A DNA stretch of 64,000 nt from assembly GCA_001465115.1 (NCBI GenBank), contig CP013614.1, forward strand, positions 3,162,001-3,226,000. The letters are read 5' to 3'. Position numbers and translations under genes: made by a program. The DNA is from Enterococcus silesiacus. GTDB lineage: Bacteria; Bacillota; Bacilli; Lactobacillales; Enterococcaceae. Under the pieces are notes generated by a model. The model had not been told where the DNA came from and ran no database searches. It saw nothing but the letters and a program-made list of their open reading frames with translations. This document shows positions 1 to 64,000 of the stretch, piece after piece. How positions within the stretch are numbered: the first letter of the stretch is position 1; each line of letters starts with the position of its first letter.

Positions 1-56
1 GAATGTTCAGAAAATTGAAATAAAAAAGAAAATAATTGTTTGTTGAGGAGAAAATT

Positions 57-1727
57 ATGAAAAAGTTGAATGGAATGAAATCAGTTAGTGTCCTACTATT
101 GTCTACATTAGTATTGGCAGCTTGCGGAGGTGGTACAACAAGCTCTACGGATAGTAGCAAAGATGAGAAGAAAGCGCATGGGGAGCAGCTTTTTAAACTC
201 GTTGTCCAACAAGAAATGCCCACAGCCGATCTATCTTTAGGAACGAATACGATAAGCTTTTCCGCATTTAATAATATCTACGAAGGATTATACCGACTAG
301 ATGAGAAAAGCAAACCACATGCTGCAGGAGCGGCTGAGATGGCGAAGAAAAGCGATGATGGTTTGACCTATACATTTAAGTTACGAGAAGAGGCAAAATG
401 GTCGAATGGCGATCCAGTCGTAGCAGCGGACTATGTATATGGTTGGCAACGGACGGCCGATCCCAAAACAGCGGCTGAGTACGCTTATATGTTTGAATTG
501 GTAAAAAATGGAGCAGAGGTATCTGACGGTAAAAAAGGACTGGATGAATTAGGGATCAAAGCAATCAATGATCATGAACTAGAAGTAACATTAGAGAAAG
601 AAACGCCTTACTTTGATTACTTACTGGCATTTCCATCATTTTTCCCACAAAATAAAAAGATAGCTGCTGAAAAAGGTGACGCCTACGCAGCAACTAGTGA
701 GGATTCTGTCTACAACGGACCATTTACCTTGACTGATTTTGACGGAGCGGGAACAGATACTGACTGGTCTTATACAAAAAATGATCAGTACTGGGATAAA
801 GAGACTGTTCAATTGGATAAGATTGAGGTAAACGTAGTGAAAGAAGCACCGACTGCTTTGAATCTGTTCCAGAATGGACAAGCTGACGATGTCATTTTAA
901 GTGGAGAATTAGCCAAACAAATGGCGGATGATCCAGAGCTTGTGATCGAAAAAGACGCACGTACATCTTATCTAGAATTTAATCAAAGAGATGAAAAATC
1001 ACCTTATCATAATGCTAATCTAAGAAAAGCTATTTCTTATTCCATAGATCGTAAGGCAGTCGTTGAACGGATCTTAGACGATGGCTCGGTTGCTTCTACA
1101 GGGCTAGTACCAGAAGGGATGTCTTATTCGCCATCTGCTAACAAGGACTTTGCAGATGAAAATAAAGACTTATTGAACTATGATAAGGAAAAGGCCCAAA
1201 AATATTGGGCAGCAGCAAAAAAAGAACTAGGAATCGACACATTTAAATTTGATATTCTAGGCGATGATACGGATTCTACGAAAAAAATCTTGGAATATAT
1301 CCAAGGCGCAGTCAAAGAGACCTTAGAAGGTGTTGACGTGACTGTAACCAATGTTCCCTTTGCTGTTCGTTTAGATCGTGGTAAAAATGGTGATTTCGAA
1401 GTGCTCATGGGCGGTTGGGGTGCTGATTATGCAGATCCAAGCAGCTTTACTGATTTGTTTGTAACAGGAGGCCCTTATAACAGAGGATGTTTCTCAAATG
1501 AAAAATACAATCAGTTAGTCGAAGATTCTGGTAACAAAGATGCTTCAGATCCAGAAAAGCGCTGGGCTGATATGATAGCTGCTGAAAAACTATTGATCGA
1601 TGAGATGGGTGTTGCCCCAGTCTATCAAAAAGCAGAAGCGCATATGCGGAACCAAAAAGTTAAAGGCGTAATTGCTCACGGAGCAGGCGCGAGATATGAT
1701 TATAAATGGACGTATATTTCTGAATAA
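57..1727 (+). CDS. Oligopeptide ABC transporter substrate-binding lipoprotein (SBP family 5, OppA-like)
   Basis: Extracytoplasmic peptide-binding lipoprotein that would deliver oligopeptides to an Opp-type ABC permease. The N-terminus has a basic MKKLNGMK stretch, a hydrophobic core and a lipobox (LVLAAC) followed by a Ser/Thr/Gly-rich linker. The mature part has the family-5 layout: an N-lobe with the FNNIYEGLYRLD block, a WSNGDPV block, and a C-lobe with GGWGADYADP. About 556 residues, normal for OppA/DppA. The open frame extends upstream to a TTG at 36, but GAGGAG at 45-50 lies at proper distance from ATG 57, so 57 is preferred. No permease or ATPase genes follow; a terminator ends the unit, so this is either the last gene of an operon that begins outside the window or an orphan binding protein. 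Peptide specificity (nutrient or pheromone) cannot be read. Confidence 0.9.
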   Translation: MKKLNGMKSVSVLLLSTLVLAACGGGTTSSTDSSKDEKKAHGEQLFKLVVQQEMPTADLSLGTNTISFSAFNNIYEGLYRLDEKSKPHAAGAAEMAKKSDDGLTYTFKLREEAKWSNGDPVVAADYVYGWQRTADPKTAAEYAYMFELVKNGAEVSDGKKGLDELGIKAINDHELEVTLEKETPYFDYLLAFPSFFPQNKKIAAEKGDAYAATSEDSVYNGPFTLTDFDGAGTDTDWSYTKNDQYWDKETVQLDKIEVNVVKEAPTALNLFQNGQADDVILSGELAKQMADDPELVIEKDARTSYLEFNQRDEKSPYHNANLRKAISYSIDRKAVVERILDDGSVASTGLVPEGMSYSPSANKDFADENKDLLNYDKEKAQKYWAAAKKELGIDTFKFDILGDDTDSTKKILEYIQGAVKETLEGVDVTVTNVPFAVRLDRGKNGDFEVLMGGWGADYADPSSFTDLFVTGGPYNRGCFSNEKYNQLVEDSGNKDASDPEKRWADMIAAEKLLIDEMGVAPVYQKAEAHMRNQKVKGVIAHGAGARYDYKWTYISE

Positions 1728-1779
1728 GAAGATCAATCAAATTAAAAAGTGCTAAGTTGATGAAGTGAATGAAAGAGGC

Positions 1780-1844
1780 ATCGACCTATACTTGATTTCT
1801 GTTGTGATAAAAATGACAGAAGCCAAAATAGGTCGGTGTTTTTT
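1780..1844 (+). terminator. Rho-independent terminator after the OppA-like gene
   Basis: An inverted repeat (CGACCTAT at 1782-1789 with ATAGGTCG at 1828-1835) encloses a second repeat (TTCTGT/ACAGAA) and is followed by a run of T. It separates the peptide-binding gene from ruvA. Confidence 0.75.
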
Positions 1845-1934
1845 GTTTAAGCTAAACTGCAAGAAATACCAGATAAGTATTTCGTTTAGCCAAGCGTGTT
1901 CGGGGATGGTATTTACCGATAATCGTTTTTTCAA

Positions 1935-1965
1935 GCTACTGATTTTTCTGAATATGTGCTAAAAT
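1935..1965 (+). promoter_or_regulatory. Candidate promoter of ruvAB
   Basis: An extended -10 element TGCTAAAAT near 1956-1964 lies about 50 bases ahead of the ruvA start, after the terminator of the previous gene. The -35 match is poor. Placement fits independent transcription of ruvA-ruvB. Confidence 0.4.
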
Positions 1966-2015
1966 AGAAACGTATGTGCGTGTAAAACGTAAAGGGTAGT
2001 GAGAAAGGTGAAAAT

Positions 2016-2624
2016 ATGTACGAGTATATTATTGGTAAAGTGACATTTATCAGTCCTTATTATATTGTAGTAGAAACAAATGGCATCGGGTTTCAAATTT
2101 CTGTAGGCAATCCCTACCGTTATTCTGGAAAAACCGATCAGCAAATCAAAATTTATATCCATCAAGTGATCCGTGAAGACGCTCATTTGTTATATGGGTT
2201 TGGTGATTTAGATGAAAAGCAATTATTTTTAAAACTGATCAGTGTTTCAGGGATCGGACCAAAGAGCGGTCTTGCAATCATGGCTTCTGATGATCATGGT
2301 GGTTTGATCAATGCCATCGAAAGTGAAGATGCAGCGTACTTAACGAAATTTCCTGGTGTAGGTAAAAAAACAGCACAGCAAATGGTTTTAGACCTTAAAG
2401 GAAAACTAGGGGAGTTGGAGACCTCAGAAGCAGCCGTTGAAGCAATGGCCAAAGCGCCGACGTCATCAGCCAATCAATCGTTAACAGAAGCATTAGAGGC
2501 GTTAAGTGCTTTAGGTTACAGTGAAAAAGAGATCAAACGAATCACACCAAAATTAGAAGAGCTAGGCAAGCAGCCAACAGACGAATATTTACGTAATGCA
2601 TTGAAATTCATGATGAAACGCTAA
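2016..2624 (+). CDS. ruvA: Holliday junction branch migration protein RuvA
   Basis: RuvA binds four-way DNA junctions as a tetramer and loads the RuvB motor during recombinational repair. At 202 residues it has the full family length. Three domains can be followed: an N-terminal OB-fold starting MYEYIIGKV, a central pair of helix-hairpin-helix motifs ([11 protein letters not shown] and [12 protein letters not shown], about residues 79-120), and a C-terminal RuvB-contacting helix bundle ([13 protein letters not shown]). A GAAAGGTG ribosome binding site lies just upstream. ruvB follows after six bases, so the two are co-transcribed and probably translationally coupled. Confidence 0.97.
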
Positions 2625-2636
2625 GGAGGAATGGCT

Positions 2637-3647
2637 ATGACAGAAGATGAAAGACTACTTTCCGCTGAAACAAGTGAAGGGGAGGCGTCGCTGGAAAAGT
2701 CACTACGTCCCCAATTTCTCGAACAATATATTGGCCAAGATAAAGTCAAACAGGAGCTTACAATCTACATCGAAGCTGCCCGCAATCGGGAAGAAGCGTT
2801 GGATCATACCTTGTTATATGGACCGCCAGGATTAGGAAAAACGACAATGGCCATGGTGATTGCTAATGAAATGCAGGTTAATATTCGAACGACTAGTGGT
2901 CCAGCCATCGAACGTGCGGGTGATCTGGTAGCAATTTTAAATGAGCTTGAACCAGGCGATGTGTTATTTATCGATGAAATCCATCGTTTACCTCGTGTTG
3001 TAGAAGAAATGCTCTATTCTGCAATGGAAGACTTTTACGTCGATATCATGGTAGGACAAGGGACGACTGCTCATCCCGTTCATTTCCCTTTACCACCATT
3101 TACCTTGATCGGTGCAACAACTCGAGCAGGAATGCTGTCAGCACCGCTTCGAGATCGTTTTGGAATCATTTCTCATATGGAATATTACGAAACACAAGAT
3201 CTAAAAGAAATCGTTCTGCGCTCAGCGGATATTTTTCAAACAGAAATCGTAGAAGAAGGCGCATTTGAAATTGCCCGTCGTTCTCGTGGCACACCAAGGA
3301 TTGCCAACCGTTTATTAAAGCGTGTCCGTGATTTTGCCCAAGTCCAGTCAAATGGGACAATTGATCGAGGCATTGCTGATCAAGCGTTGACATTGCTACA
3401 AGTTGATCATCAAGGCTTAGATTATGTCGATCAAAAACTATTAAAGACAATGATCGAATTATATGGTGGCGGCCCAGTTGGTTTAAGCACGTTAGCTGTG
3501 AATATCAGTGAAGAGACAGAGACAGTGGAAGATATGTATGAACCTTATTTGATTCAAAAAGGCTTTATCAAGCGAACGCCAAGAGGCCGGATCGCAACCG
3601 CTCTAGCGTATGAACATTTTGGTTATGAATCGTATTATCAAGAATAA
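2637..3647 (+). CDS. ruvB: Holliday junction branch migration ATPase RuvB
   Basis: Hexameric AAA+ motor that pumps DNA through RuvA-bound Holliday junctions. Visible motifs are Walker A (GPPGLGKTT), Walker B (FIDEIHR), sensor 1 (GATTRAG), the arginine-finger region (APLRDRFG) and a C-terminal winged helix ([13 protein letters not shown]). Length about 336 residues, as expected. Two in-frame ATGs exist, at 2631 and 2637. AGGAGGA ends at 2630, directly against the first, so the second, with a six-base spacer, is the likelier start. A terminator follows the stop. Confidence 0.97.
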
Positions 3648-3660
3648 TAGAATTAAACTA

Positions 3661-3697
3661 CTCACCCCACAGATAACAAGTGGGGTGAGTAATTTTT
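3661..3697. terminator. Terminator between ruvB and the convergent Rgg-type gene
   Basis: Perfect nine-base stem CTCACCCCA/TGGGGTGAG (3661-3669 and 3681-3689) followed by TAATTTTTTAG. It sits between convergent genes and could serve both strands, though the T-run favours the plus strand. Confidence 0.8.
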
Positions 3698-3735
3698 TAG
3701 CTTAAATGATGAGAGCAGAAATAATTTCTTGGCGT

Positions 3736-4620
3736 TTAACCATGTTCTGAACCATTGATCGTTGCAAAAAAAGCTTCAAACTCTGCGGCAATCTCTGCTT
3801 GGCCGACTACTTTTAATGTATTCAATGCCCAACGAACTTTTTTTTCGCCAGCGATATTGTTTCCTTGACAGATAGCTAATAATCCACTGTAATAGATAAA
3901 AACGATTCGAAAAAAACTGTTTGTATATTCTTTACTTAGTTGCTCCAACCAATCTAACGCTTGTGAAATTACAGCCCACTCTTGCTTACGGAATAAGGTT
4001 GGCAAGATATTTGCCAGTAAAGAAGCATAAACTGGAATTGCTCGGTCATATGCTTGGTAGTTAGGCAAGGATTTTAATAATTGCTTAAAAAAGAAAATCT
4101 GTTGTTCTTGGTGAAACATATCAGCATTGTTACTAAACAAGATAATTTCCTGCAGCGTCCAACTTTGCACATTCATCAAGTAGTGGCTGATGATCTGGAT
4201 ATCTTCTGCATTCCCTTGCCAATGTTCAAAATTTTTGTAGGTTTCAAAATAGCTGAAGGACTGAATTCTTAAACGTAGTTCTGCCTGACGAACAAAGGTC
4301 AGTGGCGTAGAAGCAGTCTGGAGCAATGTTTGGTACATGTTTTCTAGTGTTTTAATATCATGGCGGTTGGCGGCCTGGGAAAAGTTGTTGATATAATCAC
4401 TTTCTTCCTCTAAACGATACTCATTATGAATATAAAAAAATTCATCGATATCTACCATTAAACGATCCAAAATCTGCATAAATAAAAAAAGGGAGATATC
4501 GTGCTTTCCTTGTTCAAATTCAATGGCATAAGATTTTGTAATGATTTCGGCATAAACTTCTTTTTGACTGTAGCCTTTATTTAAACGGATTTTTCTGACA
4601 GTGAGCCCATAATTTTTCAT
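3736..4620 (-). CDS. Rgg/GadR/MutR-family transcriptional regulator
   Basis: Cytoplasmic regulator of the Rgg group, whose members often sense small peptides. It has an N-terminal XRE-type helix-turn-helix (LTVRKIRLNKGYSQKEVYAE, residues 5-24) followed by the characteristic stretch ITKSYAIEFEQGKHD and a long all-helical C-terminal part of about 220 residues, as in the MutR C-terminal domain. The open frame extends upstream to 4716, but the start MKNYGLTVRK at 4620 follows a clear AGGAGG and gives 294 residues, the usual family length. The gene is divergent from the CPBP protease gene at 4841; Rgg proteins often regulate a neighbour, so that gene is a candidate target. No convincing hydrophobic signalling-peptide ORF lies in the 220-base gap. 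Confidence 0.88.
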   Translation of the reverse strand: MKNYGLTVRKIRLNKGYSQKEVYAEIITKSYAIEFEQGKHDISLFLFMQILDRLMVDIDEFFYIHNEYRLEEESDYINNFSQAANRHDIKTLENMYQTLLQTASTPLTFVRQAELRLRIQSFSYFETYKNFEHWQGNAEDIQIISHYLMNVQSWTLQEIILFSNNADMFHQEQQIFFFKQLLKSLPNYQAYDRAIPVYASLLANILPTLFRKQEWAVISQALDWLEQLSKEYTNSFFRIVFIYYSGLLAICQGNNIAGEKKVRWALNTLKVVGQAEIAAEFEAFFATINGSEHG

Positions 4621-4840
4621 CTGTTCACTACCTCCTAGAACTAGTTTAGCGTGTTTTTTTGTCTGATTCAAAAGGTTACACTTATTAGGTCTTATATAGC
4701 AGACTAAAATGACCAAAGATAGAAAAAACAGTTATTATCTAAACAGCGGAGATGAATTGCTATTGAAATAGGCGAATCATTTGTTTACTGTAAAGATAGA
4801 AACTATACTAAAAGAAAATAAACCTAAGGGCGTGGAGAAG

Positions 4841-5518
4841 ATGCAAGAATTATTTGATAGAAAAGTAAAACTAGTTCCAGCAATTGTTTCGTTAGTATTA
4901 TTAGGCGGTGCGTTTTACTCCTTGTTGCATACAGCATTTATATTGAATTTTTGTATTATTTTAGTTGCAGGATTAATCGGCATGTACTTGATGTATGGTG
5001 TGGAAGGCATAAAAAAACTGTATTCTCCGCTGAAAAAAGGCTCAGTCAAAATTATCCTGATTGCTTATGTTTTAAGTTGGGTAACCGCTCTTTTAGCGAA
5101 ATTTTTAGCAGGGATTATTGGTCAACCAACTGCTGATAACCCAATCGTAAGTCAATTCAGTCATGGATTAGTACCGGCGCTGACATTGCTAGGAAAAACA
5201 CTATTTATGCTTGCCGGAGAAGAAATCATTACGACAATTCCGTTGATTTTATTGGTTCATGTAGCGTTACGTTATAAAATTGAACGAAAAACAGCAATCA
5301 TTGGTTCCGTTATTTTAACCAGTCTTATGTTTGGTTCATTACACTTATCGACTTACGATTGGAATTGGTTCCAGTGCTTGGTCGTGATCGGTTTGACGAG
5401 AATCCCATTTACGTGGGCAACGTTAAAAACAAATTCAATCTGGGCTGGTACGATCATTCATATCGCATTTGACTGGCTGATTTTTATTGGTGTGATGCTT
5501 TCTACTTTAGCGCACTAA
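4841..5518 (+). CDS. CPBP-family intramembrane metalloprotease
   Basis: Polytopic membrane protein of about 225 residues from the CPBP/Abi group, which includes CAAX-prenyl-type proteases and bacteriocin self-immunity proteins. The three conserved motifs are recognisable in the C-terminal half: the EE pair in LAGEEIITTI, the His in MFGSLHLS, and the HxxxD-type motif in IHIAFDW. The usual Arg of an EExxxR motif is not evident. Hydrophobic segments occur throughout. The frame opens further upstream, but ATG 4841 follows GGAGAAG and starts MQELFDRK. It is divergent from the Rgg-type regulator and ended by a strong terminator, so it is a single-gene unit. Substrate unknown. Confidence 0.82.
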   Translation: MQELFDRKVKLVPAIVSLVLLGGAFYSLLHTAFILNFCIILVAGLIGMYLMYGVEGIKKLYSPLKKGSVKIILIAYVLSWVTALLAKFLAGIIGQPTADNPIVSQFSHGLVPALTLLGKTLFMLAGEEIITTIPLILLVHVALRYKIERKTAIIGSVILTSLMFGSLHLSTYDWNWFQCLVVIGLTRIPFTWATLKTNSIWAGTIIHIAFDWLIFIGVMLSTLAH

Positions 5519-5560
5519 AACAGTAATCGATAACATCTTTTTCTGATATTTTAAATGCCT

Positions 5561-5606
5561 TGTTAGAGCTATACCATTATATTGGTATAGCTCTAACATT
5601 TTTTTT
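5561..5606 (+). terminator. Strong terminator after the CPBP protease gene
   Basis: A 16-base perfect stem (TGTTAGAGCTATACCA at 5561-5576 with its complement at 5583-5598) with a short AT-rich loop, followed by nine T. Confidence 0.93.
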
Positions 5607-5674
5607 CTGTGCGTGCAAATCATAACCCTTTTCTAGAAGAAGTGAGTATTTGATTAGAAAAAAAATCGTATCAT

Positions 5675-5703
5675 TTGCGCAAAATATTCTATGCTCTTAT
5701 AGT
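5675..5703 (+). promoter_or_regulatory. Candidate promoter ahead of the 5751 gene
   Basis: TTGCGC at 5675-5680 and TATAGT at 5698-5703 are separated by 17 bases. If transcription starts just after this, translation cannot begin at the upstream TTG at 5675 and should begin at ATG 5751. This matters for the apparent frameshift in the next gene. Confidence 0.5.
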
Positions 5704-5750
5704 TGATAGTGTACCAATTAGTGAAAATAATAGACGAAAGGATGAGAATT

Positions 5751-6808
5751 ATGGAAAAGAATACGAGAAAAAAGGTTTTGTATCGTACCTAACAACGCAG
5801 GATGAAGCAGGGGTAAATATCTCTTGGGGGGCAATTATAGCGGGATTGGTTTCCTTCTTTGCGATTTTCTTTACCTTGAGTTTAATTGGTTCGGCTATTG
5901 GTTTTGGGATCGTTAAACCAACATCGGATAATCCGTTGGACGGTGTGGGAATGGGACTTATTATTTGGACAGTGGTAACATTTGTTCTTTCATTATTTTG
6001 TAGTGGATTTATTGCAGGAGTAGCAGCACGCAGAGTGGGCTTAGTTCATGGTTTTCTAACTTGGGCAACCAGTGTCTTGGTATTGTTGGCTATCCTTTCT
6101 TATACAGCAATCGGCGCATTTTCAGCGATCGGTTCGTTATTTGGGAATATCGCTTCAGCGACTGGCAGCACTGTGGAAACAGTAGCATCTGGTACATCTG
6201 ATGCGATCAACAAAGGGTTTGATAAAGTCACCGACGGAGTTCGATCAGTAGACACTACAGAGCTTCAAGGACAAGTCAAAAAAGTGTTATCTGACACTGA
6301 TGTGAAAGAATTACAACCTGACTATTTAACAGATCAAATGAAAGAAGCGACGGATGAAATTACGAATGCTGGAAAAGAAATCGTTAAAAATCCTGATAAC
6401 TCAGATAAAATATTCAAAGATACTGCAGATTCCTTAGAAGCAAAAGCAAAAAAAATCGGTGATTCAATCGATCGTCCAGCAATTGCCAATGCAGTAGCAA
6501 AAAATACTGATTTATCACAAGAAGAAGCACAACAAGCAACAGATAATATCTATAATGAATTACAAAAAGCTTCAAAAGAAACACAAACACAAATCGAAAA
6601 AGCAAAAACAAGTCTTGAAGATGCAAAAGAAGACTTGGATAAAAATATTAAAGAAGCTAGACAAGCAGCAGAAGATGCTTCAAATACCGTATCTAAAGCT
6701 TCTATCTGGGGATTTATTGCTATGATTCTTGGTATGATCATTACCTCTTTAGCAGGTTTATGGGGTGCTAATTTAGTGAAAGATCCTGTGACTGAAAGTA
6801 AATTGTAA
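5751..6808 (+). CDS. Membrane protein with long helical soluble domain; apparent frameshift at codon 7
   Basis: The long frame encodes SWGAIIAGLVSFFAIFFT, two to three N-terminal membrane segments, a Lys/Glu/Ala/Asp-rich helical region of about 180 residues (apolipoprotein- or coiled-coil-like), and a last membrane segment near the C-terminus. The SWGAIIAG start resembles the membrane part of YrzE/PhnA-like proteins; function unknown. The start is the oddity. ATG 5751 has a good ribosome site (GAAAGGATGAG) and reads MEKNTRKK, but stops at 5790 after 13 codons. One more A in the A6 run at 5768-5773 would join it to the long frame, giving MEKNTRKKGFVSYL. The only in-frame alternative is a TTG at 5675 that coincides with a likely -35 box and has no ribosome site. 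A sequencing error, a real mutation or slippage on the A-run are all possible. Confidence 0.7.
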
Positions 6809-6906
6809 GAGAACGCTGTAGTGGGTTAGTTCAAAAAGATTGGAACACAAGCGTCCAGCTCCTAGAAATAAACTACTTTTGCTCCTAGCATTTATGCAAA
6901 TTTTAT

Positions 6907-6952
6907 GTGATTGAGAGATGACTCGAAGAGTTATCTCTCAATCACTTTTTTT
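6907..6952 (+). terminator. Terminator of the interspersed repeat family
   Basis: GTGATTGAGAGAT at 6907-6919 pairs with ATCTCTCAATCAC ending at 6945; the loop side carries GACTCGAAGAGTTA and seven T follow. Sequence is closely related to the hairpins at 45422, 51440 and 52670. Confidence 0.88.
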
Positions 6953-7079
6953 ATCATTTTTTAACTGATACGTTAGAAAACAATAAATCGTTTTAAGCAA
7001 GATTCTTTCTCCAAGATTTCCAACCTTTAACAATCCCTAAAAAAACTTCAAAACCTTATATTTTCTTCTCATTTTTTGG

Positions 7080-7085
7080 TATGAT
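7080..7085 (+). promoter_or_regulatory. -10 element of the TetR gene
   Basis: TATGAT at 7080-7085 lies 31 bases ahead of ATG 7117 and overlaps the upstream in-frame ATG at 7081. This argues that translation starts at 7117. The -35 region is poorly conserved. Confidence 0.4.
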
Positions 7086-7116
7086 GAACCTATCTAAAAA
7101 AAGCGAGGAAAAAAAC

Positions 7117-7692
7117 ATGAGTGAATCACAAATAACTAAAAAAGCCATCTCAGCTGCATTGATCGAACTGTGCGACAAAAAGTTATTCAGTAAAATCAGT
7201 GTTCAAGACATCACCAAAGAAGTTGGCCTTAATCGCCAAACATTCTATTATCACTTTACCGACAAACAAGATCTTTTGCGCTGGATTTACACACACGATG
7301 CATTGATTTATCTAGACTCACCAGATGTTAGTATTGATAATTGGGAAGAACAAGCGTTAAAAATGCTAAAAGCGATCCAGTCTAAAAGTGATTTCTACTA
7401 CAATACAGTCAGTTCAGATTCAGATATTTTAAGAAACTGTTTTTCAGCGATCACCAATAAACTATTTATCAATTTATTTGATCAAATGGATAAAGAAAAT
7501 CAGCTGCTTCCAGAAGACAAAGTATTTTACGCTCGTTTTTTTTCATATGGTTGTAGCGGTGTCTTGATTGATTGGATTCTCGGTGGCTATAAAGAATCAC
7601 CACTAGAAATCGCCACACAGTTATTCCGATTAGCCAAAGACACTGAGTTTTTCTCTTATCGTCTCTATGCCCAAGAAAACGAACTATTATGA
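7117..7692 (+). CDS. TetR/AcrR-family transcriptional regulator (DhaS-like)
   Basis: DNA-binding regulator of 191 residues. The N-terminal helix-turn-helix is clear: KISVQDITKEVGLNRQTFYY then HFTDKQDLLRWIY (about residues 26-58). The C-terminal half is the ligand/dimer domain of the TetR_C_8 type, as in DhaS-like regulators, with FSYGCSGVLIDWILGGYKESP. Start 7117 was chosen because GAGG lies six to ten bases upstream and the earlier ATG overlaps the promoter. The oleate hydratase gene follows 108 bases downstream in the same direction, so control of fatty-acid hydration or the response to unsaturated fatty acids is a reasonable inference. Confidence 0.85.
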   Translation: MSESQITKKAISAALIELCDKKLFSKISVQDITKEVGLNRQTFYYHFTDKQDLLRWIYTHDALIYLDSPDVSIDNWEEQALKMLKAIQSKSDFYYNTVSSDSDILRNCFSAITNKLFINLFDQMDKENQLLPEDKVFYARFFSYGCSGVLIDWILGGYKESPLEIATQLFRLAKDTEFFSYRLYAQENELL

Positions 7693-7800
7693 CAAATTGT
7701 CCATAGTGTCTAAAAAGAAGACGGAATGGAAAGGCTATCACAAGACATTTGCATGGAATCATTGTACGCTAGGTTCATAAATTGAATCGGGGGGATTTTC

Positions 7801-9495
7801 ATGAAAAAAAGACATATTGGATTAGCCGCAGCAGGTGCATTAGGTGCCGCTTATCTTGCTAAAAAAGTATCCGCTGAAAAGAAAGTAGAAAAAGTTGCCG
7901 AAATCGAAGAAGAAATCAATAGCCGTTATTACGGAGACAAACAAGTTTACCTAATCGGCGGTGGGATTGCCACAATGGCAGCCGCAGCCTACTTGATTCG
8001 AGATGCGAATTTTAGTGGAAAAAACATCCATGTGATCGAAGGTATGAAAATTCTTGGCGGAAGCAATGACGGAATTGGTACAAATGAAAAAGGCTTCGTT
8101 GCTCGTGGCGGCCGGATGCTAAATGAAGAAACCTATGAAAACTTCTGGGAATTATTTAGTAGTATTCCATCATTAGAATGGCCAGATCACAGTGTGACAG
8201 AAGAAATCTTGAATTTTGATCACTTACATCCTACTCATGCACAGGCACGTTTAGTGACAAAAAAACAAGAAATCCTTGATGCTCATACAATGGGCTTCGA
8301 TAATGAGGACCGCTTAGCGATGACAAAATTATTAGCTGCCTCAGAAGAAAGCTTAGATGGTGTGACGATCGAAGAATGGTTCGGTCCTCATTTCTTTGAA
8401 ACGAATTTCTGGTATATGTGGCAAACAACATTTGCTTTCCAAAAATGGAGTAGTGCTTTTGAGTTACGCCGTTATATGAATCGGATGATTTTGGAATTTT
8501 CTCGTATCGATACATTAGAAGGGGTCACTCGCACACCATTAAACCAATACGATAGCGTGATTTTACCGTTGAAAGCTTTTTTAGAAAAACATGGTGTTGA
8601 CTTCACCTTAAATGAAGACGTAGTAGATCTAGAATTTAAATCAGGTTCTGAAATTACGGTCACTGCGTTAAAACTCGGAAATGGGGAAACCATTGAGCTA
8701 AACGAAGAGGACATCGTCATCATGACCAATGGCACGATGACGGACAGTTCTACAGAAGGCAATTGGAGCACTCCTGCACCAGGTGTCACAGAAGAATCAC
8801 GCTCTGCTCGTCTATGGCGTAATATTGCCAAGAAAAAAGCAGGATTAGGCAATCCTGAACCATTCTTTGGCAATGAAGCGCAAACCAACTGGGAAAGCTT
8901 TACTGTAACGTGCCGTGGCGATAAATTATTAAAACGAATCGAAGAGTTCTCTGGAAATATTCCTGGATCAGGTGCTTTGATGACCTTAAAAGATTCAAGC
9001 TGGCTAATGAGTACGGTAGTGGCAGCACAACCGCATTTTAAAAATCAAGATCCTGATACAACGATTTTCTGGGGTTACGGTATTTATACCGATAAAGTTG
9101 GCGATTACGTGAAAAAACCAATGCGTGATTGTACAGGGGAAGAAATTTTGTACGAATGGATTTGCCAAATGGGCTGGCAAGCGGATTGGGATGAAATCAT
9201 TAAAGATGTTGTGAATGTGATTCCAGCATATATGCCTTACATTGATGCGCAGTTCCAACCTCGTAAAATGACGGACCGTCCTCAAGTGGTTCCAGAAGGC
9301 AGTACGAACTTTGCGATGGTCAGTCAATTTGTTGAAATACCAAAAGATATGGTTTTCACGGAAGAATATTCAGTTCGGGCTGCAAGAATCGCCGTCTATA
9401 CATTGTTTGAGATTGATAAGGAAATTATTCCTGTCACTCCATACAATCGAGATCCAAAAGTATTAGCTAAAGCTGCTCAAACTATGTTTAGATAG
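7801..9495 (+). CDS. ohyA: Oleate hydratase (MCRA family, FAD-binding)
   Basis: Adds water across the cis-9 double bond of oleate and related unsaturated fatty acids to give 10-hydroxy fatty acids, which detoxifies them. The protein was formerly called myosin-cross-reactive antigen. It has 564 residues, typical of lactobacillus and enterococcus enzymes. The FAD-binding Rossmann motif VYLIGGGIATMAAAAYL lies at about residues 50-66, then IEGMKILGGSNDGIG and a RGGRMLNEETYENFW block typical of the family. The N-terminal stretch MKKRHIGLAAAGALGAAYLA is hydrophobic and may touch the membrane. Start at ATG 7801 after GGGGGGA. It lies downstream of a TetR regulator and ends in a long perfect hairpin terminator. 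Confidence 0.95.
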   Translation: MKKRHIGLAAAGALGAAYLAKKVSAEKKVEKVAEIEEEINSRYYGDKQVYLIGGGIATMAAAAYLIRDANFSGKNIHVIEGMKILGGSNDGIGTNEKGFVARGGRMLNEETYENFWELFSSIPSLEWPDHSVTEEILNFDHLHPTHAQARLVTKKQEILDAHTMGFDNEDRLAMTKLLAASEESLDGVTIEEWFGPHFFETNFWYMWQTTFAFQKWSSAFELRRYMNRMILEFSRIDTLEGVTRTPLNQYDSVILPLKAFLEKHGVDFTLNEDVVDLEFKSGSEITVTALKLGNGETIELNEEDIVIMTNGTMTDSSTEGNWSTPAPGVTEESRSARLWRNIAKKKAGLGNPEPFFGNEAQTNWESFTVTCRGDKLLKRIEEFSGNIPGSGALMTLKDSSWLMSTVVAAQPHFKNQDPDTTIFWGYGIYTDKVGDYVKKPMRDCTGEEILYEWICQMGWQADWDEIIKDVVNVIPAYMPYIDAQFQPRKMTDRPQVVPEGSTNFAMVSQFVEIPKDMVFTEEYSVRAARIAVYTLFEIDKEIIPVTPYNRDPKVLAKAAQTMFR

Positions 9496-9834
9496 ATACA
9501 AGGTTAAAAATAGTTACAATTACCAACATAAAAAGAATGAAATAAAACTAAGAATTAGTTTTATTTCATTCTTTTTATGTTTTTTTTGAAATGTAAATGA
9601 TGCGAAAAAAGAAAGGTGCAGGCTTGTTTTTACTTTTTTTTGATAATTAATTTCCTAAAAAAAAATAAAAAATCACTGGTAACATCATGCATAATAGCTT
9701 TTGTTGCAAAAACATTTCTAATTCTACGATAAAAAAAGAAATATAAGAAATAAATAAAGAGGAAAAAGGGATATTATTTGTTAAAAAGGACGTTTTGTTA
9801 TTAATCAAAAAAAAATTTCGTTTAGGAGGTAATA
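9496..9834. other. 339-base intergenic region: terminator plus AT-rich promoter region
   Basis: The first part holds the oleate hydratase terminator. The rest is A/T-rich with poly-A and poly-T tracts and a CATAAT at about 9690. It precedes the first Mga-like gene. No further gene seen. Confidence 0.5.
9525..9588 (+). terminator. Long hairpin terminator after oleate hydratase
   Basis: A 26-base perfect stem (9525-9550 with 9556-9581), five-base loop and a T-run. Almost fully symmetric, so it may also act on the other strand. Confidence 0.95.
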
Positions 9835-11388
9835 ATGAGAGCTTTTTTAGATGAAAATTATGATAAACAATTAAAAATTTTAAGTTATATAGATCAGAAA
9901 AAAAAGTTGGTAAGTATCAAACAAATTTCTGTGAATACAAATATTTCTGAAAAGACTGTGCTCCAAATAATTAGAAAATTTGAGCAGGAATCTTTTTTTT
10001 CAAACCATCAATTAGAAATCACTTATGCAAATAAATCAATAAAAGGAATTTCGGGAGAAAACCTAGACTTGATGACAATTGCTACAGAATATTTAAAAAA
10101 ATCCGTTCTTTATAAAATGATTCGAAACATTTTCTTATATGAAAAAGTTGATGTAAAGAAATTTTGTGAGTTAGAGTACATCAGCGCACCAACATTTTCG
10201 AGATATCGCCAAAGATTGTCAGTAATTTTAACTAGTTTTGACTTGAAGTTGACGCGTGATAATCAGATTTACGGCGATGAATTAAAAATTAGAAACTTCT
10301 ATTTCTTGTTTTTTTCTTATGGATCAAGTGAATGGCCCTTTAGTCAGCACGAATATCACGAAATTGAAACATATATTTATAATTCTGTTGAAAAGTGGCA
10401 TAACCTAAATAGAATTCGGCAACAAAAGATTTGCTTGCTTGTTTTTATCAGTAATATTCGTTCTTCCCAAAAACATTATTTTACCAATGAGACTTTAATA
10501 AAGCTGGCTAAGCGAGATAAGTTTGAATATAAACGAGTGGTACTTGATTATTTTCAATTTAAAAAAAATAAAACAATAGATCAAGCTTGGCAAGAATTAA
10601 GTGCCATCCAACTATTTATGTATAAAGAAAATTTGGTTGAAGAAGAACTTGACTATGAAAGTTATGAATCTTATTTCAATGAGCAGAATTTTCCTTTTAT
10701 CAAACAAAGTAACTTATTAACGGATAGAATCATTCAAGATTTTTTCAGAGGAACTAAAGGAGCAACTGCCAAACATTTTTTGCGGATTCGTCAAGAAATA
10801 GATAAAATGCATCTGGTGTTTTCAACTTGCTATGTTGATTTGAGCATATTTTACTATGTATATGACCCAACTAATTTCTATTATCGTGATGCTGCTGAGC
10901 AAGAAATTGTTAAGAAAATCGAAAAAATCGTGGACGAATTAACAACATCCACGATTTATAAAGTTTGGTGGGAACAATTAAATATTGAGAAAAAAGCCTT
11001 TATTAATTCACTTTATCTGCTTGTGTATACACTATTGAATGAACTTCATGAATATCGATATGCTCCTGTAAAAGTTATGGTGCAAAATTCAAAAGTGTTT
11101 ATTGAAAATATTCTTATGAACAAGCTGGACTTGATTTTTGGCGATAGGATTCAGCTAGTAGCAAGTTTTCGCGACGAGCCAGAAATTTTGATTACGGATG
11201 TTTATTTGCCTGGTACACCAGAACAAACCAAAACCATCTTTGCTACGTCGTTTTCAGATTTTGCAGATATCAATAATGCGGTCAATGAAATCAAAAAGGC
11301 AACGCTTAAAAATTTCGAACAACGGGAAATTGTCAAACACTTGGAAGGGATTCACCAACAATCATATGGAGAACGTAGCGTCATGTAG
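9835..11388 (+). CDS. Mga-family transcriptional regulator
   Basis: Large regulator of 517 residues resembling Mga/AtxA proteins. The first 60 residues form a winged HTH with ISVNTNISEKTVLQIIRKFE. A second HTH-like Mga segment follows (ISAPTFSRYRQRLSVIL, near residue 120), then a PRD-like helical middle, and a C-terminal EIIB-like domain (APVKVMVQNSKVFIENIL then ILITDVYLPG). Members of this family regulate surface and virulence proteins and are often controlled by PTS phosphorylation. ATG 9835 follows AGGAGG. The 3' end overlaps the convergent Mga-like gene by 27 bases. The position upstream of the WxL loci makes them plausible targets, by inference only. Confidence 0.87.
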   Translation: MRAFLDENYDKQLKILSYIDQKKKLVSIKQISVNTNISEKTVLQIIRKFEQESFFSNHQLEITYANKSIKGISGENLDLMTIATEYLKKSVLYKMIRNIFLYEKVDVKKFCELEYISAPTFSRYRQRLSVILTSFDLKLTRDNQIYGDELKIRNFYFLFFSYGSSEWPFSQHEYHEIETYIYNSVEKWHNLNRIRQQKICLLVFISNIRSSQKHYFTNETLIKLAKRDKFEYKRVVLDYFQFKKNKTIDQAWQELSAIQLFMYKENLVEEELDYESYESYFNEQNFPFIKQSNLLTDRIIQDFFRGTKGATAKHFLRIRQEIDKMHLVFSTCYVDLSIFYYVYDPTNFYYRDAAEQEIVKKIEKIVDELTTSTIYKVWWEQLNIEKKAFINSLYLLVYTLLNELHEYRYAPVKVMVQNSKVFIENILMNKLDLIFGDRIQLVASFRDEPEILITDVYLPGTPEQTKTIFATSFSDFADINNAVNEIKKATLKNFEQREIVKHLEGIHQQSYGERSVM

Positions 11389-12876
11389 CTTAGCTTGGAC
11401 AAAGCGTGATAATAAATGCCAAGTTTCAGAATTGTATGGTTCGGCGAAATAAAAGAAGTTTTGATTTGGGATGCTTCCTTCATAAGCGTCAGAAATCACA
11501 ATGTCAGCTTGCTGAATATCACTTGTAAATTGAATAACAGCTGTGCCGAAAATAGTTAACAAGCTATTTTTTATTTCTTCAACAGTATAAAAATTTTTTG
11601 AATATTGACAGAAAATAACCAATGGCGTTATTTTCCTAGAATGATCAATAACATAATAGAGCAAGTTAACCATGTGTGTGATAAAACCTGCTGCCACATT
11701 TTTTTTTATATAGGGGTCTTTTTTAAAAAAATCGCGTACGAGTTTAGTTAGTTCCTTTTCAATATTGGTAAAGTTATGTTCATCTGTATTTAAAAAAGAT
11801 AAACGTTCTGGCGTTTCTAAAAACGGCTTATAGTCATTTCCAATATATTCGATATAAAGTAGAGCAGACATTACAAGATAAAAGGCAATAAGATAGTTCT
11901 CTTGACTCATGGCCAGATTGTAATTTGAGTTTACTAAGCTTAATAAATGCTGGCAACTTTTTGTCAAAGGTAGCTGAGAATCGAGAAACCTTTGGGCAGT
12001 TTTCCTCTTTATTTCCTTCGTATCAATATCAGCGATAAAAAATCTAGCAAGAAAACCAAAAAATTTTTGCTCACTATTTATTTCGTCAGCTGTCAGTGTA
12101 CCATTTAAATCTATCGTAAATAATGTAGGATTTTCTGCATCTAGAATCTCTAAATAAGACATGAGCTCTTTATCAAGACTCACTTTTTTTTGTAGGTACA
12201 GAGTTCTCCAGTACGTTATATTTTGGAAATAGCCTAATCTAGCCAATTGCGAAGGGGCTAAAGTTGTGTTGATTGGGATCGGCAACGTACTAAAATAGTC
12301 CGGAGATTTAGCAAAGGGCCAAGTAATCCCTCGTAAGGAATTCCAATAAGAATAGAAGAGGAAAAAGCGAATATTCTCTTCTGTACCAGATAAATTACTA
12401 TCTTTTTTTGAGCTATTGCTAAAAGCAAATTTAAGATTAAAGTACGCTAGTTTAGTATTTAATTGTTTTAAACTTCTGTAAGTATAAGACGGGCTTAAAT
12501 TAATATGTTGGGCAAGAGCTTCCAAAGAAGAATGCTTTTTCTGTGTAGCAGCTACAAGAATCAAATACTCAGGAGCAAGATTAATGTAACTAAACCCTAA
12601 CGTATCAATAACATAAGCGGTATTTAAATCATCTGGTAGTGAGATGAAAAAAGTTGTCAGCTTTTGTTCAATGTTAATTGGTGTTTCTGGAAACACATGA
12701 AGTAAATCTTGATTTATTTGTTGGATATAACGATAGAAATTACTTTTAGAGTCATTACTACCAGCTATAAGAGTTTGAATGCTGATGCCGTTTTGACTTA
12801 GTAATATTTTTTTGAATAATTCAAATTTTTTTGCGTCATTTCTTTTCATAAATGTATTTCTCATAGTGGTCTGCAT
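11362..12876 (-). CDS. Mga-family transcriptional regulator, second copy
   Basis: A 504-residue regulator with the same architecture as the convergent neighbour: N-terminal HTH (GISIQTLIAGSNDSKSNFYR), a second HTH-like block (LAQHINLSPSYTYRSLKQLN), a PRD-like helical middle and a C-terminal EIIB-like domain (TPLVIFCQYSKNFYTVEEIK, then ADIVISDAYEG). ATG 12876 has AAAAGG directly against it; ATG at 12864 may be the real start. The last 27 bases overlap the 3' end of the plus-strand Mga-like gene and no terminator lies between them. It is divergent from the winged-helix regulator at 13096 across about 220 AT-rich bases, which suggests shared promoter control of the WxL region. Confidence 0.84.
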   Translation of the reverse strand: MQTTMRNTFMKRNDAKKFELFKKILLSQNGISIQTLIAGSNDSKSNFYRYIQQINQDLLHVFPETPINIEQKLTTFFISLPDDLNTAYVIDTLGFSYINLAPEYLILVAATQKKHSSLEALAQHINLSPSYTYRSLKQLNTKLAYFNLKFAFSNSSKKDSNLSGTEENIRFFLFYSYWNSLRGITWPFAKSPDYFSTLPIPINTTLAPSQLARLGYFQNITYWRTLYLQKKVSLDKELMSYLEILDAENPTLFTIDLNGTLTADEINSEQKFFGFLARFFIADIDTKEIKRKTAQRFLDSQLPLTKSCQHLLSLVNSNYNLAMSQENYLIAFYLVMSALLYIEYIGNDYKPFLETPERLSFLNTDEHNFTNIEKELTKLVRDFFKKDPYIKKNVAAGFITHMVNLLYYVIDHSRKITPLVIFCQYSKNFYTVEEIKNSLLTIFGTAVIQFTSDIQQADIVISDAYEGSIPNQNFFYFAEPYNSETWHLLSRFVQAKLHDATFSI

Positions 12877-13095
12877 CCTTTTGATTCAAAATCTATCATT
12901 TCATTTTATAGTGAAAAATATACCATAAAAAAGAAAAAATGTTAAAAAAAAACTGTTGGAAAAGAAAAAATTTCAGAAATAACCTAAAAAACAGGAGGAT
13001 TTGTAAATCAAATCCCAAAATAGTATATATAATTAAATTGAATTGAAATTTAAAATATATATATATATTTATTTTAAGAAAGAAAGGAAAATAGT

Positions 13096-13809
13096 ATGTA
13101 TAACATAGGTATCGTACCAGAAAACAATCAAATAGGAGATACATATTCAAAAGAATTAAATAAACTAACCTATCAATTACATTCATTATCAAGCGATGAC
13201 ATTATCAATGAGGCACCTAAAATGGATGCGTTAATTATTGAAGAAACGGCAACACACGGCTTAAAGAATACGTGTGAATTAATTTTAGAACTTAGAAGAG
13301 ATTTTGATGTGTTGATCTGGATTGTTTCTAAAAATCTGACGAAGACAAGTAAAATTATTTATTTACAATTAGGAGCAGATGGTGTCGTTGATAAAGACTG
13401 CGATCAAGAAGAATCCATCTTACAACTTTCAAATATATTGAATCGAGTTAAAAAGATACCTAATTCACAAAAAAAAGAAATAAGCTATCAGAAAGAAGCA
13501 CAGGTTACAAGTAACTTAGAACTGATTCCTAATAATTTGAGTGTCTTGGTTGAAGAAAAAGAAGTTAGTTTGACACGCTTAGAGTTTCAAACAATTTCCT
13601 ATTTATTTGATAACCTTGGGACCGCTGTAACGTATGAAGAGATTTATACAAATGTTTGGAAAGAGGAGTTTGAAGATAGCGATTCAGGGAATAAGCAATA
13701 TCGTGTTAGTAACTTAATATTCCACTTACGTAAAAAATTGGAGGAAAACCCAACTCAACCTAAATATATTAAAACTGTCCGTTCTAAAGGTTATATGATC
13801 GTTGCGTAA
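13096..13809 (+). CDS. Response-regulator-like winged-helix protein heading the WxL region
   Basis: A protein of 237 residues. The C-terminal 100 residues form an OmpR/PhoB-type winged helix (VSLTRLEFQTISYLFDN, then YRVSNLIFHLRKKLEENP and TVRSKGYMIVA). The first 110 residues follow a receiver-domain pattern, but at the end of the third strand, where the phosphorylated Asp should be, the sequence is DALIIEETATHG, so Asp is replaced and the acidic N-terminal pair is missing. Regulators of this kind commonly stand at the head of enterococcal WxL clusters. No histidine kinase is nearby, which fits phosphorylation-independent control. ATG 13096 follows AGAAAGGAAAA. The next gene begins 411 bases downstream. 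Confidence 0.82.
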   Translation: MYNIGIVPENNQIGDTYSKELNKLTYQLHSLSSDDIINEAPKMDALIIEETATHGLKNTCELILELRRDFDVLIWIVSKNLTKTSKIIYLQLGADGVVDKDCDQEESILQLSNILNRVKKIPNSQKKEISYQKEAQVTSNLELIPNNLSVLVEEKEVSLTRLEFQTISYLFDNLGTAVTYEEIYTNVWKEEFEDSDSGNKQYRVSNLIFHLRKKLEENPTQPKYIKTVRSKGYMIVA

Positions 13810-14108
13810 AAATCCCCTAAATAGCCTGTGGTCATGGCGATTCAATGTATGAAGACAGCATAATTGAATGACGGTGGCTATCGTTTTGATAAGAAGCAGA
13901 TTTCTTTTTTTAAACTGATAATTTGGGTAACAACGTACGTTATGATAAGTAGCTGGGAAATTGAAGTAATAAAAAACCAGCTAATCAGTTAAGAAAAATA
14001 GAAATCAACACCTTTGACCAAAGGATTAAAAAATTAAGGAAGGAGGGAAACATCGAAAAGTAAAATAACACTTGATCGACTATTTCTTGGTTTCTCTTTT
14101 TCAAACTA

Positions 14109-14148
14109 AAACTGGAATAACTACTCAATTGAGGCGTTATTCCAGTTT
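14109..14148 (+). promoter_or_regulatory. Stem-loop in the locus 1 leader
   Basis: AAACTGGAATAAC (14109-14121) pairs perfectly with GTTATTCCAGTTT (14136-14148) around a 14-base loop. It is followed by ATGCAAGG, not a T-run, so it is a terminator only if T-independent; an attenuator or RNA-stability element is also possible. Confidence 0.6.
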
Positions 14149-14172
14149 ATGCAAGGAAAGTTGAAATAAATC

Positions 14173-14191
14173 TGCATTTTTTTAAAATGCA
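14173..14191 (+). promoter_or_regulatory. Leader hairpin just upstream of the ribosome site, locus 1
   Basis: TGCATTTT/AAAATGCA with a three-base loop, preceded by TTGAAATAAAT at 14161-14171 and followed by the AGAAAGGAGGA ribosome site. The same order occurs upstream of the first gene of locus 2. Confidence 0.5.
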
Positions 14192-14220
14192 TAAAGAATA
14201 ATGAAAGAAAGGAGGAGAAA

Positions 14221-17004
14221 ATGAAAAAAAGAAAAATTCAACTACCCATTATTTTACTTTTATCATTCTTTTTTATAGTTGGAGCGGTTTTATGGGGAAA
14301 TCAGGTTTCAGCAGCATTACCAAGTGATGTAGCAAATGCTAATTTTGACTGGCGCAAGCTTGATAAAGATGCACAAGGCAACGACAACATTGATTTATCA
14401 ACCTTTACAAAAGTCGATAAGAATACACCTGTCAAATTGACAGGAGGAGCTTTTGAAAAAAGCCGCAGACGCTACTATCTGTTTTTCGGTCATGTTGGGG
14501 CTGGCTCTAATCCGGTTAAATACGATCTTGACACGAAAAGTTTCAACGTAGCCGGCAATATGTTGGCAACCTTGGGACCAAGTCAAGAATTACCTATTTT
14601 GGGTCCTGTAATGATCGGTGTGAAAGAAGAAGCGGGTACTGGTAAACAGCAGGTTTTTGGCTATGATTACAATTATGCGAATAACTCTGTTGGTAGTAGT
14701 GGGAGCAACTTTGACATCGGGGATGCACAGTACAATGCGTTGTCTAGTTCATGGCAAGTGACCAGAAGTGGTTACACATCAAACTCCATGATAAGTAATC
14801 AAAGAAGAGATAATTATATTTTAGAGCAATACGTGAAAGCAAATGAAATCGTCTCTTATGGCTACTACGGACGTGGTACTGGTGATAATGGGTCCACAGA
14901 TATGAAATATCTGCCTGTCAGAGTTCATGGTTATGTCGATAACTTTGAAGAAGGACGAATTCGCTATGATGTCAGTTTTTATAATGATAGTGGGGTCACT
15001 ACAAATTATGCAATGACACATGGCTCTCATATGGACGTTGGTGGGAATCATACAAGCTCCAGATTATACTCTAATAACCAATTTGGTCTTTACTTTGATG
15101 AACCGACATCAACACTTGCGGATAAAATAGCAGCACGTATCTACTTTTATACCACTTTAGGATATGGGACGAATCCTGGACCAAATGATTTTAAAGTTGG
15201 GGATTTATATGATAGTAGCTTGACGCTCTATAGAATAAGTAATTGGAATGCTATCCACATGAGTAAGTGGGGCGAGTGGGGAACTGGAACCACGTTTTAC
15301 CCAACGGCTATAACGGGAAAGAACAATGCGTATGAAGCATGGGATCCAGTGATGCCACAAGGCTACTATTATAACTTAAAACATCCTGTGTTTGCCTTAA
15401 GATGGCCAGTGCTAACAGTTATGCCAGGGCAAGTCGGCATGGGCGCATTAGATATGTCTATTGAAGAGCCAGCAGATATTAAGCCATTTACCACAAAAAA
15501 ATATGAAAATGCAACGGGTGTAAATCCAGCTAAAAATTTAGTCGGTGATATCCTTGATTTTGAAGTTACAGCTTTAAATAAAGGATTATTATCTTCGTGG
15601 AACCAAGTCACTTTAGAAGACAATTTGCCGCCAGAATTAGAGCTGGATACAGAATCACTGACACTTATTGATACTCTAGGAGTAGAAACAAAACTTAACC
15701 CTACTGTATATGATAAAGCAACCCATACAATTAAGGTAGGAACATATAATATTCCGATTAACACAGGTGTTACGATAAAGTATAAAGCGAAGATTATCTC
15801 AGGTGCCAATACCACAACAATCAATCGATTTAAAGCATATAATGCTGCCGATGAAAAAGATGATACCTCTGTTGAGATCCCGATTGGGTCAGAACCTGCA
15901 AAACCAGAAGCAATTAAAACGTATACGAATGATACTTCTGATGATGCAAATAATCGAGTGGAAGATACCTTGTCATTCGAACTGACAGCTAGTAATACTG
16001 GTGGTAGTGTCTGGGAAGGGGTTACCTGGAAAGATACGTACCCAAAAGAGCTAGAACTTGATAAGTTTTCATTTGAATTAGTAGGTGCAGATGGTGTTGC
16101 GACACACGTTGTACCAACATTTACAGAAGACCCTCATACATTTGAAATTAAAGAGTTAGATGCGTTAGACGTTGCACCAGGCAAACAAATTAAAGTCCGA
16201 TACAAGGCGAAAATTATTGGTGGGGCAAATACAACCATCATTAATAAATTTGAAGCAAACAATCAACACAATCAAAAAGCAGAAGCGCAAGTTGAAATCG
16301 ATGTGTTACCAAAAAAGGTTCTTGAAAAAGAACTACTTGTGGAATTTTTAGATAAAGATGGTAACAAGCGTCATGAACCGATCAGCATAACTGCAAAGGT
16401 TGGCGAATTCGTGAAGTTGAAAGACATTGCTGAAACAGCAAATTCTGACCTCTATAATGCACTGAAAATGGTGGAAAGCGAGGGGTATGAACTAGTTACT
16501 CGACCACTCAATGAAGCCTCAGTTGAAATCATAGATGGAGATAACCGGGTACAATACATCTTTGATGGGAAGCTGATCTTTGTCTCTGCCCCACCTAAAA
16601 TTGATTTTGGCGTGAGATCAGGTGCAAATTTAGATGAATTAACTCTTGAAAAACCAGCGTATGATAAAACTCAACCTTTGAAAGTTCGCGATAATCGAGC
16701 AGGTAATCGTGAATGGGCGTTAACGGTGAAGTTGACAACACCATTTACTACAGCAGATACAAACTCTGTTTTACCAGTTGCTTTAAGTTACAAACGCGAT
16801 ACAACGGAAGATGTTCTAACAGCTGCAGGCGATGCGGCATTGATTACACAGCAGTCAGGTATTCAAGGTATGGACTATGATATCAGTAAACAAGAGTGGG
16901 AAGATAAAAATAATGGCTTTAAGTTTAAACTTGAAAAAGGTCAAACTAAAAAGATGGAAGAGTATACGGCAACACTGCTGTATACGTTGAGTGAGACCAA
17001 GTGA
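14221..17004 (+). CDS. Large secreted multidomain adhesin-like protein with C-terminal WxL domain (locus 1)
   Basis: First structural gene of WxL locus 1, 927 residues. It has a signal peptide of about 30 residues (cleavage near VSAALP). The N-terminal region of about 400 residues is rich in Tyr/Asn/Gly and unassigned, with no obvious likeness to the corresponding part of the locus 2 protein. Two DUF11-like Ig modules follow (about 440-557 and 560-697; each contains KYKAKII or RYKAKII and GANTT), then a MucBP-like segment (about 700-783). The last 130 residues are a WxL domain: first motif REWALTVKL, distal motif YTATLLYTLSE. WxL domains bind peptidoglycan non-covalently. Probably a surface adhesin displayed with the other locus products. 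Start after AAAGGAGGAG. Confidence 0.85.
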   Translation: MKKRKIQLPIILLLSFFFIVGAVLWGNQVSAALPSDVANANFDWRKLDKDAQGNDNIDLSTFTKVDKNTPVKLTGGAFEKSRRRYYLFFGHVGAGSNPVKYDLDTKSFNVAGNMLATLGPSQELPILGPVMIGVKEEAGTGKQQVFGYDYNYANNSVGSSGSNFDIGDAQYNALSSSWQVTRSGYTSNSMISNQRRDNYILEQYVKANEIVSYGYYGRGTGDNGSTDMKYLPVRVHGYVDNFEEGRIRYDVSFYNDSGVTTNYAMTHGSHMDVGGNHTSSRLYSNNQFGLYFDEPTSTLADKIAARIYFYTTLGYGTNPGPNDFKVGDLYDSSLTLYRISNWNAIHMSKWGEWGTGTTFYPTAITGKNNAYEAWDPVMPQGYYYNLKHPVFALRWPVLTVMPGQVGMGALDMSIEEPADIKPFTTKKYENATGVNPAKNLVGDILDFEVTALNKGLLSSWNQVTLEDNLPPELELDTESLTLIDTLGVETKLNPTVYDKATHTIKVGTYNIPINTGVTIKYKAKIISGANTTTINRFKAYNAADEKDDTSVEIPIGSEPAKPEAIKTYTNDTSDDANNRVEDTLSFELTASNTGGSVWEGVTWKDTYPKELELDKFSFELVGADGVATHVVPTFTEDPHTFEIKELDALDVAPGKQIKVRYKAKIIGGANTTIINKFEANNQHNQKAEAQVEIDVLPKKVLEKELLVEFLDKDGNKRHEPISITAKVGEFVKLKDIAETANSDLYNALKMVESEGYELVTRPLNEASVEIIDGDNRVQYIFDGKLIFVSAPPKIDFGVRSGANLDELTLEKPAYDKTQPLKVRDNRAGNREWALTVKLTTPFTTADTNSVLPVALSYKRDTTEDVLTAAGDAALITQQSGIQGMDYDISKQEWEDKNNGFKFKLEKGQTKKMEEYTATLLYTLSETK

Positions 17005-17022
17005 TACTAGAGGAGAAAAAAC

Positions 17023-17385
17023 ATGAAAAATAATAAAAAGTTGTCTGTCTTGATATTCTCTGTTGTCATTTGGCTCCTACTTTCAATTAGCCCCATCTCT
17101 TGTGTGCACGCTGAGGAAGAAACAATCGGTGGTGCAGTTCAAACAAACGGGGAAATTACGTTTTTTGACGAAGCGACACTGTCATCCACGACAGAATCAA
17201 GTAAACCGTCAGACTCTTCAGATGAACCGCTATCAGAGCCCAAGCCTAAAGGCAGATTTCCCTCTACAGGGGAACTTGTGAAAGCGAGTGTCTCTATTAG
17301 TGGCATCGTCCTAATTGTGATCTTAGCCTGTGTTTATCTTTGGAAGCAGAAAAAAAGAAAACAAGCGGGAGGGAGTAAGCAATGA
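17023..17385 (+). CDS. Small sortase-anchored protein with FPSTG motif (locus 1)
   Basis: A protein of 120 residues with signal peptide (cleavage near VHAEEE), a short segment GGAVQTNGEITFFDE, a Ser/Pro/Glu-rich linker, and a C-terminal sorting signal: GRFPSTGEL, a hydrophobic helix and a KQKKRKQ tail. The motif departs from canonical LPXTG at the first position (Phe). Small sortase substrates like this are a standard member of WxL clusters and may be the covalent wall anchor of the complex. The segment GGxxQTNGxITFF is conserved in the locus 2 paralogue. AGGAG lies upstream; the stop overlaps the next ATG by four bases. Confidence 0.88.
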   Translation: MKNNKKLSVLIFSVVIWLLLSISPISCVHAEEETIGGAVQTNGEITFFDEATLSSTTESSKPSDSSDEPLSEPKPKGRFPSTGELVKASVSISGIVLIVILACVYLWKQKKRKQAGGSKQ

Positions 17386-18185
17386 AAATCACGAAAACAA
17401 CGTCGATAATTGCTGGAATCCTGCTTACGACTCTGTTCTTGATTGATGCAAACAGCTCGACTGTTTACGCAGATGATCGTGTACAAAGTGGGGGACATAT
17501 TTCGTTTGTTGGGGAATACGATAAAGGGGTCCGAGATCCTGAATATCCAAATAATATTGTTGATCCAGGACCAAGCCCTAGCACGAAAGGCCCATTGCGG
17601 CTTGATTTTGTACCACAATTGAATTTTCATCGAAATAAAATAGCTGGCAAAGATATGGTTTATCCAGTCAATGCCCAATTATTCCATGATGAAACTGACG
17701 CAAGAGGAAATTTTGTACAAGTATCAGATAATCGAGGCGCGGCTCTCGGCTGGACATTACAGCTGAGACAAGAAGCGCAATTTAATAATATGGAATCAAA
17801 TCATCAACTAAAAGGTGCATTTCTCTCTTTGGATAAGTCATGGGCTAATTCTAATCAAACACAAGCGAAGGCACCAATCGTTTCTAAAGATGTGATTCTG
17901 ATGGATCATATTGGTGAAACATACAATTTAGCTGATGCTAAGTCCGGAGCAGGAGAGGGAAGCTGGCTGATTTCATTTGGAGCATCAATAACTAATCCAA
18001 ATGGAGATGAAAGTACGCTAACGCCAAAAGTGGATACAGAGAATAAGCCAATTCTTGATCCAGCATTTGAAAACAAACAAATGGTGGAAAATAATGCGAT
18101 TACGTTGTCTATCCCTGGTGCAACGAAAAAAGAATCCGGAACTTACACTACGGTGTTAACTTGGCTATTAGCCGAGTTGCCATAA
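17382..18185 (+). CDS. WxL domain surface protein (locus 1, first)
   Basis: Secreted protein of 267 residues made almost wholly of a WxL domain. Signal peptide ends near VYADD. Conserved landmarks are GxISFVGEYDKG, GPLRLDFVPQLNF, the proximal motif GWTLQLRQEAQF and the distal motif YTTVLTWLLAELP at the extreme C-terminus. It would be held on the wall by non-covalent binding to peptidoglycan. ATG 17382 overlaps the stop of the small anchored protein and follows GGAGGGAG inside it, so translation is coupled. The locus 2 protein at 31449 is a close paralogue. Confidence 0.9.
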   Translation: MKITKTTSIIAGILLTTLFLIDANSSTVYADDRVQSGGHISFVGEYDKGVRDPEYPNNIVDPGPSPSTKGPLRLDFVPQLNFHRNKIAGKDMVYPVNAQLFHDETDARGNFVQVSDNRGAALGWTLQLRQEAQFNNMESNHQLKGAFLSLDKSWANSNQTQAKAPIVSKDVILMDHIGETYNLADAKSGAGEGSWLISFGASITNPNGDESTLTPKVDTENKPILDPAFENKQMVENNAITLSIPGATKKESGTYTTVLTWLLAELP

Positions 18186-18216
18186 ATCAAACACACACTA
18201 TTAGGAGGAAATACAA

Positions 18217-19014
18217 ATGAAATTAACACACAAATTATGTGGAGCAGCTTTATTATCTGTAATTGGAGTAGCTCTTGCAGTACCAAACACGACTAAAGCG
18301 GTAGATTCAGTGAAAGATGGAACAGGACACATTAAATTTACTTTAACAGATGATGGCACTGAAATTACTGACCCAGGTTCTGAAACAACAATTACCAACA
18401 TTCCTGATGTAACAAACCCAGGAACATTCGGAATCATGGCTGTAACACCACTAGAATTTGAAACACACAGTGTATTAACTGCACAAACTACTCGTACTTA
18501 TGATGCCTCTCCATTTAAAGCAAATGCAGGCAGTACAGATCCAGATTATCCAGAATTTGACGTACAAAACTTTGTAAAATACAGAGACATCCGTACAACT
18601 GACGTTCACAAATATTCATTATCCGCAGCGTTGACTCAAAACTTCAAAGATACAGCAAGTGGTACGTACCTTACTGGATCAGAATTAAACTTTAAAAATA
18701 TTGATACAACTTCACTTGATGCAGTAGCTCAACCAACAGGTGTATCAGGAACAAATAAATTAGTTGCAAATGCAGACAACTCACTACCAGGTGCTTCAGC
18801 AGAATTCATCAGAAATGATGTAGCGGACAATACAGGTGCTGGGAATATCGAAATGAACTTTGGTAGACACACATTAGATACAGCAGGAAACTCTGTATCA
18901 TTAACAATTCCAACAACAACTTCAATCGGTATTGGTGATTACAATGCAGTTATTACTTGGACGTTATCTGAAACAATTGTACCGGAAACACCAGTTACTC
19001 CAGAAGGCGAATAA
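18217..19014 (+). CDS. WxL domain surface protein (locus 1, second; proximal Trp missing)
   Basis: Secreted protein of 265 residues. Signal peptide MKLTHKLCGAALLSVIG..., cleavage near TKAVD. The distal motif is intact (YNAVITWTLSE) but followed by an unusual Pro/Glu-rich tail ETPVTPEGE, and the proximal motif reads KYSLSAAL, with Tyr in place of Trp. The same change (KYEITAQI) is found in the locus 2 paralogue. The translation start region AGGAGGAAATACAA-ATG and the first 40 coding bases are nearly identical to locus 2, which suggests strong expression. A stem-loop follows before the next gene. Confidence 0.88.
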   Translation: MKLTHKLCGAALLSVIGVALAVPNTTKAVDSVKDGTGHIKFTLTDDGTEITDPGSETTITNIPDVTNPGTFGIMAVTPLEFETHSVLTAQTTRTYDASPFKANAGSTDPDYPEFDVQNFVKYRDIRTTDVHKYSLSAALTQNFKDTASGTYLTGSELNFKNIDTTSLDAVAQPTGVSGTNKLVANADNSLPGASAEFIRNDVADNTGAGNIEMNFGRHTLDTAGNSVSLTIPTTTSIGIGDYNAVITWTLSETIVPETPVTPEGE

Positions 19015-19041
19015 GCACAAAAAAAGATTGCTTCATGATAG

Positions 19042-19075
19042 CAAGGTTCACCGACTCACTGAGTCGGTGACCTTG
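19042..19075 (+). promoter_or_regulatory. Stem-loop between the second WxL gene and the WxL-interacting protein gene (locus 1)
   Basis: CAAGGTTCACCGACTCA is followed directly by its near-perfect complement ending CCTTG, then TTTCATC. A strong hairpin with a weak T-run. A hairpin with related arms is at the equivalent place in locus 2. It fits partial termination or RNA processing that makes more of the upstream WxL messages than of the downstream machinery. Confidence 0.7.
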
Positions 19076-19103
19076 TTTCATCATGGAAAGAAGGGACAAA
19101 AGA

Positions 19104-20192
19104 ATGAACATGAAGAAAAAAGCAGTGACGATTTCTCTAATCGTTTTATACATAGTAGGTCTGATAATACCTGGTCAGCAAGCGCTAGCCGAAGAATCAC
19201 CCAAAAAAGGCACGAGTACAGCGAGTCCTACTGGATTTACGTACCGAGTGCTCCAACCTGAAAATCAGCAAAATAAGAAAGTTGGTTATTTTGATTTAAA
19301 AATGTCACCTAGCCAAAAACAAACCGTTCAGATCGAACTTGGTAATGAGAGCACTGAGGAAATAGAAGTCGATATAGCCATCAATGGTGCCAAGACAAAT
19401 GGTAATGGTGTAATTGAATATGGGCCAACAGGGATTGAAAATGATACATCGCTAAAATATGCTTTTGAAGACTTAGTCAAAGGACCGAAGTCTGTAAAAA
19501 TTCCAGGCAATGGAACAGCAATGTTAGACTTGGAAATTACCATGCCAAAAGTGAGTTTTGATGGGGTAGTTTCTGGTGGGATTCAATTAAAAAATGCTCA
19601 AGATGAAAAAATGCGTGCTGAAAAGAAAGGTGTTATCAATGAGTATGCCTTTTTAGTAGGAATGTTGTTAACAGAAACAGAAACAGCTGTAATGCCTGAA
19701 TTGAACTTAAATAAGGTTTCTGCTGGGTTAAGCAACTACCGTAACAGCATTTTTGTCAATTTTTCAAACATTAAAGCAGCCTATCTAGAGAATTTGACCT
19801 TAGATGTTCAAGTGATGAAAAAAGGATCAGATAATGTTTTATATGAAGCAAAAAAAGCAAGTATGCGTGTGGCACCAAACTCAAGAGTTGATTTTCCTGT
19901 GTCAATGAATGGTGAAAAAATGGAACCTGGCAAATATATAGCCCATATCGTCGCGACAGCTGGGGATAAAAAATGGGAATGGGATGAAGAATTTACGGTG
20001 ACTGATGAAGAAGCCGATAAATACAATAAGCAAGATGTCAGCCTAATCCAAGAAAATGGGATTGATTGGAAAATCATCGTAGCGATCGTTGCAGGTGTGT
20101 TTGTCCTTGTTCTTGTTATTTTCTTCGTTGTGCGAGCTGTAAATAATCAGAAAAAAACCAAAAATAAATCGATGTCGAAAAAAAGAAAATGA
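19104..20192 (+). CDS. WxL-interacting protein: PF06030 + PF11797 (DUF916/DUF3324) membrane-anchored protein (locus 1)
   Basis: About 362 residues. Signal peptide ends near ALAEE. Two successive extracytoplasmic modules follow: the peptidoglycan-binding type domain (FTYRVLQPENQQ to about residue 170, with GYFDLKMSPSQKQTVQIEL) and the host-binding type domain (ending with WEWDEEFTVTDEEADKYN), then one transmembrane helix and a Lys-rich cytoplasmic tail. Proteins of this family bind WxL proteins and hold them at the surface. The open frame starts at 19083, but GAAGGGACAAAAG-ATG selects 19104. Paralogue in locus 2 at 33177. Confidence 0.92.
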   Translation: MNMKKKAVTISLIVLYIVGLIIPGQQALAEESPKKGTSTASPTGFTYRVLQPENQQNKKVGYFDLKMSPSQKQTVQIELGNESTEEIEVDIAINGAKTNGNGVIEYGPTGIENDTSLKYAFEDLVKGPKSVKIPGNGTAMLDLEITMPKVSFDGVVSGGIQLKNAQDEKMRAEKKGVINEYAFLVGMLLTETETAVMPELNLNKVSAGLSNYRNSIFVNFSNIKAAYLENLTLDVQVMKKGSDNVLYEAKKASMRVAPNSRVDFPVSMNGEKMEPGKYIAHIVATAGDKKWEWDEEFTVTDEEADKYNKQDVSLIQENGIDWKIIVAIVAGVFVLVLVIFFVVRAVNNQKKTKNKSMSKKRK

Positions 20193-20220
20193 TCGTTCAT
20201 AAATAGAGGGGGATGGAAAG

Positions 20221-20886
20221 ATGAGTATTTTAGATTGGTCGTTTATAACGTTACTATCCAGTGCCCTTCTCTTTGTTCTTTTTGCAGGGTTAGCCTTTTT
20301 GCTCGCTTTTTCAACGAACAAAAAACTGAAAAGATTTAGAAGAAAGCCACCAAAAGATAAAGAAAAACGGAAAAGGTTTCTATCTGAGCGTAACAGCTTA
20401 GACAAGCAAAAGAGCCGGCAAAGAAATTGGGGATTTTTCTGTATTTTGATGATGTTACTGACAGGCTGCGGTGCGTTTTATTCGAGATATTATCAAATGA
20501 CGAATTTAGAAGCAAGTGATTCAGAAGCTATTGTGCAAAGTTATTACTTAACGGATGATATCATGGTGCAATTAACAAATATTCAAAATGATGAAAATTC
20601 TGAAAAGTCGATTAAAAATCTCCGAGATGTCGCTTCACGTTTGGCAAGCTACGGCACTAAAATGGCGTATCCAGGCTTGACGGAAGAAGGTCAAAAAACG
20701 TTGGCCCGTCACTATGCATTGATCAAAAACTTAGGTGTCAACTTGTCGGTTCAAACAACCGAAACCTTGTCGGACCAGCAAGTGATGGAGGGGTATGTAA
20801 AAGACATTGAGAAAGTCAAAGAAAGCCAAGCAAAAGTCTTTAAAACCTTCAAGGTCAATGAGTCAGCACTAAAGCAGAAGAAATAG
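20221..20886 (+). CDS. Unknown two-TM membrane protein of the WxL locus (locus 1)
   Basis: Protein of 221 residues with no family I recognise. A TM helix at about residues 8-31 starts from MSILDW, then comes a very basic loop (KKLKRFRRKPPKDKEKRKR), a second TM at about 69-88, and an extracytoplasmic C-terminal domain of about 130 residues, helical, ending VFKTFKVNESALKQKK. TM2 contains LTGCG, but this internal Cys is absent from the paralogue, so it is unlikely to be a lipobox. The locus 2 protein shares start, topology, ARYYQ/SRYYQ, TNLE, IIQSY and the C-terminal tail. Always between the WxL-interacting protein and the signal peptidases, which points to a role in the assembly machinery. Confidence 0.78.
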   Translation: MSILDWSFITLLSSALLFVLFAGLAFLLAFSTNKKLKRFRRKPPKDKEKRKRFLSERNSLDKQKSRQRNWGFFCILMMLLTGCGAFYSRYYQMTNLEASDSEAIVQSYYLTDDIMVQLTNIQNDENSEKSIKNLRDVASRLASYGTKMAYPGLTEEGQKTLARHYALIKNLGVNLSVQTTETLSDQQVMEGYVKDIEKVKESQAKVFKTFKVNESALKQKK

Positions 20887-20907
20887 TTCTTAGCTGAGGT
20901 AAATTCG

Positions 20908-21627
20908 ATGGATAAAGTAAAAAAAAAGACGACTACTACACAAAAAAAGACAAGACCGTTGGTTAAAAAGTCCAGTCACCAAAAAAGACAAAAAGCTAAC
21001 CATGTTCGGCCGAGCAAAGAAATACCAAACATCAACGCACATAAGAAGAAAAAGAAGCAATCTAAAAAACAAAAAGAGCAGTTAAAGAAGCGGAAACGAA
21101 ACAAAGTGTTGATGGAGATTAGCATGGCTTTGGTGATCTCCGCATTCTTGATTTGGCTAATAATGTTTCTAACCATTGCCATACCCAAGGTAGATGGGTA
21201 TTCAATGACCCCTACAACGAATGATAGAGATCGAATGCTTGTGAATAAGTGGGCTAAGATCAAACGACTTAATCTGATTTACTTTAAAGAGCCTAGAAAA
21301 GATGAAAAAATGATTCGTCGGGTGATTGGGTTACCAGGAGATACGTTATTTTACAAGGATGGACAATTGTTTGTTAATGGGAATGAAGTCGCGGAACGCT
21401 TTTTGTCTGATACCTATCAATTAAAAGACCAAGAGCAGACGATGCCTGACTTCACTTTGCAAGAGATACTAAATGTAAATAGTGTTCCTAACGGTAAATA
21501 CTTTGTTCTTGGCGATAACCGCGCCTATGCTACAGATAGCCGTTATTTTGGTTTTGTGGATGAAAAAGATATTGTCGGTGTAGTGAAAATTCGCTTATTT
21601 CCGATCCACTCAATGACTCACTTTTAA
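20908..21627 (+). CDS. Signal peptidase I-like protein with Ser/Arg in place of Ser/Lys (locus 1)
   Basis: Protein of 239 residues of the S26 signal peptidase family. A very basic cytoplasmic N-terminus of about 65 residues precedes one TM helix (about 70-92), then box B with the nucleophile Ser99 (VDGYSMTPT), box D (KMIRRVIGLPGD) and box E (VLGDNRAYATDSR). The general-base Lys of box D (normally in YVKRVIGLPGD) is replaced by Arg137 (codon CGT at 21316). The locus 2 paralogue has the same change. Such a protein may be inactive as a peptidase and act as a chaperone, or use a different base. It is followed directly by a canonical signal peptidase. Confidence 0.88.
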   Translation: MDKVKKKTTTTQKKTRPLVKKSSHQKRQKANHVRPSKEIPNINAHKKKKKQSKKQKEQLKKRKRNKVLMEISMALVISAFLIWLIMFLTIAIPKVDGYSMTPTTNDRDRMLVNKWAKIKRLNLIYFKEPRKDEKMIRRVIGLPGDTLFYKDGQLFVNGNEVAERFLSDTYQLKDQEQTMPDFTLQEILNVNSVPNGKYFVLGDNRAYATDSRYFGFVDEKDIVGVVKIRLFPIHSMTHF

Positions 21628-21648
21628 TGCAATGAAGGGAACGAAGCG

Positions 21649-22362
21649 ATGAAAAAGCAACGACCAGAAGAGATCAGAAAAAGACCAAAGAGAAAAAGTC
21701 CTGCTGGTTACTCTAAGAAAAAAAATCAAAACAGAACAGTAAGCAAACAGAAGAGTAAACGTCTGTTATTAGAAGCCAAAAGCAAACAAACAGCTGCTGG
21801 GAAGTATCACAACATTCAAGGTTGGGTAGCAAATTTCTTTTTTCTCTTCGTTTTCTTGGCAGGTATTGTCTTTTTAATACAAGTAAAGTCACATCAAATA
21901 GATGGCCACTCAATGAATCCGACATTCAATGATAAAGATCGCATACTTGTCATCAAAGGGCAAGAGCCAAAACGCTATGAAATCATTACGTTTGAACCTA
22001 AAAGTGCACCAGGAGACTCCTATGTAAAACGCGTAATTGGTTTGCCAGGGGATGTGATTTGGGTCGAAGGTACCTCTTTATATATCAACTATCAAGCCGA
22101 AAATAATCCAGCAAATCTTTATGGACACAATCTTGCCGCCAAAGATTTGCCAGATGGAACGACTCGGATCACTGTAAGTGAATGTGTTGCAAAAGAGTTA
22201 GCCCCATACTATCAAATTCCAGAAAATGCCTATTTTGTTCAAGGCGATAATCGCAACCATTCAGACGATAGTCGAGTGCTAGGATTGATCGATCGCAAAC
22301 AAATTGAAGGTGTAGTCGCCTATCGTTATTATCCCTTCAATAAAATCGGTGTGGTGAGATAA
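21649..22362 (+). CDS. Signal peptidase I with intact Ser/Lys dyad (locus 1)
   Basis: Protein of 237 residues, membrane-anchored type I signal peptidase. Basic N-terminus of about 55 residues, one TM helix (60-80), catalytic Ser88 (IDGHSMNPT), catalytic Lys127 (SYVKRVIGLPGD) and box E GDNRNHSDDSR. It would cleave signal peptides, possibly those of the locus proteins. Paired with the Ser/Arg protein 21 bases upstream; an equivalent pair stands in locus 2. It carries an insertion of about 40 residues between box D and box E (LYINYQAENNPANLYG). ATG 21649 follows GAAGGGAACGAAGCG. Confidence 0.92.
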   Translation: MKKQRPEEIRKRPKRKSPAGYSKKKNQNRTVSKQKSKRLLLEAKSKQTAAGKYHNIQGWVANFFFLFVFLAGIVFLIQVKSHQIDGHSMNPTFNDKDRILVIKGQEPKRYEIITFEPKSAPGDSYVKRVIGLPGDVIWVEGTSLYINYQAENNPANLYGHNLAAKDLPDGTTRITVSECVAKELAPYYQIPENAYFVQGDNRNHSDDSRVLGLIDRKQIEGVVAYRYYPFNKIGVVR

Positions 22363-22385
22363 CAGAGGATGTTTAGGAAAAGAAA

Positions 22386-25001
22386 GTGAGTGAGTCAAAA
22401 AAGATGAGTCAAACGATTAAAAAATTTATAAAGACTAATGGCGTGGCCCTGTTGCTTAGCTTTAGTCTGCCAGTCATCATAATGGTGATATCGTATTATT
22501 TAGTAGGAATTTATCCAGGTAGCAAGACGACATTGTTGGCCAGTGATGCGTTTACTCAATATGCTAATTTCCACGCAAGCTTTAATAATGTCTTGCATGG
22601 GAAACAAAATATATTCTACACGTGGTCTGGCTCGTTAGGCTTAAATTATTGGGCATTTATGGCTTATTACTTAAATGGGATCTTTACACCATTAGTTGGA
22701 CTTTTCGATAATATACATATGCCTGATGCATTATATTTTTTAACGCTACTTAAATTTGGGGCAAGTGGTTTAGCTTTTTGGATTTTTGCCCATCATACCT
22801 TTAAAATCCGTCAATGGGCTACGATTGGTTTGAGTGTGTCGTATGCTTTAATGGCATATGCTGTAGGCTATTCTGAGGTTATTATGTGGTTGGATACCTT
22901 TATGTATTTACCATTAATTATTTTAGGTATTCATCGATTGATGGATCAACATAAACCAACCCTTTTATTTATTAGCTATTTATTTCTGTTTTTATCTAAT
23001 TTTTATATGGCGTTTATAGTGGGCGTCTTTTCATTTATGTATTTCATGGTACGGATGTTGACAGATGTGAAAAACTATAAGAAAAAGATCATCCCGTACT
23101 TGTTTACCTCACTGTTAGCAGGTGGTGCTTCGATGATCACGATTTTGCCGACGATTTTTGACTTGAGTAACAATGGTGAAGGCTTAAGTACGATCAATAA
23201 AGTGTTGACCAAAGATACAGGTCCTTGGGATTTTGTAGCCAAAAGCTTAGTTGGGGTTTATGATACATCCAAATATGAAAGCATGCCGTTTATCTACATT
23301 GGGTTAATACCGTTGATGTTTTGCATATTCTATTTTCTAACGAAAAAAATTCCGTTAAAAAATAAACTGCTCTTTGGCTCATTGTTGATGGTCTTGATCG
23401 CAAGTGTTTATATTTATCCATTGAACTTATTCTGGCATGGCTTACATTCGCCTAATATGTTTTTATTTAGATTTAGTTTTTTATTTTCGTTTATGATAAT
23501 TTTACTCGCAGGCTATGGGTTAGAAGTCTTTGAAAAAGAAGATTTCGATCAGCTGCTAAATGGAACACTTGGGATTGTTGGTATCTTTATTCTTTTTATC
23601 TTAGTATCAAATAAAAAACGTTATGGGATTATTACAACAAATTCTTTGATTATCACCGTGGGATTGCTCATTGGTTATTTAGTTTTTTGGTTTATCTATC
23701 ATCGAAATGTCAAGGTGGCAAAATGGCTACCCATCTTGTTTGTACTAATGATGACGGGGGAAGCGTTCGTGAACTCAAAAGTCATGATTGAAGGCATACG
23801 AGATGATTGGGGCTATCCAACAAGAAAAAGATACGATGAATTTTATCCTGAGATAAAAAATTTGGTTGACCAAACAAATAAAGCAAACGATACGTTATTC
23901 CGATTAGAAAATTTAGATCCAGTTTCTTTGGATGACAGCTTTAACTATGGTTATAGTGGTGTGACGATGTTTTCATCCATTCGGAATCGACATTCATCGG
24001 CCTATGTTAATGCTTTAGGATTCCGCTCGTTAGGCAGTAACTTACAGGTTCAGTATAGGAATAATACATTGCTGATGGATGCGCTAGTCGGGATCAAATA
24101 CAATATAGCGAAAACAGACCCATCAAAATTTGGTTTCACTAAAATTGCGACAGAAGGAGCTTATTCGCTGTATGAAAATCGCTTTGCTTTACCTCTGGGA
24201 ATCACTACAGATGATGGCATTTATGAAACTGGTGCTGTAAGTAACCAAACTGAATTGTTTAATTACCTTGCCAATACAGAAGGCGAACTTTTCAGTTTCG
24301 ATGAACCGAAAGTAGCTGACTTAGAAAATGTGATTGTGACTGATGAGGGGAATAATATCATCAGCTACGGGGAAGAGATTCCTAATAAACCAAAAAAAGT
24401 AACTTGGCTGGTCACTATTCCAGCACATTCCCAAGGATATCTAAGTCTTGTTCCGGCAAGCTTTAATAACAAATTAGAGCGCGGCGCAGCAATCAAAGTT
24501 ACGGTCAATGGAAATTCTCAAAGTAACAGAGTCATGGATTATGGGCAGTATTATAGTATTGGGTATTCTGAAAAAGCAACGTCAATTAAGGTGACCGCAA
24601 CATTTACTGGCTCTCAAAAAATGACTCTCTTCAAACCAGACGTTGTGTTTTTAAACACACAACGCTTTGAAAAAACGGTCAAACAAATACAGGATAAAGG
24701 GGTCAAATTCCAAACAAGTGGGCGGAAAGCTAAAGCAGATATTTCTTTAGCGCAAGACCAAGTTGTGTTGACCACGATTCCTTATGATAAAGGGTGGAAA
24801 GCCTATATTGATGGGAAAAAAGTGGACATTCCAACCTTTAAGGATGCCTTTTTAGCAATTCCAGTCCCAGCCGGAAAGCACTCACTGGAGCTTGCCTTTT
24901 TACCACAAGGCTTTTTGATTGGCGCAGTGTTGTTTGTCCTCTGTCTTTTGGTTTTTATTGGCTATAGTTTGCGCCTAACAAGAAATAAACAGCTTAAATG
25001 A
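22386..25001 (+). CDS. YfhO-family polytopic membrane protein (GT-C-like, locus 1)
   Basis: A protein of 871 residues with about a dozen TM helices in the first 480 residues, an extracytoplasmic domain of about 350 residues and a last TM helix. It matches YfhO (PF09586): the first external loop has LLASDAFTQYANFHAS, which carries the acidic residue expected of GT-C glycosyltransferases, followed by YTWSGSLGLNYWA, and near the end TTIPYDKGWKAYIDG. In Bacillus subtilis YfhO is needed with CsbB for lipoteichoic acid glycosylation; the role here is inferred. Two starts are possible: GTG 22386 after AGGAAAAG, or ATG 22404, which aligns with the locus 2 start. A terminator-like hairpin follows. Confidence 0.87.
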   Translation: MSESKKMSQTIKKFIKTNGVALLLSFSLPVIIMVISYYLVGIYPGSKTTLLASDAFTQYANFHASFNNVLHGKQNIFYTWSGSLGLNYWAFMAYYLNGIFTPLVGLFDNIHMPDALYFLTLLKFGASGLAFWIFAHHTFKIRQWATIGLSVSYALMAYAVGYSEVIMWLDTFMYLPLIILGIHRLMDQHKPTLLFISYLFLFLSNFYMAFIVGVFSFMYFMVRMLTDVKNYKKKIIPYLFTSLLAGGASMITILPTIFDLSNNGEGLSTINKVLTKDTGPWDFVAKSLVGVYDTSKYESMPFIYIGLIPLMFCIFYFLTKKIPLKNKLLFGSLLMVLIASVYIYPLNLFWHGLHSPNMFLFRFSFLFSFMIILLAGYGLEVFEKEDFDQLLNGTLGIVGIFILFILVSNKKRYGIITTNSLIITVGLLIGYLVFWFIYHRNVKVAKWLPILFVLMMTGEAFVNSKVMIEGIRDDWGYPTRKRYDEFYPEIKNLVDQTNKANDTLFRLENLDPVSLDDSFNYGYSGVTMFSSIRNRHSSAYVNALGFRSLGSNLQVQYRNNTLLMDALVGIKYNIAKTDPSKFGFTKIATEGAYSLYENRFALPLGITTDDGIYETGAVSNQTELFNYLANTEGELFSFDEPKVADLENVIVTDEGNNIISYGEEIPNKPKKVTWLVTIPAHSQGYLSLVPASFNNKLERGAAIKVTVNGNSQSNRVMDYGQYYSIGYSEKATSIKVTATFTGSQKMTLFKPDVVFLNTQRFEKTVKQIQDKGVKFQTSGRKAKADISLAQDQVVLTTIPYDKGWKAYIDGKKVDIPTFKDAFLAIPVPAGKHSLELAFLPQGFLIGAVLFVLCLLVFIGYSLRLTRNKQLK

Positions 25002-25036
25002 AGTAGAGAAAAATAATGAGAGTAACTTATTTTGAC

Positions 25037-25067
25037 GAAGCCACTTGTTCTTCGAGTGGCTTTTTTT
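25037..25067 (+). terminator. Intra-locus terminator after the YfhO gene (locus 1 only)
   Basis: GCCACT/AGTGGC stem (25040-25045 and 25055-25060) followed by seven T. It separates the upstream genes from the two lipoprotein genes; in locus 2 the same junction is an overlap with no terminator. Confidence 0.75.
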
Positions 25068-25085
25068 AAATAGAGAGGAGCTCAG

Positions 25086-26030
25086 ATGAAAAAAAAGATA
25101 ATCGCTGTTGCTTTAGGTGTATTGATGATTGCGACAGGCTGCACTAAGCCAAGTTTAGAAAAGGCAAAAGAACATTTCTCAGACCAGGAATTCAACTACT
25201 CGTTTCAATTACCGCAAGGTTGGAGGACTCAAGAAGACTATCAAAACCTGTATAATCCAGCGGCCGTTTTTGGTGCAGAAGATCAAAATAGTAAATCCTA
25301 TATGTTCATTCGGACAAGGAAAAATAGTGAAATAGATCATGAAAAACAAATAGAACAAGAATTGAAAGAAAATTATGAGTTGGACGATCTCGAAGTGGAA
25401 ACCTTTAAGTCTAATGAACGATCAGTTCTCTTATATAAATTTCAAGGCCTTTACAATCATGAAGAGGTGTCTATTCATGATTTCTATGTTGTTTTAAATC
25501 AGAGGATGGTGGAATTTACGTTTTATTCTCCAGCGAATAGCAACGATACGAAACAAGTAGAACTATTTAAGCAATCAGTCACTACTTTAAATGAAGAAAA
25601 AAGAACGGAAGCCAAGACAAGCGAGTCAATGGAGGAAAATACCGATCTTAAAATTGAAAATGACGCTGTCTCGTTTACTTTGACAGGTTACAAGATGATT
25701 ACTGGGACAGAAGAAAAACGCCTATTGATTATTCGTTACTTATTTTTAAATAAGCAGACCGAACCTAGTATGCCTAATATCTGGAATTCCTTAGTGACAG
25801 CGAAACAAGATGGGCAAGATCTGACGGTTAGTTCAATAACTGAAAGTGCAGAGGTATCTGATTTGAGTTATCTACTACAAGTTGGCAAAACTGCAATTGG
25901 CAAAGATGATCTAGTAGAAACCGCTGTGGTATACGAACTGGTAGACTCGTCGATGTCTGATATTTCCTTTATATTTGACCAAGCGACCTTTAAAGATCAA
26001 GCGCCAATTATATTGCCAATCAAAGAATAA
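25086..26030 (+). CDS. Lipoprotein with PsbP/Mog1-like N-domain and DUF5067-like C-domain (locus 1)
   Basis: A protein of 314 residues. Signal peptide with lipobox (MIATGC, Cys about residue 19). The first mature domain (about 35-170, FNYSFQLPQGWRTQ... VEFTFYSPAN) resembles the alpha/beta PsbP/DcrB-like domain of several Gram-positive lipoproteins. After an acidic linker comes a beta-rich domain of about 120 residues (DAVSFTLTGYKMITGTEEKRLLIIRY) resembling DUF5067. Domain assignments are by pattern only. AGAGGAG precedes ATG 25086. The locus 2 counterpart is at 38940. Perhaps a periplasmic-side partner of YfhO or of the WxL complex. Confidence 0.78.
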   Translation: MKKKIIAVALGVLMIATGCTKPSLEKAKEHFSDQEFNYSFQLPQGWRTQEDYQNLYNPAAVFGAEDQNSKSYMFIRTRKNSEIDHEKQIEQELKENYELDDLEVETFKSNERSVLLYKFQGLYNHEEVSIHDFYVVLNQRMVEFTFYSPANSNDTKQVELFKQSVTTLNEEKRTEAKTSESMEENTDLKIENDAVSFTLTGYKMITGTEEKRLLIIRYLFLNKQTEPSMPNIWNSLVTAKQDGQDLTVSSITESAEVSDLSYLLQVGKTAIGKDDLVETAVVYELVDSSMSDISFIFDQATFKDQAPIILPIKE

Positions 26031-26041
26031 GGAGAATGGGT

Positions 26042-26776
26042 ATGAAGAAAAAACTGATCCTATTAGCGACAGTTACACTCGCTGTGTTAACCGCTTGTCA
26101 ATCAGGAAAAAACACAGCAAAAACTAAGTTAGCAGAGGATGAACAGGTGTTTACTTGGTGGGCAGATCGCAGTAAACCGTTTGGAAATCTAGAATATCTT
26201 GAGATTTCTGAGAAGGAAGCGACAGAGCTGATGGCAAATAAATTTGAGCTAAAAATCCCCCGTTTTTTTGATGTGGCAAAAGAAATTATTGAAGATGATT
26301 TAGTGAGTGATGCTGTGCAGCGAGAACCAGATATCTACAATGTGGTTGCATCAGGGAATGATCTCGTCTTATCCAGTCTGATTAAAATAAAGGATGCAAA
26401 GGGCAGTTATTTGTCTTATGGGAAAATTGAGTTGAAATATCAATACATGGGTCTTCAAAAGAAAGTCAAGTTACTTAGCCAAGAAGTATCCATTTACAAT
26501 TTATCGGAAGATGAAACTTATCATGGGAAAGATGCAACGGCTGTGCTAAAACAATTAAGCAGCCTGATGAAATTGAAAGACCAAGACAAACTGCTGACAA
26601 AATTTACTGAAGAGACCAAAGAAAGTCAAAATAATGTTGGAAAAGAGATCAGTCTTTATAGAACATTGGATAAAGCGTATAAAAATAATTCGTTTGGGAA
26701 AAATTTGGTTGTAACCTTTAATGGAGCTGGCGGCATCAAAATTATTGAAGCCGCAATTTCAGATTATCGACTATAA
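26042..26776 (+). CDS. Lipoprotein of unknown function (locus 1, last gene)
   Basis: About 244 residues, starting MKKKLILLATVTLAVLTAC, a clear lipoprotein signal peptide (Cys about residue 19). The mature part opens with a short acidic linker and a FTWWADRSKPFGNLEYLEI block that matches LTWQGKKEKPFGKFEYRKL in the locus 2 paralogue; the rest is mixed alpha/beta with no recognised family. AAGGAG runs up against the upstream ATG 26036 and gives a seven-base spacer to ATG 26042, so the latter is preferred. Six to twelve bases follow the previous gene. No strong terminator was seen after it. Confidence 0.78.
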   Translation: MKKKLILLATVTLAVLTACQSGKNTAKTKLAEDEQVFTWWADRSKPFGNLEYLEISEKEATELMANKFELKIPRFFDVAKEIIEDDLVSDAVQREPDIYNVVASGNDLVLSSLIKIKDAKGSYLSYGKIELKYQYMGLQKKVKLLSQEVSIYNLSEDETYHGKDATAVLKQLSSLMKLKDQDKLLTKFTEETKESQNNVGKEISLYRTLDKAYKNNSFGKNLVVTFNGAGGIKIIEAAISDYRL

Positions 26777-27427
26777 AAAAGTAAACCTTTCATTATAGAT
26801 AATATAGTTAAGCTTGTGTTTATATATCATTTTTTTATTTTTGTTCTTTGATAGGTTTCTTTTTGATGTGTAAATATAACAAATTATCAAGAATTACCGT
26901 AGCTAATGTTGTATTATTGCGAAGAAAAGCGCTGGAATTTTGAGTATATAGAGTTAATTTCAAAAAGAACTAAAAAAAAAGAAGTATATGTAATTCAATT
27001 TATGTTTTTAAAGATATAATTTTAATAGAAATAAATAATTATTTTGTATTTAAATAGTTAAATGCAATAATGTTCTTTATTAAATAGAAATAACCCTAAT
27101 TTAACCTAAGTACACGGAAAAAATCGAGCTAAAGCAGAAATAAGAACTAGCTATGGTGAGTATGCGGTGAAAAATAGTATGAAGACAATGACTAAAAATA
27201 AATAGGGTAGTTAGTTGGTTTTCTTGTTTTCACCATACAGGAGAGTCAATAAATAAAGTTTGAATGAGTGACTAAGTATTTTAATTATTTGTATGGAACC
27301 TTGCATAAAAATAGTTAAAATACAGAAAAATACCTATTTAAACAGGAATCGAATGTATGGAGAAAATTTGAAATAAATGTGCCTAGATTGATTGCACATA
27401 AAATATTTTTTAAGAAAGGAGGATAAA
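26777..27427 (+). other. 651-base AT-rich region between the two WxL loci
   Basis: No credible ORF. It is very AT-rich with several possible -10 boxes. The last 60 bases hold TTGAAATAAAT at 27368-27378, an ATGTGC/GCACAT hairpin (27377-27399) and the AAGAAAGGAGGA ribosome site, matching the leader of locus 1. It probably contains the promoter of locus 2. Confidence 0.55.
27377..27399 (+). promoter_or_regulatory. Leader hairpin just upstream of the ribosome site, locus 2
   Basis: ATGTGC (27377-27382) pairs with GCACAT (27394-27399). It follows TTGAAATAAAT, as does the hairpin of locus 1, although the arms themselves differ in sequence. Confidence 0.45.
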
Positions 27428-30400
27428 ATGAAAAAGAAAATAATCGGTCTAGTAATGGCGGCTGGCGTTATCTTATCTTCATTGCTCATTTACTCAGTGG
27501 GAAATAACCAAATTAAGGCCGAAGAAGTAGCGAATACAGGTTCTAAGTCAAGTGTAGATCCCTCTAGTTTAAGGGTGAAATTTCCAGATTATTCCCAACT
27601 TCCATGGCAATCATTGCCCCTTGGCGTACATGCGTTTAATGAACGTAGCTTTGATACTAGTTCTGCTGGAGCAACATTAGGCTGGCATTATGGGCGTTCA
27701 AGTGATAAAGTAATCCCTGATTTTAGTGGTGCTAATTTAGAGGAACTTAAAATGAATTTGGATTATGGCGTGACACCTACCACGGAACTAAATGGATATG
27801 TTCCTTATGGAACTAGTGGCGGGTTATTTAATACTGAAGAGGAAGAACCCATCGCTGGAGGTTGGACGGTATACCGAAGAGGCTTTCCAGTCAGTTCTGC
27901 ACCGATAATATTTGCTCAAGGTGATAAAGTGATTGAACCTTTAAGTCAATTTGGACATGGTGATCCCAACCTAAATCAGCCAGCAGCGATTGCATCTAAT
28001 GTAAAAGTCTATACAACAGGAACGGCCATTCCTGAAAAAGCAATTAAGGTGGAATATGAACTAAAAAATAATCCAGCTGTAAAAACGGCGAATATGTTTG
28101 AATTTCATGTGAAAGTTGAAAGTGTCGCTAGAATACTTGCGGGTAAAACAGTATCAGCCAATAGTCTAAAAGTGACGAATCTAAGTGAGAAAAAACTAGA
28201 GAATTTTGTTCTGGGAAGCCAGTATGATATTGATTTACTAGGAACATACAATCGTGGTTACGGCCAAGACGTATCTGACAATACCTTGCCAGTAAAATTT
28301 TTAGGGCATAATAGAGGGGTCAAATACACCGCGCATTACTTGAAAAGAACAAAATACGTAGATCATTTTCTTCTAAACTTTTATTTTGATACCCTTGATA
28401 AACCGGATAACTGGAGTGTAAAACAAATTAGGCCTTTAGGGCAAGTTGAGAGCTTTTATGATCCAGCTTACTCTGGATTTTCAGGTCCAACCGCTAGTGG
28501 TCAGGAAAATAACAATACGCCAGCTCCGGCAGGAAGTATCGCCTATTCTGCAGAACAAAAAGATCCTAAAATTACAGCAGCATACAATACAGCACTTTAT
28601 ATGAAGAATCAACCAGTTGATTTAGAAAAAAATCAGTCTACTGGTTATACATTCAACACAGCTGCAGGAGTTATGGATGCAAAGCAACCGTTGATTTTTG
28701 TGGATAGTCCAACCGCTTATTATACAGGAGAATCGCCGCAAAAAGTCAGTGGAACTGTCATGGATTATAAGGCTACCACAACGAGCTTAGACGTTATGTA
28801 CTCATTTAATGCAAAAGGTCCATTCAAAAAAGCAACAACAGTTTCTTCATACGTACCAGGAGTGGATAAAGAATGGTCATTTGAAATTCCCACAGCTGAA
28901 CTGGCACCCATTACTAAAGAAAAGATCGTGTATCTTAAAACTGTCAATAATGGAAACGTAGAATCAACTGTTGTGCAGCAATTGTTAGAACATAACGTAG
29001 CACCTACCTTGACAGCTGATAAATCTGTTGATTGGTTTATGACTGGATCAAGCTACACGATCAATGGACAATGGAAAGAAGCGGATGGAGATGCAGTCAG
29101 TCTGTACTATTCTCTTGATGGTGGAGCGCCAAAGCAATTTGAGAGCAGCCTTGTAAATAGTCCAGCAAATACTGATCGGAAGTTCAGTAGTGTTATTGCC
29201 GCAGCTGAATTAGGTGATACTGCTCATCAACTTTCAGTCTGGGCAGAAGACTCCCGTACAGGAGAATCAGCTGTAGAAACATGGACGATTAGTCCGCACA
29301 ACCAACCTAACGCTTCAGCAAATTTAGCAATTGCGACACCAGAGATCTTTGAAGGGGAAACAGTCGTGTTCACCTCTACGTTCCAAAATTCTGCGCCGGC
29401 GCCTTCCATATGGAGAGATGTACTTTATGAAACAACTGAAGTATTCCCTGAACATGTAAAGGTAGATACAACTACGGTCAAATTAAATGGACAGGCAATT
29501 GCGGCAACGGATATTGAGTTTGGTGCTGATCGAAAATTGAAAGTCAAACTTGGAGAAATCAAACCAGGCATAGAGATGAATTTAACCTATAACGTTATGT
29601 CAGAAATTTCTAATCCGCCTATCCTGACACCAATAGAAGTAAACCAGGCATACAAAGTTAGTGGTATAACTGCTGATGAAACTGTGGTAACAGCCGTTTC
29701 TGGAGAACTAAAAGGATTTACAATCAAACCGAGAATCGCTGAAATAAAGATTTCTCATGTAAAAGAAGGATCCGATCCGGAAACCTCTTTAGCATCAGAA
29801 CCTGTCAGATCAGGATTGATTGGAACAGAAGAAACGGTCTCTGCAAAAGCGATTGATGGGTATATCTTAAGCAAGGTGACAATTGACGGCGTAGAACAAA
29901 CACCATACGCTAACTCAGCAAAAGTAAAATTTGGCGAGTCAAGTGAAGTGAAATTCTACTATCAAAACAAACCGAACCTTACTGCTAAACTAGATATTGC
30001 TTTACCAGAAATTTCTGAAGGAGAGAAAGTGACCTTTACTTCGACCATCCAAAACACAGTAGCAGCTCCGTCAGTACTCAACGATGTATTATACAAAACA
30101 ACCGAAGCATTTCCTGAAAATGTCGATGTTGATTTAACATCTGTTAAGTTGAACGGTCAAGCCATACCGAAAGAAAATGTGGTACTAGGCAGTGCAAGAC
30201 GATTAAATGTGAAATTAGGACAACTAGAACCAAGCATTGAATACAAATTAACCTATGATGTTGTGTCGAAAATAACAACACCACCGTTAATGACGCCACT
30301 TAAAGTAGATCAAGCGTACACAGTAACTGGGAAAAATGTAGATGCATCTGTTAGCGAAGCAAGTTCAGGAGCATTACAGTCATTTACGATCAAACCTAGA

Positions 30401-31045
30401 ATCGATAGTATTTACACACTACACCTAGAAGAAGGCTCCGAACGTGAACTAGCGGAAGAGCCGGATGCATCAGGCATTGTAGGGGAAAAAGTCACAATTT
30501 CTGCTAAGAAAATTGATGGCTATGTTCTAAGTAAAGTACTCATTGATGAAGTTGAACAAGAAACAGTCTCAAATGAAGTGACTGTAACGTATGGTGAAAA
30601 TTATTTGGTTGAATTTTATTACACAGGTGTCTTAGAAATTAAATCTGCACCGACAGGTTTTGATTTTGGTGTCGTTCCTTCAAGTTACGAAAAAGTGAGG
30701 GTCGAATCTGCGCTTGCCAAAGGGGATCCATTGGTCATTACAGATAATCGCTTAGGCAATCAAAATTGGACCTTGAATGCAACCTTAACAACACCGTTAT
30801 CAAATAAATCTGGGAAAATTCTTCCAGATGTGATTCGTTACAAAAATGGCAACGAAGAAATCAAATTACGTGGTGAAGGAATGCCGATCGTGACGCGTGA
30901 AACAACGACCACTGGTGACTATAGTATCAGTGACACTTGGAGCTCTACCGGAGACGGATTTAAGATGGAAGTTGCACCAGGGATAGTCAATGAGCTAGGC
31001 AATTATCATGCTGAAATTTTATTTGAGATGGGTATAACACCATAA
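27428..31045 (+). CDS. Large secreted multidomain adhesin-like protein with C-terminal WxL domain (locus 2)
   Basis: About 1205 residues. Signal peptide ends near IKAEE. The N-terminal region (about 40-415) is unassigned and appears unlike that of the locus 1 protein. Ig-like segments follow (about 417-630), then two tandem copies of a unit of about 220 residues (about 631-850 and 854-1065), each a DUF11-like module (EGETVVFTSTFQN / EGEKVTFTSTIQN) plus a MucBP-like module ending VKFYYQN / VEFYYTG. The C-terminal WxL domain starts near 1071: proximal motif QNWTLNATL, distal motif YHAEILFEMGITP, where the distal Trp is replaced by Phe. The frame opens at 27392, but AAAGGAGGATAAA selects ATG 27428. 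Confidence 0.85.
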   Translation: MKKKIIGLVMAAGVILSSLLIYSVGNNQIKAEEVANTGSKSSVDPSSLRVKFPDYSQLPWQSLPLGVHAFNERSFDTSSAGATLGWHYGRSSDKVIPDFSGANLEELKMNLDYGVTPTTELNGYVPYGTSGGLFNTEEEEPIAGGWTVYRRGFPVSSAPIIFAQGDKVIEPLSQFGHGDPNLNQPAAIASNVKVYTTGTAIPEKAIKVEYELKNNPAVKTANMFEFHVKVESVARILAGKTVSANSLKVTNLSEKKLENFVLGSQYDIDLLGTYNRGYGQDVSDNTLPVKFLGHNRGVKYTAHYLKRTKYVDHFLLNFYFDTLDKPDNWSVKQIRPLGQVESFYDPAYSGFSGPTASGQENNNTPAPAGSIAYSAEQKDPKITAAYNTALYMKNQPVDLEKNQSTGYTFNTAAGVMDAKQPLIFVDSPTAYYTGESPQKVSGTVMDYKATTTSLDVMYSFNAKGPFKKATTVSSYVPGVDKEWSFEIPTAELAPITKEKIVYLKTVNNGNVESTVVQQLLEHNVAPTLTADKSVDWFMTGSSYTINGQWKEADGDAVSLYYSLDGGAPKQFESSLVNSPANTDRKFSSVIAAAELGDTAHQLSVWAEDSRTGESAVETWTISPHNQPNASANLAIATPEIFEGETVVFTSTFQNSAPAPSIWRDVLYETTEVFPEHVKVDTTTVKLNGQAIAATDIEFGADRKLKVKLGEIKPGIEMNLTYNVMSEISNPPILTPIEVNQAYKVSGITADETVVTAVSGELKGFTIKPRIAEIKISHVKEGSDPETSLASEPVRSGLIGTEETVSAKAIDGYILSKVTIDGVEQTPYANSAKVKFGESSEVKFYYQNKPNLTAKLDIALPEISEGEKVTFTSTIQNTVAAPSVLNDVLYKTTEAFPENVDVDLTSVKLNGQAIPKENVVLGSARRLNVKLGQLEPSIEYKLTYDVVSKITTPPLMTPLKVDQAYTVTGKNVDASVSEASSGALQSFTIKPRIDSIYTLHLEEGSERELAEEPDASGIVGEKVTISAKKIDGYVLSKVLIDEVEQETVSNEVTVTYGENYLVEFYYTGVLEIKSAPTGFDFGVVPSSYEKVRVESALAKGDPLVITDNRLGNQNWTLNATLTTPLSNKSGKILPDVIRYKNGNEEIKLRGEGMPIVTRETTTTGDYSISDTWSSTGDGFKMEVAPGIVNELGNYHAEILFEMGITP

Positions 31046-31057
31046 TGGAGGAAAACA

Positions 31058-31447
31058 ATGAAAATAAATAATCATGTACGACATGCGTTCTCCTTCATTG
31101 CGGTATTGTTCTTGCTTTTGGGCGTGCCCAAACTAGCACATGCTGCAGAAAATGGTGGCGCCATCCAAACGAATGGACAAATCACGTTTTTTGAAAGCGA
31201 ACCTTCAAGTAGTAGCTCAACTGAACCGACAACGAGTACTAGTTCATCCTCCAGTTCAACTGCGACGACAACTAGTGATCAAACGTTCTTACCTGGTAAG
31301 CCAACAAAGCCAGTCGGTAGATATCCATCTACAGGTGAGCTAGTGGGGAAAAGTTTGTCAGTCACAGGTCTAGCATTGTTGCTAATTCTTCTTGTTCTGT
31401 ATTTATGGAAACGTAAAAAGCATGCAGAGCAAAAAAGGAGGAACTAG
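31058..31447 (+). CDS. Small sortase-anchored protein with YPSTG motif (locus 2)
   Basis: A protein of 129 residues. Signal peptide ends near AHAAEN, then GGAIQTNGQITFFESE (shared with the locus 1 paralogue), a Ser/Thr repeat linker of about 35 residues, a sorting motif GRYPSTGEL, a hydrophobic helix and a KRKKHAEQKRR tail. As in locus 1, the Leu of LPXTG is replaced by an aromatic residue. The probable partner enzyme is a sortase such as the one at 43614. AATGGAGG precedes ATG 31058. Confidence 0.88.
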   Translation: MKINNHVRHAFSFIAVLFLLLGVPKLAHAAENGGAIQTNGQITFFESEPSSSSSTEPTTSTSSSSSSTATTTSDQTFLPGKPTKPVGRYPSTGELVGKSLSVTGLALLLILLVLYLWKRKKHAEQKRRN

Positions 31448-31448
31448 G

Positions 31449-32249
31449 ATGATGCACACAAATATGAACCGATTGGCTGCACTATTTCTATGTTGCATGG
31501 CTCTTGTCGTGACGACTCAACCAGCATTTGCTGAGGGAGCGGAAGCAGGGGTTGAGATTCAGTTTTCTGGTAGACCAGATGAAGGAGACGGCATTAGAGA
31601 TCCTGAAAATGCGGATGTCATCGTTGATCCTGGTAAAGTCAACAAAACAGAAGGCCTTTTGCGCTTTGATTTTGTACCAGAGCTTAACTTTGGTGCAAGC
31701 GAAATTTCAGACAAAAATATAGTTTTTCCGGTAAATGCCCAACAGTTCAAAGATGAAACGACCGCTAGAGGGCAGTTCATCCAACTTTCTGATTATCGTG
31801 CGAACCCCACTGGCTGGACTTTGCAATTGCGACAAGAAACGCAATTCAAAAGTGAAGCACAAGATGGGGCAGTCTTAAAAGGCGCCGTTTTATCGTTTGA
31901 TAATTCCTGGACAAATTCGAAAAAAGACGCATCTTTAGCACCAAAAGTCTCAAAAGAAGTGATTCGCTTGAATAACATTGGCGAGACATATAATTTGGCA
32001 GAAGCGGCTTTCGGGAATGGCGGGGGAACTTGGAGCATTGTCTTTGGTGCTTCCGAAAATAATCCCAAAGGCCAGGCTACGACAGTATCCGCAAAAGTGG
32101 ATGAACAAAATAAACCAGTTATTGATGAAGCAGTGAATAAAGCGGCCTACATCAATAGCGCTGTACAACTAACCGTTCCAGCGGCAACAGAGAAACAACC
32201 TGGAACCTACTCAACGGTGTTAACTTGGATCATATCCGAGCTACCATAA
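31449..32249 (+). CDS. WxL domain surface protein (locus 2, first)
   Basis: About 266 residues. Signal peptide ends near AFAEG. Landmarks match the locus 1 paralogue at 17382: VEIQFSGRPDEG, GLLRFDFVPELNFG, proximal motif GWTLQLRQETQF and distal C-terminal motif YSTVLTWIISELP. The open frame continues upstream inside the previous gene, but AGGAGG at 31437 places the start at ATG 31449 or 31452. It directly follows the small anchored protein, with no terminator. Confidence 0.9.
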   Translation: MMHTNMNRLAALFLCCMALVVTTQPAFAEGAEAGVEIQFSGRPDEGDGIRDPENADVIVDPGKVNKTEGLLRFDFVPELNFGASEISDKNIVFPVNAQQFKDETTARGQFIQLSDYRANPTGWTLQLRQETQFKSEAQDGAVLKGAVLSFDNSWTNSKKDASLAPKVSKEVIRLNNIGETYNLAEAAFGNGGGTWSIVFGASENNPKGQATTVSAKVDEQNKPVIDEAVNKAAYINSAVQLTVPAATEKQPGTYSTVLTWIISELP

Positions 32250-32280
32250 ATAAACAACATAATATTAGGAGGAAACACAA

Positions 32281-33066
32281 ATGAAATTAACACACAAATT
32301 ATGCGGTGCCGCTTTATTAGCAGCAGTAGGCATGGCAGTAGCAATCCCAAATTCAGTAAAAGCAGCTCCAGGAGCTGCACCAGCTGCAGGAATGGATATT
32401 CAATTTACGGCCAACACAGGTGACGGAACAACAAATACAATTACAGATGGCGACGGTAGTGGTGAAGGAACTGTAACTTCTGGTCTTGTAACGACAGATG
32501 CTGGTACTTTCGGTGTTAGAGCAATCACACCATTAAAATTTGGTTCAGATAATTCATCTGCTTCTGGTACTGGACGTCACTTCTTTGCGAAAAACTTTGT
32601 AGCTAATGATGGTGAAGGTTCTACTGATCAAATTATTGCACCAAACTATGTTGAATTCGTAGATGACCGTTCAGAATTAGACCATAAATATGAAATCACT
32701 GCTCAAATCACAAGTGAATTAAATACAACAGTTGGTACAGAAAACACTGTAAAAAAATTAGACGGTGCTACATTACAGTTCTTAAATGGACGTGTTAAAT
32801 CAGAAACTGATGTAACAGATGCTTTAACACCAAAAGAAGCTGTTGCAACAACAGCAGTTACCTCTAAAGAATCAACAGTAATTCTTAACCATGTAGATGC
32901 GGCTAAAGGTCGTGGACGTTTCAAAATGTTATTTGGAACATACGCTGCAGAAGGCGATACAAATTCAGAAAAATCTGTAAAACTAAACATTAAAGATGAA
33001 ACTGAATTATTCCAAGATACAAACTACCAAGGTGAAATCACTTGGTCAATGAACGTTTTACCATAA
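32281..33066 (+). CDS. WxL domain surface protein (locus 2, second; proximal Trp missing)
   Basis: A protein of 261 residues. Signal peptide MKLTHKLCGAALLAAVG... with cleavage near VKAAPG. The distal motif is YQGEITWSMNVLP at the C-terminus, with Trp but Met in place of Leu. The proximal motif is KYEITAQITSEL, with Tyr replacing Trp as in the locus 1 counterpart. The ribosome site and first codons are almost identical to locus 1 at DNA level, while the mature domains have diverged. Followed by a hairpin and then the WxL-interacting protein gene. Confidence 0.88.
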   Translation: MKLTHKLCGAALLAAVGMAVAIPNSVKAAPGAAPAAGMDIQFTANTGDGTTNTITDGDGSGEGTVTSGLVTTDAGTFGVRAITPLKFGSDNSSASGTGRHFFAKNFVANDGEGSTDQIIAPNYVEFVDDRSELDHKYEITAQITSELNTTVGTENTVKKLDGATLQFLNGRVKSETDVTDALTPKEAVATTAVTSKESTVILNHVDAAKGRGRFKMLFGTYAAEGDTNSEKSVKLNIKDETELFQDTNYQGEITWSMNVLP

Positions 33067-33111
33067 GTCGTAAGACGGTAATCGATCAAATCATATTATA
33101 AAAGCATCGCT

Positions 33112-33151
33112 AAACAAGGTCGGCCGATTCTTAGGAGTCGGCGGCCTGTTT
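33112..33151 (+). promoter_or_regulatory. Stem-loop between the second WxL gene and the WxL-interacting protein gene (locus 2)
   Basis: The arm AACAAGGTCGGCCGATTC pairs, with bulges, with GAGTCGGCGGCCTGTT around a TTAG loop, followed by TCTTGG. It is placed exactly like the hairpin at 19042 in locus 1 and shares CAAGGT and GAGTCGG elements with it. Confidence 0.65.
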
Positions 33152-33176
33152 CTTGGTGAAGAGAAAGGTCAAAAAA

Positions 33177-34247
33177 ATGAGAAAACTTAAAGTAATTTGT
33201 TTTAGTTTTATATTATACATAACTTGTTTCAGTATTGGAACAGTAGCAGCATCGGCAGCAGAGTCTGAAGATATCGGGAACTTTAACTTCAAAATGATCC
33301 GGCCGGAAAACCAAATAGGTGACACGGGTTACTTCAATTTAAAAATGAAGCCAAGTCAAAAACAAACGGTTCAAGTCGAGATGTCAAATATCACAGATAA
33401 AGAAGTCACTGTCGAAATTGCGCTAAATAGCGCTAAAACGAACTCAAATGGGGTGCTGGAATTTGGCCCGACTGTGTTTAAAGAAGATGCGTCCTTAAAG
33501 TATAACTTTAAAGATATTGTCAAAGGTCCTGAAACAATTACGATCCCAGCCAAACAAAAAATTCCGTTGAATCTAGAAATTACAATGCCAGCCGACTCCT
33601 ATGATGGAATCATCACAGGTGGTATCCAAATGCAGGTCCAAAAATCAAAAGAACAGCTGGAAAAAGAAAAGAAAGAAAAGCAAATCGTGAACCGTTATGC
33701 CTATGTCTTAGGAATGGTCTTAAAAGAAACCGATACAGAAGTGAAACCAGAATTGGAATTTAGTAAGTTTTATCCAGAACTTGCTAATTATCGCAATGCA
33801 GTCTTTGTAAACTTCTCAAATGTCCGTTCAGAGTTTTTGAATGATATGACAGTTGACATGCAAGTGATGAAAAAAGGTTCGGATGAAGTTCTTTACGATA
33901 CGAAAAAGACTAATATGCGAATGGCACCTAATTCAATGATCGACTTTCCAGTTGAGATGAATGGTGAACGGATGGAGCCAGGTGACTATACAGGTCACGT
34001 ATTGGTGACCAGTGGTGACCAAAAATGGGAATGGAGTAATGATTTCAAAATTACCAAAGAAGATGCAGATAAATACAACGCACAAGATGTTACCTTAGTA
34101 CAAGAACGTGGCTTCAATTGGCTATTGATAGCGTTGATTGCCGGTGGCGTTATTTTAGTGGTAGGTCTAGTGTATTTTGTGGTTCGAATGACCCTGAATA
34201 AAAAGGCAGCATCTAAAAAAAGAAAAAAGAAAACCGTAAAAAAATGA
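33177..34247 (+). CDS. WxL-interacting protein: PF06030 + PF11797 (DUF916/DUF3324) membrane-anchored protein (locus 2)
   Basis: About 356 residues. Signal peptide ends near ASAAES. Domain order as in locus 1: peptidoglycan-binding type domain (FNFKMIRPENQIGDTGYFNL, KPSQKQTVQVEM), then the second domain with NYRNAVFVNFSNVR and AGSM-like APNSMIDFPVEMNGERMEPG, one TM helix and a KKRKKKTVKK tail. Conserved blocks such as DMQVMKKGSDEVLY are nearly identical to the locus 1 protein. The frame starts at TTG 33153; GAGAAAGG selects ATG 33177. Confidence 0.92.
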   Translation: MRKLKVICFSFILYITCFSIGTVAASAAESEDIGNFNFKMIRPENQIGDTGYFNLKMKPSQKQTVQVEMSNITDKEVTVEIALNSAKTNSNGVLEFGPTVFKEDASLKYNFKDIVKGPETITIPAKQKIPLNLEITMPADSYDGIITGGIQMQVQKSKEQLEKEKKEKQIVNRYAYVLGMVLKETDTEVKPELEFSKFYPELANYRNAVFVNFSNVRSEFLNDMTVDMQVMKKGSDEVLYDTKKTNMRMAPNSMIDFPVEMNGERMEPGDYTGHVLVTSGDQKWEWSNDFKITKEDADKYNAQDVTLVQERGFNWLLIALIAGGVILVVGLVYFVVRMTLNKKAASKKRKKKTVKK

Positions 34248-34296
34248 TCGTAAAAAAAAGTGTATTGCTATTATTTAAAGGAGGAGGAGGAACGAA

Positions 34297-34962
34297 GTGA
34301 GTATTCTAGATTGGCTATTTATCTTAATGTTATCCTCTTCTGTGCTGTTTCTCTTTTTCGGTGTGATTTGTGTAGTGTTATCTATTCGTAAACAAAAAAG
34401 ATATACCTTGTTGAAGAGTAAGCGAGTGAAAAATAAGCGGAAAAAGCAAAAAATCAAGCGAATGCTGGCTAAGCTAAAAAAGCAGCAAAAGAAAAATATC
34501 CGAACCAGCGTCTTCTTGTTTCTTTTAGGTGCATTGACTTTAGGTGGTGGAATGTATGCTCGTTACTATCAACAAACCAATTTAGAAACAGAAGATGCTA
34601 ACGCGATTATTCAAAGTTACTTTTTAGTTGGAGAAATTGAAAAAGATCTGCAAAGTCTTTCAGAAGGCAGTGATCCTGGCAAAGTCAATGAGAAATTAAC
34701 AGAGATGACCTCGCTGTTGATTACGTATGGAAATAAAAATGCGTTTGGCGGATTGAGTTTAGATGGACAAAAAAAGCTGAACCGTTATTATGCTTTAGTC
34801 CGTGAATTTGGTGTGAACTTTAGCAGTCGCACGCTGGAAAACTTAAAAGACACTGCATACGTTGCTAACTATTTAGAAGATATAACCAAAATCAAAAAAA
34901 GTCAGAAACAAATTTTTGACGTCTTTAAAGTGAATGAAACTGCATTAAATCAAAAGAAATAG
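34297..34962 (+). CDS. Unknown two-TM membrane protein of the WxL locus (locus 2)
   Basis: A protein of 221 residues, exactly the length of the locus 1 paralogue at 20221. TM helix from MSILDWLF, a very basic loop (KSKRVKNKRKKQKIKR), a second TM, then YARYYQQTNLE and a helical extracytoplasmic domain ending VFKVNETALNQKK. It starts with GTG at 34297, supported by GGAGGAGGAGG just upstream and by alignment with the ATG of the paralogue. Function unknown; the conserved neighbourhood suggests assembly or processing of WxL proteins. Confidence 0.78.
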   Translation: MSILDWLFILMLSSSVLFLFFGVICVVLSIRKQKRYTLLKSKRVKNKRKKQKIKRMLAKLKKQQKKNIRTSVFLFLLGALTLGGGMYARYYQQTNLETEDANAIIQSYFLVGEIEKDLQSLSEGSDPGKVNEKLTEMTSLLITYGNKNAFGGLSLDGQKKLNRYYALVREFGVNFSSRTLENLKDTAYVANYLEDITKIKKSQKQIFDVFKVNETALNQKK

Positions 34963-34989
34963 TGTTAAAGAAAGTATCAGGAACAGAGA

Positions 34990-35697
34990 ATGACAAATCA
35001 AAAAAAACAAAAACGACCTGTTCGTCAAGTCAAAGATGACTCCTTCCAGCCTAAAAAAAAGCGGCGCAAGCCAGCAACGAAAAAAAAGAGCGCAACAAAT
35101 TCTGCGGGTGTCTCTAAAAAAAGACAAACCCAACAGAAGAAGCGAAGAAAGCAAAAAAAATACAAGCGAATGCTAACAGAGCTGATTTTAACTGTGCTGA
35201 TTTCTAGTGTGCTACTGTTGCTGATCAGCTTTTTGACGATTTCTTTGCCAAGGGTGGAAGGTTATTCTATGATGCCGACATTAGAAGATCACGATAGAGT
35301 ATTTGTGAATAAATTAGGGAAGCTAAAACGGTTCAAATTGGTTTATTACAAAGATCCAAAAAGTCAGGCAACGACCATTCGACGGATTATTGGAACACCA
35401 AAAGAATCCTTATATTATAAAGAAGATCGTTTATTCATCAATGATCAAGAGGTTGTTGAACGATTTATTGCTGATCAGATTGCTAAAACTAAGCAGAGTA
35501 ACAGTGTATTTACCAAGGATTTTTCTTTGTCGAAAGATATGGGAGACGATCAAATTCCCGCAGGAAAATATGTTGTTCTGGGCGATAATCGATCGTATGC
35601 AGCGGACAGTCGGATGTTTGGCTATATTGATGAAAAAGATATTATCGGAGTTGTGGAAGCAAGAATCTTTCCAATCCACCGGATGACTCGTTTCTAA
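34990..35697 (+). CDS. Signal peptidase I-like protein with Ser/Arg in place of Ser/Lys (locus 2)
   Basis: A protein of 235 residues. A very basic N-terminus of about 60 residues, TM helix (about 62-86), box B with Ser93 (VEGYSMMPTLED), box D reading TTIRRIIGTPKES where the catalytic Lys is Arg131 and the usual GLPGD is GTPKE, and box E LGDNRSYAADSR. Box D is more degenerate than in the locus 1 paralogue, but the nucleophile Ser and box E are kept. This pattern suggests a maintained, non-standard function rather than simple decay. Confidence 0.86.
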   Translation: MTNQKKQKRPVRQVKDDSFQPKKKRRKPATKKKSATNSAGVSKKRQTQQKKRRKQKKYKRMLTELILTVLISSVLLLLISFLTISLPRVEGYSMMPTLEDHDRVFVNKLGKLKRFKLVYYKDPKSQATTIRRIIGTPKESLYYKEDRLFINDQEVVERFIADQIAKTKQSNSVFTKDFSLSKDMGDDQIPAGKYVVLGDNRSYAADSRMFGYIDEKDIIGVVEARIFPIHRMTRF

Positions 35698-35721
35698 AAA
35701 AGAGAAAGTGAACGTAAATCA

Positions 35722-36318
35722 ATGCAAAAAAAAGTAAAAAAGAACCCGTTAGTTGGGGAAAGTAATCCTAAAAAAAATCGTTCAATCATCAAAGGACTTT
35801 TTTTATTTAGCCTCGTTATTGCCTGCCTTTGGTTTTTGATTTGTGTGAAAACACACCGCATTGATGGGCATTCTATGGAGCCGACGCTAATAAATAATGA
35901 TCGAGTCCTGGTTTTTAAAAAAGTGGCTCCGAAAAAGCGTTCATTAATTACCTTTAGCCCAAAAGACAAACCAAATAGCATGTATGTTAAGCGAGTGATT
36001 GGAATGCCAGGAGACAAAATTCAGCTAGAGCAAACATCATTGACAATCTTTTCTGCCAAGAATGAGAAGCAAAAGAAAGTAGCTTTATTTGAAGGCGATC
36101 AGCCTGATGGAACAACTACGATAGCGCTATCTGCAGAAGTCGCAAGATTAGTTGAGCATTTAACTGAAATTCCAGAAAATAAATATTTTGTTTTAGGTGA
36201 TAATCGAAAAAAATCTAGAGATAGCCGCCAATTAGGACTGATCGATCGGTCGCAGATCGAAGGTGTTGTGAAGTATCGCTACTACCCGATATCAACACTA
36301 GGTTGTATAGATGAATAA
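35722..36318 (+). CDS. Signal peptidase I with intact Ser/Lys dyad (locus 2)
   Basis: A protein of 198 residues. Short basic N-terminus, TM helix (about 22-42), catalytic Ser51 (IDGHSMEPTL), catalytic Lys90 (MYVKRVIGMPGD) and box E LGDNRKKSRDSR. Shorter at the N-terminus than the locus 1 enzyme. Its last codons overlap the first possible ATG of the next gene (36311) by eight bases. Confidence 0.92.
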   Translation: MQKKVKKNPLVGESNPKKNRSIIKGLFLFSLVIACLWFLICVKTHRIDGHSMEPTLINNDRVLVFKKVAPKKRSLITFSPKDKPNSMYVKRVIGMPGDKIQLEQTSLTIFSAKNEKQKKVALFEGDQPDGTTTIALSAEVARLVEHLTEIPENKYFVLGDNRKKSRDSRQLGLIDRSQIEGVVKYRYYPISTLGCIDE

Positions 36319-36343
36319 ATCACAGAAATTAGTGAGGAGAACT

Positions 36344-38956
36344 ATGAAGAAAATCAAAGCGTTTATACAGGTGAATTACTTAGCAGTATTGGCAAGTTTT
36401 TTTCTGCCAATACTTATTTTGGCATTTGCGTACTATCAACAGGGAATCTATTATGGCAGTGAGACAACGCTGTTAGCCAGTGATGCATTTGCCCAGTTTT
36501 CCAATTTTTATGCCAGCTTTAATAATATGCTACATGGAAAGCAAGATGCTTTATACACATGGTACGGTTCTTTGGGATTAAATTACTGGGCCTTAATGAG
36601 TTATTATTTAAATGGAATTTTTACCCCGATTGTCTTTTTCTTTGACAACTTACATATACCCGACGCCATGTATGTGATTACTTTACTAAAGTTTGGCTGT
36701 ATGGGACTTAGTTTTTGGACATTTACTTATTTTACTTTCAAGTTGCCTCAATGGGTAAAAATTGGCATGAGCATCAGCTATGCTTTGATGAGTTACGGGA
36801 TTGCTTATTCACCGATGATCATGTGGTTGGATGCACTGGTGTATCTACCGTTAGTGATTCTAGGCATTCATCGCTTGATGGATGAGAAAAAGCCTGGACT
36901 GTTGTTTATCAGCTATCTCTTGTTGTTTTTATCTAATTTTTATATGGCATTTATGGTAGGCGTATTTACTTTTTTATATTTTTTCGCCAAATTATGCACA
37001 AATTGGGTCAAATACAAAAAAACAATTGGGTTTTATCTGATCACTTCATTGCTTGCAGGTGGCGCTTCGATGATCACGATTTTACCGACAATTTTTGATT
37101 TGAGTAATAACGGAGAAAAATTAACGGAAATGACACGCTTATTGACGCCGGATACTGGTCCTTGGGATATGATCACCAAGAGTATGAGCCTGGTTTATGA
37201 CACCTCTAAATATGAAGCCGCGCCATTTATCTATGCAGGTCTGGTACCGTTAATCTTCTGTCTGTTTTATTTTGTCACTAAAAAAACTGCTTTACGGGAC
37301 AAACTTATTTATGGAAGTTTAGGCTTGTTGCTGGTGGTTAGTGTGTATATTCAGCCATTGAATTTATTCTGGCATGGACTGCATTCACCAAATATGTTTC
37401 TGTTTAGATTTAGCTTTTTGGTTTCATTTTTCATTTTGCTTTTTGCAGGTTATGGTCTGGAGAAAATGGAAAAACAAGAATTGAATCAGCTTGTCAATAT
37501 CGGAATTGTTTTATTGGGTGTATTCATCAGTGCGTATTTATTTTCTAATAAAAAAAGATATGACTATCTTACAAGAGAGTCATTGGTCGTTTCGGTCGTT
37601 TTTCTGTTGTTATATGTAGGATTGGCTTTTGTATATTATCACAATCGCTATCGCAAATTGCTGCCGTTGATCTTTTTGGTGCTGGTCGGAGCGGAGTTAA
37701 CAATGAATACGCAAGCGATGGTCGCAGGAGTTCGCAAGGATTGGAATTATCCAAAGCGGGAATTGTACAGTGAGTATTATCGCGATATCAAGACATTGAC
37801 GGATGAAACGAAGCGAATAACGCCTGATTTTTATAGAATGGCGAATGTCGACCCTATTTCTCATAATGAAAGTTTTAATTATGGGTACAGCGGAGTCTCT
37901 ATGTTTTCATCGATTCGTAATCGGCATTCATCTAGTTACATGAACCAGCTAGGTTTTCGTTCAACTGGGACGAATTTGAACATTGATTACAAAAACAATA
38001 CCTTATTAATGGATTCATTATTAGGAATCAAATTTAACCTAGGAAGACAAGCACCAATGAAGTACGGCTTCACTAAAATTGCGCATCAAGGTGCGTACGA
38101 TTTGTATGAAAATCAGTATGCCTTGCCATTAGGAATGCTAACGGATAAAGAGATTTATCAGAAAGAAGCCTTTCATAATCAAGAAAGTCTGCTTAATCAT
38201 CTGGCTGGAAAAAAACAAGCACTATTTTCTTTCAAAGAACCTAAAGAAATCGCTAAAGAAAATGTGATCGTTCAAAAAGAGGGAGACATTGTTTTTCTAT
38301 CAGAAGAAAAACCGTCTGCTGATAAAAGCATGACCTGGTCTGTTGAGGTACCAGCTGATTCCCAAGCCTATTTGAACTTACTTGTAGAAGATAGCGGAGC
38401 GATGCGGGATGCAGTGGCAGAAGTGACGGTTAACGGGATCAGTCGATCAGCGGATATGCAAAGAACAGGTCAGTATTATAATCTTGGCTACTATGAACAG
38501 GCAGCTACTGTAACAGTAAAAGTGGCCTTTCGTGGTGTTCCTGTTATTAAAATGGCACGTCCAGATACCTTGATCTTAAATACCAAAGTGTTTAAATCCA
38601 CGATCGAAGCAGCGCAAAAAAAGGGTGTTGAGTTTAAAGGCACAGGTAGAAAATTAACGACAGATGTGTCTTTAGAAAAAGAACAGGTTTTATTTACCAC
38701 CATTCCTTACGATAAAGGCTGGAAAGCCTATGTAGATGGAAAAGTAGTCCCAGTTAAAGCCGTAGAAGAAGCCTTTTTAGCGATGCACATACCAGCGGGT
38801 AAGCATCAGGTAGAACTGGTCTTTTTACCACAAGGCTTTGTTTTAGGCGCCAGCTTATTCATTAGCTGTATTGCGTTATTTTCTCTATTTTTCTGGTATA
38901 CAAGGAAGAATAGAGTGTTGAATAGAGAGGAACATTTAGATGAAAACAATGTATAA
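36344..38956 (+). CDS. YfhO-family polytopic membrane protein (GT-C-like, locus 2)
   Basis: About 870 residues with the same topology as the locus 1 copy. First external loop LLASDAFAQFSNFYAS with YTWYGSLGLNYWA; middle landmark LLAGGASMITILPTIFDLSNNGE, shared almost exactly with locus 1; end block TTIPYDKGWKAYVDGKVV. The open frame starts at 36311, but GAGGAGAACT-ATG at 36344 is the better start and aligns with the other copy. The 3' end overlaps the following lipoprotein gene by 17 bases, so they are coupled. Probably a glycosyltransferase or lipid-linked sugar acceptor protein; no CsbB-like partner is in the window. Confidence 0.87.
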   Translation: MKKIKAFIQVNYLAVLASFFLPILILAFAYYQQGIYYGSETTLLASDAFAQFSNFYASFNNMLHGKQDALYTWYGSLGLNYWALMSYYLNGIFTPIVFFFDNLHIPDAMYVITLLKFGCMGLSFWTFTYFTFKLPQWVKIGMSISYALMSYGIAYSPMIMWLDALVYLPLVILGIHRLMDEKKPGLLFISYLLLFLSNFYMAFMVGVFTFLYFFAKLCTNWVKYKKTIGFYLITSLLAGGASMITILPTIFDLSNNGEKLTEMTRLLTPDTGPWDMITKSMSLVYDTSKYEAAPFIYAGLVPLIFCLFYFVTKKTALRDKLIYGSLGLLLVVSVYIQPLNLFWHGLHSPNMFLFRFSFLVSFFILLFAGYGLEKMEKQELNQLVNIGIVLLGVFISAYLFSNKKRYDYLTRESLVVSVVFLLLYVGLAFVYYHNRYRKLLPLIFLVLVGAELTMNTQAMVAGVRKDWNYPKRELYSEYYRDIKTLTDETKRITPDFYRMANVDPISHNESFNYGYSGVSMFSSIRNRHSSSYMNQLGFRSTGTNLNIDYKNNTLLMDSLLGIKFNLGRQAPMKYGFTKIAHQGAYDLYENQYALPLGMLTDKEIYQKEAFHNQESLLNHLAGKKQALFSFKEPKEIAKENVIVQKEGDIVFLSEEKPSADKSMTWSVEVPADSQAYLNLLVEDSGAMRDAVAEVTVNGISRSADMQRTGQYYNLGYYEQAATVTVKVAFRGVPVIKMARPDTLILNTKVFKSTIEAAQKKGVEFKGTGRKLTTDVSLEKEQVLFTTIPYDKGWKAYVDGKVVPVKAVEEAFLAMHIPAGKHQVELVFLPQGFVLGASLFISCIALFSLFFWYTRKNRVLNREEHLDENNV

Positions 38957-39917
38957 AAAAATATTTTTTGTTGCTCTGTTTTTAGTTTTATTGACGGGCT
39001 GTTCAGATGGACTATCTAAAGATAAGGCAGTTTTTTCAGGCCAAGGTGTTAGCTATGCCTTTCGATTGCCTGCTACTTGGAAAGAAAGTAGCAATGTTCA
39101 GGAAACGTATAATCGTCAAGCAGTCTATGGTGCTGAAGACACTAAAAGTAATTCCCATTTGTTTGTTTTAACGTATTTGAAAAAAGAAGTAAATCGGGAT
39201 GATTTTGCTAAAAAGACCAGACTTGAATTACAAAAAAGATACAACTATAAAGAGCTATCTGGCGTTTACATGAAAGAATACGAAATTAATCACCATAAAG
39301 CCATCAAATATACTTTAAATACGAAATTTAAAGAAAAAGACGTGTGGGCCCACTTTTATTATGTGGAAACGGAGCACGGTTTTGTGGAAATGATTTTTTA
39401 TTCGGCAAATGACGGAGAGTATAAAAAAAGATCAGAGATCATCGATGCCAGCGTAGAAACGTTAGTAGAAACAGAAGCTAAAACAGCCGATTCAACAGTA
39501 GGAGAATCTGGGGTAGAAGATGAGCAAGGCGATACGATTGAAGTTAAAAATGAGCGAATGACGATTGTGATCGATGGTGTAATGAAGTTACCTGATGGCG
39601 ATAAAAAATCACTGTTGATCATTCGTGCCCAAGTGACTAATAACGGGGATGCGCCATTGACTCCAAATGATTGCCAACAACTAATAAAAGCGACACAAAA
39701 AGAAAAGGTCTTAGCTCAAGGAACGATTTCAGAAGAAAATCCTGAATTAGATGTAAAAGGTTTGGTGAAAAATGGCACGAAATCAATTAATAAAGGTGAA
39801 ACGATTGAGGCGGCACTAGTGTATGAATTAAGCACAGATGATCAACAAGTACTATTGAATTTTTCTAAAGAGGAATTTAAAGATCAGCCAGCTCGCATGA
39901 TCAATTTATCAGAATGA
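38940..39917 (+). CDS. Lipoprotein with PsbP/Mog1-like N-domain and DUF5067-like C-domain (locus 2)
   Basis: A protein of 325 residues. Signal peptide with lipobox LLTGC (Cys about residue 21). First domain SYAFRLPATWKESS... to VEMIFYSAND, acidic linker, then a beta-rich domain (MTIVIDGVMKLPDGDKKSLLIIRAQV). Same organisation as the locus 1 lipoprotein at 25086. It starts within the end of the YfhO gene with GAGAGGAAC upstream of ATG 38940. Confidence 0.78.
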   Translation: MKTMYKKIFFVALFLVLLTGCSDGLSKDKAVFSGQGVSYAFRLPATWKESSNVQETYNRQAVYGAEDTKSNSHLFVLTYLKKEVNRDDFAKKTRLELQKRYNYKELSGVYMKEYEINHHKAIKYTLNTKFKEKDVWAHFYYVETEHGFVEMIFYSANDGEYKKRSEIIDASVETLVETEAKTADSTVGESGVEDEQGDTIEVKNERMTIVIDGVMKLPDGDKKSLLIIRAQVTNNGDAPLTPNDCQQLIKATQKEKVLAQGTISEENPELDVKGLVKNGTKSINKGETIEAALVYELSTDDQQVLLNFSKEEFKDQPARMINLSE

Positions 39918-39937
39918 TGATTAGAAAGGAATAATCA

Positions 39938-40675
39938 ATGAAAAAAATAATACGGATAGTCTCAGCCTTCCTGTTGCTTCTGGCGTTAAGCGGCTGTGCG
40001 GCATCGAATGGGCATGACACGTTGAATGCCAAAGATAAACCTTTGACTTGGCAAGGAAAAAAAGAAAAACCGTTTGGAAAATTTGAATACAGAAAATTAG
40101 ATGAAGCAGAGGCTAAAAAATTATTAGAAGATAAGTTTTTAGTAGAGCTGCCACAGTATTATGAAGATATCAATATTGTGTTTAACAAGCATTTTGAAAC
40201 GGAAGCTAGTAAGCTAGAACCCGTTGAGTATTCCATTACAGCAAATGGGGAGAGCCTTTATTTTAGAGCAATCAACAAATATTCTCAAAATGAAGAGTTA
40301 AAATTATTTACGTATATCGATTTTGAGTATCAGTTTGATCAAGAGAAAAAGCAAGCAACCTTAAAAAATCAGACAATAACAATTGCAAACCCAACGCAAG
40401 AAGGACAGCTTCCTAAAAATGATTTTGAGGAAACCGTCAAAGATTTGAGCAGTTTAATGAATATGAATATAAGGAAAAATTTAGAAGACCTGCAGACGTT
40501 GATGGACAAAGAGAAAGGGAAGCTTGGCGACGCTGTTTTACAAGTATATGAAAATACCAAGGATGCCAAAGCGGCCAATGAATTGCAAAAGTCAATTGCA
40601 GTAGAGTTAAACGAGCAAGAGCATATTATACAGACATTTTTCTATATTACAGATACGATCGATGAGGATCAGTAA
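39938..40675 (+). CDS. Lipoprotein of unknown function (locus 2)
   Basis: A protein of 245 residues, paralogue of the gene at 26042. Signal peptide with lipobox LALSGC (Cys about residue 21). It opens with LTWQGKKEKPFGKFEYRKL and has alternating charged helices and strands; no known family recognised. RBS AGAAAGGAA precedes ATG 39938. The next gene follows after 13 bases. Confidence 0.77.
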   Translation: MKKIIRIVSAFLLLLALSGCAASNGHDTLNAKDKPLTWQGKKEKPFGKFEYRKLDEAEAKKLLEDKFLVELPQYYEDINIVFNKHFETEASKLEPVEYSITANGESLYFRAINKYSQNEELKLFTYIDFEYQFDQEKKQATLKNQTITIANPTQEGQLPKNDFEETVKDLSSLMNMNIRKNLEDLQTLMDKEKGKLGDAVLQVYENTKDAKAANELQKSIAVELNEQEHIIQTFFYITDTIDEDQ

Positions 40676-40688
40676 GAAGGGGAAGTAG

Positions 40689-42392
40689 ATGAATAAATTC
40701 AAAAACATTCGACAGAATAAACCAATTTTTTTTCTATTACTATATAGTCTGTTTCTGATCTTGAGTATTGGTAGTATTTATTGGTCATTGATCCATCGTC
40801 AGCAGTTATTTTTAGGTGATGATATTCAGTTTCATTTGGGACGGATTGAAGGATTGAAATTGTCTATCTTTAATGGCGATTTCTTTCCTAAGATCAATTA
40901 TTTTTTCTTAAATGGAATGGGGTATGCTTCAAATATTTTTTATCCAGATTTATTGTTATATCCGGCCGCTTTATTAAGGCTTGCGGGGGTATCTATTGCT
41001 CAATCGTATATTATTTATCTGATCGGGATCAATTTTTTAACGTTTGTCATCAGCTATCATGCGTTTTATTTCTGGCGTAAGAGCCCAGCGAAAAGTCTGA
41101 TGTTCTCACTCTTATACACGTTAGCTTCGTATCGTTTAAGTGATGTGATTTTTCGAGCAGCTTTAGGTGAAATTTTAGCCTTGATGGTACTGCCGATCGC
41201 ATTTGTCGGATTATTAAAAATTGTTGATGGAGAATATCGGCAGTTTTACTGGTTGACGATTGGGATGGCCTTGCTCTTTGCGAGTCATTTGATCACGGCA
41301 TTTATCTTCTGTTTGTTTATTGTGGTATTTTTGCTGCTGAATTGGCGTAAGCTAGTTCAAGAAAAACAAAGAGTCGTATTTTTGGCTATTGCAACAGTGA
41401 GCACGGTGGGGCTAGTCGCGCTGTACTTATTTCCTATGCTGGAGCAACTCCAATTCCAAAAGCTAGCTGTTCAAACAGATCAGATGTTTTATTTGGAAAA
41501 AACAGCCCAATCTTTTTCTTATTATTTGAAAAATGCCTGGAACAATCTTGGATTTAATAACGTGGGTCTATTGCTCTTGGTTATGATGGTTCTTTTCATA
41601 GTCAGAATAAAGAATATTTCCAAGTTAGGGAAACAGCTGTTGTTTAGTAGCGTGCTCTTTTTATTTTTGGCGACTAATTATTTTCCGTATCGTTATTTCA
41701 ATCAAACCTTGTTGAACACTATTCAGTTTCCTTGGCGTTTTTTTACAATAGTAACCTTATGTATGTGTTGGTTAGTCAGTGACCAGCTGGATGTTTTGCT
41801 TCCACAAAAAAAATGGGTTCAACGAATGACTCTGCCTTTAATTGGACTAGTGCTGATTGTTTCCAGTCTTTTTTATCAGTCAGGCTTAAAAACGACGGTC
41901 TTGGAAAAAGAGCGAATAGTTCCCTATTCATTCTTCTCTGAATTAAATCCAGAAGTCTTGGGTTATGGCCGTGAATATTTGCCCAGTGGGTTTAAATATA
42001 TGATGGATCCTCATGGCTTGATCATTGAACCGCCGACGACTAAGGTAAGTAATCTGAGCCGGACTTACAATGTAATGACTTTGGATTTTCAAGAAGCTGA
42101 AAAAACCAGACTACTCTTTCCAATTATTTATTATAAAGGGTACCAAGTAGAAGTAGAAGGTCAGGCCACGGTCAGTAAAATCAACAAAAGCACGATTCCA
42201 TATGGCTTTTGTGAAGTTGAGGTGACGGGAACGGGGCGTCTAACTTTTTGGTATGAAGGAACACTGGTGCAAAAAATTTCTGCAGGAGTCTCCTTGATTT
42301 CAGCCGTGCTCTTATTGTGTTATATCCTCCTGACAAATGGAAATAACACAGAGTGGAAAAAAATTAAAGCGCGAATCAAGACAAAGGACTAG
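40689..42392 (+). CDS. Polytopic membrane protein resembling PTPS-related (PF10131) proteins; locus 2 only
   Basis: A protein of 567 residues with roughly eleven TM helices, a short extracytoplasmic C-terminal domain and a final TM helix. The first external loop contains FLGDDIQFHLGRIEGLK and FFPKINYFFLNGMGYASN, a pattern I associate with the membrane family annotated as 6-pyruvoyl-tetrahydropterin synthase-related, which is GT-C-like. It has the same general design as YfhO: an acidic pair in loop 1 and a sugar-binding-like C-terminal beta domain (KGYQVEVEGQATVSKI). No counterpart in locus 1. GGGGAAGTAG precedes ATG 40689. Confidence 0.75.
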   Translation: MNKFKNIRQNKPIFFLLLYSLFLILSIGSIYWSLIHRQQLFLGDDIQFHLGRIEGLKLSIFNGDFFPKINYFFLNGMGYASNIFYPDLLLYPAALLRLAGVSIAQSYIIYLIGINFLTFVISYHAFYFWRKSPAKSLMFSLLYTLASYRLSDVIFRAALGEILALMVLPIAFVGLLKIVDGEYRQFYWLTIGMALLFASHLITAFIFCLFIVVFLLLNWRKLVQEKQRVVFLAIATVSTVGLVALYLFPMLEQLQFQKLAVQTDQMFYLEKTAQSFSYYLKNAWNNLGFNNVGLLLLVMMVLFIVRIKNISKLGKQLLFSSVLFLFLATNYFPYRYFNQTLLNTIQFPWRFFTIVTLCMCWLVSDQLDVLLPQKKWVQRMTLPLIGLVLIVSSLFYQSGLKTTVLEKERIVPYSFFSELNPEVLGYGREYLPSGFKYMMDPHGLIIEPPTTKVSNLSRTYNVMTLDFQEAEKTRLLFPIIYYKGYQVEVEGQATVSKINKSTIPYGFCEVEVTGTGRLTFWYEGTLVQKISAGVSLISAVLLLCYILLTNGNNTEWKKIKARIKTKD

Positions 42393-42513
42393 AAAAATCT
42401 CAGACTATAGATGGATGTATCTCTCAAGAATAAAAAGTACAATGAAACAGTAGAGAAATGACAAAGAGGAACAGCCACTAAATAAAAGTCGAAAGAGATT
42501 GGGGAAATGAATC

Positions 42514-42735
42514 ATGAAGCGTTTATATAAAACAGTAGTATTTGAGATGAGTTTGTATTATGGGTTACTGGCGATCGTTCTGCCATTGATTTATGCTGTG
42601 ACCTATCATATATCATTTATGTCCGTATTTAACTTAGAATGGCTTGCTGTGACGTTATTTATATACCCAATCGTGCTAGTTATATCAATGATTCGTTATG
42701 GCTATTATCGAGTAAGAAAAACGAGTCACTTTTAA
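42514..42735 (+). CDS. Small two-TM membrane protein
   Basis: A protein of 73 residues with two hydrophobic segments (about 10-32 and 43-62) and a basic C-terminus (RYGYYRVRKTSHF). No family recognised. A plausible ribosome site (GAGATTGGGG) lies upstream and a strong terminator follows at once, which supports a real gene. It stands 121 bases after the PTPS-like gene and closes locus 2. Confidence 0.6.
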   Translation: MKRLYKTVVFEMSLYYGLLAIVLPLIYAVTYHISFMSVFNLEWLAVTLFIYPIVLVISMIRYGYYRVRKTSHF

Positions 42736-42741
42736 TCGAAA

Positions 42742-42788
42742 AGGATCAGAACATTCAACTAAAAAGGAATGTTCTGATCCTTTTTTTA
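42742..42788 (+). terminator. Terminator closing WxL locus 2
   Basis: A 15-base stem AGGATCAGAACATTC (42742-42756) with its complement (42767-42781), followed by a run of T. Confidence 0.93.
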
Positions 42789-43063
42789 CTGTTTATAAAG
42801 GGTCATTATTTGTAATTTGCGAACGGGTGCTATAATCATTCGAGAATGCGTTTATATACGTATTTTAATAAAAAACGTATATATATAATTAAAATGTGAT
42901 TTAAACGGTTTTTTCATTGTTGTTACACACTTTCATTTAATTTTTTTTCGTTTTAAATTATTCGAAATAGTTATCAGTATTGTAAACTTAATAAAATGTA
43001 AAAAATATGGTGATTCCACCAATTTTATTTGTTATTATTAGGGAGGAAAAAGGAGGTGAAATA
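42789..43063 (+). other. Regulatory region with an AT palindrome upstream of a secreted protein gene
   Basis: It contains TATATACGTATTTT and AAAAACGTATATATA as an imperfect palindrome at about 42852-42885, then long T and A tracts. A possible promoter lies near 42990. No gene other than the following one is seen. Confidence 0.45.
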
Positions 43064-43495
43064 ATGAAAAAATTTGTTGTTATTTTAGGTTTAGTTTCTC
43101 TTTTTGGTTTAGGTAATTTAGCTTTATTACCAAGTCAAGCACAAGCTGCTGTGACTGTTTCTGAAACTGTTCCTGCTCAACGTGGTCAATATTTTTCTGC
43201 AAATGACGTGAAAAATAGTAGAGCAATTAATTCCGAATTAGCGTTATTAAAACTAACTAAAAAGAATGCTAACTTTGATTTAGTTGTCGGTGAAGTTGAC
43301 TTCTTTGGCGGAACTGGTTTTAAAAATTTTGAAAAAGCTGAGTTAGAAGCAGTTGTTATGCCTGGAATCCCTGGATATACAGGATACTACACTGTGGAAA
43401 ATTACAAAGTTTCAAAAGGAAAATGGTTCATGTTTGCTTATGTAGACAAAAAAGGTACGATTAAGGATTACTTCTTCTTAACTCCTGAGAGATAA
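43064..43495 (+). CDS. Small secreted protein of unknown function
   Basis: A protein of 143 residues. Signal peptide MKKFVVILGLVSLFGLG..., cleavage probably at AQAAV. The mature part of about 115 residues is mixed beta/alpha (NFDLVVGEVDFFGG, MPGIPGYTGYYTVENYKV, GKWFMFAYVDKKGTI) and has no Cys, no sorting signal and no TM. The frame opens at 43007, but AAAAAGGAGGTGAAATA-ATG, a near-perfect ribosome site, selects 43064; this suggests high expression. No family recognised. Own promoter region and terminator make it a single-gene unit. Confidence 0.8.
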   Translation: MKKFVVILGLVSLFGLGNLALLPSQAQAAVTVSETVPAQRGQYFSANDVKNSRAINSELALLKLTKKNANFDLVVGEVDFFGGTGFKNFEKAELEAVVMPGIPGYTGYYTVENYKVSKGKWFMFAYVDKKGTIKDYFFLTPER

Positions 43496-43510
43496 GTTGA
43501 ACAAATGCTT

Positions 43511-43550
43511 GGAAGAGTAGTCAGAGCAATCTGATTATTCTTCCTTTTTT
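43511..43550 (+). terminator. Terminator after the small secreted protein gene
   Basis: A 15-base stem: GGAAGAGTAGTCAGA (43511-43525) pairs with TCTGATTATTCTTCC (43530-43544), with a T-run after it. Confidence 0.9.
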
Positions 43551-43564
43551 AGGTATTGACATTG

Positions 43565-43615
43565 AAACGATAGAAGAGCACATCAACTTTGCGCGGATGT
43601 GCTCTTCTATCGTTT
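43565..43615 (-). terminator. Strong hairpin at the 3' end of the sortase gene
   Basis: A 20-base perfect stem (43565-43584 with 43596-43615) that reaches into the sortase stop codon. The T-run is short on both strands. It lies between convergent genes. Confidence 0.7.
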
Positions 43616-44351
43616 ATAATGTTAATTGTTCCATATTAAATGCGTCAGTCATGGCTTGTGTAGCTTTTTTCATCGGAGTCACAGATTCTAATTCTCCTTG
43701 AACTGCGATCCGGGTTGTGGCATACATATCCCCACAAGTGATCAACGTAATCATTTTTTTACCGGGAACATCATCAATCAACTCCACACGTGAAGGATCG
43801 ATTTTTTCTACGTAAGTGATTTTATATGTATAAACATTCGTTAAATCAGTTGTGTAAATCAATTCTCCTGGTTTTGAATATTCAAGCGGTGAAAACAATG
43901 AAATCATATCCTGGACACGATGACTTGCAAGAGCGTAATTCCCTTTGCCCATTTCTTGGTCAGGTTTCATCGTTCCAGCCCCTGTTAGTAAAACAACATT
44001 ATCCAGTCCTCTGAAAATCGGTAAATTGATTTTTACATCGGGCAGTGCTACAGCACCTACTACGGGTAAATTTTTGTTCGCTAGCTGCGCTTTGAGCACG
44101 GCTTCTGTACTTAATGATTCAACTGCTGCAAAATCAAATGTTGTATCTGTTTGATTGTTTTTTTCGATGTCCTCAGGGGTTAACTTTTCAACAGCATATG
44201 CTTTTCCATTTTGCTGGATCAACAGGTTTCTGATTTGTGTATTGAAGACAAGAGCTAAACCAACAACTAACAATAAGAATAGGAAGATGTTTATCAGCCA
44301 ATTTCTTTTTCGGGATTTTTTCTTTTTGGGGCGGTCTGTTCTGGTGGCCAT
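43614..44351 (-). CDS. srtA: Class A sortase
   Basis: Membrane-bound transpeptidase that joins LPXTG-type proteins to the cell wall. It has 245 residues: a basic N-terminus (RPKKKKSRKRN), one TM helix (about 17-38), and the sortase beta-barrel with the catalytic His in YALASHRVQ, catalytic Cys in ITLITCGD and catalytic Arg in TTRIAVQGEL. The TLxTC motif and N-terminal anchor are of class A. ATG 44351 follows AAGGAGGGAGAAT. It stands alone, convergent with the small secreted protein and outside the WxL loci, so it is probably the housekeeping enzyme that would also anchor the FPSTG and YPSTG proteins. Confidence 0.93.
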   Translation of the reverse strand: MATRTDRPKKKKSRKRNWLINIFLFLLLVVGLALVFNTQIRNLLIQQNGKAYAVEKLTPEDIEKNNQTDTTFDFAAVESLSTEAVLKAQLANKNLPVVGAVALPDVKINLPIFRGLDNVVLLTGAGTMKPDQEMGKGNYALASHRVQDMISLFSPLEYSKPGELIYTTDLTNVYTYKITYVEKIDPSRVELIDDVPGKKMITLITCGDMYATTRIAVQGELESVTPMKKATQAMTDAFNMEQLTL

Positions 44352-44500
44352 ATTCTCCCTCCTTTTTATCCTAGTGTATCATAAATTGTTTTGAAACCCT
44401 AGCTTAAAATCTTTAGGTTTTTCTAAATATTGTTTTTAAAAAGGAACCTTAAAAAAAATGCGAAATAAGGCTTTGTGTTCTTGTCGTCAAGAAATGGCAA

Positions 44501-44526
44501 AGTTAAAAAGTCATTGCTTTTTAACT
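44501..44526 (+). promoter_or_regulatory. Perfect inverted repeat upstream of the 44622 gene
   Basis: AGTTAAAAAG (44501-44510) with CTTTTTAACT (44517-44526), a ten-base stem with six-base loop and no T-run directly after. It lies about 50-60 bases upstream of a possible -10 (TAGAAT, about 44582) and could be an operator or an attenuator. Confidence 0.4.
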
Positions 44527-44621
44527 CTTTGTAACTGAATCTTAAAATAAAAGACACAAGCTTTTCTTTTCGAAATATTGTAGAATAGAGTAGAAGACAA
44601 TTAATGGGGGTGATAGAACAA

Positions 44622-45404
44622 ATGTTGGATTTGATTTATGTACATATTGATATGACAAGTAATGCAGTATTATCAAAAGGGATCACACATACAGACTTTA
44701 CTCGCTCCATTGTTCATCACCCTAAAAACTTACTATTACTGAACCCTTCTGCTGAGGAAGGGGAATACGATATGCACAGCGGATTGAAAATTATTCGCGG
44801 ACAAGAAAATGTTGATCAATATTTTTCTACTACTGAACGTCGTAGAACCAATGAAGAAATCAAATGGATCGATTTTTCAGACGTTACGATGCTCAAGGAA
44901 TTAACACCACTGGAAATTTCAGAGCTGCTTTATTTTGGGCACATGAAAACAAGTTTGCATTCACCATTCTTTTACAAACTACAAAATGATTTCGTCTTTT
45001 TTGAGTTTGTGGATCATATGACGCGCGTTTATTATCGTTATATTGACGAATTTTATCGGATTCTGGCAGATAAAATCACCCGTGTGATTTTAGAAAAAGT
45101 CAACGATCGGAAAACATTCTTCAAAAGAGGGGTTTCAGTTGAGAAGCTGGATGGAGAGTTGTTAAAAGAAATGAAGCCGATTTTACAAGAAGGGATTGTT
45201 TTTTGTTTCGATCAGATGGACGTTAAAGGCAAAGAATATCATATCCCAATTCACATTGTGGAAGATTCTTTATGGAAAACAAAAAACTTTGCTTATCGAA
45301 ATGAACCAGTGGTTGCGATCTTGATTTATAATACAGCGAAACGCACATGGCGTTTGATTCAGGAAGATGAATTTGGCTTTACTGATTTACCAAGGCATGC
45401 CTAA
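44622..45404 (+). CDS. Unknown cytoplasmic protein
   Basis: About 260 residues with no signal peptide and no TM. No family recognised. Landmarks are MLDLIYVHIDMTSN, LLLLNPSAEEGEYDMH, LTPLEISELLYFGHMKTSLHSP and a C-terminal IHIVEDSLWKTKNFAYRNEP, which suggest a mixed alpha/beta soluble protein. The open frame starts at 44604, but GGGGGTGATAGAACAA-ATG supports 44622. Divergent from the sortase gene and ended by a hairpin of the interspersed repeat family. Confidence 0.75.
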   Translation: MLDLIYVHIDMTSNAVLSKGITHTDFTRSIVHHPKNLLLLNPSAEEGEYDMHSGLKIIRGQENVDQYFSTTERRRTNEEIKWIDFSDVTMLKELTPLEISELLYFGHMKTSLHSPFFYKLQNDFVFFEFVDHMTRVYYRYIDEFYRILADKITRVILEKVNDRKTFFKRGVSVEKLDGELLKEMKPILQEGIVFCFDQMDVKGKEYHIPIHIVEDSLWKTKNFAYRNEPVVAILIYNTAKRTWRLIQEDEFGFTDLPRHA

Positions 45405-45421
45405 TAATAGAAGAAAGCAAC

Positions 45422-45471
45422 TGATTGAGATATAACTCGTAGCGTTATATCTCAATCAGTTGCTTTTTTAT
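45422..45471. terminator. Bidirectional terminator of the interspersed repeat family
   Basis: CTGATTGAGATATAAC (45422-45437) pairs with GTTATATCTCAATCAG around a short loop, then TTGCTTTTTT. It lies between convergent genes and is closely related to the hairpin at 6907. Confidence 0.9.
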
Positions 45472-45473
45472 TT

Positions 45474-46241
45474 TTAAATATTTTTTTGTAATCTTAAGCG
45501 CTTGGCAATTTTTTCAATGAGAAAAAGTGCTGGCAGTTGTGAAGTAAGTTCGATTGTTTTGTCATGGTTATCACTCGTTTTATAAATGGTTTCCCGATTG
45601 ATGGTATAAGGAATATTTAAGTCGGACATGCGGCTGATGGTCGAACTATCACTGTTGGTAATAGAAATAATCGAGCATTTTTTTGTATTTAAACGTTTAA
45701 TATAATGAATAATTTCTTTGGTTTCGCCAGTTACAGATAATGCGATGACACAGGTTCGAGCTAGGATGTCATCGGGAAACCATTCAATCGGGTAGTTCGA
45801 AGGATCTTCAATGCGCAAGGCTGTTTGCGATAAATTGGTAAAATAAAGCGAACCGTAAGCCGCAATGGGTTCAGAGGAGCCTGAGCCAAGAAAAAGTACC
45901 AAACCTTTATCTGATAATAGCTCAACGGCTTGCTTGATTTTATTATCAAGGAAGGGCTCATTGATTCGTTCCAGAAAATGGATATGTTGTGTTTCATCTA
46001 CATCCGCGATTTGGGCTTGATTGATAGAGTCATAATATAATTGAAGCTTGACTTTAAATTCAGAAAAACCGTTGCATTCGAATTTGTGACAAAAACGTAA
46101 AATGCTGGCGGTACTAGTGTGTGTTTCATCTGCTAAATCTCTGATTCGCATGTACGTGACAATCTTCAAATGATTGGCAATATAGTGATAAATCTCATAC
46201 TCTAAAGGATTTAAATCAGGAACATAGTCTAAAAAAAGCAT
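45474..46241 (-). CDS. MurR/RpiR-family transcriptional regulator (SIS domain)
   Basis: A protein of 255 residues. The N-terminal RpiR-type helix-turn-helix (MRIRDLADETHTSTASILRF, then CHKFECNGFSEFKVKL) is followed by a sugar-phosphate-binding SIS domain (LVLFLGSGSSEPIAAYGSLY, VIALSVTGETKEIIHYIK, IISITNSDSSTIS). ATG 46241 follows AGAAGGAGGACACG. Divergent from the GH1-PTS operon at 46458, so it almost certainly controls that operon in response to a phosphorylated sugar. Confidence 0.9.
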   Translation of the reverse strand: MLFLDYVPDLNPLEYEIYHYIANHLKIVTYMRIRDLADETHTSTASILRFCHKFECNGFSEFKVKLQLYYDSINQAQIADVDETQHIHFLERINEPFLDNKIKQAVELLSDKGLVLFLGSGSSEPIAAYGSLYFTNLSQTALRIEDPSNYPIEWFPDDILARTCVIALSVTGETKEIIHYIKRLNTKKCSIISITNSDSSTISRMSDLNIPYTINRETIYKTSDNHDKTIELTSQLPALFLIEKIAKRLRLQKNI

Positions 46242-46457
46242 CGTGTCCTCCTTCTAGTTACAAACTGTGACAAAATTGTGAGAAATGACAAAAGATGTTA
46301 CTTATCACAAAGGAATGAAAGCGCATAACAAAACGTTATAATCAATGCTATACTCCAATTATAAATTGTGAAAGCGTAATCTGCAAGGTGGTAGGATAAG
46401 AAATATTCAACACTTGCTGCGTGTTCAAATTTAGATTAAGAAGTGGAGGAACGATGG
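46242..46457. promoter_or_regulatory. Divergent promoter region of the RpiR regulator and the glycosidase operon
   Basis: It contains TGTGACAAAATTGTGAGAAA and, further on, TTATCACAAAGG, which form TGTGA/TCACA half-sites, a TATAAT at 46337-46342 and a catabolite-responsive-element-like site TGAAAGCGTAATCT at 46369-46382. The half-sites could be the RpiR operator. All are pattern matches only. Confidence 0.5.
46369..46382 (+). promoter_or_regulatory. cre-like site (CcpA) upstream of the glycosidase gene
   Basis: TGAAAGCGTAATCT fits the loose cre pattern TGNAANCGNWNNCW. Its place downstream of the likely -10 would permit roadblock repression by CcpA. Confidence 0.45.
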
Positions 46458-47840
46458 ATGAATAGAACATTTCCAAAGACATTTTTCTGGGGGGCAGCCT
46501 CTAGTGCAACGCAAGCGGAAGGGCGAAAAATTGGGGACGGTAAAGGAGAAAACATCTGGGATTATGCGTCAAAAGAATACAATCATCGTTTTTATGATGG
46601 CGTTACGACAGAAACTACCTCTTTATTTTATCGTGATTATCAACAGGATATTCAAAAAATGCAGGATATTTCTTTTAACTCATTTCGAACATCGTTGTCT
46701 TGGTCACGTTTGATACCGAATGGCACAGGGGCAGTCAATCCTGAGGCAGTCGCTTTTTACAATGACATGATCAATAAATTGATTGCTAAAGGCGTCGAAC
46801 CGTTTATCAATTTGTATCATTTCGATATTCCAATGGTGCTTCAAGAGAGAGGAGGATTTGAGAATAAAGAGGTGATCGATGCATACAAACAATATGCGAA
46901 AACATGCTTTGAGTTATTTGGGGATCGAGTGAAGTATTGGTTTACCTTCAATGAGCCGATGATTCCAGCCGAAGCTGGCTATCTGCATGATCGACATTAT
47001 CCATATGTTGTTGATTTTAAACGAGCAGCGACTGTCTTACACAATATTATTTTGGCGCATTGCGAAGCGGTTGCTGTCTATCGGAAAATGAATTTATCTG
47101 GAAAAATCGGGATCATCATGGATGTGATACCTGTGTATCCTCGCAGTCAAAATCCAGCAGATCTCTATGCGGCTGAAATGGCCGATTTGTTTTATACAAA
47201 AAGTGTTAATGACGCTATTTTGAAAGGAAAATATCCGGAACGCTTAAAGGACGTTTTAACAGAATATAATCAAGTGCCAGAAGTGACTGACGCTGATTTA
47301 AAACTGATTGCCTCCACAAGCATTGATTTATTAGGAATCAATTATTATCGTCCAAGAAGAGTCAAGGCTAAGGAGTGCGTGCCTAATCCGCAAGGCGTTT
47401 TTTCACCGGAATGGTTCTTTGATGAATATGTGATGCCAGGTAGACGAATGAACACCTCTCGTGGCATTGAAATTTATCCTAAAGGAATTTATGATATTGC
47501 GAAAAAAATTCAGACAGAATACGGCAATATTGATTGGTTTGTTTCTGAAAATGGGATTGGCATCGAAGGCGAAGAAGCCTTTATTGAAGATGGCATGGTT
47601 CAAGATGATTATCGCATCGATTTTTTGAAAGAGCATTTGACGTATTTAAATCAAGCGATGAGTGAAGGAAGTAATTGTTTAGGCTATCATATGTGGACCT
47701 TTGTGGATTGTTGGTCGTGGGGCAATGCGTACAAGAATCGCTATGGCTTTTATCGAATGGATCTGGCGACAGGTGCAAAAACAATAAAAAAATCTGGTTT
47801 ATGGTTTAAAGAGTTGATTGAAAATAATGGATTTGATTAA
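46458..47840 (+). CDS. Glycoside hydrolase family 1 (probable 6-phospho-beta-glucosidase)
   Basis: Cytoplasmic beta-glycosidase of about 460 residues that would hydrolyse a beta-glucoside imported by the PTS. The GH1 landmarks are FFWGAASSATQAEG at the start, acid/base Glu166 in TFNEP and nucleophile Glu364 in FVSENGIG. In 6-phospho-glycosidases the phosphate is held by Ser, Lys and Tyr in a SWSNGYxKRYG segment. Here the segment is SWGNAYKNRYG: Ser and Tyr are kept but the Lys is displaced by one position, so phosphate specificity is probable from context rather than certain. GGAGG precedes ATG 46458 by eight bases. First gene of an operon with an EIIC. Confidence 0.88.
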   Translation: MNRTFPKTFFWGAASSATQAEGRKIGDGKGENIWDYASKEYNHRFYDGVTTETTSLFYRDYQQDIQKMQDISFNSFRTSLSWSRLIPNGTGAVNPEAVAFYNDMINKLIAKGVEPFINLYHFDIPMVLQERGGFENKEVIDAYKQYAKTCFELFGDRVKYWFTFNEPMIPAEAGYLHDRHYPYVVDFKRAATVLHNIILAHCEAVAVYRKMNLSGKIGIIMDVIPVYPRSQNPADLYAAEMADLFYTKSVNDAILKGKYPERLKDVLTEYNQVPEVTDADLKLIASTSIDLLGINYYRPRRVKAKECVPNPQGVFSPEWFFDEYVMPGRRMNTSRGIEIYPKGIYDIAKKIQTEYGNIDWFVSENGIGIEGEEAFIEDGMVQDDYRIDFLKEHLTYLNQAMSEGSNCLGYHMWTFVDCWSWGNAYKNRYGFYRMDLATGAKTIKKSGLWFKELIENNGFD

Positions 47841-47860
47841 AGAAAGGATGAGTGATTCTT

Positions 47861-49180
47861 ATGATGAAAACGCTGGATAATTTAGCGATGAAACTATTGC
47901 CGATCGCAAATGCGATCGGTAATCAGAGGCATCTACAAGCAATTAGAAATGGTCTGATCTCGATTCTGCCCTTAACGATTGTGGGCTCGTTTTTCACGAT
48001 TTTGTTGAATCTGCCAATTCCCGGATATTCTGAAATGATTGCGCCTTACTTAGCGGCTTTAGATGTTCCGTTTCGTTTTACGGTTGGGTTGATGTCATTG
48101 TATGCGGCATTTACGATCGGTTCATTTCTTGGCAATACGTATAAATTAGATAAGATCACCAGCGGCTTTCTTTCGATGCTGGCGACACTTTTGATGGTCA
48201 TGCCAGTCAATCTTCAAGAAGGTGTCGATGTCGCTGGAAATGCAGTCGCAGGCGGTCATTATATTCCGATTACACCACTAGGCTCACAAGGATTATTTGG
48301 CGCGATCGTGGCGGCGCTGATTTCTGTTGAAATTTATCGTTTTACAAAGGAAAAAAAGCTGGAGATCAAGATGCCTGATGGCGTTCCTCCTGTTGTTGGT
48401 GAGTCATTTGCAGCGTTACTGCCGACGCTGTTAGTGATCTTGGTCTTCTGGATCCCTCGTCATTTCTTTAACTTTAATTTAAATGACCTGTTAAGTGTGG
48501 CAATTTCACCTTTGAAAGTCTTTTTGACCGGAAATAATATTTTTGGCGGTATTATTACGCAATTTATGATTTGTTTATTCTGGGCTTTAGGGATTCATGG
48601 ACATGCTGTTTTAGGACCGATCATTCGTCCGTTTTGGGATCAAGCGATCATCGAAAATGCGGAGCTGTTTCAAAATGGAACGAGTGCGTTTCAGTTACCG
48701 AATATTTTTACAGAGCAATTTTATCAATGGTATGCGCAAATGGGTGGAACTGGCGCAACGTTAGCACTTGTTTTCTTGTTCTTATTCTCTAAATCAAAAT
48801 ATTTGAAGCAATTAGGGAAGTTATCGATTTTACCCGGCATTTTTAATATCAATGAACCTGTGATTTTTGGAGCACCGATCGTGATGAATCCATTGCTGGC
48901 AATTCCGTTTATCACGGTTCCAATCGTGAATACAATTTTGGTTTATATCGTGACAGCACTAGGCTGGATGCCTAAAATGATGGTCAAGCCGCCGTTTTCG
49001 ATCCCAGCACCTTTGGGAGCGTTGATTACTTCTAATTGGAACTGGGTAGCGTGTGTGATGGTTTTTGTCTGTTTTGCTGTATCACTGGCAATTTATTATC
49101 CATTCTTCAAGATGTTCGAAAAAATTCAAGTAGAGCAAGAGCAACAAGGTGAATCAGGTGCACCAAGTGAAGGAATGTAA
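47861..49180 (+). CDS. PTS sugar transporter subunit IIC, lactose/cellobiose family
   Basis: Membrane-embedded EIIC of about 440 residues that carries a beta-glucoside or diacetylchitobiose-like sugar. It starts MMKTLDNLAMKLLPIANAIGNQRHLQAIRNG, the family N-terminus, and has about ten membrane segments with the conserved FNINEPVIFGAPIVMNP block near residue 335. The C-terminus is hydrophilic (EKIQVEQEQQGE). No EIIA or EIIB gene is in the operon or the window, so it must use subunits encoded elsewhere. The frame can be opened at GTG 47852; ATG 47861 is preferred. It lies 20 bases after the glycosidase gene. Confidence 0.92.
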   Translation: MMKTLDNLAMKLLPIANAIGNQRHLQAIRNGLISILPLTIVGSFFTILLNLPIPGYSEMIAPYLAALDVPFRFTVGLMSLYAAFTIGSFLGNTYKLDKITSGFLSMLATLLMVMPVNLQEGVDVAGNAVAGGHYIPITPLGSQGLFGAIVAALISVEIYRFTKEKKLEIKMPDGVPPVVGESFAALLPTLLVILVFWIPRHFFNFNLNDLLSVAISPLKVFLTGNNIFGGIITQFMICLFWALGIHGHAVLGPIIRPFWDQAIIENAELFQNGTSAFQLPNIFTEQFYQWYAQMGGTGATLALVFLFLFSKSKYLKQLGKLSILPGIFNINEPVIFGAPIVMNPLLAIPFITVPIVNTILVYIVTALGWMPKMMVKPPFSIPAPLGALITSNWNWVACVMVFVCFAVSLAIYYPFFKMFEKIQVEQEQQGESGAPSEGM

Positions 49181-49203
49181 CGCAAGTATCGGAGGGCGAG
49201 TAG

Positions 49204-49446
49204 ATGGTTTACGTTATTAGCGGTGGTATCATATTTGGTACACATTATTTATTAAAAGAAAATCAGTGGTTGCTTAAAAATAAGCTTTGGCAATTGATTT
49301 TGGGCGCTATTTTGATCGTGGGTGTTGCGATTATAGTAAGTACTTGGATCGGTTCGTTGTTTCCTGTGATTGGCGCAACGTTAGTATGTTCGACAATGCT
49401 TCAAATTAAATACACGCATCAAATGGCGAGCCAACGGTTAGCATAG
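49204..49446 (+). CDS. Small membrane protein at the end of the glycosidase-PTS operon
   Basis: A protein of 80 residues with two or three hydrophobic segments (about 2-16, 29-48, 50-66). Family not recognised. CGGAGGGCGAGTAG-ATG is a good ribosome site and it follows the EIIC gene by 23 bases, so it belongs to the operon. No strong terminator seen after it. Confidence 0.72.
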   Translation: MVYVISGGIIFGTHYLLKENQWLLKNKLWQLILGAILIVGVAIIVSTWIGSLFPVIGATLVCSTMLQIKYTHQMASQRLA

Positions 49447-49530
49447 AAAATGTTTATTTTCGGAGAAGCTGGTCTGATTCCTTTTATATGATAGAATTAG
49501 GATATATTAGTCAAGGAGAATGATTTCAAG

Positions 49531-50076
49531 ATGAATAGATATATATCATTGCTAAGAGGAATCAATGTAAGTGGAAAAAATAAGATATCCATGCCCCAAT
49601 TAAAAATAACTTTTGAGGAACTTGGTTTTTCTAATGTTTCTACCTATATCAATAGTGGGAATGTGCTCTTTAATAGTGAACGTACAGACAAAAACGAGCT
49701 AGTGATAATAATAAAAAAAGCAATACAAGATGATTTTCAGTTGGAGCTACCCGTAGTAGTCGTAACTTCAGAAGAACTTCAAGATACTTTTAAGAATGCA
49801 CCTGACTGGTGGAATACGGCTAACAAAGAAGTCTACCATAATACAATTTTTATGGTTTCACCGACTACTGTAGAGGAAGTAGTCGAAGTGATGGGAGAAC
49901 TCAAACCAGAATATGAGAAAATCCATTTATATAATGATGTTATATTTTGGTCTGCTGATCTGAAAAATTTTTCTAAAACAAGATGGTCTAAGCTTGCAAG
50001 TTCATCGGTAAATAATAAAGTAACGGTCAGAAATGCCAATACAGTCAAGAAACTTATTGAGTTGGCGAAGACTTGA
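49531..50076 (+). CDS. DUF1697 family protein
   Basis: A protein of 181 residues that fits DUF1697 over its length. The diagnostic start YISLLRGINVSGKNKISMPQ is followed by TYINSGNVLFNS, and later VTVRNANTVKKLIELAK. Cytoplasmic; function of the family unknown. Ribosome site AAGGAGAATGATTTCAAG. A terminator follows and overlaps the end of the convergent DUF1622 gene. Confidence 0.92.
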   Translation: MNRYISLLRGINVSGKNKISMPQLKITFEELGFSNVSTYINSGNVLFNSERTDKNELVIIIKKAIQDDFQLELPVVVVTSEELQDTFKNAPDWWNTANKEVYHNTIFMVSPTTVEEVVEVMGELKPEYEKIHLYNDVIFWSADLKNFSKTRWSKLASSSVNNKVTVRNANTVKKLIELAKT

Positions 50077-50129
50077 TTTTTCTATTTTTAAGCCTAGATC
50101 ATTTTTATTACTGTTCATTAAAATAAGAA

Positions 50130-50172
50130 ACCCGAAGCAAAACTGATTGTTAGTTTTGTTTCGGGTCCTTTT
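50130..50172. terminator. Bidirectional terminator between DUF1697 and DUF1622 genes
   Basis: ACCCGAAGCAAAACT (50130-50144) pairs with AGTTTTGTTTCGGGT (50152-50166), with T-runs on the plus strand and a T-rich flank on the minus strand. The second arm lies inside the last codons of the DUF1622 gene. Confidence 0.92.
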
Positions 50173-50557
50173 TTTCTTCTATTTCATTTTCCTTATCTTT
50201 CAATGCATCTTCAATTTCTTTATGCAAGAAATAAGAGATCACTGTTCGGATTACAACTAAAATAGCTAGTTTTAAGATATCTTGAAAAGTTGGTTTAATG
50301 ATCGATTCAATGATGTCTGCGGCAATCAGTATTTCCAAGCTTAGTAGAATATAGCTGCCTAAAAAACTTTTAATAAAGTTATTCTGCCGAGCCATGACAA
50401 TACGATTTCGATCCGTGCGCTCACTTTTCAAAAAATCGATCCCCGCCATAATAACGCCCCAAATCAACACAACAATGGAAAAAATATTCAACGCCAAAAT
50501 GAAGAGATCAAAAAAAGGAATTAGATTATCCATGATGTTTTGAGCTAAATCATGCAT
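50150..50557 (-). CDS. DUF1622 family membrane protein
   Basis: A protein of 135 residues with three membrane segments. The IVVLIWGVIMAGIDFLKSE and FIKSFLGSYILLSLEILIAADIIES blocks are typical of DUF1622; a charged tail (KEIEDALKDKENEIEEKKD) ends it. Function unknown. Ribosome site AAAGGAGGCCTACTAA before ATG 50557. Confidence 0.9.
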   Translation of the reverse strand: MHDLAQNIMDNLIPFFDLFILALNIFSIVVLIWGVIMAGIDFLKSERTDRNRIVMARQNNFIKSFLGSYILLSLEILIAADIIESIIKPTFQDILKLAILVVIRTVISYFLHKEIEDALKDKENEIEEKKDPKQN

Positions 50558-50603
50558 TTAGTAGGCCTCCTTTGGTTGTAGTTTGATGAGTTTATCGCAG
50601 TTC

Positions 50604-51347
50604 TTAGGCTACTGGATTGATTTTTTTTGCAGAAACTAACAACATCATTGGTCTGCGAAGTTCTTGCCGCATCTCAGCGTTTGCTTCCAACATTTCAGGA
50701 GCAGGCATAGGTTCCACCAAACGCATAAGTTGAAAACCGTTTGTTAATAGTCCATCTAAATAGGTCGTTAAGGTTTTATGGTACTTCATCACCGTTTCAC
50801 CTAAGAAAGTTGTTTCGCGAATACTTTCATCAAAGTAGCGGTCAACGGGCCAATAGATTGGTTCGCCTTTTTGATCGTAGATCCAGTCTTGTGTTCCTTT
50901 CGCTGTAAAAATTGGATGCTCTGTTGAAAAGACAAAGACACCGCCAGTATTTAAACAATGATTGACCTTTTGTGCGATTTCATTAAATGAAGAAACGTAA
51001 TGAAGTGCTAAAGAACTGATGACAATATCAAATGTTTCATTTAGACCATTAATTTCTTCCATGCCCATTAAATGATAACTAATTTTTGGAGAATCCGTCA
51101 TTTCTTTAGCTTTCTCGATCATTTTTTCAGATAAGTCGATCCCAATGACCTTTTCAGCACCATGTTCAACTGCATAACGACAATGCCAACCATAGCCGCA
51201 ACCAAGGTCTAAAACGCTTTTTCCCTTGAAATCAGGCAGCAGTTTTTTTAGCTCATGCCATTCACCGGCACCTTCAAGACCTTTTCTAGAACGATCCATT
51301 TGGCTATATGCCTCGAAAAAGTGTGGGTTATCGTATTCGTTTTTCAT
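50604..51347 (-). CDS. Class I SAM-dependent methyltransferase
   Basis: A protein of 247 residues. SAM-binding motif I VLDLGCGYGWHCRY (about residues 45-58), motif II acidic residue in VIGIDLSEKM, then FDIVISSLALHYV and GGVFVFSTEHPIF. The C-terminal region with EPMPAPEMLEAN is seen in many Firmicute methyltransferases of the UbiE/Methyltransf_11 type. Substrate unknown. AAAAGGAGATAGACG precedes ATG 51347. Own transcription unit on the minus strand. Confidence 0.9.
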   Translation of the reverse strand: MKNEYDNPHFFEAYSQMDRSRKGLEGAGEWHELKKLLPDFKGKSVLDLGCGYGWHCRYAVEHGAEKVIGIDLSEKMIEKAKEMTDSPKISYHLMGMEEINGLNETFDIVISSLALHYVSSFNEIAQKVNHCLNTGGVFVFSTEHPIFTAKGTQDWIYDQKGEPIYWPVDRYFDESIRETTFLGETVMKYHKTLTTYLDGLLTNGFQLMRLVEPMPAPEMLEANAEMRQELRRPMMLLVSAKKINPVA

Positions 51348-51437
51348 CGTCTATCTCCTTTTAATGAGCATGCTTTCTCTGTCATTTATTGTATCAGATT
51401 GCTAGGAGAATACCCATAAAAGAGCATTTAAATAAAG

Positions 51438-51475
51438 TGATTGGGGCACAACTCTGCGAGTCATCTCTCAATCAC
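51438..51475. repeat. Copy of the interspersed stem-loop repeat
   Basis: GTGATTGGGGCACAACTCTG followed by CGAGTCATCTCTCAATCAC forms an imperfect hairpin closely related to those at 6907, 45422 and 52666. It is followed by CACGGAATCC and a TTTCTGTCCTAACCTC element next to the ACT gene. Confidence 0.65.
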
Positions 51476-51510
51476 ACGGAATCCGTAAAGAGGTTTCTGT
51501 CCTAACCTCT

Positions 51511-51894
51511 TTACAGGAAAATATGACCACAATCTTTTAGTACAAGGACGGCTTTTTCTTTATCTTTGTTTTTGATTAAAAGATAGTCCGTATTATAAGT
51601 AGATAAAGCAAAAATTGAGATCTGATTCTCGGCTAAAGGATTGGCTAATTGTGTTAAAATGCCAACTAAAGAAAAGTCCAATTCGCCCATGACTTGAATA
51701 ATTACCCAATCGTCATCAACAGAAAGCGCTTGTTCTGTTGATAGTGTGTTGGCCGGTACAATGATTGAGCACTCGTTCTCTGTGTAAGTAATACTTTTAA
51801 AGGCTTTTATCTCATGAAATAGCATAGGGATTTCGGAATGTGCGGGGAATTTCATGATTGCATAGTTTATTTTATCTAGTAGTTTTAGTTGCAT
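51511..51894 (-). CDS. ACT-domain-containing protein
   Basis: About 127 residues. The C-terminal ACT-like fold of the CASTOR-type is recognised from DDDWVIIQVMGELDFSLVGILTQLANPLAENQISIFALSTYNTDYLLIK (read in blocks), i.e. a beta-alpha-beta pattern that ends in a strand with the TDYLLI motif. Such proteins often bind amino acids. Start 51894 follows AGGAGGAAATGCT. The upstream GNAT gene ends 18 bases before this start, so the two genes probably form an operon. Confidence 0.82.
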   Translation of the reverse strand: MQLKLLDKINYAIMKFPAHSEIPMLFHEIKAFKSITYTENECSIIVPANTLSTEQALSVDDDWVIIQVMGELDFSLVGILTQLANPLAENQISIFALSTYNTDYLLIKNKDKEKAVLVLKDCGHIFL

Positions 51895-51911
51895 AGCATT
51901 TCCTCCTGGAA

Positions 51912-52376
51912 TCAAATTGGAATCTGTAAATACACTTGAGATCCGTAAGTTAGTGAGTCATTTCCAGTATCTTTAAAACCAGCTTCTAAACGTAGAGCTT
52001 GTGTAAATGCTTTGTCTTCATTCACAACAATTATAAGTTGATCGATCATTGAAAAGTGCTGGCGAATGAAGGACGGTAGTAATTCAACAGCTTGTTTGAT
52101 ATAGCCATTTCTTAAATGGCGGTAGTCAGTAGAAAGATCCTGCACCAATAAGCTACTGTTATTATCAGAGTAAGGACTGCCCTCTGTTGCTTCAAAAAGT
52201 GTCATAAACGCAACTAAGTACTCACCTTCAAATACGAGAACAGCGTGCCGTTTGGGGTCTTTTTTGGTTAAAGTTAACGCTATTTTTGGTTCACGGACAT
52301 AGCGAAGTTTTTTTTCTGACAAGCAATAATTATCGATAGCTGTTTGGTGTGTGTCATCATACATTGCTAGATACAT
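51912..52376 (-). CDS. GNAT-like N-acetyltransferase
   Basis: About 154 residues. The pattern resembles a GNAT acetyltransferase: HAVLVFEGEYLVAFMTLF, then LVQDLSTDYRHLRNGYIKQA in the acetyl-CoA-binding region and QALRLEAGFKDTGND near the end. The acetyl-CoA motif is loose, so activity is uncertain. CAGGAGGAGACACC precedes ATG 52376; a longer frame to 52433 lacks a site. Operon with the ACT protein. Confidence 0.75.
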   Translation of the reverse strand: MYLAMYDDTHQTAIDNYCLSEKKLRYVREPKIALTLTKKDPKRHAVLVFEGEYLVAFMTLFEATEGSPYSDNNSSLLVQDLSTDYRHLRNGYIKQAVELLPSFIRQHFSMIDQLIIVVNEDKAFTQALRLEAGFKDTGNDSLTYGSQVYLQIPI

Positions 52377-52820
52377 GGTGTCTCCTCCTGCCTCGTTTGA
52401 CGTGTATATGTGAACTGAAAAATAACAAATCATTGATGTTTGTAGTATAACTTGTTTGAAACCTCCTGTGCAGTGACTTTACCGTTTTTTTTATTGGTGT
52501 GAAAAGACTGCCGTCAAATTCTTGCTGATTGATTGGATTGGTGCATAGTGTTAAATTAATTTTATCATAGATTAAGGGAGGTGGAGTACAAAATCGAAAA
52601 AATTACTATCGATTAGGGCTATTTGTTGAATAGGCGTAATAAGCTTATACTTTAGGATAAAAAAATAGTGACTGGGACATAACTCTGCGAGTCATATCCT
52701 AATCACTTTCTATCCGAATAAACGGTGGGAGCAGAAGTAGCTACTTCGATCACATCAAACTCTAAATGCTAAAGCACTGCTTTGGAGATAAGCTAAACAC
52801 TCCTGTCCAACCTCTATTTT
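52377..52820. other. 444-base intergenic region with an interspersed repeat copy
   Basis: The half next to the GNAT gene should hold its promoter (minus strand); TATAACTTGTTTG near 52446 is A/T-rich. The other half is the repeat at 52666-52815. No ORF supported. Confidence 0.5.
52666..52815. repeat. Longest copy of the interspersed intergenic repeat
   Basis: GTGACTGGGACATAACTCTG and CGAGTCATATCCTAATCAC form the hairpin. A second module follows: GGTGGGAGCAGAAGTAGC, CTAAATGCTAAAGCACTGC and CACTCCTGTCC. The GGAGCAGAAGTAG part reappears as GGAGCAAAAGTAG on the opposite strand near 6880-6895. It ends at the 3' end of the 52821 gene. Confidence 0.6.
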
Positions 52821-53186
52821 TTACTGAATAAGTCGCTTATCATTTTTTGATAAGGTACTTACTTTTTTTATATGTTCAACAGTGATCATCCGGATCTGTT
52901 GGCTGTCTTCTTGTAATCGTAGCATAATAGAATCGCCTATGCTTTTAGAAACGATCCATCCAGAAACTGTTTCAAATTTTTGAGAAGTCGGCACTTCTTT
53001 TAATTGTAGAACAACTAAACTTTTTTTGGCGGAGGCAACTTGTAATTTATTAAGAATTTCTTCACGCTCTTTATTCTTACTCTGCTTATCTTTAGAGTCC
53101 TCTAAAAATGCCGAAAAGAAACTTTGGGAAGATTGGCTGATCAATTTTGAAATGCTTTTCATTGTTGATTTGTGGTCATTATCCAT
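52821..53186 (-). CDS. Unknown small cytoplasmic protein
   Basis: A protein of 121 residues, charged, with no signal or TM. The N-terminal half is helical (STMKSISKLISQSSQSFFSAFLE, then KDKQSKNKEREEILNKL); the C-terminal half is beta-rich (SLVVLQLKEVP, FETVSGWIVSKSIGDSIMLRLQ, QIRMITVEHIKKVS), which looks like a small SH3- or Sm-like barrel. No family recognised. GAAGGAGGTAGAAG before ATG 53186 supports it. Confidence 0.72.
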   Translation of the reverse strand: MDNDHKSTMKSISKLISQSSQSFFSAFLEDSKDKQSKNKEREEILNKLQVASAKKSLVVLQLKEVPTSQKFETVSGWIVSKSIGDSIMLRLQEDSQQIRMITVEHIKKVSTLSKNDKRLIQ

Positions 53187-53426
53187 TCTTCTACCTCCTT
53201 CACGAATTTACTGTTACTATCAGACTCTGAACGATCAGATACTATCATTCTACCTAAAAAAGAAGAATAGTTCAAGAAAATCTGTTCGTAATAAATTTAT
53301 AAATGATTATTCCTACTTGCTTTTTTTGGTAGATTCAGTAATATAAGAAGTACCGATTACGATCTAAGTAATGAATTTGGAAGTGAAGTTCGACAAAAGC
53401 TTTCAACTTAAAAGAGGGAGATACCA

Positions 53427-54191
53427 ATGAAACAAAAACAAACCAAAAAAACGAACGTTTATATCATAGTGTTATTAGTAGTAACAGCATTTGCAGGTGC
53501 AATTTTGGCAAAAATAGCCCCAATGGAAGAAGGACATGGTTTTTCAGCATTATTCAGTGATGGAAAGGCTGATGAGACAAAAGTAACTGAAACAAGTGAA
53601 AGTAAAAAAGAGTCAGAAAAAGTCAAAAAACTAACATATACGGAACAAATCAACCAAGATATGAACCAAAGTAAATTTACTAACAGAATGCCAATCAACT
53701 TATTGTTGCAAACGGATGAAAGATGGAAAGTAACACCCTACGGTATAGGAAATCCAGAAGGAGATACCCTAGAAATCAATGGCTGTGCGATCCTTTCTTT
53801 AGCGATGGTATCGTCATACTTGGATAATAAGACTTATACACCGCAGGATATTCTAAATTGGTCAAAAAATGATTACTTTGTAGAAGGCGAAGGCACTGCG
53901 TGGTCGATATTCTCTGATTTTGCCATGGAAAAAGGCTATCAATTTGAAGATCTTGAAACAGATATCTCGGCTGTAGAAGAACACCTAAAGCAAAAACATC
54001 CTGTGATTATTTCAGTGAAACCAGGCTTGTTTACTGAAGTTGGGCATATCATGGTACTGAGCGGTACAAATAACGGGAAATTCTGGGTGAATGATCCGAA
54101 TGATTCTGAGACAAAAGGACATTCAAATAAGGAATTCACGTCGGATGAGTTACTGAATGAAGCCGTAAATTTTTGGGCGATGTATAAATAA
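53427..54191 (+). CDS. C39-family papain-like cysteine peptidase, membrane-anchored or secreted
   Basis: A protein of 254 residues. An N-terminal hydrophobic helix (about 9-30) after KQKQTKKTN acts as signal anchor; a Glu/Lys/Ser linker of about 40 residues follows. The catalytic domain (Peptidase_C39_2) has LLLQTDERWKVTPYG, the nucleophile Cys at about residue 120 in INGCAILSLAMV, the His at about 207 in EVGHIMVLSG, and Asn/Asp in FWVNDPND. Substrate unknown; a cell-surface or secretion role is likely. GAGGGAGATACCA precedes ATG 53427. Followed by a terminator. Confidence 0.88.
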   Translation: MKQKQTKKTNVYIIVLLVVTAFAGAILAKIAPMEEGHGFSALFSDGKADETKVTETSESKKESEKVKKLTYTEQINQDMNQSKFTNRMPINLLLQTDERWKVTPYGIGNPEGDTLEINGCAILSLAMVSSYLDNKTYTPQDILNWSKNDYFVEGEGTAWSIFSDFAMEKGYQFEDLETDISAVEEHLKQKHPVIISVKPGLFTEVGHIMVLSGTNNGKFWVNDPNDSETKGHSNKEFTSDELLNEAVNFWAMYK

Positions 54192-54210
54192 GTAGTGATA
54201 AAAAAAGAGA

Positions 54211-54245
54211 AAAGCTGACCTTTATTTGAAGTCGGCTTTTTTTGT
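54211..54245 (+). terminator. Terminator after the C39 peptidase gene
   Basis: AAAGCTGAC and GTCGGCTTT form a stem (with one G-T pair) around a ten-base loop, followed by T-run to about 54243. Confidence 0.8.
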
Positions 54246-54290
54246 AGGTGTCTAAAAAAAGAAAACGTTTTATTTTTTTCTTCAAACGTA

Positions 54291-54319
54291 TTGACATGGG
54301 ATGGTTCCCACAGTATACA
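54291..54319 (+). promoter_or_regulatory. Promoter of the NagB-like gene with a palindrome in the spacer
   Basis: Perfect -35 TTGACA (54291-54296) and -10 TATACA (54314-54319), 17-base spacer. The spacer contains TGGGATGGTTCCCA (54297-54310), an inverted repeat placed where a repressor would block RNA polymerase. Confidence 0.75.
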
Positions 54320-54331
54320 ATTAGGGTATAA

Positions 54332-55051
<720 letters not shown>

Positions 55052-55059
55052 GCTAGAAA

Positions 55060-55090
55060 GACTAAGGCATAAAATCGTCTTAGTTTTTTT
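55060..55090 (+). terminator. Terminator after the NagB-like gene
   Basis: ACTAAG/CTTAGT stem followed by eight or nine T. Short stem, but well placed nine bases after the stop. Confidence 0.65.
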
Positions 55091-55156
55091 TACCTAATTT
55101 ACAAACGTACGTTCTCGTGGTATTCTTATATAAAATAAATAAGAATGGGGTAGAAT

Positions 55157-55720
55157 ATGGAAAAAGTACGTTGTGATTGGGCTAGCGGAAATGAATTAGA
55201 AGAAAAATACCACGATGAAGAGTGGGGAGTAGCTGAACATGAGGATCAGAAGCTATTTGAAATGTTGCTTTTGGAAAGTATGCAAGCTGGGTTAAGTTGG
55301 TCAACGATCCTAAAAAAAAGAGCGACTTTGACGAATGCCTACGATCAATTTGACTACGTCAAGATTGCTGAATATACGCAAGAAAAAATCGATTCTTTGC
55401 TAGAAGATCCAGGAATTATTCGGAATAAGTTGAAGGTCAATGCAGCGATCAACAATGCGCAGGTATTTATGAAGATTCAAGAGGAATATGGCAGTTTTGA
55501 CCAATTCATCTGGGCATATGTCGACGGAAAACCAATTAAAAATCGCTGGAAAGATATCAAAGAAGTACCGGCTTCTACAGCGCTATCTGATAAAATAAGC
55601 AAAGATTTGAAGAAAAAAGGGTTTAAGTTTCTAGGGACAACAACAGTTTACGCTTTCATGCAGGCCACAGGTATGGTAGATGATCATTTAATGCATTGTT
55701 TCAAGAGTCAAGTGAACTAA
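55157..55720 (+). CDS. tag: DNA-3-methyladenine glycosylase I
   Basis: Base-excision repair enzyme that removes 3-methyladenine from DNA. It has 187 residues, the normal length. Zinc ligands are in place: Cys6 (KVRCDW), His19 (YHDEEWG), and His177 and Cys181 (DDHLMHCF). Other family blocks: LFEMLLLESMQAGLSW and FLGTTTVYAFMQATGMVDDH. ATG 55157 follows AATGGGGTAGAAT. Monocistronic. Confidence 0.96.
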   Translation: MEKVRCDWASGNELEEKYHDEEWGVAEHEDQKLFEMLLLESMQAGLSWSTILKKRATLTNAYDQFDYVKIAEYTQEKIDSLLEDPGIIRNKLKVNAAINNAQVFMKIQEEYGSFDQFIWAYVDGKPIKNRWKDIKEVPASTALSDKISKDLKKKGFKFLGTTTVYAFMQATGMVDDHLMHCFKSQVN

Positions 55721-55742
55721 AAAACGGCTGGAACAAAAAAAT

Positions 55743-55824
55743 AATGAGAAGCGATTTTATTAACAGAATAGGATAGATCGAAGCTGTCCAGTAATGACCG
55801 CCTTGATCTATCCTATTCTCATTC
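55743..55824 (-). terminator. Long hairpin terminator for the DUF4865 gene
   Basis: GAATAGGATAGATC (55766-55779) pairs with GATCTATCCTATTC (55805-55818), and AATGAGAA/TTCTCATT extends the stem. On the minus strand it is followed by a long T-run. The region also carries GGCTGGAACAA and GCTGTCCA, which recall other intergenic repeat copies. Confidence 0.75.
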
Positions 55825-55831
55825 ACTCTTA

Positions 55832-56371
55832 TTAATTAGTGGATATATGAAGTATTTCATATAAAGTAGCATCATGTTGCTGTGGTTTTTCAGTGTAAAA
55901 TCCGAAGACGACCGCTTGCCACTTGTCTGGATTATAAACAATCAGTTTTCCTACGCTATTTTCTGGTAAGCTTGCTTGGACACTGATTAGCTCATTTGGC
56001 ATCTGTAGCAATGATGAGCGTTCTTTGATCGGAATAGTTTGTTCCAGTAAGTAAGCGGCATCCGAGAAATGATTTTCTAAATTTAACGTTAGAGGAACGC
56101 CGATTTGAATCGCTTGCCAGCCAAAATCACGAATGATATTGTCGTAAAAACCTGCAAAAATAAATTGATTCATTCCCTCAGAATCGTTCCATACATACAA
56201 AGGAGCATAGGAGTTAGAAACTGCCCCTTGCACTTTTTCTGAAATAAGATAAGCTTTAAAGAGCAGATGTTTAAATTTGTCTGTTTTGGCACCATTTTCT
56301 TTGACACGTTTTCTAATCAGCGACATATCGTAATCATCTGGTAAAGTTATTTTATATTGCATTGCATTCAA
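55832..56371 (-). CDS. DUF4865 family protein
   Basis: A protein of 176-179 residues matching DUF4865: MQYKITLPDDYDMSLIRKRV at the start, then KFKHLLFKAYLISEKVQGAVSNSYAPLYVWND and FGWQAIQIGVP. Cytoplasmic; function unknown, but members often stand next to LysR regulators, as here. Start uncertain: TTG 56371 has AGGAG nine bases upstream; ATG 56362 is the first ATG. Divergent from the LysR gene at 56487. Confidence 0.87.
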   Translation of the reverse strand: MNAMQYKITLPDDYDMSLIRKRVKENGAKTDKFKHLLFKAYLISEKVQGAVSNSYAPLYVWNDSEGMNQFIFAGFYDNIIRDFGWQAIQIGVPLTLNLENHFSDAAYLLEQTIPIKERSSLLQMPNELISVQASLPENSVGKLIVYNPDKWQAVVFGFYTEKPQQHDATLYEILHISTN

Positions 56372-56486
56372 TTGAATCAGCTCCTATTCTTGATAAACTC
56401 AGTATATTATTTTTAAATAGTGTTGCATAATACAAAAAAATGATATATGGTATCAGTAATTGTGATAGCAAGAAATGGGTGGGAAG

Positions 56487-57263
56487 ATGGAACTGAATGA
56501 TTTAAAAATCTTTCAATGTGTAACAGCCGCAGGTTCAATGTCAGAAGCTGCCAGAGTCATGGGGTATGCTCAATCCAATATAACTGAACGCATCAGACTA
56601 CTAGAGCAAGAGTTAACAGTGCGTCTTTTTGAACGAACGAATCGCGGTGTTAAACTGCTTCCAGAGGGCGAAAAATTACTGGAATATGCAACTGTAATTT
56701 TAGCTCAGGTTGATAAAATCGAAGCACATTATAAAAATTTACCAATCAGAATTGGCTGTACACAAACAATTGCTTCTAGCTACTTTGATTTGATGGATGT
56801 TATCAACTATCGACCTGCAATTGAATTACTGATTGATAGCACGAATCGATTAGAATCAATGTATGTAAAAAAAGAAATTGATGTATTTATTACGAACAAA
56901 ACGACTGCTCTCAACAAAAACGTTTTGCTGAACGAAACCGTTGGTTGGCTGTCTGTAACAGGTGCGCCTGAGGTTTACCTGATCAGCCGAGATAGAGAAT
57001 GTCCTTATAGAAAGATGATGCTGTCTTTAATCAATCCGCCGACATGTAAAATTGTTGAAGTTGATTCTATTCACTTGATGATTGACCTGATTAAAAAAGG
57101 AGCAGGTCGATCTATTTTACCCGAGCGTTTCTCTCAGGAGAAACAGAATCAGTCGTTGCTTTTCGATAAAATAGAAGAGCAAGTTCCTATCTATATCGTT
57201 GGAAATGAAAGGAACACACAACCTGTTCTTTTATTTTTAGAGCATAGCAGCGGTTTGAGATAG
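56487..57263 (+). CDS. LysR-family transcriptional regulator
   Basis: A protein of about 258 residues, slightly short for LysR (usually about 290). N-terminal winged HTH MELNDLKIFQCVTAAGSMSEAARVMGYAQSNITERIRLLEQEL (read in blocks), followed by RLFERTNRGVKLLPEG. The substrate-binding region lacks part of the second lobe. GGTGGGAAG precedes ATG 56487; an ATG at 56475 is less likely. It probably regulates the divergent DUF4865 gene. The RpiR gene follows after 16 bases. Confidence 0.88.
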   Translation: MELNDLKIFQCVTAAGSMSEAARVMGYAQSNITERIRLLEQELTVRLFERTNRGVKLLPEGEKLLEYATVILAQVDKIEAHYKNLPIRIGCTQTIASSYFDLMDVINYRPAIELLIDSTNRLESMYVKKEIDVFITNKTTALNKNVLLNETVGWLSVTGAPEVYLISRDRECPYRKMMLSLINPPTCKIVEVDSIHLMIDLIKKGAGRSILPERFSQEKQNQSLLFDKIEEQVPIYIVGNERNTQPVLLFLEHSSGLR

Positions 57264-57279
57264 AGAGGATTTGATTTGT

Positions 57280-58041
57280 ATGAGTTATATCTATAAAGAT
57301 ATCAGTGTAAACTATGAGAAATTGTCAGGGGCCGAACAGGAAGTTATTGATTTTATTTTGAAATTTGAAAATATTGAGCGCTTAAAGTTAAAAGATATTA
57401 AAGATGAGTTATTCGTCTCGAATGCTACGATCATCCGAGCCTGTAAAAAATTAAATTATGCGACGTTTAATGAATTAAAATATGCTTTTGTTTTATCAGG
57501 AAAAGAACGACAGAGTGCTTTTCCAGTAGAACCTGACTTTTTTCGGATTTTGGAGAATATAAAAAAAGACACATTAACAACATTGAAGTTAATTGATGAA
57601 AAAAAGGTTGATGAAATATGCGATTGTTTGATCAATGCAAGACGAATTTTTTGTGTGGGAACAGGATCTAGTGCATTGGCAGCTTCTGAGTTTAATCATA
57701 AATTAAAATTGATTGATCTTTGGAGCAATGATTATTTGGACAACTTTTCAATCAAACGGATTCCTCAAATCAGTACGGCTCAAGACGTCGTCGTTGTTTT
57801 TTCTTTGAGTGGTCAAGTGGATGAAATCAATGAACTCATGATTAAAGCAAAAAGCAATGGAACAACGATTATTGCCATTACCAATATGTCCGCTAATCGA
57901 CTAAAATCAATCAGTACATACTTTCTATTGGCTTACAGTAGTCCTAGTAATCGCAAGAAGCTTCGCTCCAGATTGATGCTTTACGTGATGAGTACCTTGA
58001 TTTATGAAAAGCTAATCTCGAAAATATCTATAGTTGATTAA
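57280..58041 (+). CDS. MurR/RpiR-family transcriptional regulator (SIS domain), second
   Basis: A protein of about 253 residues. HTH domain with LKLKDIKDELFVSNATIIRACKKLNY (read in blocks) and SIS domain with IFCVGTGSSALAASEFNHKL, VVVFSLSGQVDEINELMIKA and TIIAITNMSANRLKS. GAGAGGATTTGT-ATG selects 57280. It lies close behind the LysR gene, which suggests one transcript, and is ended by a strong terminator. No sugar-phosphate operon is next to it, so its targets lie elsewhere. Confidence 0.88.
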   Translation: MSYIYKDISVNYEKLSGAEQEVIDFILKFENIERLKLKDIKDELFVSNATIIRACKKLNYATFNELKYAFVLSGKERQSAFPVEPDFFRILENIKKDTLTTLKLIDEKKVDEICDCLINARRIFCVGTGSSALAASEFNHKLKLIDLWSNDYLDNFSIKRIPQISTAQDVVVVFSLSGQVDEINELMIKAKSNGTTIIAITNMSANRLKSISTYFLLAYSSPSNRKKLRSRLMLYVMSTLIYEKLISKISIVD

Positions 58042-58165
58042 ATTTTTACTTGAATAGTATTTTTAGCTAGAATCAAGTGTTCTTCTTGCAAATTATGGTT
58101 GAGATGGGAGCAGTTAACTCAGAAGCTTGCGTAGTGTTTCTTCTCACCATGTATTTGAACTAACT

Positions 58166-58216
58166 TAGAGCCAGGTATAACTCTTTTGAGTTATACCTGG
58201 CTCTAAGCTCTTTTTG
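58166..58216 (+). terminator. Terminator after the second RpiR gene
   Basis: An 18-base perfect stem (58166-58183 with 58188-58205) with a TTTT loop, then AGCTCTTTTTG. Its core ATAACTC/GAGTTAT is shared with the interspersed hairpin family. Confidence 0.93.
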
Positions 58217-58284
58217 ATTTTTAACCACAGCAAGCTACAAATTTTAAACAGTTGTTAGCGAAATGAAACGGAAACTTCTTGTCA

Positions 58285-58306
58285 AAAGGCAGCGTTTCGT
58301 TGCTGC
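58285..58306 (-). terminator. Possible terminator of the third Mga-like gene
   Basis: On the minus strand GCAGC and GCTGC form a short stem around AACGAAAC, followed by CTTTT. Placed 20-40 bases after the stop. Confidence 0.35.
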
Positions 58307-58323
58307 GTTATCCAAGTCTAAAC

Positions 58324-59787
58324 TCAATTTTTATCAAAGTAATCTTCATAAACCAACATCAATTTATCGAAGCTCTTGGCATCAGGGATCAGTGGAATAA
58401 CGATGATCGGAATGTTATTAATAGAGATTTCTGGAATATTGGTTATAATACAATCGTATTCCTCAGCTTGTTTTCCCAGTTCCTTTAGCGAATTAATGTG
58501 CAAAGGTGTACAAGAAAAACGTCCTCGCAAATAGTAAGTAATGCGCTCAGAAAGCATATTCATGTAATCTAAACCAGAGTTAAATAAAAGACCAGCTTTC
58601 ATGGTTGGGCTTGAGTATTCTAAACGATCAAGTAAGTTTGGCCAATCTGTAAATAAAATTGAGATCGATTCATAAATCATATATTCTTTGTAAGGATTTG
58701 AATAAAAAATCGCTTGTAAGGAATGGATCAGCTCGATTGGGAAATGACCATATAGATTTTTGATACTCGTTAAAAACTCTTTGTTTTTATTATGAAGGAT
58801 AAATGTCCGTCCATGTATTTGACAGTCTAAATTATAGAGGCGCATAAAAATGTTATCAAAATTATGGCACGTACAATCCATTTTCTTTTCGATTTCCAAC
58901 AATAGATGTTCGATTTTTTGATATTTTAAATAGGCATTGCGATCATACTTTATTAGTTCGCGTAGCGTATCAATGGAATCGATATATTGATCACTAAAAA
59001 ATAGATAGAAAAAAGTATTTAAATTAGTAGCAGACAAAGGAAGGCCGAACTGGCTATAAAATTCATCGCAGGCATATGTATCATCAAGTATTGTAAACTC
59101 TTTCTCTGGTATATCGGGTAGCTGATTTTCGCTATTATGTTTTAATAGATTGATGTCAGTATAGATGTAAAAACGCAGACGATTCAATAGGGAAAAGTCC
59201 AGGCTGTAGTCTGACTTGTTAGGAATTGCCTGTCTAACGATTTGAAGTCCGACTTGGTCTAAGATAACCAATTGAGCCGGCGTTAAAAGACTTTCAGCAA
59301 CCCCATACTTTTCATAAAAATAATGCTGCATAAAATTACAAATACTATGTGGATCGCCAACCAGCTGCATTTTTTTTAAATTGATCGTAAAACCTTCTAT
59401 CTGAAGAAGCTGGTTTACCCGGAAAACAATTCGTTTGATCGTAGAAACGCTTATGTAAAGATCATCGGCTAAATCAATGATGGTAGAAAAATTATGTAGG
59501 AAAATTTTTTCGATTAATTGAAATTCAACACTATTCTTTATGAATTTTTGATAAAAACTTGTTTTGCAGAAGCCAAAGTTAGTTGCTAAGCGAATACCGT
59601 ATTTTTTTGAGGACTCGATTGTGGCAGGCGCAAGCAATGTTTCTAATTCAATAATATCTGATTTCAGTGTTTTGACAGGCACGCCTAAGGACTCTGATGC
59701 CGTAGAAAAAGGGACCCAATCGCTATCAGCTAAAAGCTCCATTAGTTCTAATTGCCGTTTAGATCGGGAGGAGAGGATTTCTTTCAT
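58324..59787 (-). CDS. Mga-like helix-turn-helix regulator, third copy
   Basis: A protein of 487 residues. N-terminal HTH (SKRQLELMELLADSDWVPFS, then SLGVPVKTLKSDIIELETLL), a second Mga-type HTH (IIDLADDLYISVSTIKRIVF), a helical PRD-like middle, and an EIIB-like C-terminal domain (CTPLHINSLKELGKQAEEYDCIITNIPE). ATG 59787 has only a weak site (AGAAAGCG). It is divergent from the LPMO gene, with 389 bases between them carrying repeated TGAACT/AGTTCA motifs, so it is the best candidate regulator of that gene. Confidence 0.85.
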   Translation of the reverse strand: MKEILSSRSKRQLELMELLADSDWVPFSTASESLGVPVKTLKSDIIELETLLAPATIESSKKYGIRLATNFGFCKTSFYQKFIKNSVEFQLIEKIFLHNFSTIIDLADDLYISVSTIKRIVFRVNQLLQIEGFTINLKKMQLVGDPHSICNFMQHYFYEKYGVAESLLTPAQLVILDQVGLQIVRQAIPNKSDYSLDFSLLNRLRFYIYTDINLLKHNSENQLPDIPEKEFTILDDTYACDEFYSQFGLPLSATNLNTFFYLFFSDQYIDSIDTLRELIKYDRNAYLKYQKIEHLLLEIEKKMDCTCHNFDNIFMRLYNLDCQIHGRTFILHNKNKEFLTSIKNLYGHFPIELIHSLQAIFYSNPYKEYMIYESISILFTDWPNLLDRLEYSSPTMKAGLLFNSGLDYMNMLSERITYYLRGRFSCTPLHINSLKELGKQAEEYDCIITNIPEISINNIPIIVIPLIPDAKSFDKLMLVYEDYFDKN

Positions 59788-60176
59788 AGTATCAACGCTT
59801 TCTTTTTTTATGTTATTTTTTATATTTGTTCAGCTTATCGTGAAATAAAGTTCAGCCTAGTCTCTATTTTAACTTGAAATGAACTACTTTGTCTATATAT
59901 CAATGAATAATAAAGCTACCTTTTTTGAAATAAATTGAACTTTATAGTTCATATTTTTCTTTTTAATAGAAAAATGTGACCTTTTAAAGTTATTTTTTTA
60001 AATAACATTTGTGATAGTTGGCACAATTTGTTTGTAAGTTGTTTTTATTTTGTTATAATAGTTCATTTTAATCAACTATGACTTTTTTTTTACCATAAAT
60101 GACCCTTTTTTTTCTTACATTACGTTTAAACTAGTGTTAAGCCAGTTGAAGGCAAAATCGTGAACGGAGGAGAATT
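59788..60176. promoter_or_regulatory. 389-base divergent control region of the Mga-like and LPMO genes
   Basis: AT-rich. It holds six copies of GTTCA or its complement: 59828-59832, 59849-59854, 59880-59885, 59936-59941, 59946-59951 and 60060-60065. TGAACT-TTAT-AGTTCA at 59936-59951 is a perfect inverted repeat. A promoter for the LPMO gene is visible: -35 TTGTAA (60032-60037), -10 TATAAT (60054-60059), 16-base spacer; the last AGTTCA abuts the -10. Confidence 0.55.
60032..60059 (+). promoter_or_regulatory. Promoter of the LPMO gene
   Basis: TTGTAA and consensus TATAAT, 16 bases apart, about 120 bases ahead of the ATG. The leader in between carries AGTTCA at its start. Confidence 0.6.
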
Positions 60177-61655
60177 ATGAAGAAAAAGTTATTAGGATTA
60201 GCATTGGTATCGACAGTAATAGCCGGAGGTGCAGGTCTACTTAGTGCGGATGAAGTAAATGCACATGGATATGTAGAAAAACCAGCAGCTCGTGGTTATC
60301 AAGGATCACTAGATAAAAATACAATGGGTTGGACAGCCGCTATGGAGAAGTACGGCATGGTTATTACGAATCCGCAATCTCTAGAATTTGACAAAGGGTT
60401 TCCACAAGCAGGACCTGCAGATGGTAAAATCGCCTCAGCACAAGGTGGTAAAGGTCAAATTACGGATTCTATCATGGATAGTACTGGTGTAAATCGTTGG
60501 ACCAAGCAAGATATCAAAACAGGATTAAATACATTTACTTGGCATTATACAGCGCCACATAGCACAACTAAATGGCATTACTATATGACAAAAGTTGGCT
60601 GGAATCCAGAAAAACCATTAGCGAGAGCAGATTTCGATTTTCTTGGCGAAGTGAAGCATGATGGATCAGCGGCATCAAACAACAAGTCACATCAAATCGT
60701 TGTACCGGAAAACCGTCTAGGCTATCATGTAATCTTAGCTGTCTGGGATGTTGCAGATACAACAAATGCCTTTTATAACGTTATTGACGTCAATGTAAAC
60801 GGTAGTGGAGAGATCACACCGCCAGTTGAGGAAGCTCCAGCTAAACCGACAAATGTTAAAGCATCTGACGTAACAACTTCTTCGCTGAAATTAACGTGGA
60901 ACAAAGTTGCCGATGCAAAAGAATACAATGTTTATCGTGATGGTAAAAAAGTTACGACAATCGGTGGTACACAATTTAATGATGCAAATTTAGCAGAAAA
61001 TACAACCTATTCTTACCAAGTAGAAGCCGTTGGGACAAATGGCAAGATCTCTGAAAAGAGCGCTACGGTCAAAGCAACAACACGATCATCCGCTGTAGAA
61101 GATAACCAAAAACCAACCGCACCAACGAATGTTCATTCAATGGGAACAACAGAAAATACAGTCGACTTAATGTGGACGAAATCAACACACTTCCTAGGCG
61201 TTAAAAACTATGAAGTATACCGTGATGGTAAAAAAGTTGCAACAACTGAAAAAACTAGTTTCAAAGATACTGGCTTAAAGGCTGATACAACATACAGCTA
61301 CACAGTGAAAGCAATCAGTGTTGGTGGGAATGTTTCAGAAACGAGTGCTGCATTTTCTGTGAAGACAAAAGAAACGCCAAGTGGTCATTCTACATGGGCT
61401 GCTGATAAAGTTTATAATTATGGCGATAAAGTGATCTTCAACGATTTAGAGTATGAAGCAAGATGGTGGACGCAAGGCGACCGTCCAGATCAATCAGACG
61501 TTTGGAAACTTCTTTCAAACAAAGCCGTAAACTGGGAAACAAGTAAAGCCTATAGCGGCGGCGATACAGTAACGTTTCAAGGTAAAACATACAAAGCTAA
61601 ATGGTGGACACAAGGCAACGAGCCAGCAACTTCAAGCGTTTGGGAACTGATTTAG
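60177..61655 (+). CDS. Secreted lytic polysaccharide monooxygenase (AA10) with two FnIII and two chitin-binding modules
   Basis: Copper enzyme that cleaves crystalline chitin oxidatively. It has 492 residues. Signal peptide of 29 residues, so that His30 (VNA-HGYVEKP) becomes the N-terminal copper ligand; the second copper His is most likely His128 (YTAPHSTTKWHYY). The AA10 domain runs to about 208 (GYHVILAVWDVADTTNAFYNVIDV). Two FnIII domains follow (about 220-302 and 312-398; both contain NVYRDGKKV or EVYRDGKKV), then two CBM5/12-type modules (about 402-446 and 450-492, each with EARWWTQGDRP or KAKWWTQGNEP). Enterococcus faecalis EF0362 consists of the AA10 domain only; this longer form recalls the Listeria enzyme. 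GGAGGAGAATT precedes ATG 60177. Confidence 0.94.
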   Translation: MKKKLLGLALVSTVIAGGAGLLSADEVNAHGYVEKPAARGYQGSLDKNTMGWTAAMEKYGMVITNPQSLEFDKGFPQAGPADGKIASAQGGKGQITDSIMDSTGVNRWTKQDIKTGLNTFTWHYTAPHSTTKWHYYMTKVGWNPEKPLARADFDFLGEVKHDGSAASNNKSHQIVVPENRLGYHVILAVWDVADTTNAFYNVIDVNVNGSGEITPPVEEAPAKPTNVKASDVTTSSLKLTWNKVADAKEYNVYRDGKKVTTIGGTQFNDANLAENTTYSYQVEAVGTNGKISEKSATVKATTRSSAVEDNQKPTAPTNVHSMGTTENTVDLMWTKSTHFLGVKNYEVYRDGKKVATTEKTSFKDTGLKADTTYSYTVKAISVGGNVSETSAAFSVKTKETPSGHSTWAADKVYNYGDKVIFNDLEYEARWWTQGDRPDQSDVWKLLSNKAVNWETSKAYSGGDTVTFQGKTYKAKWWTQGNEPATSSVWELI

Positions 61656-61717
61656 TTAGTAGGACCTTTACCACATAGTAACAACCAATCAATCACTACG
61701 ACATAGCACTACAAAGA

Positions 61718-61766
61718 AAGCGCTAGAAATGATGCATGATGAGTCTCATTTCTAGCGCTTCTTTTT
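61718..61766. terminator. Terminator between the LPMO and DUF1761 genes
   Basis: AAGCGCTAGAAATGA (61718-61732) pairs with TCATTTCTAGCGCTT (61746-61760), followed by CTTTTTG. Placed between convergent genes. Confidence 0.9.
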
Positions 61767-61769
61767 GAT

Positions 61770-62156
61770 TTACATAAAAATGGTAAAAGTTAATGTCAAT
61801 ATAAGGGCACTCAACAAGCGATATCCTTCATTGATCAAGATTGTTTTAAAACTTTTTCCGTCAAAAATAGATAATTTAATACCGGAAAAAATAATAACTG
61901 TTGCAAGCATAGCTGTTTTAGCTACTAAAGGAACTTGCAAGTTAAATAGTAACCCTACTGTACAAAATGCCGCCATCCACTCACAAACAAAGGCGAAAAA
62001 CATTTTTTTAGGGGTGAAGATTGTTTTGATTTTAGCTTCTGAAAAAACCATTTCTTTTTGCCAAGTCTTTCCAAATAGAAGAGTATACCAGATACACCCC
62101 ACAATAAAAGAAAACACCGCACCGCTAATTGCGGCTAAATAAAAGCCAGTTGTCAT
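61770..62156 (-). CDS. DUF1761 family membrane protein
   Basis: A protein of 128 residues with four hydrophobic segments. The start GFYLAAISGAVFSFIVGCIWYTLLFGKTW is typical of DUF1761 (read in blocks: GCIWYTLLFGKTWQKE). Function unknown. AAAAGGAGATAACAA precedes ATG 62156. The plus-strand frame over the same bases has no ribosome site and is rejected. Confidence 0.88.
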   Translation of the reverse strand: MTTGFYLAAISGAVFSFIVGCIWYTLLFGKTWQKEMVFSEAKIKTIFTPKKMFFAFVCEWMAAFCTVGLLFNLQVPLVAKTAMLATVIIFSGIKLSIFDGKSFKTILINEGYRLLSALILTLTFTIFM

Positions 62157-62176
62157 TTGTTATCTCCTTTTGAGCC

Positions 62177-62536
62177 TTAAGCTATCTCTTCCATTGGTAA
62201 GCCAGACTCTTTCCAAGCTACATTTCCTCCGCCAATTTCAATGACAGAAAATCCAGCATCAAGCAGTAACAAACTTGCTTGTTTGGCCAATGTACAAGCT
62301 CCGCTCCAGGTAGTAACATAAATTGTTCGTCCTTGCGGCAACTGGTCGAGTTTACTAGGTAATTCGATTAAAGAAATCTCCAAAGCGCCCTTGATTTTTT
62401 CTTGTAAAAAAGCTTTTTCAGCAATTCTAACATCAACAATGATTCCTGACTCAGGTTTTTCATTCAAGTTCATAAATACTTCGATTGGGCTTCTCTGTGA
62501 TTCTACAACAGCTTGCAAATAGTCGATTCGATTCAT
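62177..62536 (-). CDS. Rhodanese-like domain protein
   Basis: A single rhodanese domain of about 119 residues. Landmarks: GIIVDVRIAEKAFLQEKIKGALEI (the DVR...GA pattern), the active-site loop TTWSGACTLAKQAS with a Cys in the catalytic position, and a GFSVIEIGGGNVAWKESGLP end typical of rhodaneses. It may transfer sulphur or sense redox state. Start 62536 follows AAGGAGGAATTTAAA; the frame upstream to 62590 has no site. Between DUF1761 and the AraC gene on the minus strand. Confidence 0.9.
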   Translation of the reverse strand: MNRIDYLQAVVESQRSPIEVFMNLNEKPESGIIVDVRIAEKAFLQEKIKGALEISLIELPSKLDQLPQGRTIYVTTWSGACTLAKQASLLLLDAGFSVIEIGGGNVAWKESGLPMEEIA

Positions 62537-62598
62537 TTTAAATTCCTCCTTATTAGGTATAGGAGCATCATACCAAAAGGAAAAGATCAAAACTTCTT

Positions 62599-63429
62599 CT
62601 ACTTTGCTTTTTTAATTGTTTGAGCTATTTTTTTTTGATTTCTTTTCATTTGTTGTTTAATGCCATTCGCAAGTATATTAGGTAAATTAATCAAAATAGG
62701 AGGATCTGTGGGTCCTTTTTCACGAAGCGTGATATGAAGCACTTCATCTTTTGTCAGCGGAAATGTAATCTTCTGACCATCGTAGGCTCGCATTGAATTG
62801 TCTAGTAAAAAATAATTAAATACATTTAAACTTTTTCGGATGCCACAGACTAACGGGTAATAAGTGCCGTCAGGCAAGTCGTAAAACTCATAGCGATAGT
62901 TTTTCACTCGACATCGTCCCATAACTGGGAGATGATTTGGGTTAGGTTTTAAAAACAGACCAGAAAAAATAAGTCCTTTAAAATCCTCTGGAGCGTCAAT
63001 GTAGACGGTTAAAAAGTAAGGACTTTTCTTTATCTCAAAGGCAGGATTTCGATAGTACAAAGAATCAGAATCTTTGTCGATGTGTTCATGTTTTTTTGAT
63101 AGTTCAAATAAATCAGACATTCCTTTTGCGTAAACTCTTGGAGAAAGGCCAGTATTTTTTGTGAATGTTGTTGTAAATGTTCCGGGACTTTGATGACCAG
63201 CATCCAGTTGTGACTCGATGACGGAGTGACCTTGTGTTAGTGTATCGATACTTTGCTCTATTTTTAAAGAGGCAAGGTATTCATTCGGTGAAAGGCCAGT
63301 TGCTTTTTTGAACTCTCTGCTAAAGTGAGATTTGCTGTAGCCAAAATGAGCTGCAACGTCTTCTATGCGAATAGACATTGCAGCATTTTTTTTCATAAAA
63401 AGAATAATCTCTTCAATATTTTCATTCAT
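62599..63429 (-). CDS. AraC/XylS-family transcriptional regulator
   Basis: About 276 residues. The double HTH of AraC is at the N-terminus: IRIEDVAAHFGYSKSHFSREFKKATGLSPNEYL (read in blocks), and a second with SPGTFTTTFTKNTGLSPRVYAKG. The C-terminal 180 residues (FLTVYIDAPEDFKGLIFSGLF, YEFYDLPDGTYYPLVCG) form an effector domain. This order (DNA-binding first) is the reverse of AraC itself but common in Firmicute members. Start 63429 (MNENIEEI) was chosen because the upstream extension has no ribosome site; AAAGAGAG is weak. It may control the rhodanese and DUF1761 genes downstream. Confidence 0.87.
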   Translation of the reverse strand: MNENIEEIILFMKKNAAMSIRIEDVAAHFGYSKSHFSREFKKATGLSPNEYLASLKIEQSIDTLTQGHSVIESQLDAGHQSPGTFTTTFTKNTGLSPRVYAKGMSDLFELSKKHEHIDKDSDSLYYRNPAFEIKKSPYFLTVYIDAPEDFKGLIFSGLFLKPNPNHLPVMGRCRVKNYRYEFYDLPDGTYYPLVCGIRKSLNVFNYFLLDNSMRAYDGQKITFPLTKDEVLHITLREKGPTDPPILINLPNILANGIKQQMKRNQKKIAQTIKKAK

Positions 63430-63520
63430 AATTAATACTCTCTTTTTCTTATAATGCAAGCACAACTCCATTTGAGTCACTTTTAACGTTGACTATATCA
63501 GATTTGTGGCGCTTTTTCAA

Positions 63521-63871
63521 TTAGAGATTTTGAATATGTGTATGTTTAAATTCATCAGAGTATTTAAGTCCATAGCCCATCGTCCGATCCATAAAGATGT
63601 GAGCAGACCAAACAATAGCAATCGCTAATAAAAGTGGGGTTTGGCTAAACAGATAAATAAAAGTCAATAATACTGGAAAAACCAAATTATGACCTAAATT
63701 GTAGATTTTAGCACCAATTGCTGGGTTGCTTATGTAACCGACCATTGAGACATCTGGTAATAAGAGGAAAATAAAAAAATACAGGATTGGAAATCCTAAT
63801 TTAATATATAGACTTAATGCCAAAAGAAAGAGTACGCCGTTTTCTAGTTGTAAGATTGTTTTGTTTGTCAT
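63521..63871 (-). CDS. DUF4260 family membrane protein
   Basis: A protein of 116 residues with about four hydrophobic segments. The diagnostic blocks are LLLPDVSMVGYISNPAIGAKIYNLGHN and AHIFMDRTMGYGLKYSDEFKHTHIQ (read in parts). Function unknown. ATG 63871 overlaps the stop of an upstream gene by four bases (ATGA), so it is translationally coupled to it. Confidence 0.9.
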   Translation of the reverse strand: MTNKTILQLENGVLFLLALSLYIKLGFPILYFFIFLLLPDVSMVGYISNPAIGAKIYNLGHNLVFPVLLTFIYLFSQTPLLLAIAIVWSAHIFMDRTMGYGLKYSDEFKHTHIQNL

Positions 63872-64000
63872 GTTTTTACATCCTTTAATCCGTAGTTAGA
63901 TAATTGGTCGATCAAAGCGAATAATTCCGCTTGATTTTTTGTATAGTTATTATATTTGATTATCGTTTTTAGCTTGAGTAATAATTTGTAAGAGACTTCG
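63868..64000 (-). CDS. Partial gene, 3' end only, upstream of DUF4260
   Basis: An open frame enters from the window edge and ends at 63868-63870 (TGA), overlapping the DUF4260 start by four bases. The last 44 codons are visible and end QLSNYGLKDVKT. The segment is helical and charged, too short to assign; a small regulator is possible but not shown. Confidence 0.65.
   Translation of the reverse strand, partial: EVSYKLLLKLKTIIKYNNYTKNQAELFALIDQLSNYGLKDVKT

Follow-up and report, generated by a model that had tools for sequence, protein, structure and literature searches.

Adjacent WxL loci of Enterococcus silesiacus represent a recurrent type with a candidate membrane assembly module and a signal-peptidase homologue lacking the catalytic dyad

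Results

Enterococci, lactobacilli, listeriae and their relatives carry WxL proteins on their surface. In the window, the 64,000-nucleotide stretch of Enterococcus silesiacus DNA analysed here, locus A (14221-26776) and locus B (27392-40675) each comprise eleven forward-strand genes in identical order. Judged by family matches, A begins with a large, adhesin-like WxL protein (A1, 14221..17004) that combines DUF11/isopeptide-forming repeats with a C-terminal WxL domain, followed by a mini LPXTG protein of the CscD type (A2, 17023..17385; NCBIfam NF053819, 2.6e-27) with the N-terminal motif VQTNGEITF and by two small WxL proteins, A3 (17382..18185; Pfam WxL, 1e-42), whose free N-terminal motif VQSGGHISF spans residues 34-42, and A4 (18217..19014; Pfam WxL, 5.8e-17). 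The WxL-interacting protein (WxLIP) A5 (19083..20192; PF06030 and PF11797) adjoins A6 (20221..20886), a membrane protein without any Pfam or NCBIfam family above cut-off, which we call P221. Two signal-peptidase homologues come next, A7 (20908..21627; PF10502, 4.4e-42) with Ser99/Arg137 at the dyad sites and the signal peptidase I A8 (21649..22362; PF10502, 2.5e-37) with an intact Ser/Lys dyad. A YfhO-family membrane protein (A9, 22386..25001; PF09586, 5e-219) and two lipoproteins, one with a Pfam match to DUF5067 (A10, 25086..26030) and one without family (A11, 26036..26776), complete the locus.

Locus B follows the same plan with a large WxL-type protein carrying MucBP repeats (B1, 27392..31045), a mini LPXTG protein with the motif IQTNGQITF (B2, 31058..31447; like A2 above the NF053819 cut-off), two small WxL proteins (B3, 31392..32249; B4, 32281..33066), WxLIP (B5, 33153..34247), P221 (B6, 34297..34962; by homology to A6), the Ser/Arg homologue (B7, 34990..35697; PF10502), a Ser/Lys signal peptidase I (B8, 35722..36318), YfhO (B9, 36311..38956; PF09586, 1.4e-220) and two lipoproteins (B10, 38940..39917; B11, 39938..40675). 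The B3 open reading frame starts within B2, and its true start probably lies further downstream. Pfam backs the WxL, WxLIP, YfhO, Peptidase_S26 (twice per locus) and DUF5067 (A10 and B10) assignments, and B7 and B8 differ at the dyad. No WxL domain is called by Pfam in B1, the C-terminus of which aligns with that of A1, and A11 and B11 match no Pfam family (A11 no NCBIfam family either). Neither locus holds a sortase or pilin family according to Pfam; one sortase gene lies nearby on the opposite strand (43614-44351).

As an earlier note on this DNA had it, regulators precede A alone, among them a winged-helix protein with a degenerate receiver (reg0, 13096..13809, forward strand; Pfam Trans_reg_C, 4.3e-17), and two further forward-strand genes (40689..42392 and 43007..43495) follow B alone. 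The first of these had been taken for a PF10131-like membrane protein, an assignment we withdraw: there is no PF10131 match at E 0.1 or better, and the 567-aa product is a second, shorter YfhO-like protein with a weak match to PF09586 (7.7e-12). Shorter genes of this kind are also found downstream of other extended loci, including L110, L076, L095 and L147. The second encodes a small secreted-looking protein that is 79% identical to its counterpart at the orthologous site of a related genome (G010).

That the same eleven genes occur twice in the same order was borne out by all-against-all alignment of A with B, in which all 11 of 11 pairs are reciprocal best matches with identical order and strand, B11 pairing with A11, and pair scores lie 11 to 113 SD above the shuffle mean (20 shuffles per pair). 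Identity over aligned columns is 27.1% for A1/B1, 48.7% for A2/B2, 48.9% for A3/B3, 36.6% for A4/B4, 50.7% for A5/B5, 40.3% for A6/B6 (221 residues each), 45.5% for A7/B7, 50.3% for A8/B8, 56.5% for A9/B9, 33.4% for A10/B10 and 26.8% for A11/B11. The proposal that divergence is largest in the secreted parts and smallest in the machinery thus holds in part; against it, A3/B3 are conserved like the peptidases and the lipoproteins show some of the lowest identities. A1 shares 52.6% identity with J1 of locus J (959 columns), although the WxLIP, P221 and core signal-peptidase homologues of A and J share only 34-48%.

The genome has ten P221-type loci in all, A and B included. Using P221 as bait, we assembled 93 distinct loci from two families, a non-random sample hand-picked among the matches listed, in which roles outside A and B were assigned with profiles built from the ten loci of this genome. 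Their common core consists of large WxL, mini LPXTG, two small WxL, WxLIP, P221 and a signal-peptidase homologue, in exactly this order in 73 of 93 loci; the five genes upstream of P221 keep exact order in 79, and WxLIP lies directly upstream of P221 in all 93. The core signal-peptidase homologue is present in 87 loci and P221 occurs without it in six. A second peptidase in second place is found in 37 loci and absent there from 56, while an active peptidase together with YfhO occurs in 30, often plus one or two lipoproteins. Distances among extension genes track those among core genes (Mantel r 0.81-0.90, each above the maximum of 300 permutations). Taken together, the survey upholds the idea of an extended and dedicated WxL system, but the "added peptidase pair" of the earlier note has to be split: the Ser/Lys protein is optional, whereas the Ser/Arg protein belongs to the core. 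On sequence grounds, A7 and B7 are therefore classed as predicted core pseudoenzymes, and the active peptidase, YfhO and lipoproteins as an optional extension.

Sixteen further WxLIPs in this genome come without P221 and without pseudo-peptidase which, together with the six loci above, indicates that the module is dispensable for some WxL complexes. P221-type WxLIPs are separated from 15 other WxLIPs by one branch (FastTree, support 88, with several long branches); WxLIPs outside the P221 type share the basic cytoplasmic tail. P221 itself is a previously undescribed membrane protein of about 221 residues. Its N-terminus (in A6) has two long membrane helices, and a bundle of four helices is predicted for its extracytoplasmic part. 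A9 and B9 match PF09586 over their full length, and A9 shares an ASDxxxQ first-loop motif with the YfhO protein encoded at 2878826 in this genome. The YfhO family is one that we take to be GT-C type glycosyltransferases. Glycosylation of the mini LPXTG protein is unsupported, since the S/T content of its spacer is similar with and without YfhO (0.287 vs 0.285, p 0.85).

Although A7 and B7 have the S26 fold and boxes (PF10502 far above cut-off), the catalytic Ser/Lys dyad is intact in none of the 87 core homologues. Residues at the two sites are S/R (52), G/R (22), A/R (6), M/R (2), A/K (2), S/Q (1), G/V (1) and S/L (1), so that Ser is kept in 54 and replaced by Gly, Ala or Met in 33. A quick tree from which the peptidase itself was left out requires at least 15 changes between Ser and other residues, and box E (GDN..DSR) is present in 79 of 87, the pattern being missing from eight. 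Repeated change at the Ser site alongside retention of box E suggests that the fold has largely been kept while catalysis was free to go. The second peptidase, by comparison, has the Ser/Lys dyad in 37 of 37 cases including A8 and B8. Among the 17 S26 matches of the genome, ten are pseudo-peptidases, three are their active partners and four lie elsewhere (all four Ser/Lys by eye); with all 17 accounted for, there is no further S26 gene that could serve the 16 WxLIPs lacking P221.

In the tree, the partner of A is a locus in another species, G003 (support 100), and locus C with its relatives joins next (99), whereas B groups with a locus of G010 (100), again another species. The orthologous site in G010 holds a single locus of B type; G020 and G011 have the flanking genes, MCRA and sortase, with no locus in between. 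The relative of A in G003 sits among other genes. Of the regulators compared, that of the single B-type locus in G010 is nearest to reg0, which lies upstream of A (66%). Across related species, one site thus holds zero, one or two loci, and the A/B site documents a surface locus beside an older paralogue.

Discussion

As the best explanation for gene content, linkage, dyad loss and non-sister history, we propose, at a probability of roughly 0.6, that the ten loci of this genome, A and B among them, are copies of a distinct WxL (csc) type, whose products would form a complex served by a dedicated membrane assembly module. On the secreted side would stand the large WxL adhesin, both small WxL proteins and the mini LPXTG protein; the clade-specific module would combine WxLIP, P221 and a signal-peptidase fold minus its dyad. 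By retaining the signal-peptide/N-terminal region of secreted subunits at the membrane, next to WxLIP and P221, the dead peptidase may allow subunits to be assembled before release and sortase anchoring of the mini LPXTG protein. Where the extension is present, the active peptidase encoded beside the dead one may free the subunits, and YfhO and the two lipoproteins may modify the complex or the surrounding wall. For WxL loci, this would amount to a recurrent assembly module with its own pseudoenzyme family.

Other explanations fare less well. Adjacency, shared order and homology of all eleven pairs would suit a model in which a single locus was simply duplicated in tandem within this lineage, and the earlier note had seen a plain pair of consecutive paralogues; with ten loci in the genome, closest relatives of A and B in different genomes rather than in each other, a site that is B-type only in one relative and empty in two, and the G003 relative of A located elsewhere, we give such a duplication scarcely any credence. 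It also seems unlikely that we are dealing with ordinary WxL adhesion clusters whose additional genes just happen to lie nearby and share no task: WxL clusters do occur without these genes and 56 of 93 loci lack a second peptidase in second place, but P221 and WxLIP are linked in all 93 loci across two families and their distances co-vary with those of the extension. As for the Ser/Arg protein, one might argue from the retained fold and the Ser kept in many members that it is an active peptidase for WxL precursors which relies on a non-standard dyad or a different lysine. Yet Gly, Ala or Met take the Ser site in 33 of 87, changes there recur on the tree, both A/K forms have Lys and no Ser, and no one alternative dyad suits all, which makes this option very improbable.

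A further alternative is structural. An N-terminal strand-like motif is common to small WxL and mini LPXTG proteins and absent from large WxL proteins; in the AF2 model of A3 it is disordered, and structure comparison ranks this model pilin-like, resembling donor-strand pilins at modest scores. Motif and model together suggest that WxL clusters may be donor-strand assemblies. In this reading, the domain of the small WxL protein would be an incomplete beta-sandwich completed first by WxLIP in a chaperone-like manner, before the free N-terminal strand of another small WxL or of the mini LPXTG protein replaces WxLIP; large WxL, which has the WxL domain but not the motif, would form the tip, small WxL the joints and mini LPXTG, which has the motif alone, the covalent wall anchor, with dead and live peptidases controlling N-terminus release. 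However, all Z scores stay below 8 and may reflect merely a common arrangement. Foldseek finds no match to the small WxL model at E 0.001, its top rows by E-value being unrelated proteins and pilins appearing at E 0.15 and worse, yet with the highest probabilities (0.66-0.72) among the best 50 rows; the WxLa profile has no sequence match among PDB chains at E 10. The reverse profile test of the motif is weaker (AUC 0.67 for WxLa, 0.87 for WxLb), and a looser pattern is missing from 37 of 90 WxLa and 46 of 93 WxLb proteins while occurring in WxLIP above expectation (61 vs 12 in shuffles). A literature search, too broad in scope to exclude one, returned no report of WxL fibres. So to us, donor-strand assembly is a tentative, minority reading. 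Rather doubtful, too, is its general form, according to which WxL clusters are Gram-positive donor-strand-exchange surface assemblies with WxLIP as temporary membrane chaperone, small WxL proteins as joints that bring their own strand, large WxL as tip and mini LPXTG as a donor strand sortase-welded to peptidoglycan, the dead peptidase of the P221 type guarding strands at the signal-peptide junction and the live one releasing them. For the mini LPXTG protein it does yield a concrete hypothesis, that of a peptide inserted into a groove; the authors who first defined this protein called its alignment not informative and considered that it might anchor the other Csc proteins by interactions then unknown (PMC1534035).

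Comparison with known systems sets our proposed assembly module apart from each of them in some respect. A9 and B9 are full-length relatives of YfhO-type glycosyltransferases but are locus-borne copies. Gram-positives are not known to have an usher or an outer membrane. Chaperone-usher pili differ accordingly, and the small WxL (WxLa) profile shows no sequence match to any PDB chain at E 10. In the TasA-TapA-SipW fibres of Bacillus subtilis, SipW cleaves its clients (PMC9674648), whereas the core homologue here is without dyad and donor-strand assembly of WxL proteins is a proposal. Closest in role is SipA/LepA of streptococcal pilus islands (PMC4049620), which has a signal-peptidase fold but no Ser/Lys dyad and whose gene lies alongside those for its surface structure. 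Our pseudo-peptidase resembles it in fold, dyad loss and position beside a surface structure, and differs in its substitutions, its coupling to WxLIP and P221 and the lack of an operon with pilins and pilus sortase in A and B. Because the pseudo-peptidase profile lies nearer active signal peptidase I (3e-40) than SipA (0.001, via one short stretch) in a comparison by profile, the analogy with SipA, from which the holding of subunit N-termini is proposed, is one of role only.

Closest in content are the csc clusters, in which WxLIP (CscA), small WxL (CscB), large WxL (CscC) and mini LPXTG (CscD) occur together (Siezen 2006, PMC1534035; PMC9772566; PMC10599100). In the portions of these three sources available to us, P221, dead or active peptidase, YfhO and lipoproteins are not named for csc clusters. 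Loci of the A/B type have the same CscA-CscD set, with A2 and B2 as CscD; the P221 type extends it by two further core genes, P221 and the dead signal peptidase, and roughly one in three of the loci examined also has an active peptidase and YfhO, often with one or two lipoproteins.

Results

The same eleven genes occur twice in the window in the same order (locus A, 14221-26776; locus B, 27392-40675) and, as the earlier note had it, all pairs matched in order. Its Pfam identities held for all but one: 40689-42392 encodes a short YfhO-like protein with no PF10131 match. Within the source genome, a single contig of 3.93 Mb in which the window spans positions 3162001-3226000, A6, the roughly 221-residue membrane protein (P221) of locus A, found ten matches. 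Once the other eight loci were read over 35 kb around each, all ten displayed a seven-gene core in one order: large WxL protein, mini LPXTG protein, two small WxL proteins (WxLa, WxLb), WxL-interacting protein (WxLIP), P221 and a signal-peptidase homologue. An active peptidase together with YfhO and two lipoproteins (LipoA, LipoB) occurs only in A, B and a third locus, C; locus D has one lipoprotein. WxLIP matches number 26 in this genome, so 16 WxLIPs occur without P221. As for its 17 S26 matches, ten are of the dead kind, while three partners and four found elsewhere read Ser/Lys.

P221 is present, at 5 to 13 copies per genome, in 22/22 genomes of the genus group to which Enterococcus crotali, E. 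caccae and E. termitis belong, in 32 of 105 across the family and in 36 of 395 of the order sample, G126 among these only at E 1.5e-6. No precomputed Pfam domain lies on the 120 relatives listed of 144 found, and source names, where given, read hypothetical, uncharacterised or 'YccF domain-containing'. For gene context, 93 distinct loci were hand-picked among the matches listed, and gene roles were assigned with profiles made from the ten own loci. The own genus group supplied 56 of the 93 (including the ten of the own genome), named Enterococcus records 6, the remaining genera of the family 19 and a second family 12. P221 measures 218 to 230 residues throughout. One copy in G003 (C5:258533-259156) contains two in-frame TGA codons and is apparently decaying.

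WxLIP lies directly upstream of P221 in every hand-picked locus (93/93); all five upstream genes keep the exact order in 79 and the entire core does so in 73. Deviations in the 14 others comprise a small ORF between WxLb and WxLIP (five: L081, L093, L126, L134, L143), a second WxLb (two: L122, L125), a contig edge (L146), a large WxL gene unrecognised in its place (four: L090, L118, L123, L149) and an LPXTG gene that was not called (two: L095, L120). The signal-peptidase homologue is the next gene after P221 in 83 of the 93 loci and one gene further in four; in L149 a large WxL gene stands between the two. It is absent from six, L083 and L087 of one genus and L117, L118, L119 and L122 of the second family, where the 3 kb downstream, read in three frames, gave no match at E 10. 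A second peptidase takes second place in 37/93 loci, YfhO is at most four genes away in 32 (30 of them with the second peptidase), and the exact run of homologue, peptidase, YfhO, LipoA and LipoB is found in 19.

None of the 87 homologues has a Ser/Lys dyad, the pairs of L120 and L135 having also been checked by eye. Their catalytic pairs are S/R (52), G/R (22), A/R (6), M/R (2), A/K (2), S/Q (1), G/V (1) and S/L (1), and the Ser site changed between Ser and not-Ser at least 15 times on a quick tree from WxLa, WxLIP and P221. Ser/Lys is present in 37/37 second peptidases, a count from which four further rows are set apart as pseudo-peptidases displaced by an intervening ORF. The pseudo-peptidases keep most of the signal peptidase fold signature, with box E (GDN..DSR) retained in 79 of the 87; by profile they are close to active signal peptidase I, with a marginal likeness to SipA. 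A long, very basic N-terminal tail precedes the membrane span in those of the window (20908-21627, 34990-35697) and their relatives, with a median of 61 residues and 27 Lys/Arg (86 of 87, where the span was found). The own genome also encodes a free-standing Ser/Lys signal peptidase (L164, 3577000-3583000; 286 aa) whose N-terminal tail is very basic. It shares 42% identity with A8 across 246 residues, and the genes before it encode a protein judged LysM-like by eye and a membrane protein of 223 aa.

The AlphaFold2 model of P221 is confident (pLDDT 92, pTM 0.76) and has two long helices that include membrane spans, a very basic linker between them and then four helices. Residues 31-70, between the long helices, carry 20 Lys/Arg (median, 93 loci), and by the positive-inside rule the four-helix part would lie outside. 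Fold comparison of the model found no specific relative.

Discussion

Addition, and not tandem duplication, is the most likely origin of the adjacency of A and B: on a quick tree built from 85 loci, the partner of A is G003.L129 (support 100), locus C plus its relatives joining next (99), and the partner of B is G010.L110 (support 100). At the orthologous site, G010 has MCRA (97%), Mga1, Mga2, a regulator (66%), a B-type locus alone, the YfhO-like gene, a small protein and the sortase (95%), while G020 and G011 have MCRA and sortase with no locus between. The G003 relative of A is set among other genes. In the simplest scenario A came in between B and the regulator that belongs to B; alternatively, G010 may have lost A. 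The sortase gene just after B (43614-44351, minus strand) scores over the cut-off of TIGR01076 and under that of the class C model; in relatives whose site has a single locus or none, it is 95-96% identical. Two Mga-type regulators (9835-12876) stand before A, and a like pair precedes both locus D and the B-type locus of G010.

Large WxL adhesins may also have been exchanged between loci, as sequence comparison suggests, because A1 (14221-17004) and J1 of another own locus (about 3691400-3694200 of the genome) resemble each other more closely along their full length (52.6% identity over 959 columns) than does the machinery of the two loci (WxLIP, P221 and pseudo-peptidase, 34-48%). A possible vehicle is a mobilizable plasmid of E. 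wangshanyuanii, where a relative of P221 that aligns with 71% of A6 at 30% identity adjoins a WxLIP gene; the stretch (L167, NZ_CP021876.1, 117237-135710) further contains BspA-LRR, LPXTG and WxL genes and has no annotated signal peptidase, and IS21 genes are nearby, as is a protein labelled 'BsaA family SipW-dependent'. Outside these loci, four of 18 genomes of family f2 (G120, G133, G195, G209; L168-L197) seem to carry WxL-type clusters in very large number: the mini LPXTG family model matches each genome 26 to 38 times, some of these matches being the tails of other LPXTG proteins or the N-termini of WxL proteins.

To our minds, A and B are two copies of a new kind of WxL cluster whose recurrent core includes a dead signal peptidase, and its function is most likely a role in assembly. 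The donor-strand reading, in which the sandwich of a small WxL protein would be completed by the free N-terminal strand of another subunit or of the mini LPXTG protein, is bold but possible, and is based on sequence and a modest structural resemblance. For the pseudo-peptidase we propose a holding role by analogy with SipA of Streptococcus pyogenes, which is described as lacking the dyad and activity, as keeping its peptide cleft and as essential for pilus polymerisation (PMC4049620).
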